Assembly (NCBI GenBank): GCA_013329055.1
Contig: DUKY01000020.1
Location: 1 to 44,538, forward strand
DNA from: Nanobdellota archaeon
Lineage (GTDB): Archaea; Nanobdellota; Nanobdellia; Pacearchaeales; GW2011-AR1
Direction: 5' to 3'
Length of the DNA stretch: 44,538 bases
This document shows, in pieces, positions 1-44,538 of the stretch (within the stretch, counting starts at the first letter, position 1; every line of letters starts with the position of its first letter). The notes beneath the pieces were generated by a model, which made no database searches, was not told the origin of the DNA, and worked only from the letters and a program-made list of their open reading frames with translations. The translations under genes and the position numbers were made by a program.

Positions 1-9
1 TAATATAAA

Positions 10-366
10 ATGGTTAATAAAAATATTTTTTTGAAAGAAAAGATAAAAATTCTTAAAGATGAAAAGGATATAAAGGAAAAAAAGATTTTATTAAATCTGA
101 AACTTAAAAAAAGAAATTTAAAAAAATCTGAGTCTGCATTAAATAAACTTTATCATTTTGGAGATAATTTAATTCAAAAGTTTGATTTGTTGGAAAAAAA
201 TATTCTTTCTACTCAAAATATTTTAAATAAATTAAAAGAAGATAAAATTAAACTTAAAACTCAAAAAATATTTTTAAAAAAGTCTATTCTTAAATTTGAA
301 AAGTTAATGTCAAGAGATGAAAAAATGATAAAGCTTCTTGAAGAAAAATTAAGGATTGCAAGATAA
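10..366 (+). CDS. Lys-rich coiled-coil protein, unknown function
   Basis: This 118-residue protein is dominated by Lys, Leu, Ile, Asn and Glu in heptad-like spacing and reads as one long coiled coil. It has no cysteine, no signal peptide and no membrane segment. An in-frame TAA at 1-3 lies three codons before the ATG, so the start is constrained and the gene is complete at its 5' end. It ends shortly before the promoter of the surface-protein unit at 380-450, so it probably belongs to an upstream operon outside the window. I do not recognise a family. A structural or cytoskeleton-like role is possible, but nothing in the sequence demonstrates it. Confidence 0.6.
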   Translation: MVNKNIFLKEKIKILKDEKDIKEKKILLNLKLKKRNLKKSESALNKLYHFGDNLIQKFDLLEKNILSTQNILNKLKEDKIKLKTQKIFLKKSILKFEKLMSRDEKMIKLLEEKLRIAR

Positions 367-379
367 TTCTAAAAAAAAA

Positions 380-449
380 CTAATATATTCGTATTAAGTT
401 ATATATTTTCTTTTTTGTATTTTATATTAGCATTCAATGTTGTTATTCA
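380..449 (+). promoter_or_regulatory. Promoter of unit I: palindrome-like operator plus TATA box
   Basis: An imperfect palindrome, CTAATATATTCG (380-391), is followed about 29 bp later by a TATA-like TTTATATTA (about 421-429), and an ATG lies at 450. The same layout recurs at 13818-13883 and 17534-17602, where the palindrome is CGAATATATTCG or CGAATCTATTCG. The TATA-to-ATG distance suits a leaderless transcript starting at or near the ATG at 450. A short direct repeat, ATTCAATGTTG, also occurs just before and across that ATG. The operator role is inferred from recurrence and symmetry. Confidence 0.5.
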
Positions 450-677
450 ATGTTGAATTCTAAAGATGAACAAATGGAGAATGGTAACAGAATTAATAAT
501 CTGTTAATTGAAAATCCGCAAGGATTAACAATTACTGATTTAGTGAAGCTTTCGAAATTATCTCGTTCTACTGTTAGAAATGTTTTATCTAATTTTGAAG
601 GTGCAAAAATTGTTTTAATTAAAAAAATAGGTATGGCGAAGATTTATACCTTAAAGAGTCACCATGGGAAAATCTGA
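450..677 (+). CDS. Small winged helix-turn-helix DNA-binding protein
   Basis: This 75-residue protein matches a winged-helix fold. Helix 1 is around residues 12-22, the turn and recognition helix lie around 27-47 (LTITDLVKLSKLSRSTVRNV), and a beta-hairpin wing follows (IVLIKKIGMAKIYTLKS). Length and layout are typical of MarR/IclR-like minimal wHTH proteins in archaea. The ATG at 450 fits a leaderless start about 25 bp after the TATA box; the in-frame ATG at 474 is an alternative that removes eight non-conserved residues. It is the first gene of a long surface-protein operon and overlaps the next small ORF by 14 bp. It may autoregulate unit I, possibly through the palindrome at 380-391; that is inference. 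Confidence 0.72.
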   Translation: MLNSKDEQMENGNRINNLLIENPQGLTITDLVKLSKLSRSTVRNVLSNFEGAKIVLIKKIGMAKIYTLKSHHGKI

Positions 678-777
678 AACAATTTTAATTGATGATGATT
701 GGGATGATGTTTTTGATAAAGTTAAATCTGATTTTCATAAAAATATGTCTATCTTAGGAGATGATGATTATGAATAA
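664..777 (+). CDS. Small acidic protein, 37 aa
   Basis: This short ORF begins inside the end of the winged-helix gene and ends inside the start of the fibre gene. The chain of overlaps suggests translational coupling. The product, beginning MGKSETILIDDDWDDVFDKV, is very acidic with about 12 Asp/Glu residues and no membrane segment. Small acidic peptides beside a DNA-binding protein can be antitoxin-like or anti-repressor-like partners, but nothing here proves that. The coding evidence is the overlap pattern only. Confidence 0.4.
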   Translation: MGKSETILIDDDWDDVFDKVKSDFHKNMSILGDDDYE

Positions 778-3268
778 AAATTTATTAATTTTTTTTATTT
801 TTGTAATTCCTTTAATGAATTTTATTTTTGCAACGCCGGTTTTATTGAGTGATCAAGGAACAGATTTAAAATTAGTTTCAACAGGGGAATTATTATCTAC
901 CGGTAATATAACTATTTATATTTATGATTCTGTTACTGGCGGAAGTCTAATTTATAGTAATCTTTTTATTAATAATATTACAAACGGTTCTTGGAATGTT
1001 GTTATTAACCCTAACTTAGAATATGGAAAAAATTATTGGAAGGATTATAGTGTTAATGGAGACAATTTAAATTTTAGCGGAAATGACAGAATTCAATTTC
1101 AATCTCCTCTTGGTTTAATAAATAATGCCAGTTTGTTTAATTTTTCTTTAATTAATAGTTGTGCTGTTGGCAGTTCAATTAGGCAGGTTTCTGAAAATGG
1201 CTCAGTTCTCTGTGAAACCGACGACACAGGAAGTGGTGGAAATAGTTCATGGAATGAAAGTTATGCTAATACGAGGTATTTATTACAAAGTGAAGAAGGT
1301 AATTTAGATGTTAATTCAAGTGTATATTCAAATTCTAGTACTTGGTGGTCAGGCCTTTCTTCTTGGTTAAGTGGCTGGTTTATTAACAATGCCGGGGTAT
1401 TAGAATTTAACGAGACAAAGTTGAACAATACAATTGATTCCAGGGCTAGCGGATTAGGTGACAATAGTTCCTGGAATCAATCTCTCGCAAATAGTTTATA
1501 TATTCTTCAAAGTACAGAAGGAAATCTTGATGTTAATTCAAGTGTATATTCAAATTCTAGTACTTGGTGGAGTGGTTTAACAAGTTGGCTTAGTGGTTGG
1601 TTTGTAAATAACGCGGGGATATTAGAATTTAATGAGACAAAGTTGAATAATACAATTGATCTACGTGCGGGCGGAGATAATAGTTCATGGAATGAAAGTT
1701 ATGCAAATACTCAATATGCTGATATTTCTGTTGTTGATACTCAGAAAAATGCTAGTGGTAATTATGTATATAATGATTCAACAACAATTTATTTTAATGA
1801 GACAAAATTGAATAATACAATTGATTTACGAGCTGGTGGAGATAATAGTTCATGGAATGAAAGTTATGCAAATACTCAATATGCTGATATTTCTGTTGTT
1901 GATACTCAGAAAAATGCCAGTGGTAATTATGTATATAATGATTCAACAACAATTTATTTTAATGAAACAAAGTTAAATTATACAATCGATTTACGTGCGG
2001 GCGGAGATAATAGTTCATGGAATGAAAGTTATGCAAATACACAATATGCTGATATTTCTGTTGTTGATACTCAGAAAAATGCCAGTGGTAATTATGTATA
2101 TAATGATTCAACAACAATTTATTTTAACGAGACAAAGTTGAATAATACAATCGATTTACGGGCTGGTGGAGATAACAGTTCATGGAATGAAAGTTATGCA
2201 GATACTCAATATTCTTCAATAAGTGAACCCTTATGGAGTGCGAATTTCACTGCATATAATAGTAGTTGGAGTTCAACATTTAATTCAACTTATGATGGAT
2301 ATAATTTTACTGGTCTAATTAAGGATTGGAATTCAACCAGTTACATTAAGAATTGGAATTCTACGGGCTTAATAATTAATTGGTCAACTTCTTTAACTAA
2401 CGATAATACTTCATGGAATGAGAGTTATGCTAATACAAGGTATTTATTGCAAAGTGAAGAAGGTAATTTAGATGTTAATTCAAGTGTATATTCAAATTCT
2501 AGTACTTGGTGGAGTGGTTTATATTCTTATTTGAGTGGTTGGTTTGTAAATAATGCGGGGGTATTAGAGTTTAACGAGACAAAATTAAATAATACAATTG
2601 ATTTACGAGCTGGTGGAGATAACAGTTCATGGAATGAAAGTTATGCAGATACTCAATATTCTTCAATAAGTGAACCATTATGGAGTGCTAATTTCACTGC
2701 ATATAATAGCAGTTGGAGTTCAACGTTTAATTCTACTTATGATGGATATAATTCCACTGGTCTAATTAAGGATTGGAATTCAACTGGTTACATTAAGGAT
2801 TGGAATAATACAGGCTTAATAATTAATTGGTCATCATATTTAATTAGTGATAATAGTTCATGGAATGAGAGTTATGCTAATACAAGGTATTTATTGCAAA
2901 GTGAAGAAGGAAATCTGGATGTTAATTCAAGTGTTTATTCAAATTCTAGTACTTGGTGGAGTGGTTTATATTCTTATTTGAGTGGCTGGTTTGTAAATAA
3001 TGCTGGTGTATTAGAGTTTAACGAGACAAAGTTGAATAATACAATTGATTTACGGGCTGGTGGAGATAATAGTTCATGGAATGAGAGTTATGCTAATACA
3101 AAATATCTTCAAAATGGTACAAGTGTTAGATTTAGTGAGGTTAATGTTACTGGAAATATAACTACTGAAGAAATTCATTTTGAAAATGATATTGTCAATC
3201 ATAGAATTTATGATAACTCTACATGCGTGATTATAAATGGAGATACATCAACAATGTATATTTGTTAA
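770..3268 (+). CDS. Secreted repeat-rich fibre-like surface protein
   Basis: The 832-residue product begins with a signal peptide (MNKNLLIFFIFVIPLMNFIF, cleavage likely near FATP). An N-terminal beta domain (about 20-120) follows, of the kind seen at the base of fibre proteins. Most of the rest is repeats built from SWNESYANT, LDVNSSVYSNSSTWWSG, GWFVNNAGVLEFNETKLN and NTIDLRAGGDN. Three 55-residue units are almost perfect tandem copies. N-glycosylation sequons (NSS, NES, NET) are extremely dense. It ends with a short Cys-containing tail (STCVIING, TMYIC) and has no TM anchor. I chose ATG 770 over 761 because AGGAG (756-760) is well placed for it and the signal peptide then starts cleanly. The next gene starts in the stop codon (TAATG). 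It is probably a glycosylated surface filament or adhesin; its ligand is unknown. Confidence 0.75.
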   Translation: MNKNLLIFFIFVIPLMNFIFATPVLLSDQGTDLKLVSTGELLSTGNITIYIYDSVTGGSLIYSNLFINNITNGSWNVVINPNLEYGKNYWKDYSVNGDNLNFSGNDRIQFQSPLGLINNASLFNFSLINSCAVGSSIRQVSENGSVLCETDDTGSGGNSSWNESYANTRYLLQSEEGNLDVNSSVYSNSSTWWSGLSSWLSGWFINNAGVLEFNETKLNNTIDSRASGLGDNSSWNQSLANSLYILQSTEGNLDVNSSVYSNSSTWWSGLTSWLSGWFVNNAGILEFNETKLNNTIDLRAGGDNSSWNESYANTQYADISVVDTQKNASGNYVYNDSTTIYFNETKLNNTIDLRAGGDNSSWNESYANTQYADISVVDTQKNASGNYVYNDSTTIYFNETKLNYTIDLRAGGDNSSWNESYANTQYADISVVDTQKNASGNYVYNDSTTIYFNETKLNNTIDLRAGGDNSSWNESYADTQYSSISEPLWSANFTAYNSSWSSTFNSTYDGYNFTGLIKDWNSTSYIKNWNSTGLIINWSTSLTNDNTSWNESYANTRYLLQSEEGNLDVNSSVYSNSSTWWSGLYSYLSGWFVNNAGVLEFNETKLNNTIDLRAGGDNSSWNESYADTQYSSISEPLWSANFTAYNSSWSSTFNSTYDGYNSTGLIKDWNSTGYIKDWNNTGLIINWSSYLISDNSSWNESYANTRYLLQSEEGNLDVNSSVYSNSSTWWSGLYSYLSGWFVNNAGVLEFNETKLNNTIDLRAGGDNSSWNESYANTKYLQNGTSVRFSEVNVTGNITTEEIHFENDIVNHRIYDNSTCVIINGDTSTMYIC
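1673..2167 (+). repeat. Three tandem 165-bp coding repeats in the fibre gene
   Basis: Units begin at 1673, 1838 and 2003, and a fourth partial unit begins at 2168. Each encodes 55 residues running from GDNSSWNESYANTQYADIS to NTIDLRAG. The copies differ at only a few bases, so the array could expand or contract by recombination. Longer, less regular repeats of the LDVNSSVYSNSSTWWSG block recur near 1306, 1526, 2466 and 2916. Confidence 0.9.
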
Positions 3269-6200
3269 TGAAAAAAAAATATTTTTTTTTTGGGATTTTT
3301 GGACTTTTTATTTTATTAGTTATATTTAATTTTGTTTATGGTGCTAATTCATTATCCTCTTTTGATGGAATTTTTACAGAAGGTTTTGAATCTAATAACT
3401 TTTCTATAAACAATTGGACATTATCTGCTACGACATTCAATTGGACTATTTCTACGACAAATCCTTATTCAGGGAATTATTATGCTTTAGTAGAGCCAAA
3501 GGACGGGTCAGGTAGTGTTTTACAGACAGATTTGGATACAAGTAATTATATGAATATTAACATTTCTTTTTATGCTTATACTTCTGGTTTGGATACTAAT
3601 GAATATATTGCGGCAGATTGGTATAATGGAACATCATGGATAAATTTAATGCAAGTAGAAGATATTGCAAGTTATACTTTTTATAATTATTCTCTGCCAG
3701 CTTCTGCGAATAATAATTCTAATTTTAAGATAAGATTTAGATGTTTTGCAGGTAGTCCCAATGAAATTTGTGCTTTGGATAATATTCAGGTTCTTGGGAA
3801 TAAAATGTATTCTTCATTTTCTAATTGGAATAAAACCCCCTCTGATTTAAATACTAGTGTTTCAGGAAATATTTTAGTTAATGTAAGTATTAATGACTCA
3901 AATGGTGTTTCTAATTCAAGACTTTATTATAACAATAGTGGTGATTTAATTTCTGCAGGAATTTCTTCTCAAGATCTTGGTTATGTTAATATGACTTTGA
4001 TTAGCGGAACAAATTTTAGCGGAGTATGGCAAGGAAATCTTTCTCATTGGTTTTACAGACCTGCAAAATATAATCTATTTATTAAGGATATAGAAGATGT
4101 TAATGTCAGTTATCAAAATATTTATAATGGAATTTTAATGAAAGTTAATTTTACGGGAATTCCGGTTAATTCTAATCTGTCTTATAGGATTGATTTTTAT
4201 ATTCTGAATGAATCTTCTTTGAGTGATGATTGTTCTGTTTATTATTGTAACTCCAGTTATAATTCCGGTGATCCTATAAATAATAATTGCAGTTATATCG
4301 GGGGTCTTGAGATTTTATCTCCGACTTTGGTCTATGGAAGAAAAGCTTTAAGTTTTAGTCTTGATAATAATTCACAAACTAATTCAGTAATAGCAACTTC
4401 AAATATCTCAATTATTTTTGAAGCTAATCATATTAATAATACAAATGATTCATGGAAAATTCGGGAACAAAATATTACTTCAGGGGGTCATACTTATGTT
4501 TCTACAAATAATGGAACGAGTTGGGATTTGAAAAATGATTGGGAATCTGATGTGCATATTCATTGGTATGATTTTGCAAATAATCAGCAATTTCAATATT
4601 GGGCATGGGCAAATAATAGTTTGAATAATTCTATTAATTCAACATTGCAATATGATGTTTGGGAAATGGGTAGTGATCCTCCTTCAAAGCCTTCAATCAC
4701 AATTCCTGAAGGATATAATCATTATAAAGGGATTTTAAATATTACCTGGTTATCTTCAAATGATCCAAATGGTGATGCTTTCACATATAATATTAGTTTA
4801 TTGAATGAAGATGGAACTTTTAATAAAACGATTAACGGTTCTGTGAATCAAAATTTGAATTCCCATATTTATAATACTTCTTTATCTTTAGATGGAAGAT
4901 ATAAAATAAAAATTGAAGCATGTGATATTAATAATAATTGTAATTTTGATACGATGATATATTATTTTACTATTGATAATACTCTTCCTCAAATTCAATT
5001 TATTGATTCAACAATTTCAACAGGAAATTATTCTTTTAATTATATTTTTGCAAATGTTAGTGCTTATGATGCTAATTTTGATAATATTACTATTTATTTA
5101 TATAATTCTACAGGTCTTGTGTTTTCTAATTCAAGTAATTTAAATTTTTCTGTAAATTATACAGATCTTTCTAATGGTATTTATTCTTTGAATGCTACTA
5201 TTTTTGATCTTGCTGGAAATGTTAATCAAACTGAAACAAGAACAATTATTTTAGATAATATTCTTCCAGTGATAAATTCTATTAATGCAACCCCAAATCC
5301 CGTTAAATCGGGTCAAAATATTATTATTACTGCAAATGTAACTGATAGTATTTATGTTGATTCTGTCTTATTTAATTTAAATGGTGTGAATTATACAATG
5401 ATCAGATTTGGTGAGATTTGGAATTATTCTTATAATACTACTGGTTTAGAAGTTTTGATTTATAATTATACTATTTATGCTAATGATAGTTCAAATAATT
5501 TAATTTCCAGTATTGGGAATTTTTCTGTTGAGGGTTATTTTGTTAATATTAGCATACAAAATTCTTCAAATGCTTTGTTTAATTTTACATGTCTTATTAT
5601 TAACTCTACCGGAGAAATTATTCATAATGATACGGGAATGTCTCATACAATAAATCTTACTAAAGGATTTTATGAATTTAGATTGATTCCTATTAATTAT
5701 TCTTTTAAGGAAATTAAATTTCAGGAAATAAATGTTTCAAAAAGTTTAAGTCAAATTATAGATATTGAAAATTCTGTAGATAATTTTGGTTATAATAAAT
5801 TGTATTCTTTTAATCCTCTTCTTGATAATTTGACTTTTATAGAGAATCAAAGTAATTTAACAATTACTTTTACTGCTTCAAATATTACTAATAATAAAAT
5901 ATTGTATAAATGCGGTGATTGGAATTGGACAAATCAAAATTGTTCCGGGACTTGGGTTCCTATTCAAGGAATTTTCCCCGGAGAAGATTATACTTTTGTT
6001 ATGGATAATTTATCTGATCCGGGTTTAGCTGAGGGTAATGGAACTTTTTTTGAGGGGTTTGAGGGTACTCAGGCAGATAATCAGTCAACTGTTGGTTATG
6101 ATAATGCCGGGTGGACAATTATAGACGGCGGTATTTGGAATCCAAATGATAATGATCAATTTGCAGGTGTTCAGTCTCTTTCTGCAAAAAATACCGGGGG

Positions 6201-6726
6201 TATTTTTGCATGGAATGAAATAAATGTGAGTACACAAAATTATTCTAATGTTAGTTTGAGTATTTACTACAAGGATTCTAATAATTTTGAAGTTGGAGAA
6301 TTTTTGTCTGTTGATTGGTATAATGGTACAACCTGGATTAATGAAGTTAATGTTTCAAATGTTGCAACTTATACTTTATTTAATCAAACATTATCTACTA
6401 ATGCTGCGAATAATTCAAATTTTAAGATTCGATTGGGTTGTAAAAATAATGCGGCGAATGAATTTTGCTACTGGGATAATGTTCAAATTACCGGGCAAAC
6501 TAGCACTTGCACTTATTCTGGTTCCGGAAATTGGTTAGTTAGTTGTTCAGATAACTGTTTAATTACTTCTAATGTTAATCTTTTGGGCAATAATATTTCT
6601 ATTACCGGTACTGGTACATTTTCTACAACTGCGAATATTACTAATTTTAAACAATTATTTATTGCCGGGACTAGTTCAACCAATCGTTGTCAAGTTTATT
6701 GTTCAGGTGGAGGTTGTTTTAAATGA
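3268..6726 (+). CDS. Large secreted adhesin-like protein with MAM-like and Ig-like domains
   Basis: The 1152-residue protein has a signal peptide (KKKYFFFGIFGLFILLVIF, ending near VYG). Two copies of a MAM/concanavalin-like beta-sandwich domain share EGFE at the start, ADWYNGTSWIN or VDWYNGTTWIN in the middle, and NNSNFKIR, then LDNIQV or WDNVQI, at the end. They lie around residues 18-190 and 925-1085. Between them are Ig/fibronectin-like blocks with DNTLPQIQF and DNILPVINS boundaries. The C-terminus is Cys-rich (CTYSGSGNW, VSCSDNC, CSGGGC). Sequons are dense and there is no TM anchor. The ATG overlaps the stop of the fibre gene by one base, and the stop overlaps the next start. It probably works as a cell-surface binding protein in the same assembly as its neighbours. 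Confidence 0.7.
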   Translation: MKKKYFFFGIFGLFILLVIFNFVYGANSLSSFDGIFTEGFESNNFSINNWTLSATTFNWTISTTNPYSGNYYALVEPKDGSGSVLQTDLDTSNYMNINISFYAYTSGLDTNEYIAADWYNGTSWINLMQVEDIASYTFYNYSLPASANNNSNFKIRFRCFAGSPNEICALDNIQVLGNKMYSSFSNWNKTPSDLNTSVSGNILVNVSINDSNGVSNSRLYYNNSGDLISAGISSQDLGYVNMTLISGTNFSGVWQGNLSHWFYRPAKYNLFIKDIEDVNVSYQNIYNGILMKVNFTGIPVNSNLSYRIDFYILNESSLSDDCSVYYCNSSYNSGDPINNNCSYIGGLEILSPTLVYGRKALSFSLDNNSQTNSVIATSNISIIFEANHINNTNDSWKIREQNITSGGHTYVSTNNGTSWDLKNDWESDVHIHWYDFANNQQFQYWAWANNSLNNSINSTLQYDVWEMGSDPPSKPSITIPEGYNHYKGILNITWLSSNDPNGDAFTYNISLLNEDGTFNKTINGSVNQNLNSHIYNTSLSLDGRYKIKIEACDINNNCNFDTMIYYFTIDNTLPQIQFIDSTISTGNYSFNYIFANVSAYDANFDNITIYLYNSTGLVFSNSSNLNFSVNYTDLSNGIYSLNATIFDLAGNVNQTETRTIILDNILPVINSINATPNPVKSGQNIIITANVTDSIYVDSVLFNLNGVNYTMIRFGEIWNYSYNTTGLEVLIYNYTIYANDSSNNLISSIGNFSVEGYFVNISIQNSSNALFNFTCLIINSTGEIIHNDTGMSHTINLTKGFYEFRLIPINYSFKEIKFQEINVSKSLSQIIDIENSVDNFGYNKLYSFNPLLDNLTFIENQSNLTITFTASNITNNKILYKCGDWNWTNQNCSGTWVPIQGIFPGEDYTFVMDNLSDPGLAEGNGTFFEGFEGTQADNQSTVGYDNAGWTIIDGGIWNPNDNDQFAGVQSLSAKNTGGIFAWNEINVSTQNYSNVSLSIYYKDSNNFEVGEFLSVDWYNGTTWINEVNVSNVATYTLFNQTLSTNAANNSNFKIRLGCKNNAANEFCYWDNVQITGQTSTCTYSGSGNWLVSCSDNCLITSNVNLLGNNISITGTGTFSTTANITNFKQLFIAGTSSTNRCQVYCSGGGCFK

Positions 6727-9700
6727 TTAAACAATTAATTTTTGTTTTTTTTATTTTATTTTTTGTGCCTTTAACTTTTGCTGAGGTGAATCAATCAGAA
6801 ATAAATATTTTTGCACAGGGTGTTAATTATGTTGTTAATATGTTTACTTTTGGTTCGCAAGGTTCTTTAACTGAAGGGGTTTATGAATCAAGATTTATTA
6901 CTACCGGTATAGAAACCGGAAGTTCTCATGCTCAGGGTGAATTATATTTAGCGAATGTTGGTTTTTTAGGCAATTCTTCTAGTTTAGAAGTTACCCCTGC
7001 TCCTACTCCGACTCCTGTTACAACTCCTACAACTGCCGTGGGAGGAGGGGGTGGTGCGGTTATTGTTCCTGAATGTCTTGATGATTCTAATTGTGATTTA
7101 GGAGAATTTTGTTTTGAAAATAAATGTTATGTTTATGAATGTGAAACTGACGCTGATTGCAATGATACAAAAACCTGCTGGATGAATCGTTGTGTAAAAC
7201 TCTTTGATATGAAAATAGTTGATCTTGCTTCTCCGATTTATCCTGGTGAATTTTTTAATTTTACATATTATCTTAAAGGTGTTGCACAAATTCATGGTGA
7301 TGTTAAGGTTAATTTTTGGCTAGAAAAAGATGGAATAAAAGTTACAGATGGATATGATACTATTTATATGGGGGATTTTGAAGAAAAATTGGAATCTTCT
7401 AAATTATTTTTGCCTATTAGTATTTTAGATGGAGTGTATAATTTTTATGCAGAAGTAAATTATGATTCTTATTATGCCCGAGCTTCGAGGGCTGTTGAAG
7501 TCTCTAAGGAATTTAGACGGCTTGGAGATTATGAATTGTTGGATATATTATTTCGTTTAGAAACTCGAGAGATTTCTAAACCTGAAGATCTTGTTGCTTT
7601 AATTGATTTTGAAAGTTTTGGAACAATTCCTGCAAAGATTAATTATAATTTGATTATCTCTCAAAAGAATAAAGAAGTTTATTCTGAAGATGGAAAATTA
7701 ACTGTTGAAACTTCAGAGACATTAAGAAAAACTTTTGATAATTTAATCCTAAAAAAAGGATTTTATAATATGCAATTTAATGTTGTTTATGGCGAGGGTG
7801 TTTCTGAAGATTTTAATACTGATTTTGAAGTAATTAAGAGCTTTAGTTTTGTAGATAGAGTTAAGGATTTTATTATTAAATATTTGACTTGGCCAATTAT
7901 ATTCCTGTTGATATTATTTATTTTTGTAAAATTAAGAAGAAGATTTAAGAAAAAGCAAATTGATAACTTTTCGAAAGAAACTTATCAATTTTTTGAAGTT
8001 TCTTTCTTTAAACGTTTTTTTATAAATTTAAAAAACATTTTTATCCCAAAAGAAAAAATAAGAAAGATACAGAAGAAAAAAGTTATTTTAAAAAAGGAAA
8101 AATCTTTTTTTTCATCTATTCTTGAAAAAATAAAGTACAGAAGCCTAGAAAAGAAACGGGAACAAAAAGAAAGGGAATTAGAACATCATAAGATTGAAGT
8201 TTTGGAACAAAAGAAAGAATTATTAGCTGTTAAAGAGAGCGAAAAAATAAAAGAGAAAGAAAGGTTATTCCGACAAAAAAGATTTGATAAACTCAAAAAA
8301 TATTTCGGTAATTTTTATTTTAATATCCAGAAAAAGATTAATTCTAAGCGTTTAGAATGGGAGCAAAAACAAAAAGGAGATGAATTAATCAAGAGAAAAT
8401 GGGATGAGATAAGAGAATTACAAAAAATTCAAGAGGGAAGATTTAAAGAAATAGAATCAAAGAGAGAAGAAAAATTAAAAGAAGAAGAAAGATTATCTCG
8501 ACAAAAAAGATTTAATGAATTTAAAAAATATTTTAGTAATTTTTATTCTAATGTTAAGAAAAAGATTAAGTCTAAGCGTTTAGAATGGAAGCAAAAGCAA
8601 AAAGAGAATGAATTTATTAGAGAACAAGAAGAAGAAAAAAAAAGATTGCAAAAGGTTAGAGAAGACAGATTTAAAGAAATAGAATCAAAGAGAGAAGAAA
8701 AAATAAAAGAGGAAGAAAGATTATCCCGACAAAAGAGATTTAATGAATTTAAAAAATCTTTTAGTAATTTTTATTCTAATCTCAAGAAAAAAATTAGGTC
8801 TAAGCGTTTAGAATGGAAGCAGGAACAAAAAGAGAAAGAATTAATCAAGAAACAAGAAGAGGAGAGAAAAAGCTTGCAAAAGATTAAAGAAGACAGACTT
8901 AAAGAAATAGAATCAAAGAAAGAAGAAAAAATAAAAGAGGAAGAAAGATTATCTAGGCAAAAAAGATTTAATGAATTGAAAAAATCTTTTAGTGATTTTT
9001 ATAATGCTCTTAAGAAAAAAATTAATTCTAAGCGTTTAGAGTGGAAGCAGAAACAAAAGCAAAAGGAATTAATAAGAAAGCATGAAGAAAAAATAAGAAT
9101 TGAGGAAAAAAGAATAAAAGATAAATTATTAAGGGAAAAAATAATTGAAGAAAAAAAGTATAAAGAAAAAATATCCGAGATTAAAAGAATTCAGGATAAA
9201 AAAATTAAAAAAAGTTTATCTAATTTAAAAGATGTTGAGAAAGATATTGATAAAATTAAAGGCTTTGATAAAATTAAAGAACCGATATATAACTTTTTTA
9301 AAAAGATTAAACAGGTAAATCTTAAACCTAAACCTTCTCAAAAGAAAATTGTTATTGAAAAAGAATTAATTTTAGATGTTAATAAACCTTTAAATTATTT
9401 TAGAAATTTTTTCAAAAAAAAGCCTTCATTTAAACCAATTGATGAATCTAATCAAAAATCTAAATTATTTTTAGATGAAAATCTTGATAAAATCCCTTCC
9501 GAATCCTCAATAAAAAATGAAGTTTCTCCAAAAAATTCTAAATCTTTTTTAGATTTTATAAAAGAACTTGGAAACAGAAATAAAATCTCTTTTCCAAAAA
9601 AAGAAAATGATTCTGAAGAAATTTTAAATTCTTTTATGAATCAAAAATTTAATCCTAAACCTAAACGATCTTTTTTAAGTCTTTTTTATGAAAAAAAGGA

Positions 9701-9734
9701 TATTTCAAAAAAAGGAGAAGATTATGAAAAATAA
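6723..9734 (+). CDS. Surface stalk protein with TM and long cytoplasmic coiled coil
   Basis: The 1003-residue architecture is signal peptide (1-20), a beta region, a Pro/Thr linker (about 95-107) and a Gly run. A Cys-rich block with about nine Cys follows (CLDDSNCDLGEFCFENKC onward), then an Ig-like domain (about 265-375, with LVALIDFESFGTIP) and one TM (about 384-403, WPIIFLLILFIFV). The last ~600 residues are a Lys/Glu/Arg-rich coiled coil with four 76-residue repeats. By topology the coiled coil is cytoplasmic, so the protein could link surface structures to an internal scaffold. The Ig domain is clearly paralogous to those in the next gene and in the gene at 20070. Its ATG overlaps the previous stop. 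No known family is recognised for the full protein. Confidence 0.7.
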   Translation: MIKQLIFVFFILFFVPLTFAEVNQSEINIFAQGVNYVVNMFTFGSQGSLTEGVYESRFITTGIETGSSHAQGELYLANVGFLGNSSSLEVTPAPTPTPVTTPTTAVGGGGGAVIVPECLDDSNCDLGEFCFENKCYVYECETDADCNDTKTCWMNRCVKLFDMKIVDLASPIYPGEFFNFTYYLKGVAQIHGDVKVNFWLEKDGIKVTDGYDTIYMGDFEEKLESSKLFLPISILDGVYNFYAEVNYDSYYARASRAVEVSKEFRRLGDYELLDILFRLETREISKPEDLVALIDFESFGTIPAKINYNLIISQKNKEVYSEDGKLTVETSETLRKTFDNLILKKGFYNMQFNVVYGEGVSEDFNTDFEVIKSFSFVDRVKDFIIKYLTWPIIFLLILFIFVKLRRRFKKKQIDNFSKETYQFFEVSFFKRFFINLKNIFIPKEKIRKIQKKKVILKKEKSFFSSILEKIKYRSLEKKREQKERELEHHKIEVLEQKKELLAVKESEKIKEKERLFRQKRFDKLKKYFGNFYFNIQKKINSKRLEWEQKQKGDELIKRKWDEIRELQKIQEGRFKEIESKREEKLKEEERLSRQKRFNEFKKYFSNFYSNVKKKIKSKRLEWKQKQKENEFIREQEEEKKRLQKVREDRFKEIESKREEKIKEEERLSRQKRFNEFKKSFSNFYSNLKKKIRSKRLEWKQEQKEKELIKKQEEERKSLQKIKEDRLKEIESKKEEKIKEEERLSRQKRFNELKKSFSDFYNALKKKINSKRLEWKQKQKQKELIRKHEEKIRIEEKRIKDKLLREKIIEEKKYKEKISEIKRIQDKKIKKSLSNLKDVEKDIDKIKGFDKIKEPIYNFFKKIKQVNLKPKPSQKKIVIEKELILDVNKPLNYFRNFFKKKPSFKPIDESNQKSKLFLDENLDKIPSESSIKNEVSPKNSKSFLDFIKELGNRNKISFPKKENDSEEILNSFMNQKFNPKPKRSFLSLFYEKKDISKKGEDYEK
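8271..9182 (+). repeat. Four 228-bp (76-aa) repeats encoding cytoplasmic coiled coil
   Basis: Units start at 8271, 8499, 8727 and 8955 with an exact 228-bp period. Each carries RQKRF, then KKYFSNFYSN or a variant, then KKKIKSKRLEWKQKQK, then a Glu/Lys helix. The conserved aromatic NFY/DFY and SKRLEW segments break an otherwise polar coiled coil and may mark contact or hinge points. Confidence 0.88.
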
Positions 9735-10257
9735 AATTTTCTTGGTTCTTTTTTTATTTCTTATTTTTTTTAATTATTTGATTTATACAAATGAAATTAA
9801 TAATCCTGATGAAGATTTTGAACTTTTAGATATTGTTTTAAGATTGGAATCCCGAGAAATAACTAACCCTCAGGATTTAGTTGCTTTAATTGATTTTGAA
9901 AGTTTTGGGACTATACCTACTAATGTTAGTTACAAAATTATTATCTCAGATAAAGATTCTGAACTTTATTTTGAGGAGGGAAATATTTTGGTTGAAACGC
10001 GAAATGTTTTGAGAAAAACTTTTGATGATTTAATTCTTGAAAAAGGGGATTATAATTTTCAATTGCGAGTAAGTTATGGTGATAATTTATCTGAAGAGTT
10101 TAATACTTCTTTTGAAGTTATGAAAAGTTTTGAACCTTTTTCTAAAAGATTTAAAGATTTTATTTTTAATAAATCTTTTATCATAATCTTTTCTTTATTA
10201 ATTATTTTTCTTTTAATTTTTTATATTTTAAGAAAACTAATGAGGGATAGAAAATGA
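9724..10257 (+). CDS. Membrane-anchored Ig-like ectodomain protein
   Basis: The 177-residue protein has an N-terminal hydrophobic segment (about 4-20), one Ig-like domain (about 30-140) and a C-terminal TM (about 152-171) followed by RKLMRDRK. It is a clear paralogue of the Ig/TM part of the preceding gene: both carry LVALIDFESFGTIP, then VETxxxLRKTFDxLIL and an FNTxFEV end. I chose ATG 9724 because GGAG lies at 9714-9717 and the signal segment then starts directly; the upstream in-frame start adds a charged stretch. It overlaps the previous stop, and its own stop overlaps the kinase start. It may be an assembly partner or accessory subunit for the neighbouring surface proteins. Confidence 0.68.
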   Translation: MKNKIFLVLFLFLIFFNYLIYTNEINNPDEDFELLDIVLRLESREITNPQDLVALIDFESFGTIPTNVSYKIIISDKDSELYFEEGNILVETRNVLRKTFDDLILEKGDYNFQLRVSYGDNLSEEFNTSFEVMKSFEPFSKRFKDFIFNKSFIIIFSLLIIFLLIFYILRKLMRDRK

Positions 10258-12446
10258 AAAGTAAAAATAATATGGAAAAAGTTGAAAATTTGCTTAAATG
10301 TAATGATAAATTAATAGAAATAAATGATTTATTTAAAAAAAATAAAGAAAAATTGAATTATTACAAAAAAGTTGTAAAGGATTCTAATGATGCAATTGTT
10401 ATTCAGAATTTTAATGGAATAGTAAAATCTTGGAATAAAGGGGCAGAGCGAATTTACGGATTTAAGGCTCAGGAAATGATTGGTAAGAATATACTTAAAA
10501 TTATTGATAAGAAGCATCGGAAAAGTGCTTTGAAGAATATTCAGGATATTAAGAGTGGTAAACCTACGTTTAGAGTTAGTCAGATTAGGAGGACTAAAGA
10601 CAAAAAGGAAGTTTCTGTTTGGATTATTTATTCTCCTATTTATGAGGATGAGGAGATTATTGAGATTGGTACTACTGAGCAGGATGTTACTAAAAATTTG
10701 AAGTCAATAGTTGATTTGAGAAAGAGTGAATATATTTTAAAAGTTGTTACAGAGGCAATTCCAGAGGGTATGAATATTGTTGATGAGAAATGTAATATTC
10801 TTTGGATGAATGATAATTTTTTGAAGATTTATGGGAAAAGTGCAATAGGAAAAAAATGTTATGAGGTGTATAAAAGCTATAGGAAGCAATGCAAATGGTG
10901 TCCGTGGAAAAAATCATTTAAAGTTGGGAAAATTAAATCATTGATTGTCGAAAGGTTTTCTGGGGATAAAGTATTTGAGTTAGAGCAGATAGGTATTATG
11001 TTTAAAGGGAAAAAAGCTATTTTGGAAATTTTTAGAGATATTACAGAAAAAGAAAAAATGAAGAAAAAAATAATTGAAGAAAAAGATTTAGCTCAAAGAT
11101 TTTTTCATCTTGCTGGTACAGTGATTCTTGGGCTTGATATTAATGGGAGAATCAATTTAATTAATAAAAAAGGAGAAGAAGTTTTGGAGGCTAATGAAAA
11201 AGAAATTCTTGGAAAAAATTGGTTTAATAATTTTATTAAAGAAGGTCAAAGGGAGGAAATAAGAGGGGTTTTTAATAAGTTAATGAAAAGAGAAAATTCT
11301 CTTGTTGTTGATTATGAAAATCCAATAATTACCGCAAAAAATAAAGAAAAATTGATTTTATGGCATAATACTCTCTTGAAAGATTATAATGGTAAGATTA
11401 TCGGTATTCTTAGTTCAGGGGAGGATGTTACTAAAAAAAGGAAGATTGAGATGGAATTGAAAAAATCAAAAGAGGAATTGGAGAAAAAAGTTGTAGAGAG
11501 GACTGCTGATTTGCAAAAAGCATATGAGGATCTTAAGGAACTTGAAGTTGTTAAGAGTGATTTTTTGAATATGATTTCTCATGAGTTGAAGACGCCTTTG
11601 ACTGCGATGTCTGCACATTTGGAGATTTTGCGTGATAAGAGTTTTGTTGATATTAATAAGGATAAAGCGTTGTATAATCTGAGTTTGGAGGCAATTAAGA
11701 GGAATAATGATCAGTTGAAAATTTTGATTGGTAATTTGCTTGAAATTTCCAGAATTCAGTCTGGAAAGTTTTTTTTGAATATCAGTAAGGTCGACGCTGT
11801 TGAAGTGGTTTCTGGTGTTATTGAGAATCTTGATATTTTGGCGAAGTTGAAAGGGATAAAGATTGTTAAGGATTTTAGGAAGCTTCCGATGATTAATACT
11901 GATAAAGAGAGGTTAGTTGAGATATTTAATAATTTGATTGGCAATGCTATTAAGTTTACTGAAAATGGTCATGTTAAAGTGAAATGCCAGAGAGAGGGTG
12001 AGTTTGTTGTCTTTGAGATTATTGATACCGGGATTGGAATTAAAGAAGAACATCTCTCTCATTTGTTTGAAAAGTTTTATCAGGCTGGAATGGGATATTC
12101 TCGTAAACATGAAGGTGTTGGGCTTGGACTTTCGATTACAAAGCAGTTGCTGGATTTGCAAGGTGGAATGATAAGTGTGAAAAGTGTTTATGGTAAGGGT
12201 TCAAATTTTACGATAAAAATTCCGATTAGATATAAAAAATCTAAGGAATATATTGCACTTGGGAAAAAAGAGGATGGTGTAAAAAAGTTTGTTGAGAAGA
12301 AAGAAAATGAGCATTTGAATCCTTTGGAAAAAGAGGATATGGCTATCAAAAATTTATTTGATAATATTAATGAGAAGAATGTTTTTAAAAAGTTAAAAGG
12401 GGGTGCTAAAAATGTCAAAAAAAAATATACTTTACATAGAGGATAA
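10254..12446 (+). CDS. Soluble PAS-PAS-PAS sensor histidine kinase
   Basis: The 730-residue protein carries three PAS domains (about 38-155, 158-272 and 280-395) and a coiled linker. The HisKA domain has the H-box SHELKTPLTAM with phospho-acceptor His443, and the HATPase domain has N-box NNLIGNAIKF, G1 DTGIGI, F-box LFEKFYQ and G2 GVGLGLSI. No TM segment is present, so it senses in the cytoplasm or receives input by protein contact. PAS2 carries a Cys cluster (KCYEVY, then QCKWCPW) of a type seen in redox or metal-sensing PAS domains. It overlaps the Ig-TM gene upstream by four bases and the receiver gene downstream by 35. Kinase identity is secure; the signal is unknown. It is the only kinase in a sensor-rich island. 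Confidence 0.93.
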   Translation: MKSKNNMEKVENLLKCNDKLIEINDLFKKNKEKLNYYKKVVKDSNDAIVIQNFNGIVKSWNKGAERIYGFKAQEMIGKNILKIIDKKHRKSALKNIQDIKSGKPTFRVSQIRRTKDKKEVSVWIIYSPIYEDEEIIEIGTTEQDVTKNLKSIVDLRKSEYILKVVTEAIPEGMNIVDEKCNILWMNDNFLKIYGKSAIGKKCYEVYKSYRKQCKWCPWKKSFKVGKIKSLIVERFSGDKVFELEQIGIMFKGKKAILEIFRDITEKEKMKKKIIEEKDLAQRFFHLAGTVILGLDINGRINLINKKGEEVLEANEKEILGKNWFNNFIKEGQREEIRGVFNKLMKRENSLVVDYENPIITAKNKEKLILWHNTLLKDYNGKIIGILSSGEDVTKKRKIEMELKKSKEELEKKVVERTADLQKAYEDLKELEVVKSDFLNMISHELKTPLTAMSAHLEILRDKSFVDINKDKALYNLSLEAIKRNNDQLKILIGNLLEISRIQSGKFFLNISKVDAVEVVSGVIENLDILAKLKGIKIVKDFRKLPMINTDKERLVEIFNNLIGNAIKFTENGHVKVKCQREGEFVVFEIIDTGIGIKEEHLSHLFEKFYQAGMGYSRKHEGVGLGLSITKQLLDLQGGMISVKSVYGKGSNFTIKIPIRYKKSKEYIALGKKEDGVKKFVEKKENEHLNPLEKEDMAIKNLFDNINEKNVFKKLKGGAKNVKKKYTLHRG

Positions 12447-12771
12447 TCGAGATACTGCAAGTGCTGTGAAAATTATTCTTGAAGGTGCTGGTTGTAATGT
12501 TGAACTAGCTTATACTGGGAAGACCGGATTGAAGATTGCAAAGAATGGTTTTGATTTGTTTTTATTAGATATTATGCTTCCGGATATGTCTGGATGGGAT
12601 ATCTTTGAAAAACTCAAAAATACCAAAAGTAAATTTGTTTTTTTGAGTGTTATTCCAGTATCTAAAGAAAGGATACGGGAATTAAAAAAAGTAGGAATTT
12701 CAGATTATATAACTAAGCCATTTGTAAAGGAAGATTTAATTAAACGAGTTCAAAAGATTTTGAAGTCTTAA
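12412..12771 (+). CDS. Stand-alone response regulator receiver domain
   Basis: The 119-residue CheY-like receiver has the acidic pair in YIEDN, phospho-acceptor Asp53 in LLDIMLPD, switch Ser in FLSVIP and Lys102 in ITKPF. There is no DNA-binding or enzymatic output domain, so it must act through a partner or be a phosphate sink. I chose ATG 12412, which has a GGGGGTG ribosome site (12399-12405); the GTG at 12403 lies inside that site. The start overlaps the end of the histidine kinase gene, so the two form a cognate pair. Confidence 0.93.
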   Translation: MSKKNILYIEDNRDTASAVKIILEGAGCNVELAYTGKTGLKIAKNGFDLFLLDIMLPDMSGWDIFEKLKNTKSKFVFLSVIPVSKERIRELKKVGISDYITKPFVKEDLIKRVQKILKS

Positions 12772-12776
12772 GGGAT

Positions 12777-13262
12777 ATGAAATCTAAATTAGTTATTGTT
12801 TCTGTAGATAAATTGCAATCTAAAATAGTAAGCACTTTGCGTTCACTTAAAGGAATTGGAATTTATGTTTCTTTGAATAAGAATAAAAAAAGTATTGAAA
12901 ATATTTTGAAGAAAAATGGGGTTAATGTGGAGAAATTGTTTTTTATTGATTGTGTTAGTTCTAGTGGTGCTGAAGATGATGTTGTGCAGATTTCTCCTAC
13001 TCGGTTGAGCGATATTAAGTGTGCTGTTGAGGCTTTTGTTAATGAAATTAAGGGAAAGAAATTTTTGGTTATTGATGCGTTGTCTGTTTTGTTAATATAT
13101 AACAATGAAAATCAGGTTGCTTCTTTTGTTCGAAATATTACCCGAGATGCTTCTGATAAAGATGTTGAATTTATTGCTTTTAGTCCCAAGACTAAAGGTG
13201 AAGAATTGTTAAATAAAATTTTTAATTTTTTTGATGAGGTTAAAGGGGTTAAAGGTAAATGA
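12777..13262 (+). CDS. RecA/KaiC-like protein lacking a Walker A motif
   Basis: The 161-residue protein shows alternating strands and helices, starting with KLVIVSVDKLQSKIV and a strand/helix pair GIYVSLNKNKKSIENIL where a P-loop would sit. It ends with a Walker-B-like strand, KKFLVIDALSVLLIY. The pattern resembles degenerate KaiC/RAD55-like proteins that accompany archaeal two-component genes. The P-loop glycines and lysine are absent, so ATP hydrolysis is unlikely. It starts six bases after the receiver stop and may be the receiver's binding partner. The fold assignment is inference by pattern. Confidence 0.5.
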   Translation: MKSKLVIVSVDKLQSKIVSTLRSLKGIGIYVSLNKNKKSIENILKKNGVNVEKLFFIDCVSSSGAEDDVVQISPTRLSDIKCAVEAFVNEIKGKKFLVIDALSVLLIYNNENQVASFVRNITRDASDKDVEFIAFSPKTKGEELLNKIFNFFDEVKGVKGK

Positions 13263-13807
13263 AAATCTTTGAAAAAAATATCTTTTTATTTTTGTTATTA
13301 ATTTGTTTTATTAATTTTGTTTCATCTTTAAGTCTTGATTTAAGCATCCCTAAAGAATATTCTGAAGTTGTTTCCGGGGAAAGTGTTTATTTTCAAATTA
13401 ATGTTAAGTATCCTGAAAATACTTTGAGGCAAGATTTGGTTTTAGAATATAAAATTTTGGATGAAAACGGAAAGGTGCTTGCAAGACTAGAAACTTTAAA
13501 AGCAATTGAGACTCAATTTTCTTTATTTGAATCAATTGTTGTTCCTAAAGATTTAGTTCCTGGAATGTATGTTTTGAATGTTCAGGTTAGTTCAGGGGGT
13601 ATTTTAATGAATGAAATTAATACTAGTTTTAATGTCGTGGATGAAAAAGAGAGTTTATTAGTTATTTTTTTGATTATTTTTCTAGGTGCAGTTATTTTTG
13701 GAATAATAATTTATTTAATATCTTTTTTGAAAATTCTTTGGAATAAGTTTATGATAAAAATTAAAGTTCGAAGAATTGTTAAAAAAAGGTTTCAAGAAGT
13801 TAATTGA
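13259..13807 (+). CDS. Membrane-anchored Ig-like ectodomain protein, end of unit I
   Basis: The 182-residue protein has a signal peptide (about 8-23, FLFLLLICFINFVSS), an Ig-like domain (about 24-127) and a C-terminal TM (about 134-155) before a basic tail. It is a paralogue of the Ig-TM module at the end of the 15545 gene and of the gene at 28604: shared features are VKYPEN, L.Y.I.D..GK and ALKA.ET-type segments, then F..IVVP or F..IVIP. Its ATG overlaps the stop of the upstream gene. A palindromic promoter begins 11 bp after its stop, so it is the last gene of unit I. Confidence 0.7.
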   Translation: MKIFEKNIFLFLLLICFINFVSSLSLDLSIPKEYSEVVSGESVYFQINVKYPENTLRQDLVLEYKILDENGKVLARLETLKAIETQFSLFESIVVPKDLVPGMYVLNVQVSSGGILMNEINTSFNVVDEKESLLVIFLIIFLGAVIFGIIIYLISFLKILWNKFMIKIKVRRIVKKRFQEVN

Positions 13808-13817
13808 TGGGCTTTAA

Positions 13818-13883
13818 CGAATATATTCGCAGTATTCTTTTTATCTAATTTTTCCATATTATAAATAATATCACCTAAATAAA
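13818..13883 (+). promoter_or_regulatory. Promoter of unit II: perfect palindrome plus TATA box
   Basis: CGAATATATTCG (13818-13829) is a perfect 12-bp palindrome. A TATA-like ATTATAAATA lies at about 13858-13867, and an ATG follows at 13884, about 22-25 bp from the TATA centre. The whole segment is highly similar to 17531-17603, including the spacer GTATTCTTTTTATCTAATTT. The first solid coding region downstream starts at 13963. Confidence 0.6.
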
Positions 13884-13973
13884 ATGCTCTCATTTATCTC
13901 TTTTAATTTTCAATTTGTTAAGAATAATTTTTTTATTTCAAGACTTTCATGGAGGAATAAAAATGAAGTCTGA
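13884..13973 (+). CDS. Possible 29-aa leader ORF of unit II
   Basis: The ATG sits in the same position relative to the duplicated promoter as the start of the ribbon-helix-helix gene at 17603. The predicted peptide (MLSFISFNFQFVKNNFF and onward) is short, hydrophobic and not a recognisable DNA-binding protein. It may be a decayed counterpart of that gene or simply untranslated leader. It overlaps the next small ORF in another frame. Confidence 0.2.
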   Translation: MLSFISFNFQFVKNNFFISRLSWRNKNEV

Positions 13974-14067
13974 ATTTTTTATTCTTTTTGTGATTGTAAT
14001 AATTATTTTTCTTAGGATAATTTCATTAGGATTATTTGGTAAACTAAATTATTTTTGGAGTAAATAA
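13963..14067 (+). CDS. 34-aa single-pass membrane peptide
   Basis: This short ORF has a strong GGAGG ribosome site (13951-13955) and an ATG eight bases later. The product is essentially one TM helix (FFILFVIVIIIFLRIISLGL) with a short polar tail. The stop overlaps the start of the double-Cache sensor (TAATG), a good sign that it is translated. It could be a small accessory subunit of the sensor. Confidence 0.5.
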   Translation: MKSEFFILFVIVIIIFLRIISLGLFGKLNYFWSK

Positions 14068-15548
14068 TGAGAGTTTTCAGTTTTTTTATGAAGGGAGGAA
14101 TTGCACTTATTTTAGCAACTATGCTTATTTTAGGTTCTTATAATGTTTTTACTAAGAATGATTTACTTAAAGGACAAGCTTTTTTGCAATTGACCAGTGT
14201 TGCTGAATCTAAGGCTGATCGAGTTGAAAAGTTTTTAGAAGAGAGGAAAGCAGATGCTGTTTTTTTGTCTGAGAGTGAAGATGTAAGGGATATTTTTGAT
14301 AAAAAGTTGATTAAAGATATTGACTTAATGACTGCAAAGATTCAGAATGTTGCAGAAAAAACATCTTCTGAGATGAAAGAGTATATCGATAAACATCCGG
14401 ATATGACTGTTGAAGATTTGCAGAATAGTGATGAATTTCAATCTATCGCAGTTCAGAAAGTAGGAAATACCGGATATACTGTTATATTTGATTCAAAATC
14501 CGGTTTTGTTAGATTTCATTATCAAAAGGATTGGATTGGTAAGTCAATAGAATCAATTAGAGAATCTCTTCCCAATTTATTTAAAATCCTGGACGAATCC
14601 ATTGGACCAACATGTATAGAAACACATGGTTTTTATCTATGGAAAGATCCTGATGGAAAAACAAATGAAAAGTTTTTACATCAAAGTTGTGTGGATGCAA
14701 GAACAGCTGATAATGTAACTTTTGTTGTTTCTGCAACAACATATGTTAGTGAGTATGGCGGGTCTATAAAGTTGGCTAGTGATTTGGATTTTGATATGAG
14801 GTCATTTGCAAACGGGAAAGGTTATACAGATTTAATTTTTATTAATTCTGATGGAGATGTTATTTGGACTGCTGAAGAGCATAATGAACTTGGAACTAAT
14901 CTTTTGACAGGGGTTTATAATAATAGTTTATTAGCCAGAATGTTTAGTGAGGCTAAGAAAAATTTGGGTGTTGGAATTAGTGATTCTGAAATTTATGGGG
15001 CCAGAGGGAAACTGAATATTTTTATTACTGCTCCTGTGATAGATGTTGATAATGTAACAGGGAAAAAGAATTTAGTTGGAGTTATTGCATTAAGATTGGA
15101 TAATGATAAGATTGCTGATTTACTTGTTAGTGATGTCGGTTTAGGAGATGAAGGAGAAGTTTATATTGTGAACAGAGAAGGAAGATCTATTAGTCCACTT
15201 AAATTTGAGCATAAACCGGATGAAAAAATTGAAACTAATCGTGTTAAAAATTGTTTTAGAGATTATGATAATTATTATTCTTCTTTGAGAGGGGAAGAGA
15301 TTAATGAAGTTGAGAATGCAGGTGCGGGAATTAATTATGCAGGGGAGAAAGTTTTTGGTGCACATGATTATATTTTGAAATCAAACTGGTGTGTTATTGC
15401 AGAGATGGATTTAAAGGATTTTCCTGATAGTGCTATTTATCTTAATAAAATTTTAGGAATTGTTATTTTGATTCTTTTTGTTTTTGGATTTTTTGTTTCT
15501 CTTGCTTTAGATAGTTTATATAAAATAAAAAAGGGGAATGCGAAATGA
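14067..15548 (+). CDS. Double-Cache membrane sensor without output domain
   Basis: The 493-residue protein has TM1 (about 9-28), an extracellular dCache domain (about 35-455) and TM2 (about 463-483), then only a basic tail (KIKKGNAK). Family signatures include the TGYTVIFD strand, GFYLWKDPDG, EVYIVNREGRSISPL and VFGAHDYI with NWCVIAEMD. Four Cys occur in two likely disulphide pairs (TCIETHG with SCVDART; NCFRDY with NWCV). dCache domains normally bind small ligands such as amino acids or carboxylates and drive kinases or chemoreceptors; here no HAMP, kinase or MCP part follows. It overlaps the next gene by four bases. It is a paralogue of the gene at 23417. The ligand cannot be told from sequence. 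Confidence 0.82.
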   Translation: MRVFSFFMKGGIALILATMLILGSYNVFTKNDLLKGQAFLQLTSVAESKADRVEKFLEERKADAVFLSESEDVRDIFDKKLIKDIDLMTAKIQNVAEKTSSEMKEYIDKHPDMTVEDLQNSDEFQSIAVQKVGNTGYTVIFDSKSGFVRFHYQKDWIGKSIESIRESLPNLFKILDESIGPTCIETHGFYLWKDPDGKTNEKFLHQSCVDARTADNVTFVVSATTYVSEYGGSIKLASDLDFDMRSFANGKGYTDLIFINSDGDVIWTAEEHNELGTNLLTGVYNNSLLARMFSEAKKNLGVGISDSEIYGARGKLNIFITAPVIDVDNVTGKKNLVGVIALRLDNDKIADLLVSDVGLGDEGEVYIVNREGRSISPLKFEHKPDEKIETNRVKNCFRDYDNYYSSLRGEEINEVENAGAGINYAGEKVFGAHDYILKSNWCVIAEMDLKDFPDSAIYLNKILGIVILILFVFGFFVSLALDSLYKIKKGNAK

Positions 15549-17533
15549 AACTGAGATTTGTTTTTTGGATAGGATTACTTTGCTTTTTGTTATTAGGGAT
15601 AATTTTGTTTACGACTATTGGATTAGATTTTAAAAAAAAGAATTTTAATGTGCAAATCGAAAATTATCTTGTAAGCAGTGTTTCTGCAAAGGAAGAGAGG
15701 CTGATTGATTATTTCTATGAACTTGAAAGTGATACAATGTTTTTATCTAACTCAGAAAAATCCAGAGCTGTTTTTAAAGAAGGTGTTGAGATTAGTAAAG
15801 ATGCTGCTGTATTTGATGTTTCTGAAGAATTTTTAGTTATTGCAAAAGAGATTGAGAATTATTTAAGGACACATCCTGATATGAGTTTAAAGGATTTGTT
15901 AGAGAATGAAGAGTTTAAATCTATTGCTCTTCAAAAAGTGGGAACAAAGGAGTATTCAACTTTAATTGGTTTAGAAAATAAGGAAATTTATTTTCATATT
16001 GATCCTCTTTTGGTTGGAGCTAATCTAGACGAAGTAGTGCTTAATTTTCCTCGGTTGGCGGAGATATTTAATAAACTTGGCAATGTAGGGGAGGCTAGTG
16101 GATTTTATTCTTGGAAGGATGAAGAGGGGATTATTCGTGAAAAATATGGAGAATTCCGAAAGATCGATGGTGAAACCTCTGATGGAAAAAAATTTTTATT
16201 TGGATTTACTGCTTATGTTGAGGATTATAAAACTGCAAATGTCTCTGATTCATTGAGGAAATATCTTAATAATTTTAATGATGTTGGAATGTATCATAAT
16301 ATTTTATTTGTTTCTCCTGATGGTAGGATTATTTATATGACTCTTTGGGAAGAGGGAATTGGTGTGAATATTGAAGATATTGGTGGTGATTTATTTGATT
16401 CTTATAAATCCAGTTTGAATTTGAAAAAAGGAGAGATTGGGTTTTATGGACCCTTTTTTGGATATCTTGGAGATACTGAGTTGCATTTAGCTTCGATTTC
16501 TAATGTTTTTGACAAAGGTATTTTTTTGGGCACAGTTATAATTACGGATGATATGGAAGATATAAATGTTATTTTAGGTGGGGAGATAAAGGGAATTAGA
16601 GAAGAAGAGATTTATTTGGTTAATGATAAGTCGCTTTTGCTTACTAAGATGAGGTTTAGGGATGTTGATGTTATGGTTCAGGAAATTAAGACTGATAGTG
16701 TTGAAATCTGTTTTAGGGATTTTGAGGAGGCTAAGAAAAAAAATATTTCAGTTAAAGAGTATGAATTAAGTGAAGGTTTTATGATCCCTTCTTTTTTAGA
16801 TTTTAAAGGGGATGAAGTTTTTGGTTTGCATTTTCCTATAGGTATTGTGGGTTGGTGTTTATTATCAGAAGTAAATGTTGATGAAGTTTTAAATATCCCT
16901 TTAAAAGAAGATCTTAAACAAACTTTATTAGCTGAACAATGGTTATGGTGGATTCTTATTTTTGGAGTTATTGGTGCAGGTTTTTTTATTGATAAGAATT
17001 TATTTTTAGTCAGAATAAAAAAGAAATCTTTGAAGGGGATTTTTGCATTGTTGTTTATTATATTATTTTTTTCTTTGAATTTTTCTAATTTTATTTCTGT
17101 TTCGGCTTTGAGTGTAGCTGTGTATGTCCCTGAAAAATATACTGATGTTGTTGCCGGTGAAAGATTCTATTTTGAAATTGAAGTGAAATATCCTGAAAAC
17201 CCGAAGAGAAAAGATTTAAAATTAAATTATGAAATTATTGATTCTGATGGAAAACTTATTGCTCAATCAAAAGTTTTAAAGGCTGTTGAAACGCAAGCTT
17301 CATTTATTGATTTTATTGTTATTCCTGAAAGTGCTTCTAAGGGATTATATATTATTCGTGTAAAAATTGCAGATTATGAGGATTTAAGTGAAGAGGTTGA
17401 AGCAAGTTTTCAAATTGTTGGTTCAGGTTTTGGGCAGGTTCAAATTTATTTCTTTATCATTTTAGGCGTTTTAATCCTTGTAGCAATTTTAGTTATTGCA
17501 AGTCTTTTTGTTACGAGAAGGAGAAGAAAATAA
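15545..17533 (+). CDS. Double-Cache sensor fused to Ig-like ectodomain and TM
   Basis: The 662-residue protein has TM1 (about 6-25), an extracellular dCache domain (about 30-460), TM2 (about 473-490) and a short basic loop (RIKKKSLKG). TM3, a former signal peptide, follows (about 498-517), then an Ig-like domain (about 519-620) and TM4 (about 633-653) with a terminal RRRRK. The dCache part has EEIYLVND, EICFRDF and GWCLLSEV, and it pairs with the shorter dCache protein upstream. The last ~150 residues are nearly identical to the stand-alone protein at 28604, so the gene looks like a fusion of a sensor and the unit-ending Ig-TM gene. No cytoplasmic signalling domain is present. Its ATG overlaps the upstream stop. 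It is the last gene of unit II. Confidence 0.82.
   Translation: MKLRFVFWIGLLCFLLLGIILFTTIGLDFKKKNFNVQIENYLVSSVSAKEERLIDYFYELESDTMFLSNSEKSRAVFKEGVEISKDAAVFDVSEEFLVIAKEIENYLRTHPDMSLKDLLENEEFKSIALQKVGTKEYSTLIGLENKEIYFHIDPLLVGANLDEVVLNFPRLAEIFNKLGNVGEASGFYSWKDEEGIIREKYGEFRKIDGETSDGKKFLFGFTAYVEDYKTANVSDSLRKYLNNFNDVGMYHNILFVSPDGRIIYMTLWEEGIGVNIEDIGGDLFDSYKSSLNLKKGEIGFYGPFFGYLGDTELHLASISNVFDKGIFLGTVIITDDMEDINVILGGEIKGIREEEIYLVNDKSLLLTKMRFRDVDVMVQEIKTDSVEICFRDFEEAKKKNISVKEYELSEGFMIPSFLDFKGDEVFGLHFPIGIVGWCLLSEVNVDEVLNIPLKEDLKQTLLAEQWLWWILIFGVIGAGFFIDKNLFLVRIKKKSLKGIFALLFIILFFSLNFSNFISVSALSVAVYVPEKYTDVVAGERFYFEIEVKYPENPKRKDLKLNYEIIDSDGKLIAQSKVLKAVETQASFIDFIVIPESASKGLYIIRVKIADYEDLSEEVEASFQIVGSGFGQVQIYFFIILGVLILVAILVIASLFVTRRRRK
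17085..17530 (+). repeat. Dispersed ~446-bp near-identical repeat, copy 1 (Ig-TM module)
   Basis: This segment encodes the C-terminal Ig-TM module of the fused sensor. It matches 28682-29127 with mostly synonymous differences; I see two amino-acid changes in about 145 residues (Tyr/His and Ala/Thr). A central block from GGAAAACTTATTGCTC to GAAAGTGCTTCTAA is identical, which points to recent duplication or gene conversion. Confidence 0.9.
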
Positions 17534-17602
17534 CGAATCTATTCGCCGTATTCTTTTTATCTAATTTTCTCATATTATAAATAATATAATCCCCAAAACA
17601 AA
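17534..17602 (+). promoter_or_regulatory. Promoter of unit III: near-palindrome plus TATA box
   Basis: CGAATCTATTCG (17534-17545) is a palindrome broken only at its centre. ATTATAAATA (17574-17583) is the TATA box, and the ATG at 17603 is about 25 bp from the TATA centre, which suits a leaderless mRNA. The segment is a diverged copy of 13815-13883. It starts directly after the stop of the unit II sensor gene. Confidence 0.65.
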
Positions 17603-17746
17603 ATGCCTAAAAAAATTATTAGTTTTACTATTGATAATAACCTTTTTTTAAAATGGAAAAATTATGTTAAGTTAAATTTTATTAATTCTTCTCAATTAAT
17701 TGAAAAATTAATGGAAAATCATTTAGAAAATGAGGCAAAAAAATGA
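17603..17746 (+). CDS. Ribbon-helix-helix DNA-binding protein, 47 aa
   Basis: The product starts MPKKIISFTIDNNLFLKWKN. A beta strand (KIISFTID) followed by two helices (NLFLKWKNYVKL and NSSQLIEKLMENHL) is the classic CopG/Arc-type layout, and the length is typical. The ATG sits about 25 bp after a TATA box, so the mRNA is probably leaderless. The stop overlaps the next ATG (ATGA). As first gene of unit III next to a palindrome, it is a good candidate autoregulator of the repeated promoters; binding is inferred. Confidence 0.65.
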   Translation: MPKKIISFTIDNNLFLKWKNYVKLNFINSSQLIEKLMENHLENEAKK

Positions 17747-18324
17747 AATTTTTATTTTTTTTTATTTTTTTGTTAATCCCTTTTATCTCTGCTGAAATAA
17801 CTTTTTTTGAAGGGGATTTTGGAGAAAACTTTGTAAATATTAATGAAGATGCTGATAAAGAGTTGGTTGTTTCTGAAGCCATTGAAAATTATTGCGGAAA
17901 TAATGTTTGTAATTTGAATGAAGATTGCAATAATTGTATGAAAGATTGTGGTGTTTGCTATTTTGAATCCACTAATTCAGATTTTGCTTCCGGTTTAGAT
18001 GAAAGAATTATTTGTAAAGAAGTAACAAATTTTTTAAAATTAAAAAAAGATTTAGGAGATGTGAAATATTTAACTGACAAAATAAATAATCAATCTCAAA
18101 TTAAAATTTCTGAAGAAAAAGTATTTTTATATTTGGAGAATTATAATTCAAAATGCAATTCAATTATTATCCTTGGAAAAGTTGTTTCTTTTAAAGATAT
18201 TACTGATGATTCTTTTAATAAAAATTTTATTATCCTTGTAATCCTTGGGATTGGTTCTCTTTTAATTTTGATTATTATAATATTTATTTTAATTAGAAAG
18301 AAAGGAAGGAAACATAAAAAATGA
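17743..18324 (+). CDS. Cys-rich secreted protein with C-terminal TM
   Basis: The 193-residue protein has a signal peptide (about 1-18, FLFFFIFLLIPFISA) and a compact Cys cluster, CGNNVCNLNEDCNNCMKDCG followed by VC. This cluster type recurs in archaeal surface proteins and may bind a metal or form tight disulphides. A mixed region follows, then a C-terminal TM (about 164-185) and a basic tail (RKKGRKHKK). It overlaps the ribbon-helix-helix gene by four bases. The function is unknown; it is probably a membrane-anchored partner of the fibre proteins downstream. Confidence 0.6.
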   Translation: MKFLFFFIFLLIPFISAEITFFEGDFGENFVNINEDADKELVVSEAIENYCGNNVCNLNEDCNNCMKDCGVCYFESTNSDFASGLDERIICKEVTNFLKLKKDLGDVKYLTDKINNQSQIKISEEKVFLYLENYNSKCNSIIILGKVVSFKDITDDSFNKNFIILVILGIGSLLILIIIIFILIRKKGRKHKK

Positions 18325-18398
18325 AAAAATTTGTTGCCACAAATTTTAGTATTTTTCAAATTAAAAAATGTAGAATCTTCGGAGAATTTGAAAAATGA
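18321..18398 (+). CDS. Possible 25-aa coupling ORF
   Basis: MKKFVATNFSIFQIKKCRIF and four to five more residues are encoded. It overlaps the upstream stop and the downstream start with ATGA junctions. This gapless chain suggests ribosome re-initiation from one gene to the next, but the peptide has no recognisable features and chance is possible. Confidence 0.25.
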   Translation: MKKFVATNFSIFQIKKCRIFGEFEK

Positions 18399-19165
18399 AA
18401 TTTTATATATTAATTTTAATTTTTGGTATTTTATTAGTTAATTTTGTAATTGCTAAGGATGTATCTGTTTTTCAAGGGCAATACTTTATTGATGATAAAT
18501 TTCAAGTTGGGACTTATGAGTTTGAATTTAATGTTTATGATGATGAAACTTCCGGGGATTTAATTTATTCTGATAAGGAAAATATCACTTTGGGTAATTG
18601 GGGGCAATGGAAAGTTGAACTTGCTGGTTTATCTGAAGCTGCAAATAATGTTTCAAAAGATTATTTTATGGAAGTGATTATCGATGGTATTTCTCAACTT
18701 CCAAGAAAAAGAATAACTCAATTTAATTTTTTAAGAAAAGATGTTGATGAAGTTACAGAAGGAAAAATTAGTGCAGGGAGTTTTATAATTTCTAAATCTG
18801 ATCATGGGGGTCAAGGATTTTTTGTAGATGCTGAAAAAAATTATTCAACTACTATTAATGCAAAATTAAATGTTACTGACGATGCTTTTTTTAAAAATTT
18901 AAGCGTTGATGATAAAAATGTTTGTTTAGAGGATGGGACTAATTGCCAAATAATTAATGATTCAGATTTGGATGTAAATTCTTCAGTTTTCTGGAATGGA
19001 TTAAGTAGTTTTTTGAGTGGTTGGTTAATTAATAATCAGGGGATATTAGAATTCAATGATGTCAAATTAAATTCTACAATTGATGAACGAGCATCTAATT
19101 TTGGTGATAATAATTCGTGGAATGAAAATTATGCAAATACTAAATATGTTTTAGACATCAAATGA
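18395..19165 (+). CDS. Fibre-like surface protein, N-terminal part (frameshifted)
   Basis: This 256-residue reading frame has a signal peptide (about 1-20, ending near VIAKD) and an N-terminal beta domain (about 22-115, VSVFQGQYFIDDKFQVG onward) related to the one in the gene at 770. It then has one copy of the repeat SSVFWNGLSSFLSGWLINNQ, GILEFNDVKLNSTIDER and NNSWNENYANTKYVL. It stops at DIK. The same repeat in the following frame continues as LESNERNLDVNSS. A single extra C at 19156 accounts for the difference, so this and 19173-20069 were one gene of about 555 residues. It is either a real mutation or switch, or a sequencing error. Confidence 0.7.
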   Translation: MKFYILILIFGILLVNFVIAKDVSVFQGQYFIDDKFQVGTYEFEFNVYDDETSGDLIYSDKENITLGNWGQWKVELAGLSEAANNVSKDYFMEVIIDGISQLPRKRITQFNFLRKDVDEVTEGKISAGSFIISKSDHGGQGFFVDAEKNYSTTINAKLNVTDDAFFKNLSVDDKNVCLEDGTNCQIINDSDLDVNSSVFWNGLSSFLSGWLINNQGILEFNDVKLNSTIDERASNFGDNNSWNENYANTKYVLDIK

Positions 19166-19172
19166 AAGAAAT

Positions 19173-20069
19173 TTGGATGTGAATTCTTCAGTATTTTGGA
19201 ATGGATTAAATAGTTTTTTGAGTGGTTGGTTAATTAATAATCAGGGGATATTAGAATTCAATGATGTCAAATTAAATTCTACAATTGATGAACGAGCATC
19301 TAATTTTGGTGATAATAATTCGTGGAATGAAAATTATGCAAACACTAAATATGTTTTAGAATCAAATGAAAGAAATTTGGATGTGAATTCTTCAGTATTC
19401 TGGAATGGTTTAAGTAATGTTAGAGGAATTTTAGGCAGTTTGATAATAAATGATATGGGCTGGATTGATAACACTGTTAATAATTTGGTTAATTATTACA
19501 CCAAAAATGAAATTGATTTAAAGTTAAGTCAGAAATTGGACGCTAGTAATTCTATTAGCAATACTGTTAATAATCTGGTTAATTATTACACCAAAAACGA
19601 AATTGATTTAAAATTAAGCCAAAAACAAAATGCAAGTAGTTCTATTGCAAGCAGTTCTATTAACGAGAATAAAATCCCTGTAAGTTTTATTTCAACAACC
19701 AGTGGAGATTTAAAGAAAAATGTTGTTTATCTTCCTTTAGGGACAAGCGGTCAAATTAGTACTCAAGCAAGTGATTCAAGTTGGATTATTGATAAAGATT
19801 TAGTTATTACCGGTATTTTATGGAATTCTAATATTAATTCACGAATTAATCCTTCAAGAATTATTTTAATGAAAAGTGTTACAAGTAAGAATTTCTTTTC
19901 TGATACGAATTTAAATGTTAATTTACAAGGATTTTCTAAAGGATCGAGTCTTAATTTTAATGCTTCTTTTAATCAGGGAGATTTAGCTGTAATTAAATAT
20001 GAACCTACCGGAGGGGCTAATGAAAGAATTAATGATCTTTCTATTACTCTTGTAGGATATTATGATTAA
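19173..20069 (+). CDS. Fibre-like surface protein, C-terminal part (frameshifted)
   Basis: This 298-residue frame continues the protein interrupted at 19156. It has one full repeat (SSVFWNGLNSFLSGWLINNQ onward) and a partial one. Two copies of NTVNNLVNYYTKNEIDLKLS follow, the YYTK-EID type of repeat known from phage tail fibres and other trimeric fibres. A C-terminal beta-rich head domain (about 165-298) ends in LSITLVGYYD. The ATG at 19173 is an internal Met of the original frame, without a convincing ribosome site. The stop is directly followed by the next ATG (TAAATG). Confidence 0.65.
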   Translation: MDVNSSVFWNGLNSFLSGWLINNQGILEFNDVKLNSTIDERASNFGDNNSWNENYANTKYVLESNERNLDVNSSVFWNGLSNVRGILGSLIINDMGWIDNTVNNLVNYYTKNEIDLKLSQKLDASNSISNTVNNLVNYYTKNEIDLKLSQKQNASSSIASSSINENKIPVSFISTTSGDLKKNVVYLPLGTSGQISTQASDSSWIIDKDLVITGILWNSNINSRINPSRIILMKSVTSKNFFSDTNLNVNLQGFSKGSSLNFNASFNQGDLAVIKYEPTGGANERINDLSITLVGYYD

Positions 20070-21155
20070 ATGTTTAATAAAAAATTATTTATTTTAAGTA
20101 TAATTCTAATTTTTTTATTTGGAATTATAAATCTTAAAGCATTTAGTTATGGTGAAGACAATCTTGGGAATAGTTATTATGAATCTAATGAAAATTTAAA
20201 AGTTCCATCAATAGAAATTAATAATTTAATTACTCTTAAACCATGGGTTGAACCTGTGAATCCAACTCTTGGAATGATTTATCTTGATGTAGAAACTAAC
20301 AGATTAAAGTTTTATGACGGCGAAAAATGGTATTTTATTTCTTTAAGTGAAAAGTCCAAAGAAGTTGCAAAAGAAGAGATTATCTCTCCCTCTGTGGATA
20401 CTTCTGAAACTATTTCTGAAGAAGAATCTACTGCAATTTCAGAAGCTGAAATAACTGAAAGCACTAATGAGTCTTCAAGTTCTACTGAAGTTTCTTCAAG
20501 TGAAGAAAATGTTTCTGAATCTGCAGAAATTACTGAACCGTCTCAGGCTCCTGAAACTTCTCCGGAAATCCCATCAGAAGAGAAAACGAAAGATGAAAAA
20601 GAATCTAAAGAAGAAAAATCTCCAAAAGAAGAATGTTCTGAAGAATGTAATCCTGTTTGTGAAGATGTTGAATCTTGCAGTCAGGACTGTAGTACTGATG
20701 AAGAAGGAAATGAAATTTGTGAAGAATCTTGTACTTCTGAAGAAGTTTGTGAAGAGGTTTGTGAAGAAGTTTGTGCTCCTGAAGAATTATTTGATATAAC
20801 TTTTAATCTTGATAAAAGTATTATTACTAATTCAAGTTTGCTTTCCGGAGTTGTTACTTTTGAAAGCTTTGGATTAATTCCTACTTTGGTGAATGTAACA
20901 TTTATAATTTTTAATGAGGATGGAAAAGAAATTTATATAGAAAAATCTTCTTTAGTTGTTTCCACTGAAGAATTATTAAGATGGAATTATGACTCTTTAC
21001 AAGATTTAGAATATGGAAAATATGTTGCGATTGTACAAACCTCTTATGGCGATAATGTTTTTGATGAATTTAGGCAAGATTTTGAAATAAAGCCCTCTTT
21101 CTTGGATAAATTTAATTCTTGGCTGAAGAATTTTTTAAAATTTTGGAGGTTTTGA
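20070..21155 (+). CDS. Surface protein with tail-fibre-like, Cys-rich and Ig-like parts
   Basis: The 361-residue protein has a signal peptide (about 6-23). A small beta domain carries TLGMIYLDVETNRLKFYDGE, a motif also common in fibre and tail proteins. A Ser/Glu/Thr/Pro linker (about 95-190) leads to a Glu/Cys-rich block with about a dozen Cys (CSEECNPVCEDVESC onward). An Ig-like domain (about 245-345) has VTFESFGLIPT and shares this FESFG..PT signature with the genes at 6723 and 9724. The C-terminus is short and amphipathic (LDKFNSWLKNFLKFWRF) rather than a clear TM. It directly follows the fibre gene and probably belongs to the same surface structure. Confidence 0.62.
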   Translation: MFNKKLFILSIILIFLFGIINLKAFSYGEDNLGNSYYESNENLKVPSIEINNLITLKPWVEPVNPTLGMIYLDVETNRLKFYDGEKWYFISLSEKSKEVAKEEIISPSVDTSETISEEESTAISEAEITESTNESSSSTEVSSSEENVSESAEITEPSQAPETSPEIPSEEKTKDEKESKEEKSPKEECSEECNPVCEDVESCSQDCSTDEEGNEICEESCTSEEVCEEVCEEVCAPEELFDITFNLDKSIITNSSLLSGVVTFESFGLIPTLVNVTFIIFNEDGKEIYIEKSSLVVSTEELLRWNYDSLQDLEYGKYVAIVQTSYGDNVFDEFRQDFEIKPSFLDKFNSWLKNFLKFWRF

Positions 21156-21160
21156 TTTAA

Positions 21161-22234
21161 ATGTCTGTTTCTTTTAATTCAAGATTTGTAACTAAAAAAT
21201 TTCTTTTTTCCTTAATTTTTATTTTTTTTATATTCCTTTTGGTTTTTTTAATTCTTGATGGTTATTTTGAATTAAAAAGAGATTTGAAGATTTATAATGC
21301 TGATGCAAAAGATATTATTAATCAAAGAATTAATTCCTTATTATCTGAAACTGATCCTTTACCTGAATCTTTAAAAGAGAATTTGTTATTTATAAGCGAA
21401 TTATCAAGCTTTAAGAAATTTATTAATGAGGGGGATTCTAATTTAAATGATTTAGAAGAAGATTTTTTAAGCCTTTTAACACAAAATGATATTTATTATC
21501 AAATTATTTTTTTAGATTCATTTGGAAATGAAAAAATAAAAGCAATTTCTAAAGATTCTACTTTTAGTATAGCATTACCTTCTGAATTGTCTAATCAAAA
21601 GGAAAGCGATTATTTCAAAGAATCTTTAAAATTATCCCGTGGCGAATTTTTTATTTCAAGACTTTCATTGAATATTGAGAATAATTCTTTTGAAAATCGT
21701 GGGAGTTTAGAGAATCCTCTTTATGTTCCGGTTATTAACATAGCAACTCCAATCTTTAATGATAATAATTCATTTAAAGGCATACTTTTAGAAAAAATTT
21801 ATATTAGTTATTTTTTAAATGATATTAAACATTTTCAGCGTAATAATGAAAAGATATTTTTAGTTGATTCTGAAGGTTATTATCTTTCAAATCCCGATGC
21901 AGATAAGGAATTTGCTTTTTCTTTTGGAAATAATTATAATTTTTATAATGATTATCCTGAAATTTCTAAGGAAACTTTAACTGATTTTAAAATAAGGGAT
22001 TTTGAATCTAAGGACTTGGTTTTTTCATTCAGACATATTTATTCTAACAATTATTCTTTAATTTTAATTAGCATCTCAGATAAAGATGAAATTAATAAGA
22101 TTTCTTCACAATTAAGAATGGAATATTTTATTTTTTTATTTTTTTCTTGTTTTATTGTATTTATGATATTGATTTTCATTTTTATTTTAACTTTTAGATT
22201 TAATAATGGTGATATTCGGAGGAATAAAAAATGA
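21161..22234 (+). CDS. Cache-like membrane sensor without output domain
   Basis: The 357-residue protein has TM1 (about 14-32), an extracellular region (about 35-310) with Cache-like features, and TM2 (about 323-345), then a short basic tail. The features are a long first helix, IIFLDSFGNEKIKAIS, YVPVINIATPIF, GILLEKI and KIFLVDSEGYYLSNP, which together suggest a double-Cache fold of another subfamily than the genes at 14067 and 23417. It lacks the conserved Cys pair of those. No kinase, HAMP or methyl-accepting part follows. Its end overlaps the start of the ABC_sub_bind gene, which suggests joint action with that binding protein. Confidence 0.68.
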   Translation: MSVSFNSRFVTKKFLFSLIFIFFIFLLVFLILDGYFELKRDLKIYNADAKDIINQRINSLLSETDPLPESLKENLLFISELSSFKKFINEGDSNLNDLEEDFLSLLTQNDIYYQIIFLDSFGNEKIKAISKDSTFSIALPSELSNQKESDYFKESLKLSRGEFFISRLSLNIENNSFENRGSLENPLYVPVINIATPIFNDNNSFKGILLEKIYISYFLNDIKHFQRNNEKIFLVDSEGYYLSNPDADKEFAFSFGNNYNFYNDYPEISKETLTDFKIRDFESKDLVFSFRHIYSNNYSLILISISDKDEINKISSQLRMEYFIFLFFSCFIVFMILIFIFILTFRFNNGDIRRNKK

Positions 22235-23280
22235 ATTGCAATCAAAAAATTGTTCTTGTAGGTGTTTTTACGATTTTACTAATTGTAATTTTAATTTTCT
22301 CTTATTTTATTTTTAGAAGCCCTTGGAAATTTCGGGAAGATAGACCGATTAAGATTCTTGTTCTTAATAGTTTTGATTCTCAATATTTTTGGGTAGAAGA
22401 ACAAGTTGATGCATTTTTTGAGGTATTTCAAAATGAGAACATTCCTGTTGAATATCAAATTATTGATTTAGGTTTTGTTGGGTTAGAGACAACTATAAAA
22501 GAATCTAAAATTCAAACTGTTTTGAGTTTTATTAATGATTATAATCCTGATTTAATCTATTCTATTGGTGAAGATTCTCAAATTTATTTTGGTAAAATCT
22601 TTGAAGATTCAGATACTCCTTGGGTTTTTTCATGGATTGTAAATCCTGAAAAATATGTTGGTGCAAAAAATGTCGCCGGTGTTTCTCCTGTATTACCCTT
22701 ATCAAAATATTATGAATCCTGGATAGATCTTTTTCCTGGTTTAAAAAATGTTGTTGTAATTTATGAAGATACAGAAGAAGCAAGAAAAATTATTGAAATG
22801 GTAAAAAGTGTAAAAGCTGAAGAATCCTTAGGTTTTATATTTTCTAATATTTCTTTTATTTCTACTTTTGAAGAATTTAAATTTAAAGTTTTAGAGTCTC
22901 AGAATGCTGATTTAATTGTGGTGAGTTATTTAGAATCTTTAAAAAATGATAGTGGTGATTTTGTTCCTCGTTTAGAAGTTGTAGAATGGCTTATCAGTCA
23001 TAGCAATGTTCCGGAATATTCTCAAGAAAAAGCTTTAATTAAAGATGGTTTATTATTTTCTTTTAATCCTTCTGCATATGGGCAAGGAAAAGTAGCAGGC
23101 GATGTTGCATTTAATATCCTAGTTAATGGGCAATCCCCTCTTGAAATAGGTATGATTATTCCTGAATTTGGGGAAAGAAGTATAAATCTTAAACGTGCGA
23201 GAATGTTGGGTCTTGATATTCCTAGTTCTATCTTAATTAATTCTGAAGTATATGAAAATTTTTCATGGGAGGGAAGATGA
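22231..23280 (+). CDS. Membrane-anchored ABC_sub_bind periplasmic-binding-like protein
   Basis: The 349-residue protein has an N-terminal TM anchor (about 9-28) and then a two-lobed substrate-binding fold. Signatures are IKILVLNSFDSQYFWVEEQV at the first strand, DLIYSIGEDSQIYFGKI, NVAGVSPVLPLSKYYE, NVVVIYE, a second-lobe GQGKVAGDVAFNIL and KRARMLGLDIPSSILI. This last motif is typical of the ABC_sub_bind (PF04392-like) family. No permease or ATPase gene lies nearby, so it more likely presents ligand to a sensor than feeds transport. It overlaps the Cache-like gene by four bases. Its last codons (YENFSWEGR) form the first copy of a tandem repeat. Confidence 0.75.
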   Translation: MNCNQKIVLVGVFTILLIVILIFSYFIFRSPWKFREDRPIKILVLNSFDSQYFWVEEQVDAFFEVFQNENIPVEYQIIDLGFVGLETTIKESKIQTVLSFINDYNPDLIYSIGEDSQIYFGKIFEDSDTPWVFSWIVNPEKYVGAKNVAGVSPVLPLSKYYESWIDLFPGLKNVVVIYEDTEEARKIIEMVKSVKAEESLGFIFSNISFISTFEEFKFKVLESQNADLIVVSYLESLKNDSGDFVPRLEVVEWLISHSNVPEYSQEKALIKDGLLFSFNPSAYGQGKVAGDVAFNILVNGQSPLEIGMIIPEFGERSINLKRARMLGLDIPSSILINSEVYENFSWEGR

Positions 23281-23408
23281 AAATTTTTCAATTGTTCGCT
23301 TTAAGTAAAGCTTCACACTATGAAAATTTTTCATGGGAGGGAAGATGAAAATTTTTCAATTGTTCGCTTTAAGTAAAGCTTTACACTATGAAAATTTTTC
23401 ATGGGAGG
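23251..23408 (+). repeat. 68-bp tandem repeat, about 2.3 copies, at a gene junction
   Basis: Copies start at 23251, 23319 and 23387 (partial) with a 68-bp period. Each holds the end of the upstream gene (YENFSWEGR), a GGGAGG ribosome site, an ATG and the start of a small ORF. ATGAAAATTTTTCAT inside the unit is nearly palindromic. Copies 1 and 2 differ mainly at AGCTTCACA versus AGCTTTACA. Confidence 0.92.
23278..23349 (+). CDS. 23-aa ORF created by the 68-bp duplication
   Basis: It begins MKIFQLFALSKASHYENFSW and ends in EGR, just like the upstream protein. Its ribosome site and start lie inside repeat copy 1 and its stop lies in copy 2. A second, similar ORF starts at 23346 and runs in frame into the dCache gene, adding 23 residues before Met 23417. 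It is probably a by-product of the duplication, but the ATGA junctions would keep ribosomes moving. Confidence 0.3.
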
Positions 23409-23416
23409 AAAAAAAA

Positions 23417-24922
23417 ATGAAATTCCTTTTTGTATTTTTAATAACGTTTTTACCTTTAAGTTTATTTGTAGGTAGTTCTATTTTTATTTATGATAATTTT
23501 TATGGGAATAAACCATTTGAAAATCAAATTTTAAAAGATTTAGAAAATTTTGCAAATTCCAAAGCAAATTTAATTCAGGAAGAATTTAACGGAGTAAAAG
23601 AGGATGTTTCTTTTTTATCTAATTCTAAAGAGATTAAAAATATTTTTAATCAGGATTTAATTTATGATGTGAATGTTGTAAAAACTCAGATAAGATTAAA
23701 CTCTCAAAGAGTTAGCAAAAATATAGAAGAATTTTTAATATTACATCCTGAAATGACTTTAGAGGATTTATTAAAAAGTGAAGAGTTTAATAAAATAGCT
23801 ATTCAACAAGTTGGTGAAACCGGTTATACTTATGTTGGTTCAATGGTTGATGGAATTTTTTATTTTCATCCGGATGTTAATGTTAGACTTAAATCTTATA
23901 ACACTTGGGAAGATATTTTTCCGGATATTTGGAGATTAATTGATGATATCATTAAATCTTCTCCCTGTCAAGATTCAGAAGGTTTTTATGACTGGAAAGA
24001 TATTAATGGAGTTATAAGAAAAAAATATACTTATCATTCTTGTATTAATGCAAAAACTAAGGATAATTATACTTTTTATATCGGAGCGTCAACATATATC
24101 GATGAATATAGTGAAACTGTAAGATTAGCAAGTGAGTTAGATAAAGAATTAAGAAATTTTCAAGAGGTGCATGATTATGATGATTTAATTTTAATTAATA
24201 AAAATGGAGACATTATATGGACTTTTAAAAAAGAAAATTATTTAGGGATAAGTCTTAATAAAGGAGTATACAATTCTTCAACTTTATCAAAAATTTATAA
24301 TAAAGTAAAATCTGATTTAGGAATTAGTGTCTTTGGTCCTATTTATTCAGATTTAACAAATGAAAATATCATACTTGTAACATCTCCAATTTTCAATTAT
24401 GATAATCAAACTAATAAAAATAATTTTATTGGAATAATTGCAATTAAATTAAAAAATGATTATTTAATTCATTTAGTAGAAAATACTTATTTGGATGGTT
24501 CAGGAGAAATTTATCTGGTAAATCGTGAGGGTGAACACTTAACTCCATTAAAATATTTTCCTTCAGAGCAGAGGCATGATATTAATTCAGAGCGAATTAA
24601 TCTTTGTTTTCAGGATTATTACAATTATTATCTTAAACAAGGCGGGAAATCAACAGAAGTAATTAAAAAATCCGGGATATACAAGAATTATATTGATAAA
24701 CCTGTTTTTGGTGCTCATCAATATATTTTAGAATCCGGATTATGTTTATTAGTTGAAATTTCCGAAAAAGAATTTTTAACAGAAATAAGCAAAAAAACTG
24801 ATAATTCTTTTAAAGAGATAATATTCTATTTTATTTTATTCTCTTTGATAATTATTTTTTTCCTTTTTTTTATCTTTGAATATTTTTTTAAAATTAATTT
24901 AATTGAGGGGGTAGAAAAATGA
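23417..24922 (+). CDS. Double-Cache membrane sensor without output domain
   Basis: The 501-residue protein has TM1 (about 2-20), an extracellular dCache domain (about 30-460) and TM2 (about 470-493), with only a short tail. It is a clear paralogue of the gene at 14067: matching segments are HPEMTLEDLLKSEEFNKIA, GETGYTYVG, GFYDWKDINGVIRKKY, EIYLVNREGEHLTPL, NLCFQDYYNYY and VFGAHQYI. The same four Cys are present. I chose Met 23417 because GGAGG (23404-23408) precedes it and the TM then starts at once. The upstream in-frame extension comes from the tandem repeat. It overlaps the next sensor gene by four bases, repeating the two-sensor arrangement of unit II. Confidence 0.82.
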   Translation: MKFLFVFLITFLPLSLFVGSSIFIYDNFYGNKPFENQILKDLENFANSKANLIQEEFNGVKEDVSFLSNSKEIKNIFNQDLIYDVNVVKTQIRLNSQRVSKNIEEFLILHPEMTLEDLLKSEEFNKIAIQQVGETGYTYVGSMVDGIFYFHPDVNVRLKSYNTWEDIFPDIWRLIDDIIKSSPCQDSEGFYDWKDINGVIRKKYTYHSCINAKTKDNYTFYIGASTYIDEYSETVRLASELDKELRNFQEVHDYDDLILINKNGDIIWTFKKENYLGISLNKGVYNSSTLSKIYNKVKSDLGISVFGPIYSDLTNENIILVTSPIFNYDNQTNKNNFIGIIAIKLKNDYLIHLVENTYLDGSGEIYLVNREGEHLTPLKYFPSEQRHDINSERINLCFQDYYNYYLKQGGKSTEVIKKSGIYKNYIDKPVFGAHQYILESGLCLLVEISEKEFLTEISKKTDNSFKEIIFYFILFSLIIIFFLFFIFEYFFKINLIEGVEK

Positions 24923-26790
24923 AGTTAGGTAATTTATTATTTTCTTTTTTATTTTTTTTAATTTTAATATTTGGAAGTTTATTTTTTTATTCTTTAAACT
25001 ATCTTGAAGATGGATATTTTAATCAGGAAGTAAAAAATAATCTTGAAAGTCTTACTAATATTCGGGCTGAAAGAATTAATAATTATTTTGATGAAAGAAA
25101 AGAAGATTTGATTTTTATCTCTGAATCAGATAAAATAAAAAGTTTATTTAAACAAAACACTGTTATCAATGAATCTTTTGCTATAAATGATGTAAATTAT
25201 CATTCAAAGATTATTTTTAAAGAGGTTGAAAACTTTTTAAAATTTCATCCAAAAATAACTTTAAAAGAATTACAGGAAAATAATGAATTTAAAAATTTAG
25301 CGGTTCAATCATTGGGTAATCAAGGTTATAGTGCTATTGCCGGGAATAATAATCTTATTCTTTTTCACAAATATGATTCTTTTATTGGAAAAACTATTTT
25401 TTCTCTTGGGAATCCTGAGGCATTAAATTTAGTTAATTTTGCAAGAATTACCGGAGAATCTCAAGGATTTTTTAATTGGACTGACCCTGATAATATCACC
25501 CGAAAAAAATACGGAAAACTTATTAGAATCCCTTCTGAAATTTTTAATGAATCTATTTTAATTATTGTTGTTACAACTTATGTTGAAGATTATAAAGAAT
25601 TAAGCAATATTAATTTAGAAACACAAAATTATTTAACTGATCTTAAAAATTCTTATGATTTTTATAATTTAAATTTAATTTCTCCAAATGGTGATATTAT
25701 TTATTGTAATAAACAGATTGTTGATCATAATGGTGAAAATCTTTTATGGAATGAAAATTTAGAAGATGGGGATTCAAATCATTTTAAGATTGTTCAAAAG
25801 GATTTAAAACCTTCTGTATTTGGTCCATTTATTACCAGTTATGGGGATATTTATCCAAAAATTTCTTTGATGAATCCTGTTTATGATGAGAATAAAAATT
25901 TATTAGGTTTTATAGATTTAACTTATGATCTTCAAAAGATATGGGGTATAACTGAAGAAAAAAGCGGTTTAGGTGAAACAGGCGAAATTTATCTTGTTGA
26001 TTCAGAAGGTTTATTGATTAGTAAATTAAAAAATAATGATTATAATCTTTTAATACAATCTATTGAAAGTGAAAATACTGATAGATGTTTTGAAATGGAT
26101 AATTTAGGTCATATGAAACATTTTCCTGTTGATATTTTTTTAAATTATAATGGAGAGGCTGTTCTTGGTGCTCATAGTGAATTCTCTGATCCAAAATGGT
26201 GTTTATTAGCCGAAATAGAAACTCAGGAAGTTTTTGATATTCCAAAAGCTGAAAAAGAATTTAAGAATAATATCTTTCTTTTTTTATTAATTATTTCTTT
26301 ATTAATTATTTCTTTGATTATTCAAATTTATTTTAATAAATTTATTATTTTAAGAAAGAAAAATCTCATCAGCGGATATTCTTTAATAGATAATTTATTT
26401 TTAAAATTAAAAGATTTCTTTATAAAATTTAAATTATTGCATTCTATTTTATTTGCTTTAATCTTTGCAATTTTTTATTTTTTTGTCTCTACCTTGTTCT
26501 TTAATGGATGGCAGAATGCAAAGTTTTACGATGATATTCCTGATTTACTTGTTATAATCGTGAGTTTTATGACCTTAATTTATTCTTTTAGAATAGATAA
26601 ATTTAAACCCAGAAATTTTATTCAATTCGGATCATTATTTATCTTATTACAAAGATTATTGGAAATTCCATTGCAGGAATATCAGGCAATCGCTGGAACT
26701 TTATCACTATTTATTTGGATCCCTGTGATATTCTTAGGTTATTTAGGTATTTTATTTATTCTTCTAGGATTTAAGGAGGTTGTAAAATGA
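24919..26790 (+). CDS. Double-Cache sensor with C-terminal multi-TM domain
   Basis: The 623-residue protein has TM1 (about 5-25), a dCache domain (about 30-440) and TM2 (about 450-472). After a basic loop comes a C-terminal domain of about four TMs (about 505-620, ILFALIFAIFYFFVSTLFF onward). The sensor part carries EIYLVDSEGLLISKL, DRCFEMDN and KWCLLAEIE, matching the 15545 protein, but the C-terminal domain is different: membrane helices instead of Ig-TM. The extra helices could be the signalling contact, since no cytoplasmic domain exists. It overlaps both neighbours by four bases. Confidence 0.8.
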   Translation: MKLGNLLFSFLFFLILIFGSLFFYSLNYLEDGYFNQEVKNNLESLTNIRAERINNYFDERKEDLIFISESDKIKSLFKQNTVINESFAINDVNYHSKIIFKEVENFLKFHPKITLKELQENNEFKNLAVQSLGNQGYSAIAGNNNLILFHKYDSFIGKTIFSLGNPEALNLVNFARITGESQGFFNWTDPDNITRKKYGKLIRIPSEIFNESILIIVVTTYVEDYKELSNINLETQNYLTDLKNSYDFYNLNLISPNGDIIYCNKQIVDHNGENLLWNENLEDGDSNHFKIVQKDLKPSVFGPFITSYGDIYPKISLMNPVYDENKNLLGFIDLTYDLQKIWGITEEKSGLGETGEIYLVDSEGLLISKLKNNDYNLLIQSIESENTDRCFEMDNLGHMKHFPVDIFLNYNGEAVLGAHSEFSDPKWCLLAEIETQEVFDIPKAEKEFKNNIFLFLLIISLLIISLIIQIYFNKFIILRKKNLISGYSLIDNLFLKLKDFFIKFKLLHSILFALIFAIFYFFVSTLFFNGWQNAKFYDDIPDLLVIIVSFMTLIYSFRIDKFKPRNFIQFGSLFILLQRLLEIPLQEYQAIAGTLSLFIWIPVIFLGYLGILFILLGFKEVVK

Positions 26791-27041
26791 ATCTATTAAT
26801 TTATTTTATGCTTAATTTAATTTTTGTTTTATCATTTATATGGTATCTTACAATAATTATGCTTCAGATTAAAAAAATTATCGTTTTTTTGCCATTTTTT
26901 ATTATCGGAATATTATATCTTATGCAATCATCATTTATCTATTATTCACTTTATCTGAATTTCGTTTGGTTAGTTATAGAATTAACTTTTTTAATAAATC
27001 TAATATGGATTTTTATTTTAATCAGGAGGAAAAATGCTTAG
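26787..27041 (+). CDS. Small three-TM membrane protein
   Basis: The 84-residue protein is almost entirely hydrophobic with about three TM helices (residues 2-24, 31-50 and 55-80) and a basic end (RRKNA). It overlaps the sensor gene upstream by four bases and the TM-PotD gene downstream by eight. Together with the next protein's six helices it could form one membrane unit. No family is recognised. Confidence 0.62.
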   Translation: MNLLIYFMLNLIFVLSFIWYLTIIMLQIKKIIVFLPFFIIGILYLMQSSFIYYSLYLNFVWLVIELTFLINLIWIFILIRRKNA

Positions 27042-28614
27042 TGATATTTTAACTTTAACTCTTTATTTAATAATTAATCTGTTAACTATAATCTTAATCG
27101 GAAATTTAATTTTTGAATACTTCTCAAGAGATAAAACGAACCGTAAAGGTTTTAATTATCTATTTATTATTTGTTTTTTTATTTTGATTTTTTATATTAT
27201 TGAAAATATTCGTTTTTTTACAGATATCTCTAAAGAATTTTTTTGGATTCTTGATTTTTCATTTGTAAGTGTTATTTTATTTTTAATCTTTTTATTTAGC
27301 TATGCTAATTGGGAAAAAATAAATAAATCTTTATTATACTTATTTGTTTTTACTAATTTTTCTGCGGCAATTTTTGAGCTTTTCTTTAAAATTCGTTATC
27401 CTGCATTATTTGATTTTGTAAATGTTTTTTTTATTTTTTTAGGTTTATTATTCTTTTATTTTTTTATTTTAGATTTTTTAATGATTAAAAATGCTATTAA
27501 AGAAAGTAAAAAGACAAAACAATATCATAAAAAATTATTATTTTATTTAGTTAGTTGCTTTTTAATTTTCATAATCGTCTTATCACTTTTTTATTTTATT
27601 CCTTATATTCAAAAGTCTAAATTCTCCGGAGAATTAAATATTTATAACTGGGATACTTATGTTGCAGAGGATACTATTTCCAATTTTGAAAATATTTATG
27701 GAATTAAAGTTAATTATAAAACTTTTGAAGATGATAATCTTATGTTTGAAGAATTAAAATTAAATTCCGGAGAGTATGATTTGGTTGTTGGTGAAGGAAA
27801 TTTAATAAAAGAGATGATTAAATTAGATTTGCTTTCAGAATTAAATAAAAAAAATTTGCAGAATTTTAAAAATCTTGATGAAAAGTTTATTAATCAGAAT
27901 TATGACCCTCAAAATAAATATTCTATTCCTTATATGTGGGGTACAACGGGTCTTATAATAAATACTAAATATATCCCTGATAATACAGATAGCTGGGATG
28001 TGCTTTGGAGCAATAAATATTCCGGAAAAATAGGTTTATTGTTGAATTCTGAAGAAGCTGTTGCACTGACTTCAAAATATGTTGGCGGTCCTTTAATGCC
28101 ACAAAATAATGCACAATTTGAAAAAATAAAAGAATTTCTTTTATTGCAAAAACTTCTTTTAAAAGGTTATATTCTAACTGCAGATTTACAGGATCTTTTA
28201 GTTTCTGAAGAATTATGGGCTTTAAATATTTATAATGGCAATGCTGTTGTTGCAATAGCTGAAAATCCAAATTTAAAATATATTATTCCTAAAGAAGGAG
28301 CAACTATTTGGATAGATAATTGGGCAATTCCAAAAAATGCAAAAAATAAACGGAATGCAGAACTTTTTTTAAATTATATTTTGGAACCGAAGGTTAATGC
28401 AGATATAACTAATGAGGTTAAGTATGCTACGGCAAATAAAGCTGCAGAAGAATTTTTAGACTCAGAAGTTCTTTCGGATCCTATAATTTATCCTGATGAG
28501 GAAACAATAAAAAGATTAGATTCTTTTACGAATTATGAATTTTCTGATGAAATGAATTTGAAAATTCTTGAATTCTGGAATGAATTAACCGGGGGTGAAG
28601 AAAATGCAAACTGA
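27034..28614 (+). CDS. Six-TM protein fused to PotD-like binding domain
   Basis: The 526-residue protein has about six TM helices in residues 1-192, with no recognisable permease loop. An extracellular substrate-binding domain of the spermidine/putrescine (PotD/PotF) type follows (about 200-526). Binding-domain signatures are LNIYNWDTYVAEDTISNFEN, GEYDLVVGEGNLIKEM, YSIPYMWGTTGLIINT, SWDVLWSNKYSGKIGLL and IDNWAIPKNAKNKRNAELFL. PotD normally feeds an ABC permease; here it is fused to a membrane domain and no PotABC genes are present. A sensing role for polyamines or similar compounds is inferred. It overlaps the small TM gene by eight bases and the terminal Ig-TM gene by 11. Confidence 0.78.
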   Translation: MLSDILTLTLYLIINLLTIILIGNLIFEYFSRDKTNRKGFNYLFIICFFILIFYIIENIRFFTDISKEFFWILDFSFVSVILFLIFLFSYANWEKINKSLLYLFVFTNFSAAIFELFFKIRYPALFDFVNVFFIFLGLLFFYFFILDFLMIKNAIKESKKTKQYHKKLLFYLVSCFLIFIIVLSLFYFIPYIQKSKFSGELNIYNWDTYVAEDTISNFENIYGIKVNYKTFEDDNLMFEELKLNSGEYDLVVGEGNLIKEMIKLDLLSELNKKNLQNFKNLDEKFINQNYDPQNKYSIPYMWGTTGLIINTKYIPDNTDSWDVLWSNKYSGKIGLLLNSEEAVALTSKYVGGPLMPQNNAQFEKIKEFLLLQKLLLKGYILTADLQDLLVSEELWALNIYNGNAVVAIAENPNLKYIIPKEGATIWIDNWAIPKNAKNKRNAELFLNYILEPKVNADITNEVKYATANKAAEEFLDSEVLSDPIIYPDEETIKRLDSFTNYEFSDEMNLKILEFWNELTGGEENAN

Positions 28615-29131
28615 TGTAAATAATAATCATGGGGTAAAACAAAAATATTTATTATTAATTATTTTTTTGCTAATAATTAATTTTTCTAATTTTATTTCTG
28701 TTTCAGCTTTGAGTGTTGCTGTGCATGTTCCTGAAAAATATACTGATGTTGTTGCCGGTGAAAGATTTTATTTTGAAATTGAGGTTAAATATCCTGAAAA
28801 CCCGAAGAGAAAAGATTTGAAGTTAAATTATGAAATTATTGATTCTGACGGAAAACTTATTGCTCAATCAAAAGTTTTAAAGGCTGTTGAAACGCAAGCT
28901 TCATTTATTGATTTTATTGTTATTCCTGAAAGTGCTTCTAAAGGATTATACATTATTCGTGTAAAAATTGCAGATTATGAGGATTTAAGTGAAGAGGTTG
29001 AAGCAAGTTTTCAAATTGTTGGCTCTGGTTTTGGACAAGTTCAGATTTATTTCTTTATTATTTTGGGTGTTTTAATTCTCGTAGCAATTCTAGTTATTAC
29101 AAGTCTTTTTGTTACGAGAAGAAGAAGATAG
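28604..29131 (+). CDS. Membrane-anchored Ig-like ectodomain protein, end of unit III
   Basis: The 175-residue protein has a short polar start, a signal-like TM (about 15-34), one Ig-like domain (about 37-138) and a C-terminal TM (about 150-170) ending in RRRR. Its Ig-TM part is nearly identical to the C-terminus of the 15545 protein and clearly related to the gene at 13259, the last gene of unit I. I chose ATG 28604 with GGGGGTG (28591-28597) as ribosome site, the same arrangement as the receiver gene. Strong conservation of two copies suggests a fixed partner surface, for example a common co-receptor. No cytoplasmic domain is present. Confidence 0.75.
   Translation: MQTDVNNNHGVKQKYLLLIIFLLIINFSNFISVSALSVAVHVPEKYTDVVAGERFYFEIEVKYPENPKRKDLKLNYEIIDSDGKLIAQSKVLKAVETQASFIDFIVIPESASKGLYIIRVKIADYEDLSEEVEASFQIVGSGFGQVQIYFFIILGVLILVAILVITSLFVTRRRR
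28682..29127 (+). repeat. Dispersed ~446-bp near-identical repeat, copy 2 (Ig-TM module)
   Basis: It matches 17085-17530 about 11.6 kb upstream in the same orientation. Differences are mostly third-position changes. Homologous recombination between the copies would delete or excise unit III. Confidence 0.9.
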
Positions 29132-29141
29132 TTATCGATTA

Positions 29142-29172
29142 ACTTAATAAACTATCAAGTCTTTGTTTATAT
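29142..29172 (+). promoter_or_regulatory. Likely promoter of the GTPase gene
   Basis: CTTAATAAAC (about 29142-29151) is TATA-like and its centre lies about 25 bp before ATG 29173, again suiting a leaderless transcript. The 42-bp gap separates the housekeeping GTPase from the surface island. Confidence 0.35.
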
Positions 29173-30036
29173 ATGAGAGTTCAATATCTTTTTTCATCCA
29201 GAAGAACGAGGCGTATTGCAAAAATTAGAAAGCAAAGGCAGAAGTATCCGGATATTTCTCATAAAATTGTGACTGTATCAGATATTATTCTTGAAGTTTT
29301 GGATGCCAGATTTATTAAAGAGACTCGAAATATTGAGTTAGAAACTGAAATTAAAAAACAAAAGAAAAAATTAATTTATGTTTTGAATAAATCTGATTTA
29401 GTTAAGACTAAAAAAGTTCCAAAAAATTTTACTTCTTATGTCTTTATTTCATGTGAATTAAGAAAAGGTATCAAAGAATTGAGGGATTTAATTAAAATGG
29501 AAGCAAAAAAAGTTGAAAAAAAGGTTAATAAGATTATTAAGGGTGATAAAATTAAAGATTCAGAAGATAATAAAATTGTTGTTGGTATTATTGGCTATCC
29601 TAATACTGGGAAGAGTTCTTTGATTAATTTACTTGTTGGAAAAAATGTTGCCGGGACTGCTGCCGAAGCTGGTTTTACAAAAAATATTCAAAAATTAAGG
29701 TTAACTAATGATATTGTTTTACTTGATAGTCCTGGTGTAATTCCTGAAAAAGAATATTCAGGGGTAAATCGGGAAAAAATTGCAGTGCATGCTATTGCCG
29801 GTGGCAGGTCTTATAGTCAGGTTAAAGATCCTGATCAGGTTATTGCTAATATTATCATTGAATATCCGGATGTTTTAGAAAAATATTATAATATTGATGC
29901 AAAAGGTAATTCTGAATTTTTAGTTAATGAACTTGGTAAACAAAAAGGTTATTTAAAGAAAGGTGGTGAAGTTGACGATGATAAAGTTTCTCGTTTAATT
30001 TTGAAAGAATGGCAAGAAGGAAAGATTAAGATTTAA
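29173..30036 (+). CDS. Circularly permuted ribosome-assembly GTPase (RbgA/Nog2-like)
   Basis: The 287-residue GTPase has its motifs in permuted order: a DAR motif (EVLDARF), G4 NKSD (72-75), G5-like SCELR (about 93-97), G1 GYPNTGKSS (141-149), then G3 DSPG (185-188). The G4-G5-G1-G2-G3 order is diagnostic of the YlqF/RbgA, YawG/Nog2 and MMR1_HSR1 permuted group. Members act in late large-subunit assembly. The basic N-terminus (SSRRTRRIAKIRKQRQK) suits rRNA binding. It stands alone between the surface island and the defence island. Confidence 0.88.
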   Translation: MRVQYLFSSRRTRRIAKIRKQRQKYPDISHKIVTVSDIILEVLDARFIKETRNIELETEIKKQKKKLIYVLNKSDLVKTKKVPKNFTSYVFISCELRKGIKELRDLIKMEAKKVEKKVNKIIKGDKIKDSEDNKIVVGIIGYPNTGKSSLINLLVGKNVAGTAAEAGFTKNIQKLRLTNDIVLLDSPGVIPEKEYSGVNREKIAVHAIAGGRSYSQVKDPDQVIANIIIEYPDVLEKYYNIDAKGNSEFLVNELGKQKGYLKKGGEVDDDKVSRLILKEWQEGKIKI

Positions 30037-30056
30037 TTTTTTTGTAGAGTTTTGTA

Positions 30057-30170
30057 GAATTAAAAAATCCTAAAACAAGGGTAGAAATCTATAAGCAAAA
30101 ACTTAAAGACCTTGACGAACTTAAAAAATCAATGTTGCAAAAAGTATTTAGCGGTGAATTAACTAATTAA
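30057..30170 (+). pseudogene. Remnant of a type I restriction specificity gene (hsdS) tail
   Basis: The frame ending at 30170 encodes KLKDLDELKKSMLQKVFSGE followed by LTN and stop. This is the classic C-terminal end of HsdS, with the L..L.ELKKSxLQKxFSGEL signature. No start or upstream HsdS body is present. The 5' part (30066-30089) closely resembles 31430-31453 in the next gene, so the remnant is probably the scar of a recombination that replaced a type I system. Confidence 0.7.
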
Positions 30171-30183
30171 TGAATAAATAAAA

Positions 30184-31587
30184 ATGATTCAACAAAAAAT
30201 AAAAGACCTCACTAAAAAGGGAGAAGGAATTTCTATTGAGTTTAAAGAATGTAAAACTGAATTAACTAAAGATGTTTATCCCACGATTTGTGCTTTTCTT
30301 AATAGAAATGGTGGAGAATTGCTTTTAGGGGTAAATGATTCTCGAGTAGTTGTGGGTATTGACAAAGATAAAATTGAACAAATAAAAAAAGATTTTATCA
30401 CTGCAATTAACAATCCAGAAAAGATATCTCCTTCTGTTTATCTTTCTATTGAAGAAGTTGAAATAAAAGGAAAAAAGATTCTTTATATTTATGTTCCAAG
30501 AAGTTCTCAAGTTCATAAATGCAATAATAAGATTTATGATAGAAATGAGGATGGAGATTTAGATATAACCAATAATCATAATTTAGTTAGCATACTTTAC
30601 ATAAATAAACAAACAGCTTATTCTGAAAATAAGGTTTATCCTTTTTGCAAAATTACTGATTTAAGAAAAGATTTGATAAATAAAGCAAGAACTTTAGCTA
30701 TTAATCAAAATTCAAACCATCCTTGGAAAAAATTAACTAATATAGAATTGCTAAAAAGTGCAAAGCTTTACACCAAAGATTATCAAACAAACGAAGAAGG
30801 AATAACTCTTGCAGGAATTTTACTTTTTGGAAAAGATGAAACAATACTTTCTGTTTTACCACATTATAAAACAGATTTAATTTTGAGAAGAGTAAATTTA
30901 GATAGATATGATGATAGAGACGATGTTCGAACAAATTTAATAGAAAGTTTTGATAGAATTATTGCTTTTGGGCAAAAACATCTTTTGGATCCATTCTATA
31001 CCGAAGGAAATCAAAGAATAAGTGCAAGAGATAAAATTTTAAGAGAAATAGCTTCAAACATTCTTATTCATAGAGAATTTTTAAGTCCTTTTCCAGCAAA
31101 GATGATTATAGGACAAGAAAAATTGATTACAGAAAATGCAAACAAGCCAAACGGACATGGAGCAATAAATCCAAAAGACTTTTCTCCTTATCCTAAAAAT
31201 CCTGTTATTGCAAGATTTTTCAAAGAAATTGGGAATGCTGATGAATTAGGTTCTGGGGTGAGGAATATCACAAAATACGCAAGTGTTTATTCTAAATCTA
31301 AGCCTGAATTTATTGAACAAGGTATTTTCAAGATGATTATAAAACTAGATATAATTTCTACCATGCAAGCTACCATGCAAGCTACCATGCAAGATGAAAG
31401 AGTTAAATCTATTATAGAGTTTTGTAAAAATCCTAAAACAAGGGCAGAGATACAAGAATTTTTAAAATTGGAAAATAGAGATTATTTTAGAAAAGAGATA
31501 TTAAAACCATTATTAGAAAAAGAAATTTTGGTCCCAACAATTCCGAATAAATTAAATAGCCCAAATCAAAAATATTATTCAAAATAA
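30184..31587 (+). CDS. AlbA_2 (Schlafen-type) DNA-binding / HATPase regulator
   Basis: The 467-residue protein starts with an AlbA_2 domain (about 10-135; EFKECKTELTKDVYPTICAF, NRNGGELLLGVND). A middle region (GITLAGILLFGKD) follows, then a HATPase_c_4-type C-terminal region (IRREIA-like LREIASNILIHREF, YPKNPVIARFFKEIG, ADELGSGVRN). A winged-helix-like end follows (NPKTRAEIQEFLKLENRDYF). Such proteins are often annotated as transcriptional regulators and are frequent next to restriction systems. A 12-bp triplication gives TMQATMQATMQ before the wHTH. It is the first intact gene of the defence operon, one base ahead of the nuclease gene. Confidence 0.8.
   Translation: MIQQKIKDLTKKGEGISIEFKECKTELTKDVYPTICAFLNRNGGELLLGVNDSRVVVGIDKDKIEQIKKDFITAINNPEKISPSVYLSIEEVEIKGKKILYIYVPRSSQVHKCNNKIYDRNEDGDLDITNNHNLVSILYINKQTAYSENKVYPFCKITDLRKDLINKARTLAINQNSNHPWKKLTNIELLKSAKLYTKDYQTNEEGITLAGILLFGKDETILSVLPHYKTDLILRRVNLDRYDDRDDVRTNLIESFDRIIAFGQKHLLDPFYTEGNQRISARDKILREIASNILIHREFLSPFPAKMIIGQEKLITENANKPNGHGAINPKDFSPYPKNPVIARFFKEIGNADELGSGVRNITKYASVYSKSKPEFIEQGIFKMIIKLDIISTMQATMQATMQDERVKSIIEFCKNPKTRAEIQEFLKLENRDYFRKEILKPLLEKEILVPTIPNKLNSPNQKYYSK
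31358..31393 (+). repeat. 12-bp unit repeated three times in the AlbA_2 gene
   Basis: CTACCATGCAAG occurs at 31358, 31370 and 31382 without gaps and encodes repeated TMQA. It is in frame, so copy changes would only lengthen or shorten the linker. Confidence 0.95.
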
Positions 31588-31588
31588 A

Positions 31589-32767
31589 ATGACTACTTAT
31601 TCACATTCAAGAGTTTCTATATATGACAATTGTCCTTATCAGTATAAATTAAGATATATTGATAAAAAGAAACCTGAAATCTCAACAACCATCGAAGCAT
31701 TTATGGGGGATATGGTTCATCAATCATTAGAAGATTTATATAAAAGAAAAAAATTCCAACAAAGAATTGCAAAAGCTAGTTTGATTAAATTTTTCAGGAA
31801 TTTATGGGCTAAGAATTATTCTTCAGATATTTTAATTGTTAAAGAAGATCAAGGTTTAACAGAAAATAATTATCGAAAAATGGGTGAAAAATTTCTTTTG
31901 GATTATTTTGAAAGAATGAAACCTTTTGAAGAGTTTACAATTTTAGGTTTAGAAACTCAGGATAGAATGACTTTGCCAGACGGAAACCAATGGCACGTTA
32001 GAATTGATAAGTTGGGTTGTGATAATGATGGGAATTATTTTGTTTGTGATTATAAAACTAATGCAAGGATGAAAGACCAAGAAGAAGCAGACCAAGACAG
32101 GCAATTAGCAATGTATTCTATTTGGGTTAAGGATAAATTCAAAGATGCGAAGTCTGTTAAATTAGTTTGGCATATGTTGGCTTTTGACAAGGATGCAATT
32201 TCAGAAAGAACAGATGAACAATTAGAAAAATTGCAAAATGAAATAGTTGAAAAAATAAAGGAAATAGAAAATGCAAAAGAATTTCCTACTAATGTTACAG
32301 CTTTATGTAATTATTGTGGATTTAAATCTGAATGCCCTTCATTTAAACATCAGGCAGAATTAGAAAAAATTGAAAGTGTTGAAGAATTTAAAGAAGACGA
32401 GGGAGTTAAATTAGTTGATGAATTTGCAGAGACAAAAAAGAATTTATCTGAATTAAATAAAAAAGAAGATGAACTTAAAGAAAAATTAATTGTTTATGCT
32501 AAGCAATTTGGAATTGATATTGTTTATGGTTCTAATATGAAAACTTCTGTTAAAGAAATTGAGAAAGTAGTTTTGCCCGAAGATAAAAAAGAATTAATTA
32601 ATTTTTTGAAAGAGAATGGTATGTGGGACGAGATTTCTATGATTAATTTTATGGGTTTTCAATCAAGAATTTTAAAAGGTCAATTAGATGAAGTTAAAGA
32701 TAAAGTTGAGATTGTTAAGGATTTTAGATTAAGTTTAAGTAAGAGGAAGGATACGGGGGATGAGTAA
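31589..32767 (+). CDS. RecB/Cas4-like PD-(D/E)XK nuclease with Fe-S cysteines
   Basis: The 392-residue protein has the RecB-family nuclease layout: His44 (GDMVHQSL), Asp140 (VRIDKLG), Asp154-x-Lys156 (VCDYKT) and a downstream QxxxY (QLAMY, 172-176). Cys15 (DNCPYQYK) and the later C240xxC243x5C249 cluster (CNYCGFKSEC) match the four-Cys iron-sulphur site of AddB/Cas4-type nucleases. A C-terminal helical part (about 260-392) follows. The N-terminal SHSRVSIYDNCPYQYKLRY is the usual PDDEXK_1 opening. It sits in the restriction operon but is not a standard type III subunit. A role in DNA end processing during defence is inferred. Confidence 0.82.
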   Translation: MTTYSHSRVSIYDNCPYQYKLRYIDKKKPEISTTIEAFMGDMVHQSLEDLYKRKKFQQRIAKASLIKFFRNLWAKNYSSDILIVKEDQGLTENNYRKMGEKFLLDYFERMKPFEEFTILGLETQDRMTLPDGNQWHVRIDKLGCDNDGNYFVCDYKTNARMKDQEEADQDRQLAMYSIWVKDKFKDAKSVKLVWHMLAFDKDAISERTDEQLEKLQNEIVEKIKEIENAKEFPTNVTALCNYCGFKSECPSFKHQAELEKIESVEEFKEDEGVKLVDEFAETKKNLSELNKKEDELKEKLIVYAKQFGIDIVYGSNMKTSVKEIEKVVLPEDKKELINFLKENGMWDEISMINFMGFQSRILKGQLDEVKDKVEIVKDFRLSLSKRKDTGDE

Positions 32768-32803
32768 GGAAATGGTTAAAAACTAAAGAATTTTAATTAA
32801 AAT

Positions 32804-34747
32804 ATGCCAAAAAAACATCTAAAAAAAGTTAAATTTGTATCGAAAGAATCATTAGATTTGACTGAAGAAAATTTGATAAAATTAAAGAGTATTTTTCCTG
32901 AAATTTTCTCTGAAGAAAAAATTGATTTTGAAAAATTGAAAATTCTTCTTGGAAGTGAAATTGAAGATAGTATTGAAAAATATAATTTTACCTGGGCCGG
33001 AAGATCAAATGCTTTTAGAAATATTCAGACAACTGTAAAAGGAACTTTAATTCCAGACGAAAAAGATTCTGTTGATTTTGATAAGACAGAGAATTTGTTT
33101 ATTGAAGGAGATAATCTAGAAGTTTTGAAATTGTTGCAAAAATCTTATCAAAATAAAATTAAGATGATTTACATTGATCCTCCGTATAATACTGGAAAGG
33201 ATTTTGTATATAAAGATAATTTTAAAGATAGTATTGGAAATTATGAAAAGATAACTGGACAGATTGATGAAGAAGGAAATAGGACTGATACAAATAAAGA
33301 GACAAACGGGCGTTTTCATTCTGATTGGTTGACAATGATTTATCCAAGATTATATTTAGCAAAGAATCTTTTGAAAGAGGATGGAGTTATTTTTGTTTCA
33401 ATTGACGACCACGAAGTTCATAACTTAAGAAAAATCATGGATGATATTTTTGGTGAGGAGAATTTTGTGGGGGATTTTATTTGGAAAAATAAAGCAGGGG
33501 GCGGAGGAAAGCAGAGTGGAAATAAGCCCGGAGAAAATACAAAAAAGAAAGAAGCTTTCGTTTTAGATCATGAATTTGTCTTAGTTTATTCAAAAAACAT
33601 AGAAGAATTATTTAGATTTAACGAAGCTCTTACAGAGGAAGATTTGAAAGGATATTCAAATCCAGACGATGATTCGAGAGGACCTTACAAATTAGGAAAT
33701 TTGGAGATGATGATGCCAAAACCGATTAGCACAATGTATTATCCGATGAAAGACCCAGATGGAATAATTGTAAAACCAAAAGGTGGAAGACATCAATGGA
33801 GATTTTCTGAAAAAAGAACTAAAGAAGGGTTAGAAGAAGGTTCTGTTGTTTGGGTTAAATCAAATTGTTCTAAATCAATAGACAAAAGAGGGTACAGATA
33901 CATTTTGAAAAGCAAACAATACCTTTATCAAGGCGATGAAGAAAGAACAAAAATTGCAAGATCTGTGTTGTATAAGTTAGCTTTAAATGCAGATGGAACA
34001 AGGGAGATTATGGAAATTTTTGGACAAGATAAAACAGAAGTACCAATTTTTACTAATCCTAAACCAACTAAATTATTAAAATATTTTTTATCTATTGTTG
34101 ATACAAAAAATGAAATTATTCTAGATTTTTTCGCAGGAAGTGGAACAACAGCTCACGCAGTTTTGGATTTGAATAAAGATGGAGGAAATAGAAAATTTAT
34201 TTGTGTTCAGTTACCCGAGAAAACAGATGAAAAATCTGAAGCATACAAAGCAGGATATAAAACCATTGCAGAAATCTCTAAAGAAAGGATTAGAAGAGTT
34301 ATTAAAAAAATAAAAGAGGAAGATAAAGAGAAAGCAAAAAATATGGATTTAGGGTTTAAAGTTTTCAAATTATCTAAATCCAATTATAAAATTTGGGAAA
34401 ATTATGATGGAAAAGATGAAAAAGAATTATTAAAACAAATGGAACTTTTCCAAAGCCCTTTAATTGCCAGTTACAAAAAGATTAATTTAATTTATGAGGT
34501 TTTGATAAAAGAAGGTTATGATTTAAATTCTAAGATTGAAGAAGTTAAAGATATTAAGACAAATAAAGTTTTCAGAATTGGTAATGGCGAAAAATATTTC
34601 TTTATTTGTTTAGATGAAAAAATTAAAGAGCAGACAATTAAGAATTTGAAATTAGGAAAAGAAATTATGTTTGTTTGTCTTGATGATTCTTTGGAAGATA
34701 ATCAAAAAATAAATCTTTCATTGAAGATAAATTTGAGGAGCATTTAG
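32804..34747 (+). CDS. mod: Type III restriction-modification methyltransferase (Mod)
   Basis: The 647-residue N6-adenine methyltransferase has motif IV DPPY at 125-128 (IYIDPPYNTGKDF), then a target-recognition region, then motif I DFFAGSGTT at 441-449. DPPY before FxGxG with the recognition domain between is the beta class used by type III Mod. The FHSDWLTMIYPRLYLA and DDHEVHNLR segments are typical. It uses S-adenosylmethionine to methylate one strand of an asymmetric site. Its partner Res is encoded at 36823; three genes lie between them, which is not the usual adjacent mod-res order. Confidence 0.93.
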   Translation: MPKKHLKKVKFVSKESLDLTEENLIKLKSIFPEIFSEEKIDFEKLKILLGSEIEDSIEKYNFTWAGRSNAFRNIQTTVKGTLIPDEKDSVDFDKTENLFIEGDNLEVLKLLQKSYQNKIKMIYIDPPYNTGKDFVYKDNFKDSIGNYEKITGQIDEEGNRTDTNKETNGRFHSDWLTMIYPRLYLAKNLLKEDGVIFVSIDDHEVHNLRKIMDDIFGEENFVGDFIWKNKAGGGGKQSGNKPGENTKKKEAFVLDHEFVLVYSKNIEELFRFNEALTEEDLKGYSNPDDDSRGPYKLGNLEMMMPKPISTMYYPMKDPDGIIVKPKGGRHQWRFSEKRTKEGLEEGSVVWVKSNCSKSIDKRGYRYILKSKQYLYQGDEERTKIARSVLYKLALNADGTREIMEIFGQDKTEVPIFTNPKPTKLLKYFLSIVDTKNEIILDFFAGSGTTAHAVLDLNKDGGNRKFICVQLPEKTDEKSEAYKAGYKTIAEISKERIRRVIKKIKEEDKEKAKNMDLGFKVFKLSKSNYKIWENYDGKDEKELLKQMELFQSPLIASYKKINLIYEVLIKEGYDLNSKIEEVKDIKTNKVFRIGNGEKYFFICLDEKIKEQTIKNLKLGKEIMFVCLDDSLEDNQKINLSLKINLRSI

Positions 34748-34750
34748 GAG

Positions 34751-35326
34751 ATGTATAAGTTTGGAGGAAGTCCTTGGTATGCTGCAGACAATTTATCTAG
34801 CAAATCGTTCATTTGTTGGAATTGCAATAATCAAGTTGCATCTAGCAAGGGATATAAAACCTTTGATGAGCAATTTTTAAAAAGAGTTTATATTTGTCCT
34901 CATTGTGCTGCTCCAAATATCTATGATGTTGAAGGTAAAACTCCTATTTCTTCTTTGCCAGGAAAAGAGATAAAGAAACTTCCAGAAAATATCCAAAATG
35001 TTTATGATGAAGTTAGAAAATGTATGCAAACAAATTCCTTTACAGGTGCTGTTATGTTGATGAGAAAAATCATAATGAATATTGCAGTTCATGAGGGTGC
35101 TGAGGAAAATAAAAGCTTTGTTTATTATGTTAATTATTTATGTGATAATGGGATTGTTCATAAAAAAAGTAAAAAGAAGGCAGATTCAATAAGAGATTTA
35201 GGTAACGATGCAAATCATGAGATTGAAAATAGAACGCAAGAAGAAGCACAGAATTGTTTGGGGTTTATTGAATTATTACTAATGGCAAATTACGAGTTTG
35301 CAGATGAGGAAGAGGCGGAGGAATAA
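34751..35326 (+). CDS. DUF4145 protein with zinc ribbon
   Basis: The 191-residue protein has a zinc ribbon (C22xxC25 and C49xxC52) followed by a helical DUF4145 domain (about 80-185), with VYDEVRKCMQTNSFTGAVML, MRKIIMN and IRDLGNDANHE as family-like signatures. DUF4145 proteins commonly accompany restriction systems; their role is not established. AGGAG lies just before the ATG, three bases after the mod stop. Translation of the four-gene stretch from mod to kwaB is probably coupled. Confidence 0.78.
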   Translation: MYKFGGSPWYAADNLSSKSFICWNCNNQVASSKGYKTFDEQFLKRVYICPHCAAPNIYDVEGKTPISSLPGKEIKKLPENIQNVYDEVRKCMQTNSFTGAVMLMRKIIMNIAVHEGAEENKSFVYYVNYLCDNGIVHKKSKKKADSIRDLGNDANHEIENRTQEEAQNCLGFIELLLMANYEFADEEEAEE

Positions 35327-35328
35327 AA

Positions 35329-35862
35329 ATGGCAGGAATAAAACTTTGGGTTAAATTCCTTATGTTTGTTAGTTCATTTTCTCCATTAATGATAATTTGG
35401 GGTTTTGAGTTCAAGGAAATATTTTTTTGGAAATTAAGTATTTTTCACATTACCCTGATTATTTCCCTAATTTCAATAGTTTCTCTTGTTTCAATAATAG
35501 AATCTTCTCGTAGAGATAATAATCCTCAAAGATTGAAGATAAATTCAATTGAAGACATGAATAAAGTTCATATAGAATATTTACTAACTTATGTTTTTGT
35601 ATTTTTGCCTACAAGTAATATAAGTATATTTTCTTTCTTAGTATTCATTATGGTTCTCCTAATAGTGTATTTAAAATCAAATCTTATCTATGTAAATCCG
35701 GTTTTATCCCTACTATTTTATGATGTTGTAAAATTAAAAAGCGAAGATGAGGAGATTATTCTTATTACTAGAAGAAAAGATAATCTTATAAAAAATGAAA
35801 ACATCAAAATTTCAATTTTAAGTAAAGACGTTTTTGTAGAAACAAAAGAAAATGAAAGATAA
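35329..35862 (+). CDS. kwaA: KwaA-like membrane protein of a Kiwa-type defence pair
   Basis: The 177-residue protein has four hydrophobic helices (about 6-25, 31-56, 83-98 and 100-116). The conserved-looking IEYLLTYVFVFLP stretch and VNPVLSLLFYDVVKL after the last helix match what I know of KwaA. A short cytoplasmic tail follows. Known Kiwa is a two-gene anti-phage system in which membrane KwaA detects infection and KwaB (DUF4868) acts on phage DNA processes. The stop region overlaps the next gene by 11 bases. The KwaA call rests on helix number, size, the NP motif and its partner; an unrelated membrane protein is the alternative. Confidence 0.65.
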   Translation: MAGIKLWVKFLMFVSSFSPLMIIWGFEFKEIFFWKLSIFHITLIISLISIVSLVSIIESSRRDNNPQRLKINSIEDMNKVHIEYLLTYVFVFLPTSNISIFSFLVFIMVLLIVYLKSNLIYVNPVLSLLFYDVVKLKSEDEEIILITRRKDNLIKNENIKISILSKDVFVETKENER

Positions 35863-36826
35863 AATAAATAATTTGAGGTCTAATTTGGAGAAAGAAGAGA
35901 TTACAATTAATTTGTATACTTTAAATAGGAAGTATCAGGTAAAAAGTTTAGAGAAAAAATATGTTGTAAATTTTGCTACAATAAAAGGAGATTCTAAAGA
36001 TTATATTTTAGAGACCATTAAAAATTTCTTAAAAAATAATTCAGAAAAAATAAAAGAAACCCAAGATTATTTCGATTTTAATATAGAAGACGGAGATTAT
36101 TATTTATCAATAAGCTCTGATAAAGTAAATGAATTTGAATTTGTGCGTAACAAGATGAAGGCTAAAAGTAGATTGCCTGCATTAAACAAATTGACAAATA
36201 AAACAACTGTTCTTGCAATTGAGTTGATTATAGAAGATAACCAGTATGTTTTTTTTCAGAAAGTAGATATTTCTCCAAGAATGAAACGAAAATTCACAAG
36301 CATGATATTAAAAAATGGCGTTTTCAACAAAATTGTAGAACCCAAATCAGAGGAATTAGAATTTCCCCCTTATTTTACTTTCTTGTATTTTGAGGATTCA
36401 AAAGAATTTTTGATATTTAATAAAAGAAAATTTGAGCAAAGTTTTGATTTTAGAAAGTTCTATAAAGATAATTCAGAAAAAGCTATTTTGAATTTAGAGG
36501 GGAAAAAATTTATTTTTTCTAAAGAATTAAAGGAAGGTTCTCTTACTCAGCCAAGATATATGGCAAAATTTACTAAGATTTTACTTTGTAAGGGAATAGA
36601 AAATTTGGAGAAGAGGGATTTGACTCCTTATGAAAAAGAATTTGGAATTAAAATTCAAAAAGATGAAAAAGGCAATTTTCTAATTAAAACAGAGGAAGAT
36701 CTAGATGGGCTTCTTAAAATATTGCAGAAGGAATGTGTAGTAGAAGTATCAACAAGAGAAAAATTTTTCAGTAAGAGTAAGATTAGTGTAACAAATCTTC
36801 TAAATAAAATCAACCCTTTCAAATGA
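35852..36826 (+). CDS. kwaB: KwaB-like DUF4868 protein of a Kiwa-type defence pair
   Basis: The 324-residue soluble protein matches the DUF4868/KwaB layout: a variable N-terminal half, then KTTVLAIELIIEDNQYVFFQ, a short strand FTFLYFEDSKEFLIFNKRKF and FEQSFDFRKFY, which is the FNKRKFExxFDF-type motif of the family. Length is close to the usual ~310-320 residues. The start lies inside the end of the KwaA-like gene and the stop overlaps the Res start (ATGA), so all three are translationally coupled. Kiwa pairs are known mainly from bacteria. The pair's position between mod and res is unusual. Confidence 0.72.
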   Translation: MKDKINNLRSNLEKEEITINLYTLNRKYQVKSLEKKYVVNFATIKGDSKDYILETIKNFLKNNSEKIKETQDYFDFNIEDGDYYLSISSDKVNEFEFVRNKMKAKSRLPALNKLTNKTTVLAIELIIEDNQYVFFQKVDISPRMKRKFTSMILKNGVFNKIVEPKSEELEFPPYFTFLYFEDSKEFLIFNKRKFEQSFDFRKFYKDNSEKAILNLEGKKFIFSKELKEGSLTQPRYMAKFTKILLCKGIENLEKRDLTPYEKEFGIKIQKDEKGNFLIKTEEDLDGLLKILQKECVVEVSTREKFFSKSKISVTNLLNKINPFK

Positions 36827-39441
36827 CATCCCAACTAAAACTTAAATTCGATGGAAACCTTGAATATCAAAAGGAAGCGATTAATTCAGTTGTGAAACTT
36901 TTTGAAGGGCAAAGAAAAAAAGAAATTGATTTTACATTTATTAAAGAAGATGGAGTTTTATCAAATAATCTTGATTTAATTGAAGAACAAATTTTAGAAA
37001 ATTTAAGAAAAGTTCAGGAAGAGAATCAAATTGAAAAAACTGAAAATTTGGAATCAAATGATTTTTCTGTTGAAATGGAAACAGGAACAGGAAAAACTTA
37101 TGTTTATCTTAGAACAATTATTGAGTTAAATAAAAATTATGGATTTAAGAAATTTATAATATTAGTCCCTTCAATAGCAATTAAAGAAGGAGTAATCAAA
37201 ACTTTAGAAATTACCAAAAAGCATTTCAAGGATATTTATGATAATGTTGTTTTGAGCTATTATGAATATGATTCTAAAAAAAGAAGCAAATTAAGAGAAT
37301 TTGCAAGAAAAAATACAATTGAAATTATGATTATGACTAAAGATTCAATTAACAAAGACACAAATTTAATTCATAGAGAAGATTTTGATGATTTAAATGG
37401 AGAATCTCCAATTAGCTTAATTGCAAAAACAAATCCGATAGTAATAATGGATGAACCACAAAATATGGAAAGTGATAAATCAGTGAATGCTATTTCTAAA
37501 TTAAATCCTTTGGTAAAATTAAGATATTCGGCAACGCATAGAAAAATCTATAATAAAATTTACTCCTTAACTCCAGTTGATGCCTACAATAAAGGATTAG
37601 TTAAAAAAATCGAAGTTACTTCTGTTTTGAAAGAAAATGATTACAATGGAATTTATCTCAAACTTCTTGAAATTAAATCTGATAAAAAAGGTCTGAAAGC
37701 AAAATTAGAGGTAAACAAAAAACAAATTTCAGGATATAAAAAAGATTCAATTATTGTTAAACAGGATGATAATTTATTTGACAAGACAAAAAATTCAGAA
37801 TACAAAAATATTTTTATTAGTAGAATTAGCACAAGATATGGGGAGTTTATTGAATTATCTAATGGATTGAAATTAAGTGTTGGAGAAGATAATGATGTAG
37901 ATAAAGAAGAAATAATGAGGCGACAAATTAAAACTACTATTGAAAGTCATTTTGAAAAATCAAAACAGTTTAATGAAGAAGGAATAAAAGTTTTGTCTTT
38001 ATTTTTTATAGATAAAGTTGATAATTATTTTAATGTAAATGGGATTATAAGGAGAATTTTTGAAGAAGAGTTTGATAAACTAAAAAAAGAATATCCTTTG
38101 CATAAAAATTTAGATGTTAAGAAGGTTCATCAAGGATATTTCGCTAAAAATAAAAAAGGAGAATTTCTAGAACAAGATAATGCCATTGAAAGAAACAAAG
38201 AAGCATTTGACTTAATTATGAAAAATAAAGAACAACTCCTTTCTTTAGAAGAGCCAGTTCAATTTATTTTTTCACATTCTGCATTGAAAGAAGGATGGGA
38301 TAATCCTAATGTCTTTAATATCTGCACATTAAGAGATACAAAATCAGAAATGAGAAAAAGGCAAGAGATTGGTAGGGGAGTTAGACTTCCGGTTAATCAA
38401 AAAGGGGATAGAATTGTTGATAAAGAATTTCTGTTGACCGTTATTGCTAATGAAAATTATGTTGAATATATTTCCAATCTTCAAAAAGAATATGAAGAAG
38501 ATGGAATATTTAATGGACCTGTTCCTGAAGAGGGAAATAAAAAAAGAATTGTAAAACTTAAAAAAGATTTTGAGAAAGATCCTAATTTTAAAGAGTTATG
38601 GGATAAAATATCTAAAAAAACAGAATATTCAATTAGCATTAATTTAGAATTGTTTATTGATGAATGTATTGAAGAAATAAATTCTTTAGAAATAAATAAA
38701 CCGAAGATAAAAATAGAAACAGCATGTTTGGAATATAAGAAGCTTTCTGGGAGTGGGAAAATTGATTATTATGTTAAGGACTCATACAAAGAAGGGTATT
38801 CTGCAAGTTATGAAATACATAATGTGATCGAAGAAATAAAAGAATCTTCAGGATTGACGAGAAAAACAATTTATAATCTGTTGTCTAAAGTTAATATCTT
38901 AAATAAGATATTTGTAAATCCAAACGAGTTTATCCAAAAAGTTATTTCAATAATTTTAAATAAGCTTAAAATATTCCAAATCAAAGAAATTAATTATCTA
39001 CAAACAAATGAGAATTATCCCTCAAAAAATTTTGAAGATTTAAATAGTTATGATAATAAAATTATCAATTTAGAAAGTAAAGAGAATTGTATTTATGAAG
39101 CAGTTGTTTTTGATTCTAAAGGCGAAGGAGAACTTGCAGAGAAATTAAGTAAAGATCATCGAGTAGAATTATTTTTCAAACTTCCTTCATGGTTTATTAT
39201 TGAAACCCCTATTGGTATTTATAACCCTGATTGGGCAGTTGTTTTTAAGGAAAATAAAGACAAAAGAAAAATTTATTTTGTTAGTGAAACTAAATTTGTG
39301 AAAGATGAAGGTATTTTGAGAAGTTCTGAAAGTAATAAAATACTTTGTGCTGAAAAACATTTTAAAGAAATTGATGCAGATTATTTTGTTGCCAAAAGCT
39401 ATGATGAATTAGTTAATGAAGCGAGTAAATTTTCCAATTAG
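36823..39441 (+). CDS. res: Type III restriction enzyme Res (helicase-nuclease)
   Basis: The 872-residue protein is an SF2 translocase with Walker A METGTGKT (Lys91), motif II DEPQ (210-213), motif III RYSATHRK and motif VI QEIGRGVRLP (514-523). A C-terminal PD-(D/E)XK nuclease has NPDW (Asp803) and SETK (Glu822, Lys824). Order and length match type III Res subunits. It cuts DNA after communication between two unmodified sites, with Mod at 32804 as the specificity subunit. All catalytic residues are present, so the enzyme looks intact. It overlaps the KwaB-like gene by four bases. Confidence 0.93.
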   Translation: MTSQLKLKFDGNLEYQKEAINSVVKLFEGQRKKEIDFTFIKEDGVLSNNLDLIEEQILENLRKVQEENQIEKTENLESNDFSVEMETGTGKTYVYLRTIIELNKNYGFKKFIILVPSIAIKEGVIKTLEITKKHFKDIYDNVVLSYYEYDSKKRSKLREFARKNTIEIMIMTKDSINKDTNLIHREDFDDLNGESPISLIAKTNPIVIMDEPQNMESDKSVNAISKLNPLVKLRYSATHRKIYNKIYSLTPVDAYNKGLVKKIEVTSVLKENDYNGIYLKLLEIKSDKKGLKAKLEVNKKQISGYKKDSIIVKQDDNLFDKTKNSEYKNIFISRISTRYGEFIELSNGLKLSVGEDNDVDKEEIMRRQIKTTIESHFEKSKQFNEEGIKVLSLFFIDKVDNYFNVNGIIRRIFEEEFDKLKKEYPLHKNLDVKKVHQGYFAKNKKGEFLEQDNAIERNKEAFDLIMKNKEQLLSLEEPVQFIFSHSALKEGWDNPNVFNICTLRDTKSEMRKRQEIGRGVRLPVNQKGDRIVDKEFLLTVIANENYVEYISNLQKEYEEDGIFNGPVPEEGNKKRIVKLKKDFEKDPNFKELWDKISKKTEYSISINLELFIDECIEEINSLEINKPKIKIETACLEYKKLSGSGKIDYYVKDSYKEGYSASYEIHNVIEEIKESSGLTRKTIYNLLSKVNILNKIFVNPNEFIQKVISIILNKLKIFQIKEINYLQTNENYPSKNFEDLNSYDNKIINLESKENCIYEAVVFDSKGEGELAEKLSKDHRVELFFKLPSWFIIETPIGIYNPDWAVVFKENKDKRKIYFVSETKFVKDEGILRSSESNKILCAEKHFKEIDADYFVAKSYDELVNEASKFSN

Positions 39442-39471
39442 TTGTTCAATCCAGATTAAAAGAATCAATCT

Positions 39472-39545
39472 ATAATCCTTTGATTTTTCTCTTTATCCAA
39501 AAAATCCAGTAATAGCAAAATTAAAGAAACATTTATTGGGTTTCA
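39472..39545 (+). pseudogene. Remnant of an AlbA_2/HATPase regulator gene
   Basis: In one frame the DNA encodes DFSLYPKNPVIAKLKKHLLG, closely matching FSPYPKNPVIARFFKEIG in the intact regulator at 30184. No full frame surrounds it, and the preceding NP codons are shifted by one base. It lies right after res, so broken or intact copies of the same gene type sit at both ends of the defence island. The rest of 39442-39642 is AT-rich, without another coding signal. Confidence 0.55.
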
Positions 39546-39642
39546 AAAATATCTTTATGCTATTGCAAAATAATTTTTTTATTAAAATTCTATTGTTTCA
39601 AAATCTTTATAAAATTTCTATTTAAAAAATAATTAAGAATTA

Positions 39643-40047
39643 TTAATATTCGTCAAAATGGCTTTTTGTTGATTTTTCCGATGCTGGTTGCTTTAAATCT
39701 TCTTTTTGGATTTTTGCGAATGATGGTGTTACAATTACTGTATTTTCACCAAAACCTGCAATTGTTCCTTCAAGAGCATCAGCAGTTTTTTTGATTTTTG
39801 CAATTGATCTTTTAAGTTCTATTGCATCTTTTTTTCTTAAAACACTGATATCAATTATTGCAATTGTGTATCCTTCTCTTAATGAGTTTAAAATTTCATT
39901 AACATCTTCATATTGTTTTAATACATATAATTTTATTAAAACTTTGTCATCTTTTTTTTCTTGACCAAGATCAATCTCTAAATATTCTTCATCCACCTTA
40001 TCTATCTCAGGTGATGAGAACATATTTTTTATCTTTTTGAATACCAT
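39643..40047 (-). CDS. sepF: SepF-like cell division protein
   Basis: The 134-residue protein starts with an amphipathic membrane-binding helix (MVFKKIKNMFSS), then a linker, then the SepF core (about 33-115) with KLYVLKQYEDVNEILNSLRE, TIAIIDISVLRKKDAIELKR and a Gly-rich strand GTIAGFGENTVIVTPSF. SepF anchors FtsZ to the membrane in archaea that use FtsZ. The ATG lies about 25 bp after a TATA box on the minus strand, suiting a leaderless mRNA. It is a single-gene unit between the defence island and the ribosomal genes. Confidence 0.85.
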   Translation of the reverse strand: MVFKKIKNMFSSPEIDKVDEEYLEIDLGQEKKDDKVLIKLYVLKQYEDVNEILNSLREGYTIAIIDISVLRKKDAIELKRSIAKIKKTADALEGTIAGFGENTVIVTPSFAKIQKEDLKQPASEKSTKSHFDEY

Positions 40048-40067
40048 GATAAAATTATCATCTTCGT

Positions 40068-40077
40068 ATTTATAAAT
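40068..40077 (-). promoter_or_regulatory. TATA box of sepF
   Basis: ATTTATAAAT, read on the minus strand, is centred about 25 bp before the sepF ATG at 40047. This is the standard archaeal TATA-to-start distance for a leaderless transcript. Confidence 0.55.
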
Positions 40078-40314
40078 ATTTCGTAGATATTTTGTATATA
40101 TTTAAGTGTAAATTGTTTAAAAGCAAATTATTCTCGCTATTCAACATTTGTTGCATCGCAAAAAGTTTTGTAAAGTTAATATACATTGGGTCTAAAGTAT
40201 GTATCTGTCTTGCTTTAATGTATAAATATTGGAGTCAGATATTTTTTTAATTCTTCTTATATATCTTTTAAACCAGCATAATAATCGTTGTCATTGAATA
40301 TTAAAAATTTAGAA
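40078..40314. other. Gene-free gap between sepF and prefoldin beta
   Basis: I see no coding frame. On the plus strand a TATA-like TATATATTTA (about 40095-40104) is followed, after about 130 bp, by GGAGTCAGATATTTTTTT (40231-40248), a T-run that could end a short RNA. CAACATTTGTTG (about 40143-40154) can form a small hairpin. These are weak hints of a small RNA; nothing else is visible. Confidence 0.25.
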
Positions 40315-40638
40315 TTATTTTTTCATTTCTTTTAATGCTTCTTTTTGAAGTTTTTGAAGTTTTTCTGTATATGCTTTTTCCTGTTCTTCAATATTTTTCA
40401 TTCTTAATCCTAAAATTTTTTCTTTGCTTTCTAATTCTTTTTTAACTTTTGTTTTATCTGATTTAATCATTAATTGTCCGATTATTTTGTAGACGTCGTC
40501 GCCGGAATGTTCAATTTCTTCTAATGCTGCTTTATTTTCTGATAATTCCATTTGGAATGCTTGTTTTTGCATTAATAAATTTTGAAAATTCTGTTCGAGC
40601 ATTTGTATCTCTCTAATTTTTCTATCTTGTTCTGTCAT
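40315..40638 (-). CDS. pfdB: Prefoldin subunit beta
   Basis: The 107-residue protein has two long coiled-coil helices joined by a short beta hairpin region (GDDVYKIIGQLMIKSDKTKV), the hallmark of beta-class prefoldin. Prefoldin is a hexameric holdase that hands nascent proteins to the thermosome. I chose ATG 40638 (MTEQDRKIREIQ), the normal family start; the longer GTG start at 40686 adds residues not typical of prefoldin. It follows rpo12 and rpl37ae on the minus strand, a common archaeal gene order. Confidence 0.87.
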   Translation of the reverse strand: MTEQDRKIREIQMLEQNFQNLLMQKQAFQMELSENKAALEEIEHSGDDVYKIIGQLMIKSDKTKVKKELESKEKILGLRMKNIEEQEKAYTEKLQKLQKEALKEMKK

Positions 40639-40724
40639 TTTTTTATTTTTTGAAAAAAGAATTTTATTTGGCTCATAATTTCGCACGAGTTATTGTTCTT
40701 TAAATATTACTCTCTACCACGAAA

Positions 40725-40862
40725 TCATTCAGCTTTTATCTTTTTAACTTTTGTTCGAGGTTTAAAGAAAATTTTGCTACCACATTGCGGGCAAACAAAT
40801 CTCTTGCTAAGTTCTTCACTTTGTATTTTCTTTCTGCATTCAAAACATTTGTATTCTGTCAT
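40725..40862 (-). CDS. rpo12: DNA-directed RNA polymerase subunit P (Rpo12)
   Basis: The 45-residue zinc protein starts MTEYKCFECRKKIQ. The zinc ligands are C6, C9, C24 and C27 (FVCPQCGSKIFFKPR), followed by a basic tail. This is the archaeal and eukaryotic RPB12/RPC10 pattern, a small structural subunit needed for RNA polymerase assembly. It starts two bases after the rpl37ae stop, so the two are co-transcribed. Confidence 0.88.
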   Translation of the reverse strand: MTEYKCFECRKKIQSEELSKRFVCPQCGSKIFFKPRTKVKKIKAE

Positions 40863-40863
40863 T

Positions 40864-41082
40864 TTAATCTAAGTGGTATGTGTTTGATGCGAATTTTTTA
40901 TCGCATTTAGGGCAGTTCCAGATTCCTTTTGAAATTCTTTTAGCTCCGAGTTTTTTGCAAAGAGGACATGTTTGTCTTACTCTTTGTTTCTCTTCTACTT
41001 TTACTAATCGAGCTTTTACAGTTTTACCGTATCTTGCTCCGAATCGTCCTGCTGATTTTGTTTTTTTTAATTTTGTTGTCAT
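40864..41082 (-). CDS. rpl37ae: Large-subunit ribosomal protein L37Ae (eL43)
   Basis: The 72-residue protein starts MTTKLKKTKSAGRFGARYG, the usual L37Ae opening. It has a zinc ribbon with C39xxC42 (CPLCKK) and C57xxC60 (CPKCDK) and the ISKGIWNCPKC motif. The longer upstream frame would read through the tRNA gene and is rejected. It lies 28 bp downstream of tRNA-Pro on the same strand. Confidence 0.93.
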   Translation of the reverse strand: MTTKLKKTKSAGRFGARYGKTVKARLVKVEEKQRVRQTCPLCKKLGAKRISKGIWNCPKCDKKFASNTYHLD

Positions 41083-41109
41083 TTTTTTTAATTTTGTTGT
41101 ATTATTTAA

Positions 41110-41182
41110 TGGGGCTACCCGGATTTGAACCGGGGTCGCGAAGTCCCAAACCTCGAAGCTTACCAGGCTGGCCCATAACCCC
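41110..41182 (-). tRNA. tRNA-Pro (anticodon UGG)
   Basis: Read on the minus strand, the 73-nt gene begins GGGGTTATGGGCC and ends TAGCCCCA. The acceptor stem pairs GGGGTTA with TAGCCCC. The anticodon stem CGAGG/CTTCG encloses loop TTTGGGA, giving anticodon TGG. The T arm is CCCGG-TTCAAAT-CCGGG. The discriminator is A and no CCA is encoded. The D stem has three good pairs. There is no intron. Confidence 0.95.
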
Positions 41183-41242
41183 ATATTGATTTTTTTCATT
41201 TCTTTAATGAAAGTTAAATCTATCAATATGTACTATAATTTA

Positions 41243-41250
41243 TTTATAAA
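41243..41250 (-). promoter_or_regulatory. TATA box for the tRNA-Pro/rpl37ae transcript
   Basis: TTTATAAA just after the L11 stop, read on the minus strand, would place initiation near 41221, about 39 nt before the tRNA. It could drive tRNA-Pro, rpl37ae, rpo12 and pfdB together. Confidence 0.35.
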
Positions 41251-41251
41251 G

Positions 41252-41860
41252 TTATTTCTTTACTTCTTTAACTTCTTTAGCTTCTTGGGCTGCTTTTTCT
41301 TGTGCTAATAAAATATCCTGAGCTTTTTTGACATCTTTAAAGTGTTTGTCTAATCTTTCTCGTTTTTCCGGTTCTGTATTTGTTTTTTCTTCTTTAATTT
41401 CTTTATCATATATTCCTTGGTTTATTTCACGTACTACTTCTACTGCTGGTTTATTTTCAATTAATATTCCTAAACTTGCACATGTTCCTGCAACTGTACT
41501 TGTTGCTGTTTTTAATGATCTGCAAAGAAGGTTTGGCATTTTTGTTTTTGCAACTGAAATTACCTGTTCAATTGAAATGTTTCCAATCTGTTGTTTTTTA
41601 TGTGCTCCTGAACCTTTTTGTGCTCCAATTTCTTTTTTTAATAATTCTGAAACTGGCGGAGAAAAAATTTGGATTTCAAATGTTTTTGTTTTTGTGTTTA
41701 CTTCTAATTCTACCGGAACTTTCATTCCCTTAAAATTTTTTGTTTCTTCATTTATTTTTTCTATTACTTTGTTAATTGGAATTCCTGCAGGACCTAATTT
41801 TTGGCTTAGTGCCGGTCCAGGTTTCATACTTCCTCCGTCAACTAATAACTTAATTTGCAT
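41252..41860 (-). CDS. rpl11: Large-subunit ribosomal protein L11 (uL11)
   Basis: The 202-residue protein starts MQIKLLVDGGSMKPGPALSQ and has the L11 signatures LGPAGIPINKVIEKIN in the N-terminal domain and GNISIEQVISVAKTKMPNLL in the rRNA-binding C-terminal domain. A Lys/Glu/Ala-rich tail (about 155-202) is longer than in many archaea. L11 forms the GTPase-associated centre with 23S rRNA. Its start overlaps the end of spt5 by 11 bp, a conserved pairing. The usual followers L1, L10 and L12 are not present here. Confidence 0.94.
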   Translation of the reverse strand: MQIKLLVDGGSMKPGPALSQKLGPAGIPINKVIEKINEETKNFKGMKVPVELEVNTKTKTFEIQIFSPPVSELLKKEIGAQKGSGAHKKQQIGNISIEQVISVAKTKMPNLLCRSLKTATSTVAGTCASLGILIENKPAVEVVREINQGIYDKEIKEEKTNTEPEKRERLDKHFKDVKKAQDILLAQEKAAQEAKEVKEVKK

Positions 41861-42305
41861 TTTCTTCTCCTGCTCTTCTAATTACTTTAATATTATCTAA
41901 TTTAACTGTTACAGGTAATGGTACAACTGCACCTAGTAAGTTTACTACTGCTTCTTCTTTTTGTTTATCAATTCTTGTCACTTTTGCTTTTTCTCCTTTT
42001 AATGAAGCACCGATTAATTCCACAATATCTCCTTCTTCAATTGAGATTGATTCTACTGATGGTTCGACCATATTTTTTATTTCTTCGTATCCAATTGTTT
42101 TACCAATTATTCCTTTTACATACGGTAAATTGAATACAGCATCTTCAGCAGATTCTCTGTCTTCAGATTCTAAAAGGATGTATCCTCTTAATCCGTGTGG
42201 ACGAGAAACAGAAAATACATTTAAATTCTTTTTGGTGATTCTGTCTGCAATCATATCTACTGCTCTTTCTTCTTTATTTGTTGTTACTTTTATAATAAAT
42301 ATCAT
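41850..42305 (-). CDS. spt5: Transcription elongation factor Spt5 (NusG family)
   Basis: The 151-residue protein has an NGN domain (about 1-85; IFIIKVTTNKEERAVDMIAD, GLRGYILLESEDRESAEDAV, YVKGIIGKTI) and one KOW domain (about 92-148; EEGDIVELIGASLKGEKAKV). This is the archaeal Spt5 size and layout. It clamps RNA polymerase with Spt4 for processive elongation. secE, often just upstream, is absent in this window. It overlaps rpl11. Confidence 0.93.
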   Translation of the reverse strand: MIFIIKVTTNKEERAVDMIADRITKKNLNVFSVSRPHGLRGYILLESEDRESAEDAVFNLPYVKGIIGKTIGYEEIKNMVEPSVESISIEEGDIVELIGASLKGEKAKVTRIDKQKEEAVVNLLGAVVPLPVTVKLDNIKVIRRAGEENAN

Positions 42306-42361
42306 TTTGTTCTTACTACTCTTAACTTTTTAAGAAGTAGTAATGATACTTAAATATTAAG

Positions 42362-42371
42362 GTTTATAAAT
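42362..42371 (-). promoter_or_regulatory. Likely TATA box of spt5-rpl11
   Basis: GTTTATAAAT on the top strand, read from the minus strand as TTTATAAAC, is placed about 60 bp before the spt5 ATG, giving a leader of about 35 nt. A second AT-rich element at 42349-42360 is an alternative. Confidence 0.35.
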
Positions 42372-42392
42372 TTTACTCTTAGCAAATTTTGA

Positions 42393-42435
42393 TTATTTCA
42401 GTAATATTTATTAATGATTTTTTTTTAAAATTATT
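42393..42435 (+). promoter_or_regulatory. Duplicated promoter segment, copy 1
   Basis: TTATTTCAGTAATATTTATT and the next ~12 bases (to 42424) recur identically at 42913. The TATA-like TAATATTTATTAA is centred about 27 bp before ATG 42436. In both copies the distance from the segment start to the ATG is exactly 43 bp. Confidence 0.6.
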
Positions 42436-42924
42436 ATGTTTTCAATGTTTGGTCTAATTGATGTTTCTAATTTAGATTATTTTTTATCTTTAAATTTAGA
42501 AAAAACTATTTTTTCTGAAGATCGGGGAAAATTAATATCTAAGGGAAATCCTTTTATTTTTGGAGATAAAATATCTAAAATGGTTCATACTCAATGTGGA
42601 GATTTGTGTTGTACGAGAATTTTGGGTGTTTATGTCCCTTTAGATAATGGATTTGAGGGGGAGCTAGGTTGGGAGTCTTTATTATTGGCATCTTTTCATT
42701 ATGGTTCAAATGATGTAGAAAAAGTATGCAAGGATTCATTTCGTAAAATCTTTAATAATATTTTTGATTCAAATCAATTAGAATCTCACATTGAGTTATT
42801 GTATAAAAGCTATCCTTCAAGATTAGAACAAGATCCTTTTGAATTTCTTTATTCTATGGCACAATATAAAAATTATTTACGACAAAAAAGAAGTGATATT
42901 AAATATTTTGATTTATTTCAGTAA
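42436..42924 (+). CDS. Unrecognised protein, 162 aa
   Basis: The protein starts MFSMFGLIDVSNLDYFLSLN. It has a mixed alpha/beta look with a Cys group HTQCGDLCCTRILGV (about 56-70) and a segment WESLLLASFHYG, and ends in a helical stretch with YKNYLRQKRSDIKYF. There is no signal peptide or TM. The promoter segment places it as a leaderless transcript. ESL and His in the middle recall the next gene's LESLFIGAVH, so the two may be distant paralogues; this is weak. The function is unknown. Confidence 0.6.
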   Translation: MFSMFGLIDVSNLDYFLSLNLEKTIFSEDRGKLISKGNPFIFGDKISKMVHTQCGDLCCTRILGVYVPLDNGFEGELGWESLLLASFHYGSNDVEKVCKDSFRKIFNNIFDSNQLESHIELLYKSYPSRLEQDPFEFLYSMAQYKNYLRQKRSDIKYFDLFQ

Positions 42925-42955
42925 TATTTATTAATGATTTTTTTATTTTATTTTC
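42913..42955 (+). promoter_or_regulatory. Duplicated promoter segment, copy 2
   Basis: This copy begins inside the last codons and stop of the upstream gene (the CAGTAA is its Gln-stop) and is identical to 42393-42424 over about 32 bases. ATG 42956 lies 43 bp from its start, exactly as in copy 1. Confidence 0.6.
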
Positions 42956-43462
42956 ATGAAAGAAGAACCAATTATGAATTTTATTCCAAGTTATCAATGT
43001 GGCAGAGCATTTCGTTCGCAATCATCTTTTATGGAGATAAGTAAATCTTATTTAGAGTCTTTATTTATTGGTGCAGTTCATCCGCAGTATTCTTTTAAAG
43101 AAAATGCATATGATGTTTTTTCAGATATTTTTACATTAGGTCTTACAAGAAATTATATTGGGAAGGGAGTTTGTGATACGATTATTACCAAAACTTTGCA
43201 TGGTGATAAAAATTTAGTAATTGCAAATAATGGAGAATTTGCTGAAACTTTTTTAAAAGGAATAAAAAGAAATTTAGGGAAAATAGAGAATATTAATTTT
43301 TTAAATTTACTTTATCGGGATTTGTTTGATTATGCTGATAAAAATTCCGGAATTTTTTCATGGGGTGGAAGTTTAAGAACAACAGAAAATGGCGGTATTG
43401 AATCGTGTTTAATTAAACCTGTTGAATCTCTTTTATTTAATTCAGTTGATTATAATTTTTAA
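42956..43462 (+). CDS. Unrecognised protein, 168 aa
   Basis: The protein starts MKEEPIMNFIPSYQCGRAFR. It is soluble, with a helical region (SFMEISKSYLESLFIGAVHP, NAYDVFSDIFTLGL) and a later segment GIFSWGGSLRTTENGGIESC. The duplicated promoter gives the start; Met7 is an alternative. I see no catalytic motif or known family. It lies just before the rRNA promoter. Confidence 0.58.
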   Translation: MKEEPIMNFIPSYQCGRAFRSQSSFMEISKSYLESLFIGAVHPQYSFKENAYDVFSDIFTLGLTRNYIGKGVCDTIITKTLHGDKNLVIANNGEFAETFLKGIKRNLGKIENINFLNLLYRDLFDYADKNSGIFSWGGSLRTTENGGIESCLIKPVESLLFNSVDYNF

Positions 43463-43482
43463 TTTCTTTTAAATTTTAGAAA

Positions 43483-43492
43483 GCTTTATATA
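43483..43492 (+). promoter_or_regulatory. rRNA operon promoter (BRE/TATA)
   Basis: GAAAGCTTTATATAGCC (43480-43495) holds a purine-rich BRE followed by TTTATATA (43485-43492), a near-ideal archaeal rRNA TATA box. Initiation would fall near 43513, leaving a leader of about 248 nt before 16S rRNA. Confidence 0.7.
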
Positions 43493-43512
43493 GCCGAAAA
43501 TTTATGGGTTAG

Positions 43513-43760
43513 TATAAATTAAGATGATTGCCTTAATAAACGTCATAATAATCGACAATAAGGTATGATGTATGTGAACGGTCATAGTTGTTAAAAGAAG
43601 TTGTTATACTTCAAAATTATGTTAATTAAAACTCAATAGCCAATGTTAATTTATTGACATTAGCCGATAGTCAGGAGAATGTGTGAAGTGATTTGTTTAT
43701 CTTATACATAACAAATTGCGCAATGGAAATTTATCTTCAATAAATTTATGAAATTGTTTA
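43513..43760 (+). other. Pre-16S rRNA leader with hairpins
   Basis: The gene-free stretch has several inverted repeats: CCTTA/TAAGG (about 43531-43563), GAAG/CTTC (about 43598-43614) and AATGT/ACATT (about 43643-43662). Such structures are typical of archaeal pre-rRNA processing stems. The matching 3' strand would lie after 16S, outside the window. Confidence 0.5.
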
Positions 43761-44538
43761 GTTCCAGTTGATCCTGCTGGCGGCTGCGGCTCTCTGGTTT
43801 GCACTTAGACATGCAAGTTTTTTCATTAGTTCTTTTAGAATTTGTGAAGGGCAAACTGCTCAGTAACACGTAACTAACCTACCCTTAGGTTAAGGATATC
43901 CTCGGGAAACTGAGGGTAATACTTAATAAGAGATATACCCTGGAAAGATTTATCTCTGAAATTCGAGCCCAAGGATGGGGTTGCGGTGGATTAGGTTGTT
44001 GGCGGGGTAATAGCCCACCAAGCCTGTGATCCATAAGGGCTCTTAGCGGAGAGGCCCTGAGAGGGAATCTGAGACACTATTCCCAGCCCCACGGGGTGCA
44101 GCAGTTAGGAATATTCTGCAATGCGCGCAAGCGTGACAGATTGAACCAGAGTGTTTTTCGTATAGAAAAGCTTTTATGAAATGTAAAAAGTTTCAGGAAT
44201 AAGGACTGGGTAAGACTAGTGCCAGCCGCCGCGGTAATACTAGCGGTCCAAGTCGCAGCCATTTTTATTGGGTCTAAAACATCCGTAGCTTGCTTAGTAA
44301 GTTTCTTGTGAAATTTTATGTCTTAAACATGGAGCGTGCAGGAAGTACTGTTAAGCTAGAGACTGGAAGACGTGAGAAGTACGTTTAAAGTAGCGGTAAA
44401 ATGTGTTAATCTTAGACGGACTCACAATAGCGAAGGCATCTCACGAGGACAGTTCTGACAGTAAGGGATGAAGGCTAGGGGCGCAAAACGGATTAGATAC
44501 CCGTGTAGTCCTAGCAGTAAACACTGCACACTAAACAT
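43761..44538 (+). rRNA. rrs: 16S ribosomal RNA, 5' part (runs off the window)
   Basis: The start TTCCAGTTGATCCTGCTGG is the archaeal 16S 5' end. The universal GTGCCAGCCGCCGCGGTAAT lies near 44219 and GGATTAGATACCCGTGTAGTC near 44490. The region is far more GC-rich than the rest of the window. The CTGCTGG variant and CGGCTGCGGCTC fit divergent DPANN sequences. About half the gene is present; 23S, 5S and the 3' end are outside. The exact 5' end is uncertain by a few bases. Confidence 0.96.

Follow-up and report, generated by a model that had tools for sequence, protein, structure and literature searches.

In bacteria, extracellular receptor proteins feed histidine kinases in systems such as LuxP-LuxQ, ChvE-VirA and TorT-TorS. 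Makarova and colleagues reportedly presented KaiC-like ATPases, in 2017, as signaling hubs of archaea. Methanomicrobia and Thermoplasmata have fusions of a receiver (REC) with DUF835 (PMC5847659), and most archaeal REC-only (single-domain) regulators lie in no conserved neighborhood (Galperin et al., 2018, PMC5847659). No description of Pacearchaeota kinases, of DPANN two-component surface systems or of wHTH-surface gene pairs was found in the open-licence literature. Here, we analyze three linked operons that span ~29 kb of the small genome of a tiny uncultured archaeon and encode surface fibers, outward-facing receptors and the sole histidine kinase detected in the assembly (85% complete). 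Several relatives carry these sets of genes in conserved order, so the region appears to be a genuine module through which the cell senses and touches its environment.

Layout and promoters of the three units

Three co-directional runs of genes, units I, II and III, end at 13807, 17533 and 29131 of the 44,538-nucleotide stretch analyzed (the window), and the last product of each is a paralogous Ig-TM protein (I versus III, 40% amino acid identity), as the original prediction had stated (Table 1). It had also correctly placed a small DNA-binding protein at the head of units I (wHTH) and III (RHH), while its statement that nearly all genes overlap holds for units I and II (8/9 and 2/2 junctions) but not for unit III (6/11). 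Unit I encodes the wHTH, fiber-like, Ig/lectin-like and Cys-rich surface proteins and then a two-component core (10254-13262), namely a histidine kinase (HK), a response regulator (RR) and a DUF835-like protein, which had been omitted from the earlier list. Receptor operons form the other two units: both encode dCache proteins without output and end in Ig-TM, and unit III adds a TM-anchored PotD-like protein. Common to the units are the Ig-TM end, the fiber and Ig2 families, and the promoter (II and III, weakly I). A restriction-modification island adjoins the region.

Table 1. Features of the three units, with window coordinates
Feature	Coordinates	Strand	Evidence
Near-palindrome CTAATATATTCG 5' of unit I, 70 bp before wHTH start	380..391	+	One mismatch to CGAATNNATTCG
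75-aa wHTH, first gene of unit I	450..677	+	Pfam HTH_IclR 24.5 bits, cut-off 22
Fiber-like secreted repeat protein, NSSWNESYANTQY repeats	761..3268	+	Repeat families D2, D4, D6
IgLec, Ig/lectin-like secreted protein	3223..6726	+	Pfam Big_13, below threshold
CysCC: Cys-rich ectodomain, Ig2, TM, long Lys-rich cytosolic coiled coil	6723..9734	+	Sequence, order-wide search
Ig2-TM protein, paralog of Ig2 in CysCC and 20070-21155	9688..10257	+	60% identity to CysCC Ig2
Soluble HK, 3xPAS-HisKA-HATPase, no TM	10254..12446	+	Domain search; H-, N-, G-boxes intact
Single-domain response regulator	12403..12771	+	Phospho-acceptor Asp56, conserved Ser82, Lys105
DUF835/KaiC-like protein without P-loop	12777..13262	+	Domain search, profile search
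IgTM_I, 25-aa basic cytosolic tail, kinase-module type	13259..13807	+	Sequence, model
Unit II promoter block: palindrome CGAATATATTCG and TATA	13815..13871	+	Repeat/pattern search
34-aa single-TM peptide, first substantial ORF of unit II	13964..14068	+	Sequence
Cache1, dCache without cytosolic output	14067..15548	+	PF02743 54.8 bits, above cut-off
dCache fused at ~residue 500 to Ig-TM (unit II)	15545..17533	+	Domain search, pairwise comparison
Unit III promoter block	17531..17587	+	Repeat/pattern search; 93% identical to unit II block
47-aa Arc-like RHH, first gene of unit III	17603..17746	+	PHROG E 7e-4
Cys-rich single-TM surface protein, unit III	17743..18324	+	Sequence
Unit III fiber-like protein, two ORFs (18395-19165, 19173-20069)	18395..20069	+	Repeats
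Ig2-containing surface protein, unit III	20070..21155	+	37% to CysCC Ig2
Cache3, dCache-type sensor without output	21161..22234	+	HK_sensor_dom_bact 66 bits
ABC_sub_bind ligand-binding protein, TM-anchored	22231..23280	+	PF04392 41.5 bits
Cache4, dCache sensor without output	23333..24922	+	PF02743 36 bits, below 45-bit cut-off
Cache5, dCache sensor, extra C-terminal TM helices	24919..26790	+	PF02743 59.6 bits
TM84, 84-aa multi-TM protein	26787..27041	+	Related protein in G148; 86-aa ORF at a similar place in G116
Multi-TM N-terminus and PotD/PotF-like solute-binding domain	27034..28614	+	SBP_bac_8 91.7 bits
IgTM_III, 4-aa cytosolic tail, sensor-module type	28595..29131	+	93% nt identical to unit II copy

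The 57-bp upstream blocks of units II and III contain the composite ACGAATNTATTCG-GTATTC, which occurs nowhere else in the assembly (reversed pattern, 0 matches); a search of G014 and G057 gave no exact copy of it. With one mismatch allowed, as in unit I, the palindrome has four matches in the window versus 0.8 expected. Leaderless starts are plausible at all three units from the palindrome-to-ATG spacing (70, 66, and 69 bp in I, II, and III) and a TATA-like element ~25 bp 5' of each ATG. The predicted similarity of the three promoters is thus borne out for II and III, while unit I is only loosely alike.

Modules and their distribution in related genomes

The HK, which gives the assembly (85% complete) its sole HisKA match, has the HisKA phospho-His box and the HATPase_c N and G boxes, but the polypeptide lacks the sensor and TM segments of a transmembrane sensor histidine kinase. 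HisKA was found in 11 of 57 relatives, and kinases are rare in the lineage. The RR, with the receiver Asp, Ser/Thr, and Lys, is 59-68% identical in relatives, where Asp56, Ser82, and Lys105 are invariant, and HK and RR, which are adjacent and co-conserved, are a putative cognate pair. The third protein has KaiC/RecA-like similarity with the P-loop lost, and is termed DUF835-like because its PF05763 match (26.7 bits) is under the curated cut-off (33.1), while its relatives and its profile, for which ArlH (4yds, E 7e-4) is the sole solved-structure match, support a KaiC-like ancestry. CheA, MCP, and Arl genes are absent from the annotated genes of units I-III.

Among the surface proteins, the unit I fiber has homologs in G148, G119, and G177, the C-terminal 78 aa of IgLec are conserved (74% in G119 and G148), and the CysCC coiled coil is built on 228-bp repeats (repeat family D1). 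The predicted fiber-like character of proteins in units I and III stands as a matter of repeat sequence. Of a trimeric beta-rich fiber adhesin, the repeats are the feature observed; the model of the unit III fiber C-terminus has a pLDDT of 31, and a solved-structure search with this C-terminus gave no result. The unit III fiber is split into its two ORFs by a 1-nt shift at ~19155, where the repeat spacing is 205 instead of 204. A prophage or virus origin of the fiber is not supported: PHROG matches are weak and a viral-contig scan with the unit III fiber C-terminus found no relative.

Five of the six dCache matches of the genome fall in units II and III and none carries a cytosolic signaling module, in agreement with the prediction of dCache proteins without output. 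PF02743 scores over the cut-off in Cache1 and Cache5 and below it in the other three dCache-type proteins. Cache1 is 45% identical to its G148 counterpart and Cache4 is 36.6% identical to Cache1, while the dCache and Ig-TM parts of the unit II fusion have homologs that are separate genes in unit III and G148. The PotD-like solute-binding domain scores over the SBP_bac_8 cut-off and matches 4gl0 (E 8e-51) and, over nearly its full length, PotD (1pot, E 2e-47).

Ig-TM is the element common to kinase and sensor modules. An AlphaFold model of IgTM_I (pLDDT 85) has an Ig-like beta-sandwich and one long TM helix, for which Foldseek returned generic Ig-like folds only. The cytosolic tails are basic and of 23-55 residues in 9/9 kinase-module copies, and of 2-6 residues in 6/6 sensor-module copies. 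The II and III copies are 93% identical over 478 nt; of 142 codons, 23 differ synonymously and 2 non-synonymously. The Cache proteins, by contrast, are only 24-37% identical, which, together with the separate distribution of the modules in relatives, rules out that units I-III are copies of one plan, as had been proposed; the evolutionary modules are instead adhesin, kinase, and sensor. The adhesin module (fiber, IgLec, CysCC) stands first in unit I, with fiber and Ig2 relatives in unit III too; the kinase module (HK, RR, DUF835-like protein, long-tailed Ig-TM) closes unit I; and the sensor module (dCache, PotD-like, and small TM proteins, short-tailed Ig-TM) lies in units II and III.

Absence of co-occurrence in related genomes had been named as a refutation of the original prediction, yet the families recur and their order is kept. 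In addition to that of the window, seven HK-RR-DUF835-IgTM cassettes were found in six genomes: two in G014 and one each in G148, L044, J156/G147, G119, and G074. In three genera, fiber-IgLec-CysCC is joined in order to the kinase cassette, and the three DUF835 proteins concerned form one clade (94/99). In G148/G057 (Pacearchaeota RIFOXYB2_FULL_43_25), one contig carries fiber-IgLec-CysCC-HK-HK-RR-DUF835-IgTM and another carries a wHTH-headed array of dCache, PotD-like, and IgTM genes, and G119 has fiber-IgLec-CysCC-dCache-HK-RR-DUF835-IgTM. The sensor module with short-tailed IgTM is present in G148, G156, and G116 (there as wHTH-dCache-dCache-86 aa-PotD-like-IgTM). All three modules occur together in the window genome and one other genome only (there on two contigs), and each is found without the others, so that the claim of one modular system holds for the ordered recurrence of the families but not for the unity of the modules.

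Throughout the order, the wHTH family (48/206 genomes) immediately precedes genes for surface proteins or receptors. The gene 3' of the wHTH is on the same strand at 26/26 loci and secreted or TM-type (surface/receptor-like) at 20/26, while the gene 5' of it is secreted in 2/28 cases (background, 42/242). From these patterns, the small DNA-binding protein of the units belongs to a wider wHTH-surface gene rule, a separate regulatory principle that is widespread among these archaea.

Readings of the region

Our favored reading of the region, held tentatively, is that of a two-component system with split receptors, joined to a surface-fiber module. It is based on the conserved order, the intact kinase and receiver residues, the P-loop-less DUF835 protein, the Ig-TM tail difference, the location of the sole HisKA match and five of the six dCache matches in the window, the REC-DUF835 fusions known elsewhere, and the pairing of the wHTH with surface genes. 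We infer the signal path, ligands, and output as follows. The dCache and PotD-like ectodomains would bind small molecules outside the cell, polyamine-like ones in the case of the PotD relative, and the ligand-induced change would pass via membrane partners to the soluble kinase, with Ig-TM as shared adaptor, whose ectodomains would meet outside and whose long-tailed form would reach the kinase or the DUF835 protein inside. The kinase would phosphorylate the receiver, which would act by binding the DUF835 protein, as a split REC-DUF835, and not DNA. The small wHTH/RHH proteins would act at the palindromes, setting receptor and fiber expression, although a second wHTH of the window genome has no palindrome upstream, which counts against this step. 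The purpose may be the tuning of attachment to host or surface by what is sensed outside.

The split-receptor reading is weakened by two sets of genomes. The DUF835 cassette was not found in G116 and G156 (assemblies ~87% complete), although both carry sensor modules; G156 has no histidine-kinase-like HATPase match, and the one match in G116, on a contig of 5 kb, is of weak similarity. Conversely, dCache genes were not detected in G014, G113, G155, and J156, though the kinase module is present. Such occurrence of each module without the others would suit independent modules, in which chance or a common regulation has gathered adhesins, two-component system, and receptors or ligand-capture proteins in one surface-gene island, with no single signaling path, and so would the adjoining restriction-modification island, as variable islands often have such neighbors. 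This alternative is somewhat unlikely, given that kinase and sensor modules have Ig-TM in common with a systematic tail difference, that the adhesin-kinase order is kept in three genera, and that II and III have a unique promoter element in common.

A more specific form of the split-receptor reading is doubtful: output-less dCache/PotD-like receptors would be coupled to one soluble HK by interchangeable Ig-TM adaptors, with the short tail on the receptor side and the long tail on the kinase side, and a wHTH capable of physical linkage to the fiber would relay feedback from fiber expression or engagement.

It is quite improbable that the sensor units serve mainly in ligand capture and uptake, with nutrients bound by the dCache and PotD-like proteins and imported by the multi-TM proteins, while the kinase reads other, internal PAS signals. 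The PotD-like and ABC_sub_bind proteins do have solute-binding folds, multi-TM partners are present, and sensor operons exist where no cassette kinase was found, but the domain search found no ABC ATPase or permease domain in the units, dCache domains act as sensors in characterized systems, and in more distant relatives HK-RR-DUF835 has dCache-HAMP-PAS and NMT1-type binding proteins as neighbors. That the wHTH/RHH proteins rather than the kinase are the outputs, as membrane-proximal one-component switches in which a DNA-binding protein is governed by the state of the fiber or receptor linked to it, is very unlikely. The strand and gene-type pattern 3' of the wHTH and a wHTH-TM-fiber-start fusion in G113 would fit, but this is one fusion in one assembly, and a TM is missing from the wHTH itself in the window and nearly all relatives.

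Comparison with described systems

The region is a variant of archaeal two-component/KaiC signaling. Like the archaeal REC-DUF835 systems (PMC5847659), it has a PAS-rich soluble HK, a receiver, and a P-loop-less KaiC-like partner, but REC and DUF835 are separate genes, followed by an Ig-TM gene, the sensors are separate membrane proteins, and there is a fixed linkage to surface fibers in a DPANN lineage. From ArlH/FlaH, to which the DUF835-like protein is tied by its profile match, it differs in the missing P-loop and in a neighborhood other than the archaellum operon. The PotD-like domain resembles the polyamine-binding proteins PotD/PotF along nearly its whole length, but is fused to a multi-TM N-terminus, and no ABC transporter partners were found in the units. 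As in LuxP-LuxQ, ChvE-VirA and TorT-TorS, the ligand-binding protein is separate from the kinase, but the kinase of this region lacks a TM, and its receptors sit in the membrane with no cytosolic domain. In contrast to the REC-only regulators surveyed (PMC5847659), the receiver does have a conserved neighborhood, so that one single-domain receiver of a kinase-poor uncultured lineage now has a conserved partner set including receptors and surface fibers, and signal input, adaptor, and output are therefore testable with named proteins.

Gene content of the three units

The source organism is a Pacearchaeota-like DPANN archaeon, since same-family genomes include Candidatus Pacearchaeota RBG_13_36_9 (G014); its assembly comprises 26 contigs (1.19 Mb, estimated completeness 84.9%), and from window position 43761 an archaeal 16S rRNA gene extends past the window end. 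Every gene of units I-III lies on the plus strand. Unit I encodes, in order, a wHTH protein, a fibre-like repeat protein, an Ig/lectin-like protein (IgLec), a Cys-rich TM coiled-coil protein (CysCC) and an Ig2-TM protein, followed by a soluble histidine kinase (HK; three PAS, HisKA and HATPase domains), a single-domain receiver (RR), a DUF835/KaiC-like protein lacking the P-loop, and an Ig-TM protein. The key residues of HK and RR are intact, and apart from this kinase the assembly has neither a HisKA match nor a HATPase match of kinase-like strength; the genes annotated in units I-III include no CheA, MCP or archaellum gene. Unit III encodes an RHH protein, a Cys-rich TM protein, a fibre, an Ig2 protein, a dCache-type sensor and an ABC_sub_bind protein, and then two further dCache proteins (Cache4 and Cache5), a small TM protein, a TM-anchored PotD-like protein and an Ig-TM. 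Its fibre is split into two ORFs by a 1-nt difference in a 204/205-nt repeat (window about 19155), which is either a real mutation or an assembly error.

Positions of the units and of neighbouring features in the window
Feature	Position	Strand	Content
Unit I	450-13807	+	wHTH to Ig-TM
Unit II	13884-17533	+	Small TM peptide, dCache protein (Cache1), dCache (Cache2) fused to Ig-TM
Unit III	17603-29131	+	RHH to Ig-TM
Repeat in cytosolic coiled-coil part of CysCC	8241-9224		228-bp repeat, four copies
Repeat between ABC_sub_bind and Cache4 genes	23233-23436		68-bp unit, three tandem copies, holding a repeated start-like sequence
Restriction-modification island directly 3' of unit III	30184-39441		SLFN_AlbA_2 protein, PD-(D/E)XK nuclease, N6_N4 methylase, type III restriction (RES) subunit

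Promoters and history of the II/III repeat

A 57-bp promoter block is common to units II and III (93% identity); its palindrome composite is confined to these two places in the assembly, and unit I has only the palindrome, with one mismatch, at matching distance. The II/III-type palindrome does not serve as an operator for wHTH genes in general, because the 145 bp read around the start of a second wHTH gene of the same genome, on contig C10, do not contain it. This second gene overlaps one whose secreted product carries two Ig2 domains and a TM (L140 2519-3606).

At the DNA level, the Ig-TM genes of units II and III show 93% identity and are almost the same through the centre; their codon differences are 23 synonymous versus 2 non-synonymous, and protein identity is 37% for Cache1/Cache4 and 33% for Cache2/Cache5. 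In Pacearchaeota RIFOXYB2_FULL_43_25 (G148), the Cache2 counterpart and Ig-TM are unfused, with genes for TM84 (an 84-aa multi-TM protein) and a PotD-like protein between them. In the simplest reading, unit II would derive from a unit III-like operon that lost the TM84/PotD part, and gene conversion would later have kept the II/III ends alike.

Distribution of the modules in relatives

Relatives are mostly draft assemblies with mechanical ORF calls, so that "none found" means none within that assembly. When 206 genomes of the order were searched for DUF835, 8 had a member of the close subfamily (E below 1e-60), and an independent scan added a further locus, L044. Outside the window, HK-RR-DUF835-IgTM occurs in this order in seven cassettes from six genomes (G148, G014 twice, L044, J156/G147, G119 and G074), G148 and G057, whose contig coordinates agree, being counted as one; the G148 receiver is two short ORFs, probably through a frameshift. 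G113 (P6-17) has HK-RR-DUF835 without Ig-TM, and G155 has DUF835-IgTM without HK. Fibre-IgLec-CysCC precedes the kinase in the window, G148 and G119, whose DUF835 proteins form one clade (support 94/99), and in many genomes fibre/IgLec/Cys genes are present with no kinase. Other HK-RR-DUF835 clusters, with dCache-HAMP-PAS, occur at L030 (G006; also hemerythrin and KaiC) and L032 (G022; also an NMT1-type binding protein and a hemerythrin-KaiC fusion).

The sensor module is ordered wHTH, dCaches, Ig2, IgTM, Peripla_BP_6, dCaches, TM84, PotD-like, IgTM in G148; wHTH-dCache-dCache-86 aa-PotD-like-IgTM in G116; and wHTH-PotD-like-dCaches-IgTM-Cache3-IgTM, interrupted by a contig end, in G156. The DUF835 search of the order found no such cassette in G116 or G156; the G156 assembly has no kinase-like HATPase match, and in G116 a single kinase, located on a 5-kb contig, shows weak similarity. 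These two modules without the cassette are the main evidence against a fixed path from the sensors to the unit I kinase, tempered by assemblies about 87% complete.

A wHTH of the unit I family lies at or near the sensor-module head in all three genomes, and the family occurs in 48/206 genomes and 36/105 genera. At the loci examined, the gene 3' of the wHTH is on the same strand in 26/26 cases and, by a simple hydrophobicity rule, of secreted/TM type in 20/26, compared with 2/28 upstream neighbours and 42/242 background ORFs. In G113 (L075 1-432), a single frame running off the contig start joins wHTH, TM and a fibre-like N-terminus.

Ig-TM tails and a possible signalling route

All nine kinase-module Ig-TMs have a basic cytosolic tail of 23-55 residues, whereas the tail is 2-6 residues in all six sensor-module Ig-TMs (that of unit II counted from its printed C-terminus). 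This contrast, together with the common Ig fold, suggests, without proving, that Ig-TM is an adaptor of which one form serves the kinase side and the other the receptor side. Receptors, including a PotD relative with a putative polyamine-like ligand, may signal to the kinase via Ig-TM; the units would be controlled by the wHTH/RHH proteins, and the system may serve attachment. Phosphotransfer from HK to receiver would occur as in known families, and the receiver would then act on the DUF835 protein. Other archaea carry REC-DUF835 fusions (PMC5847659).
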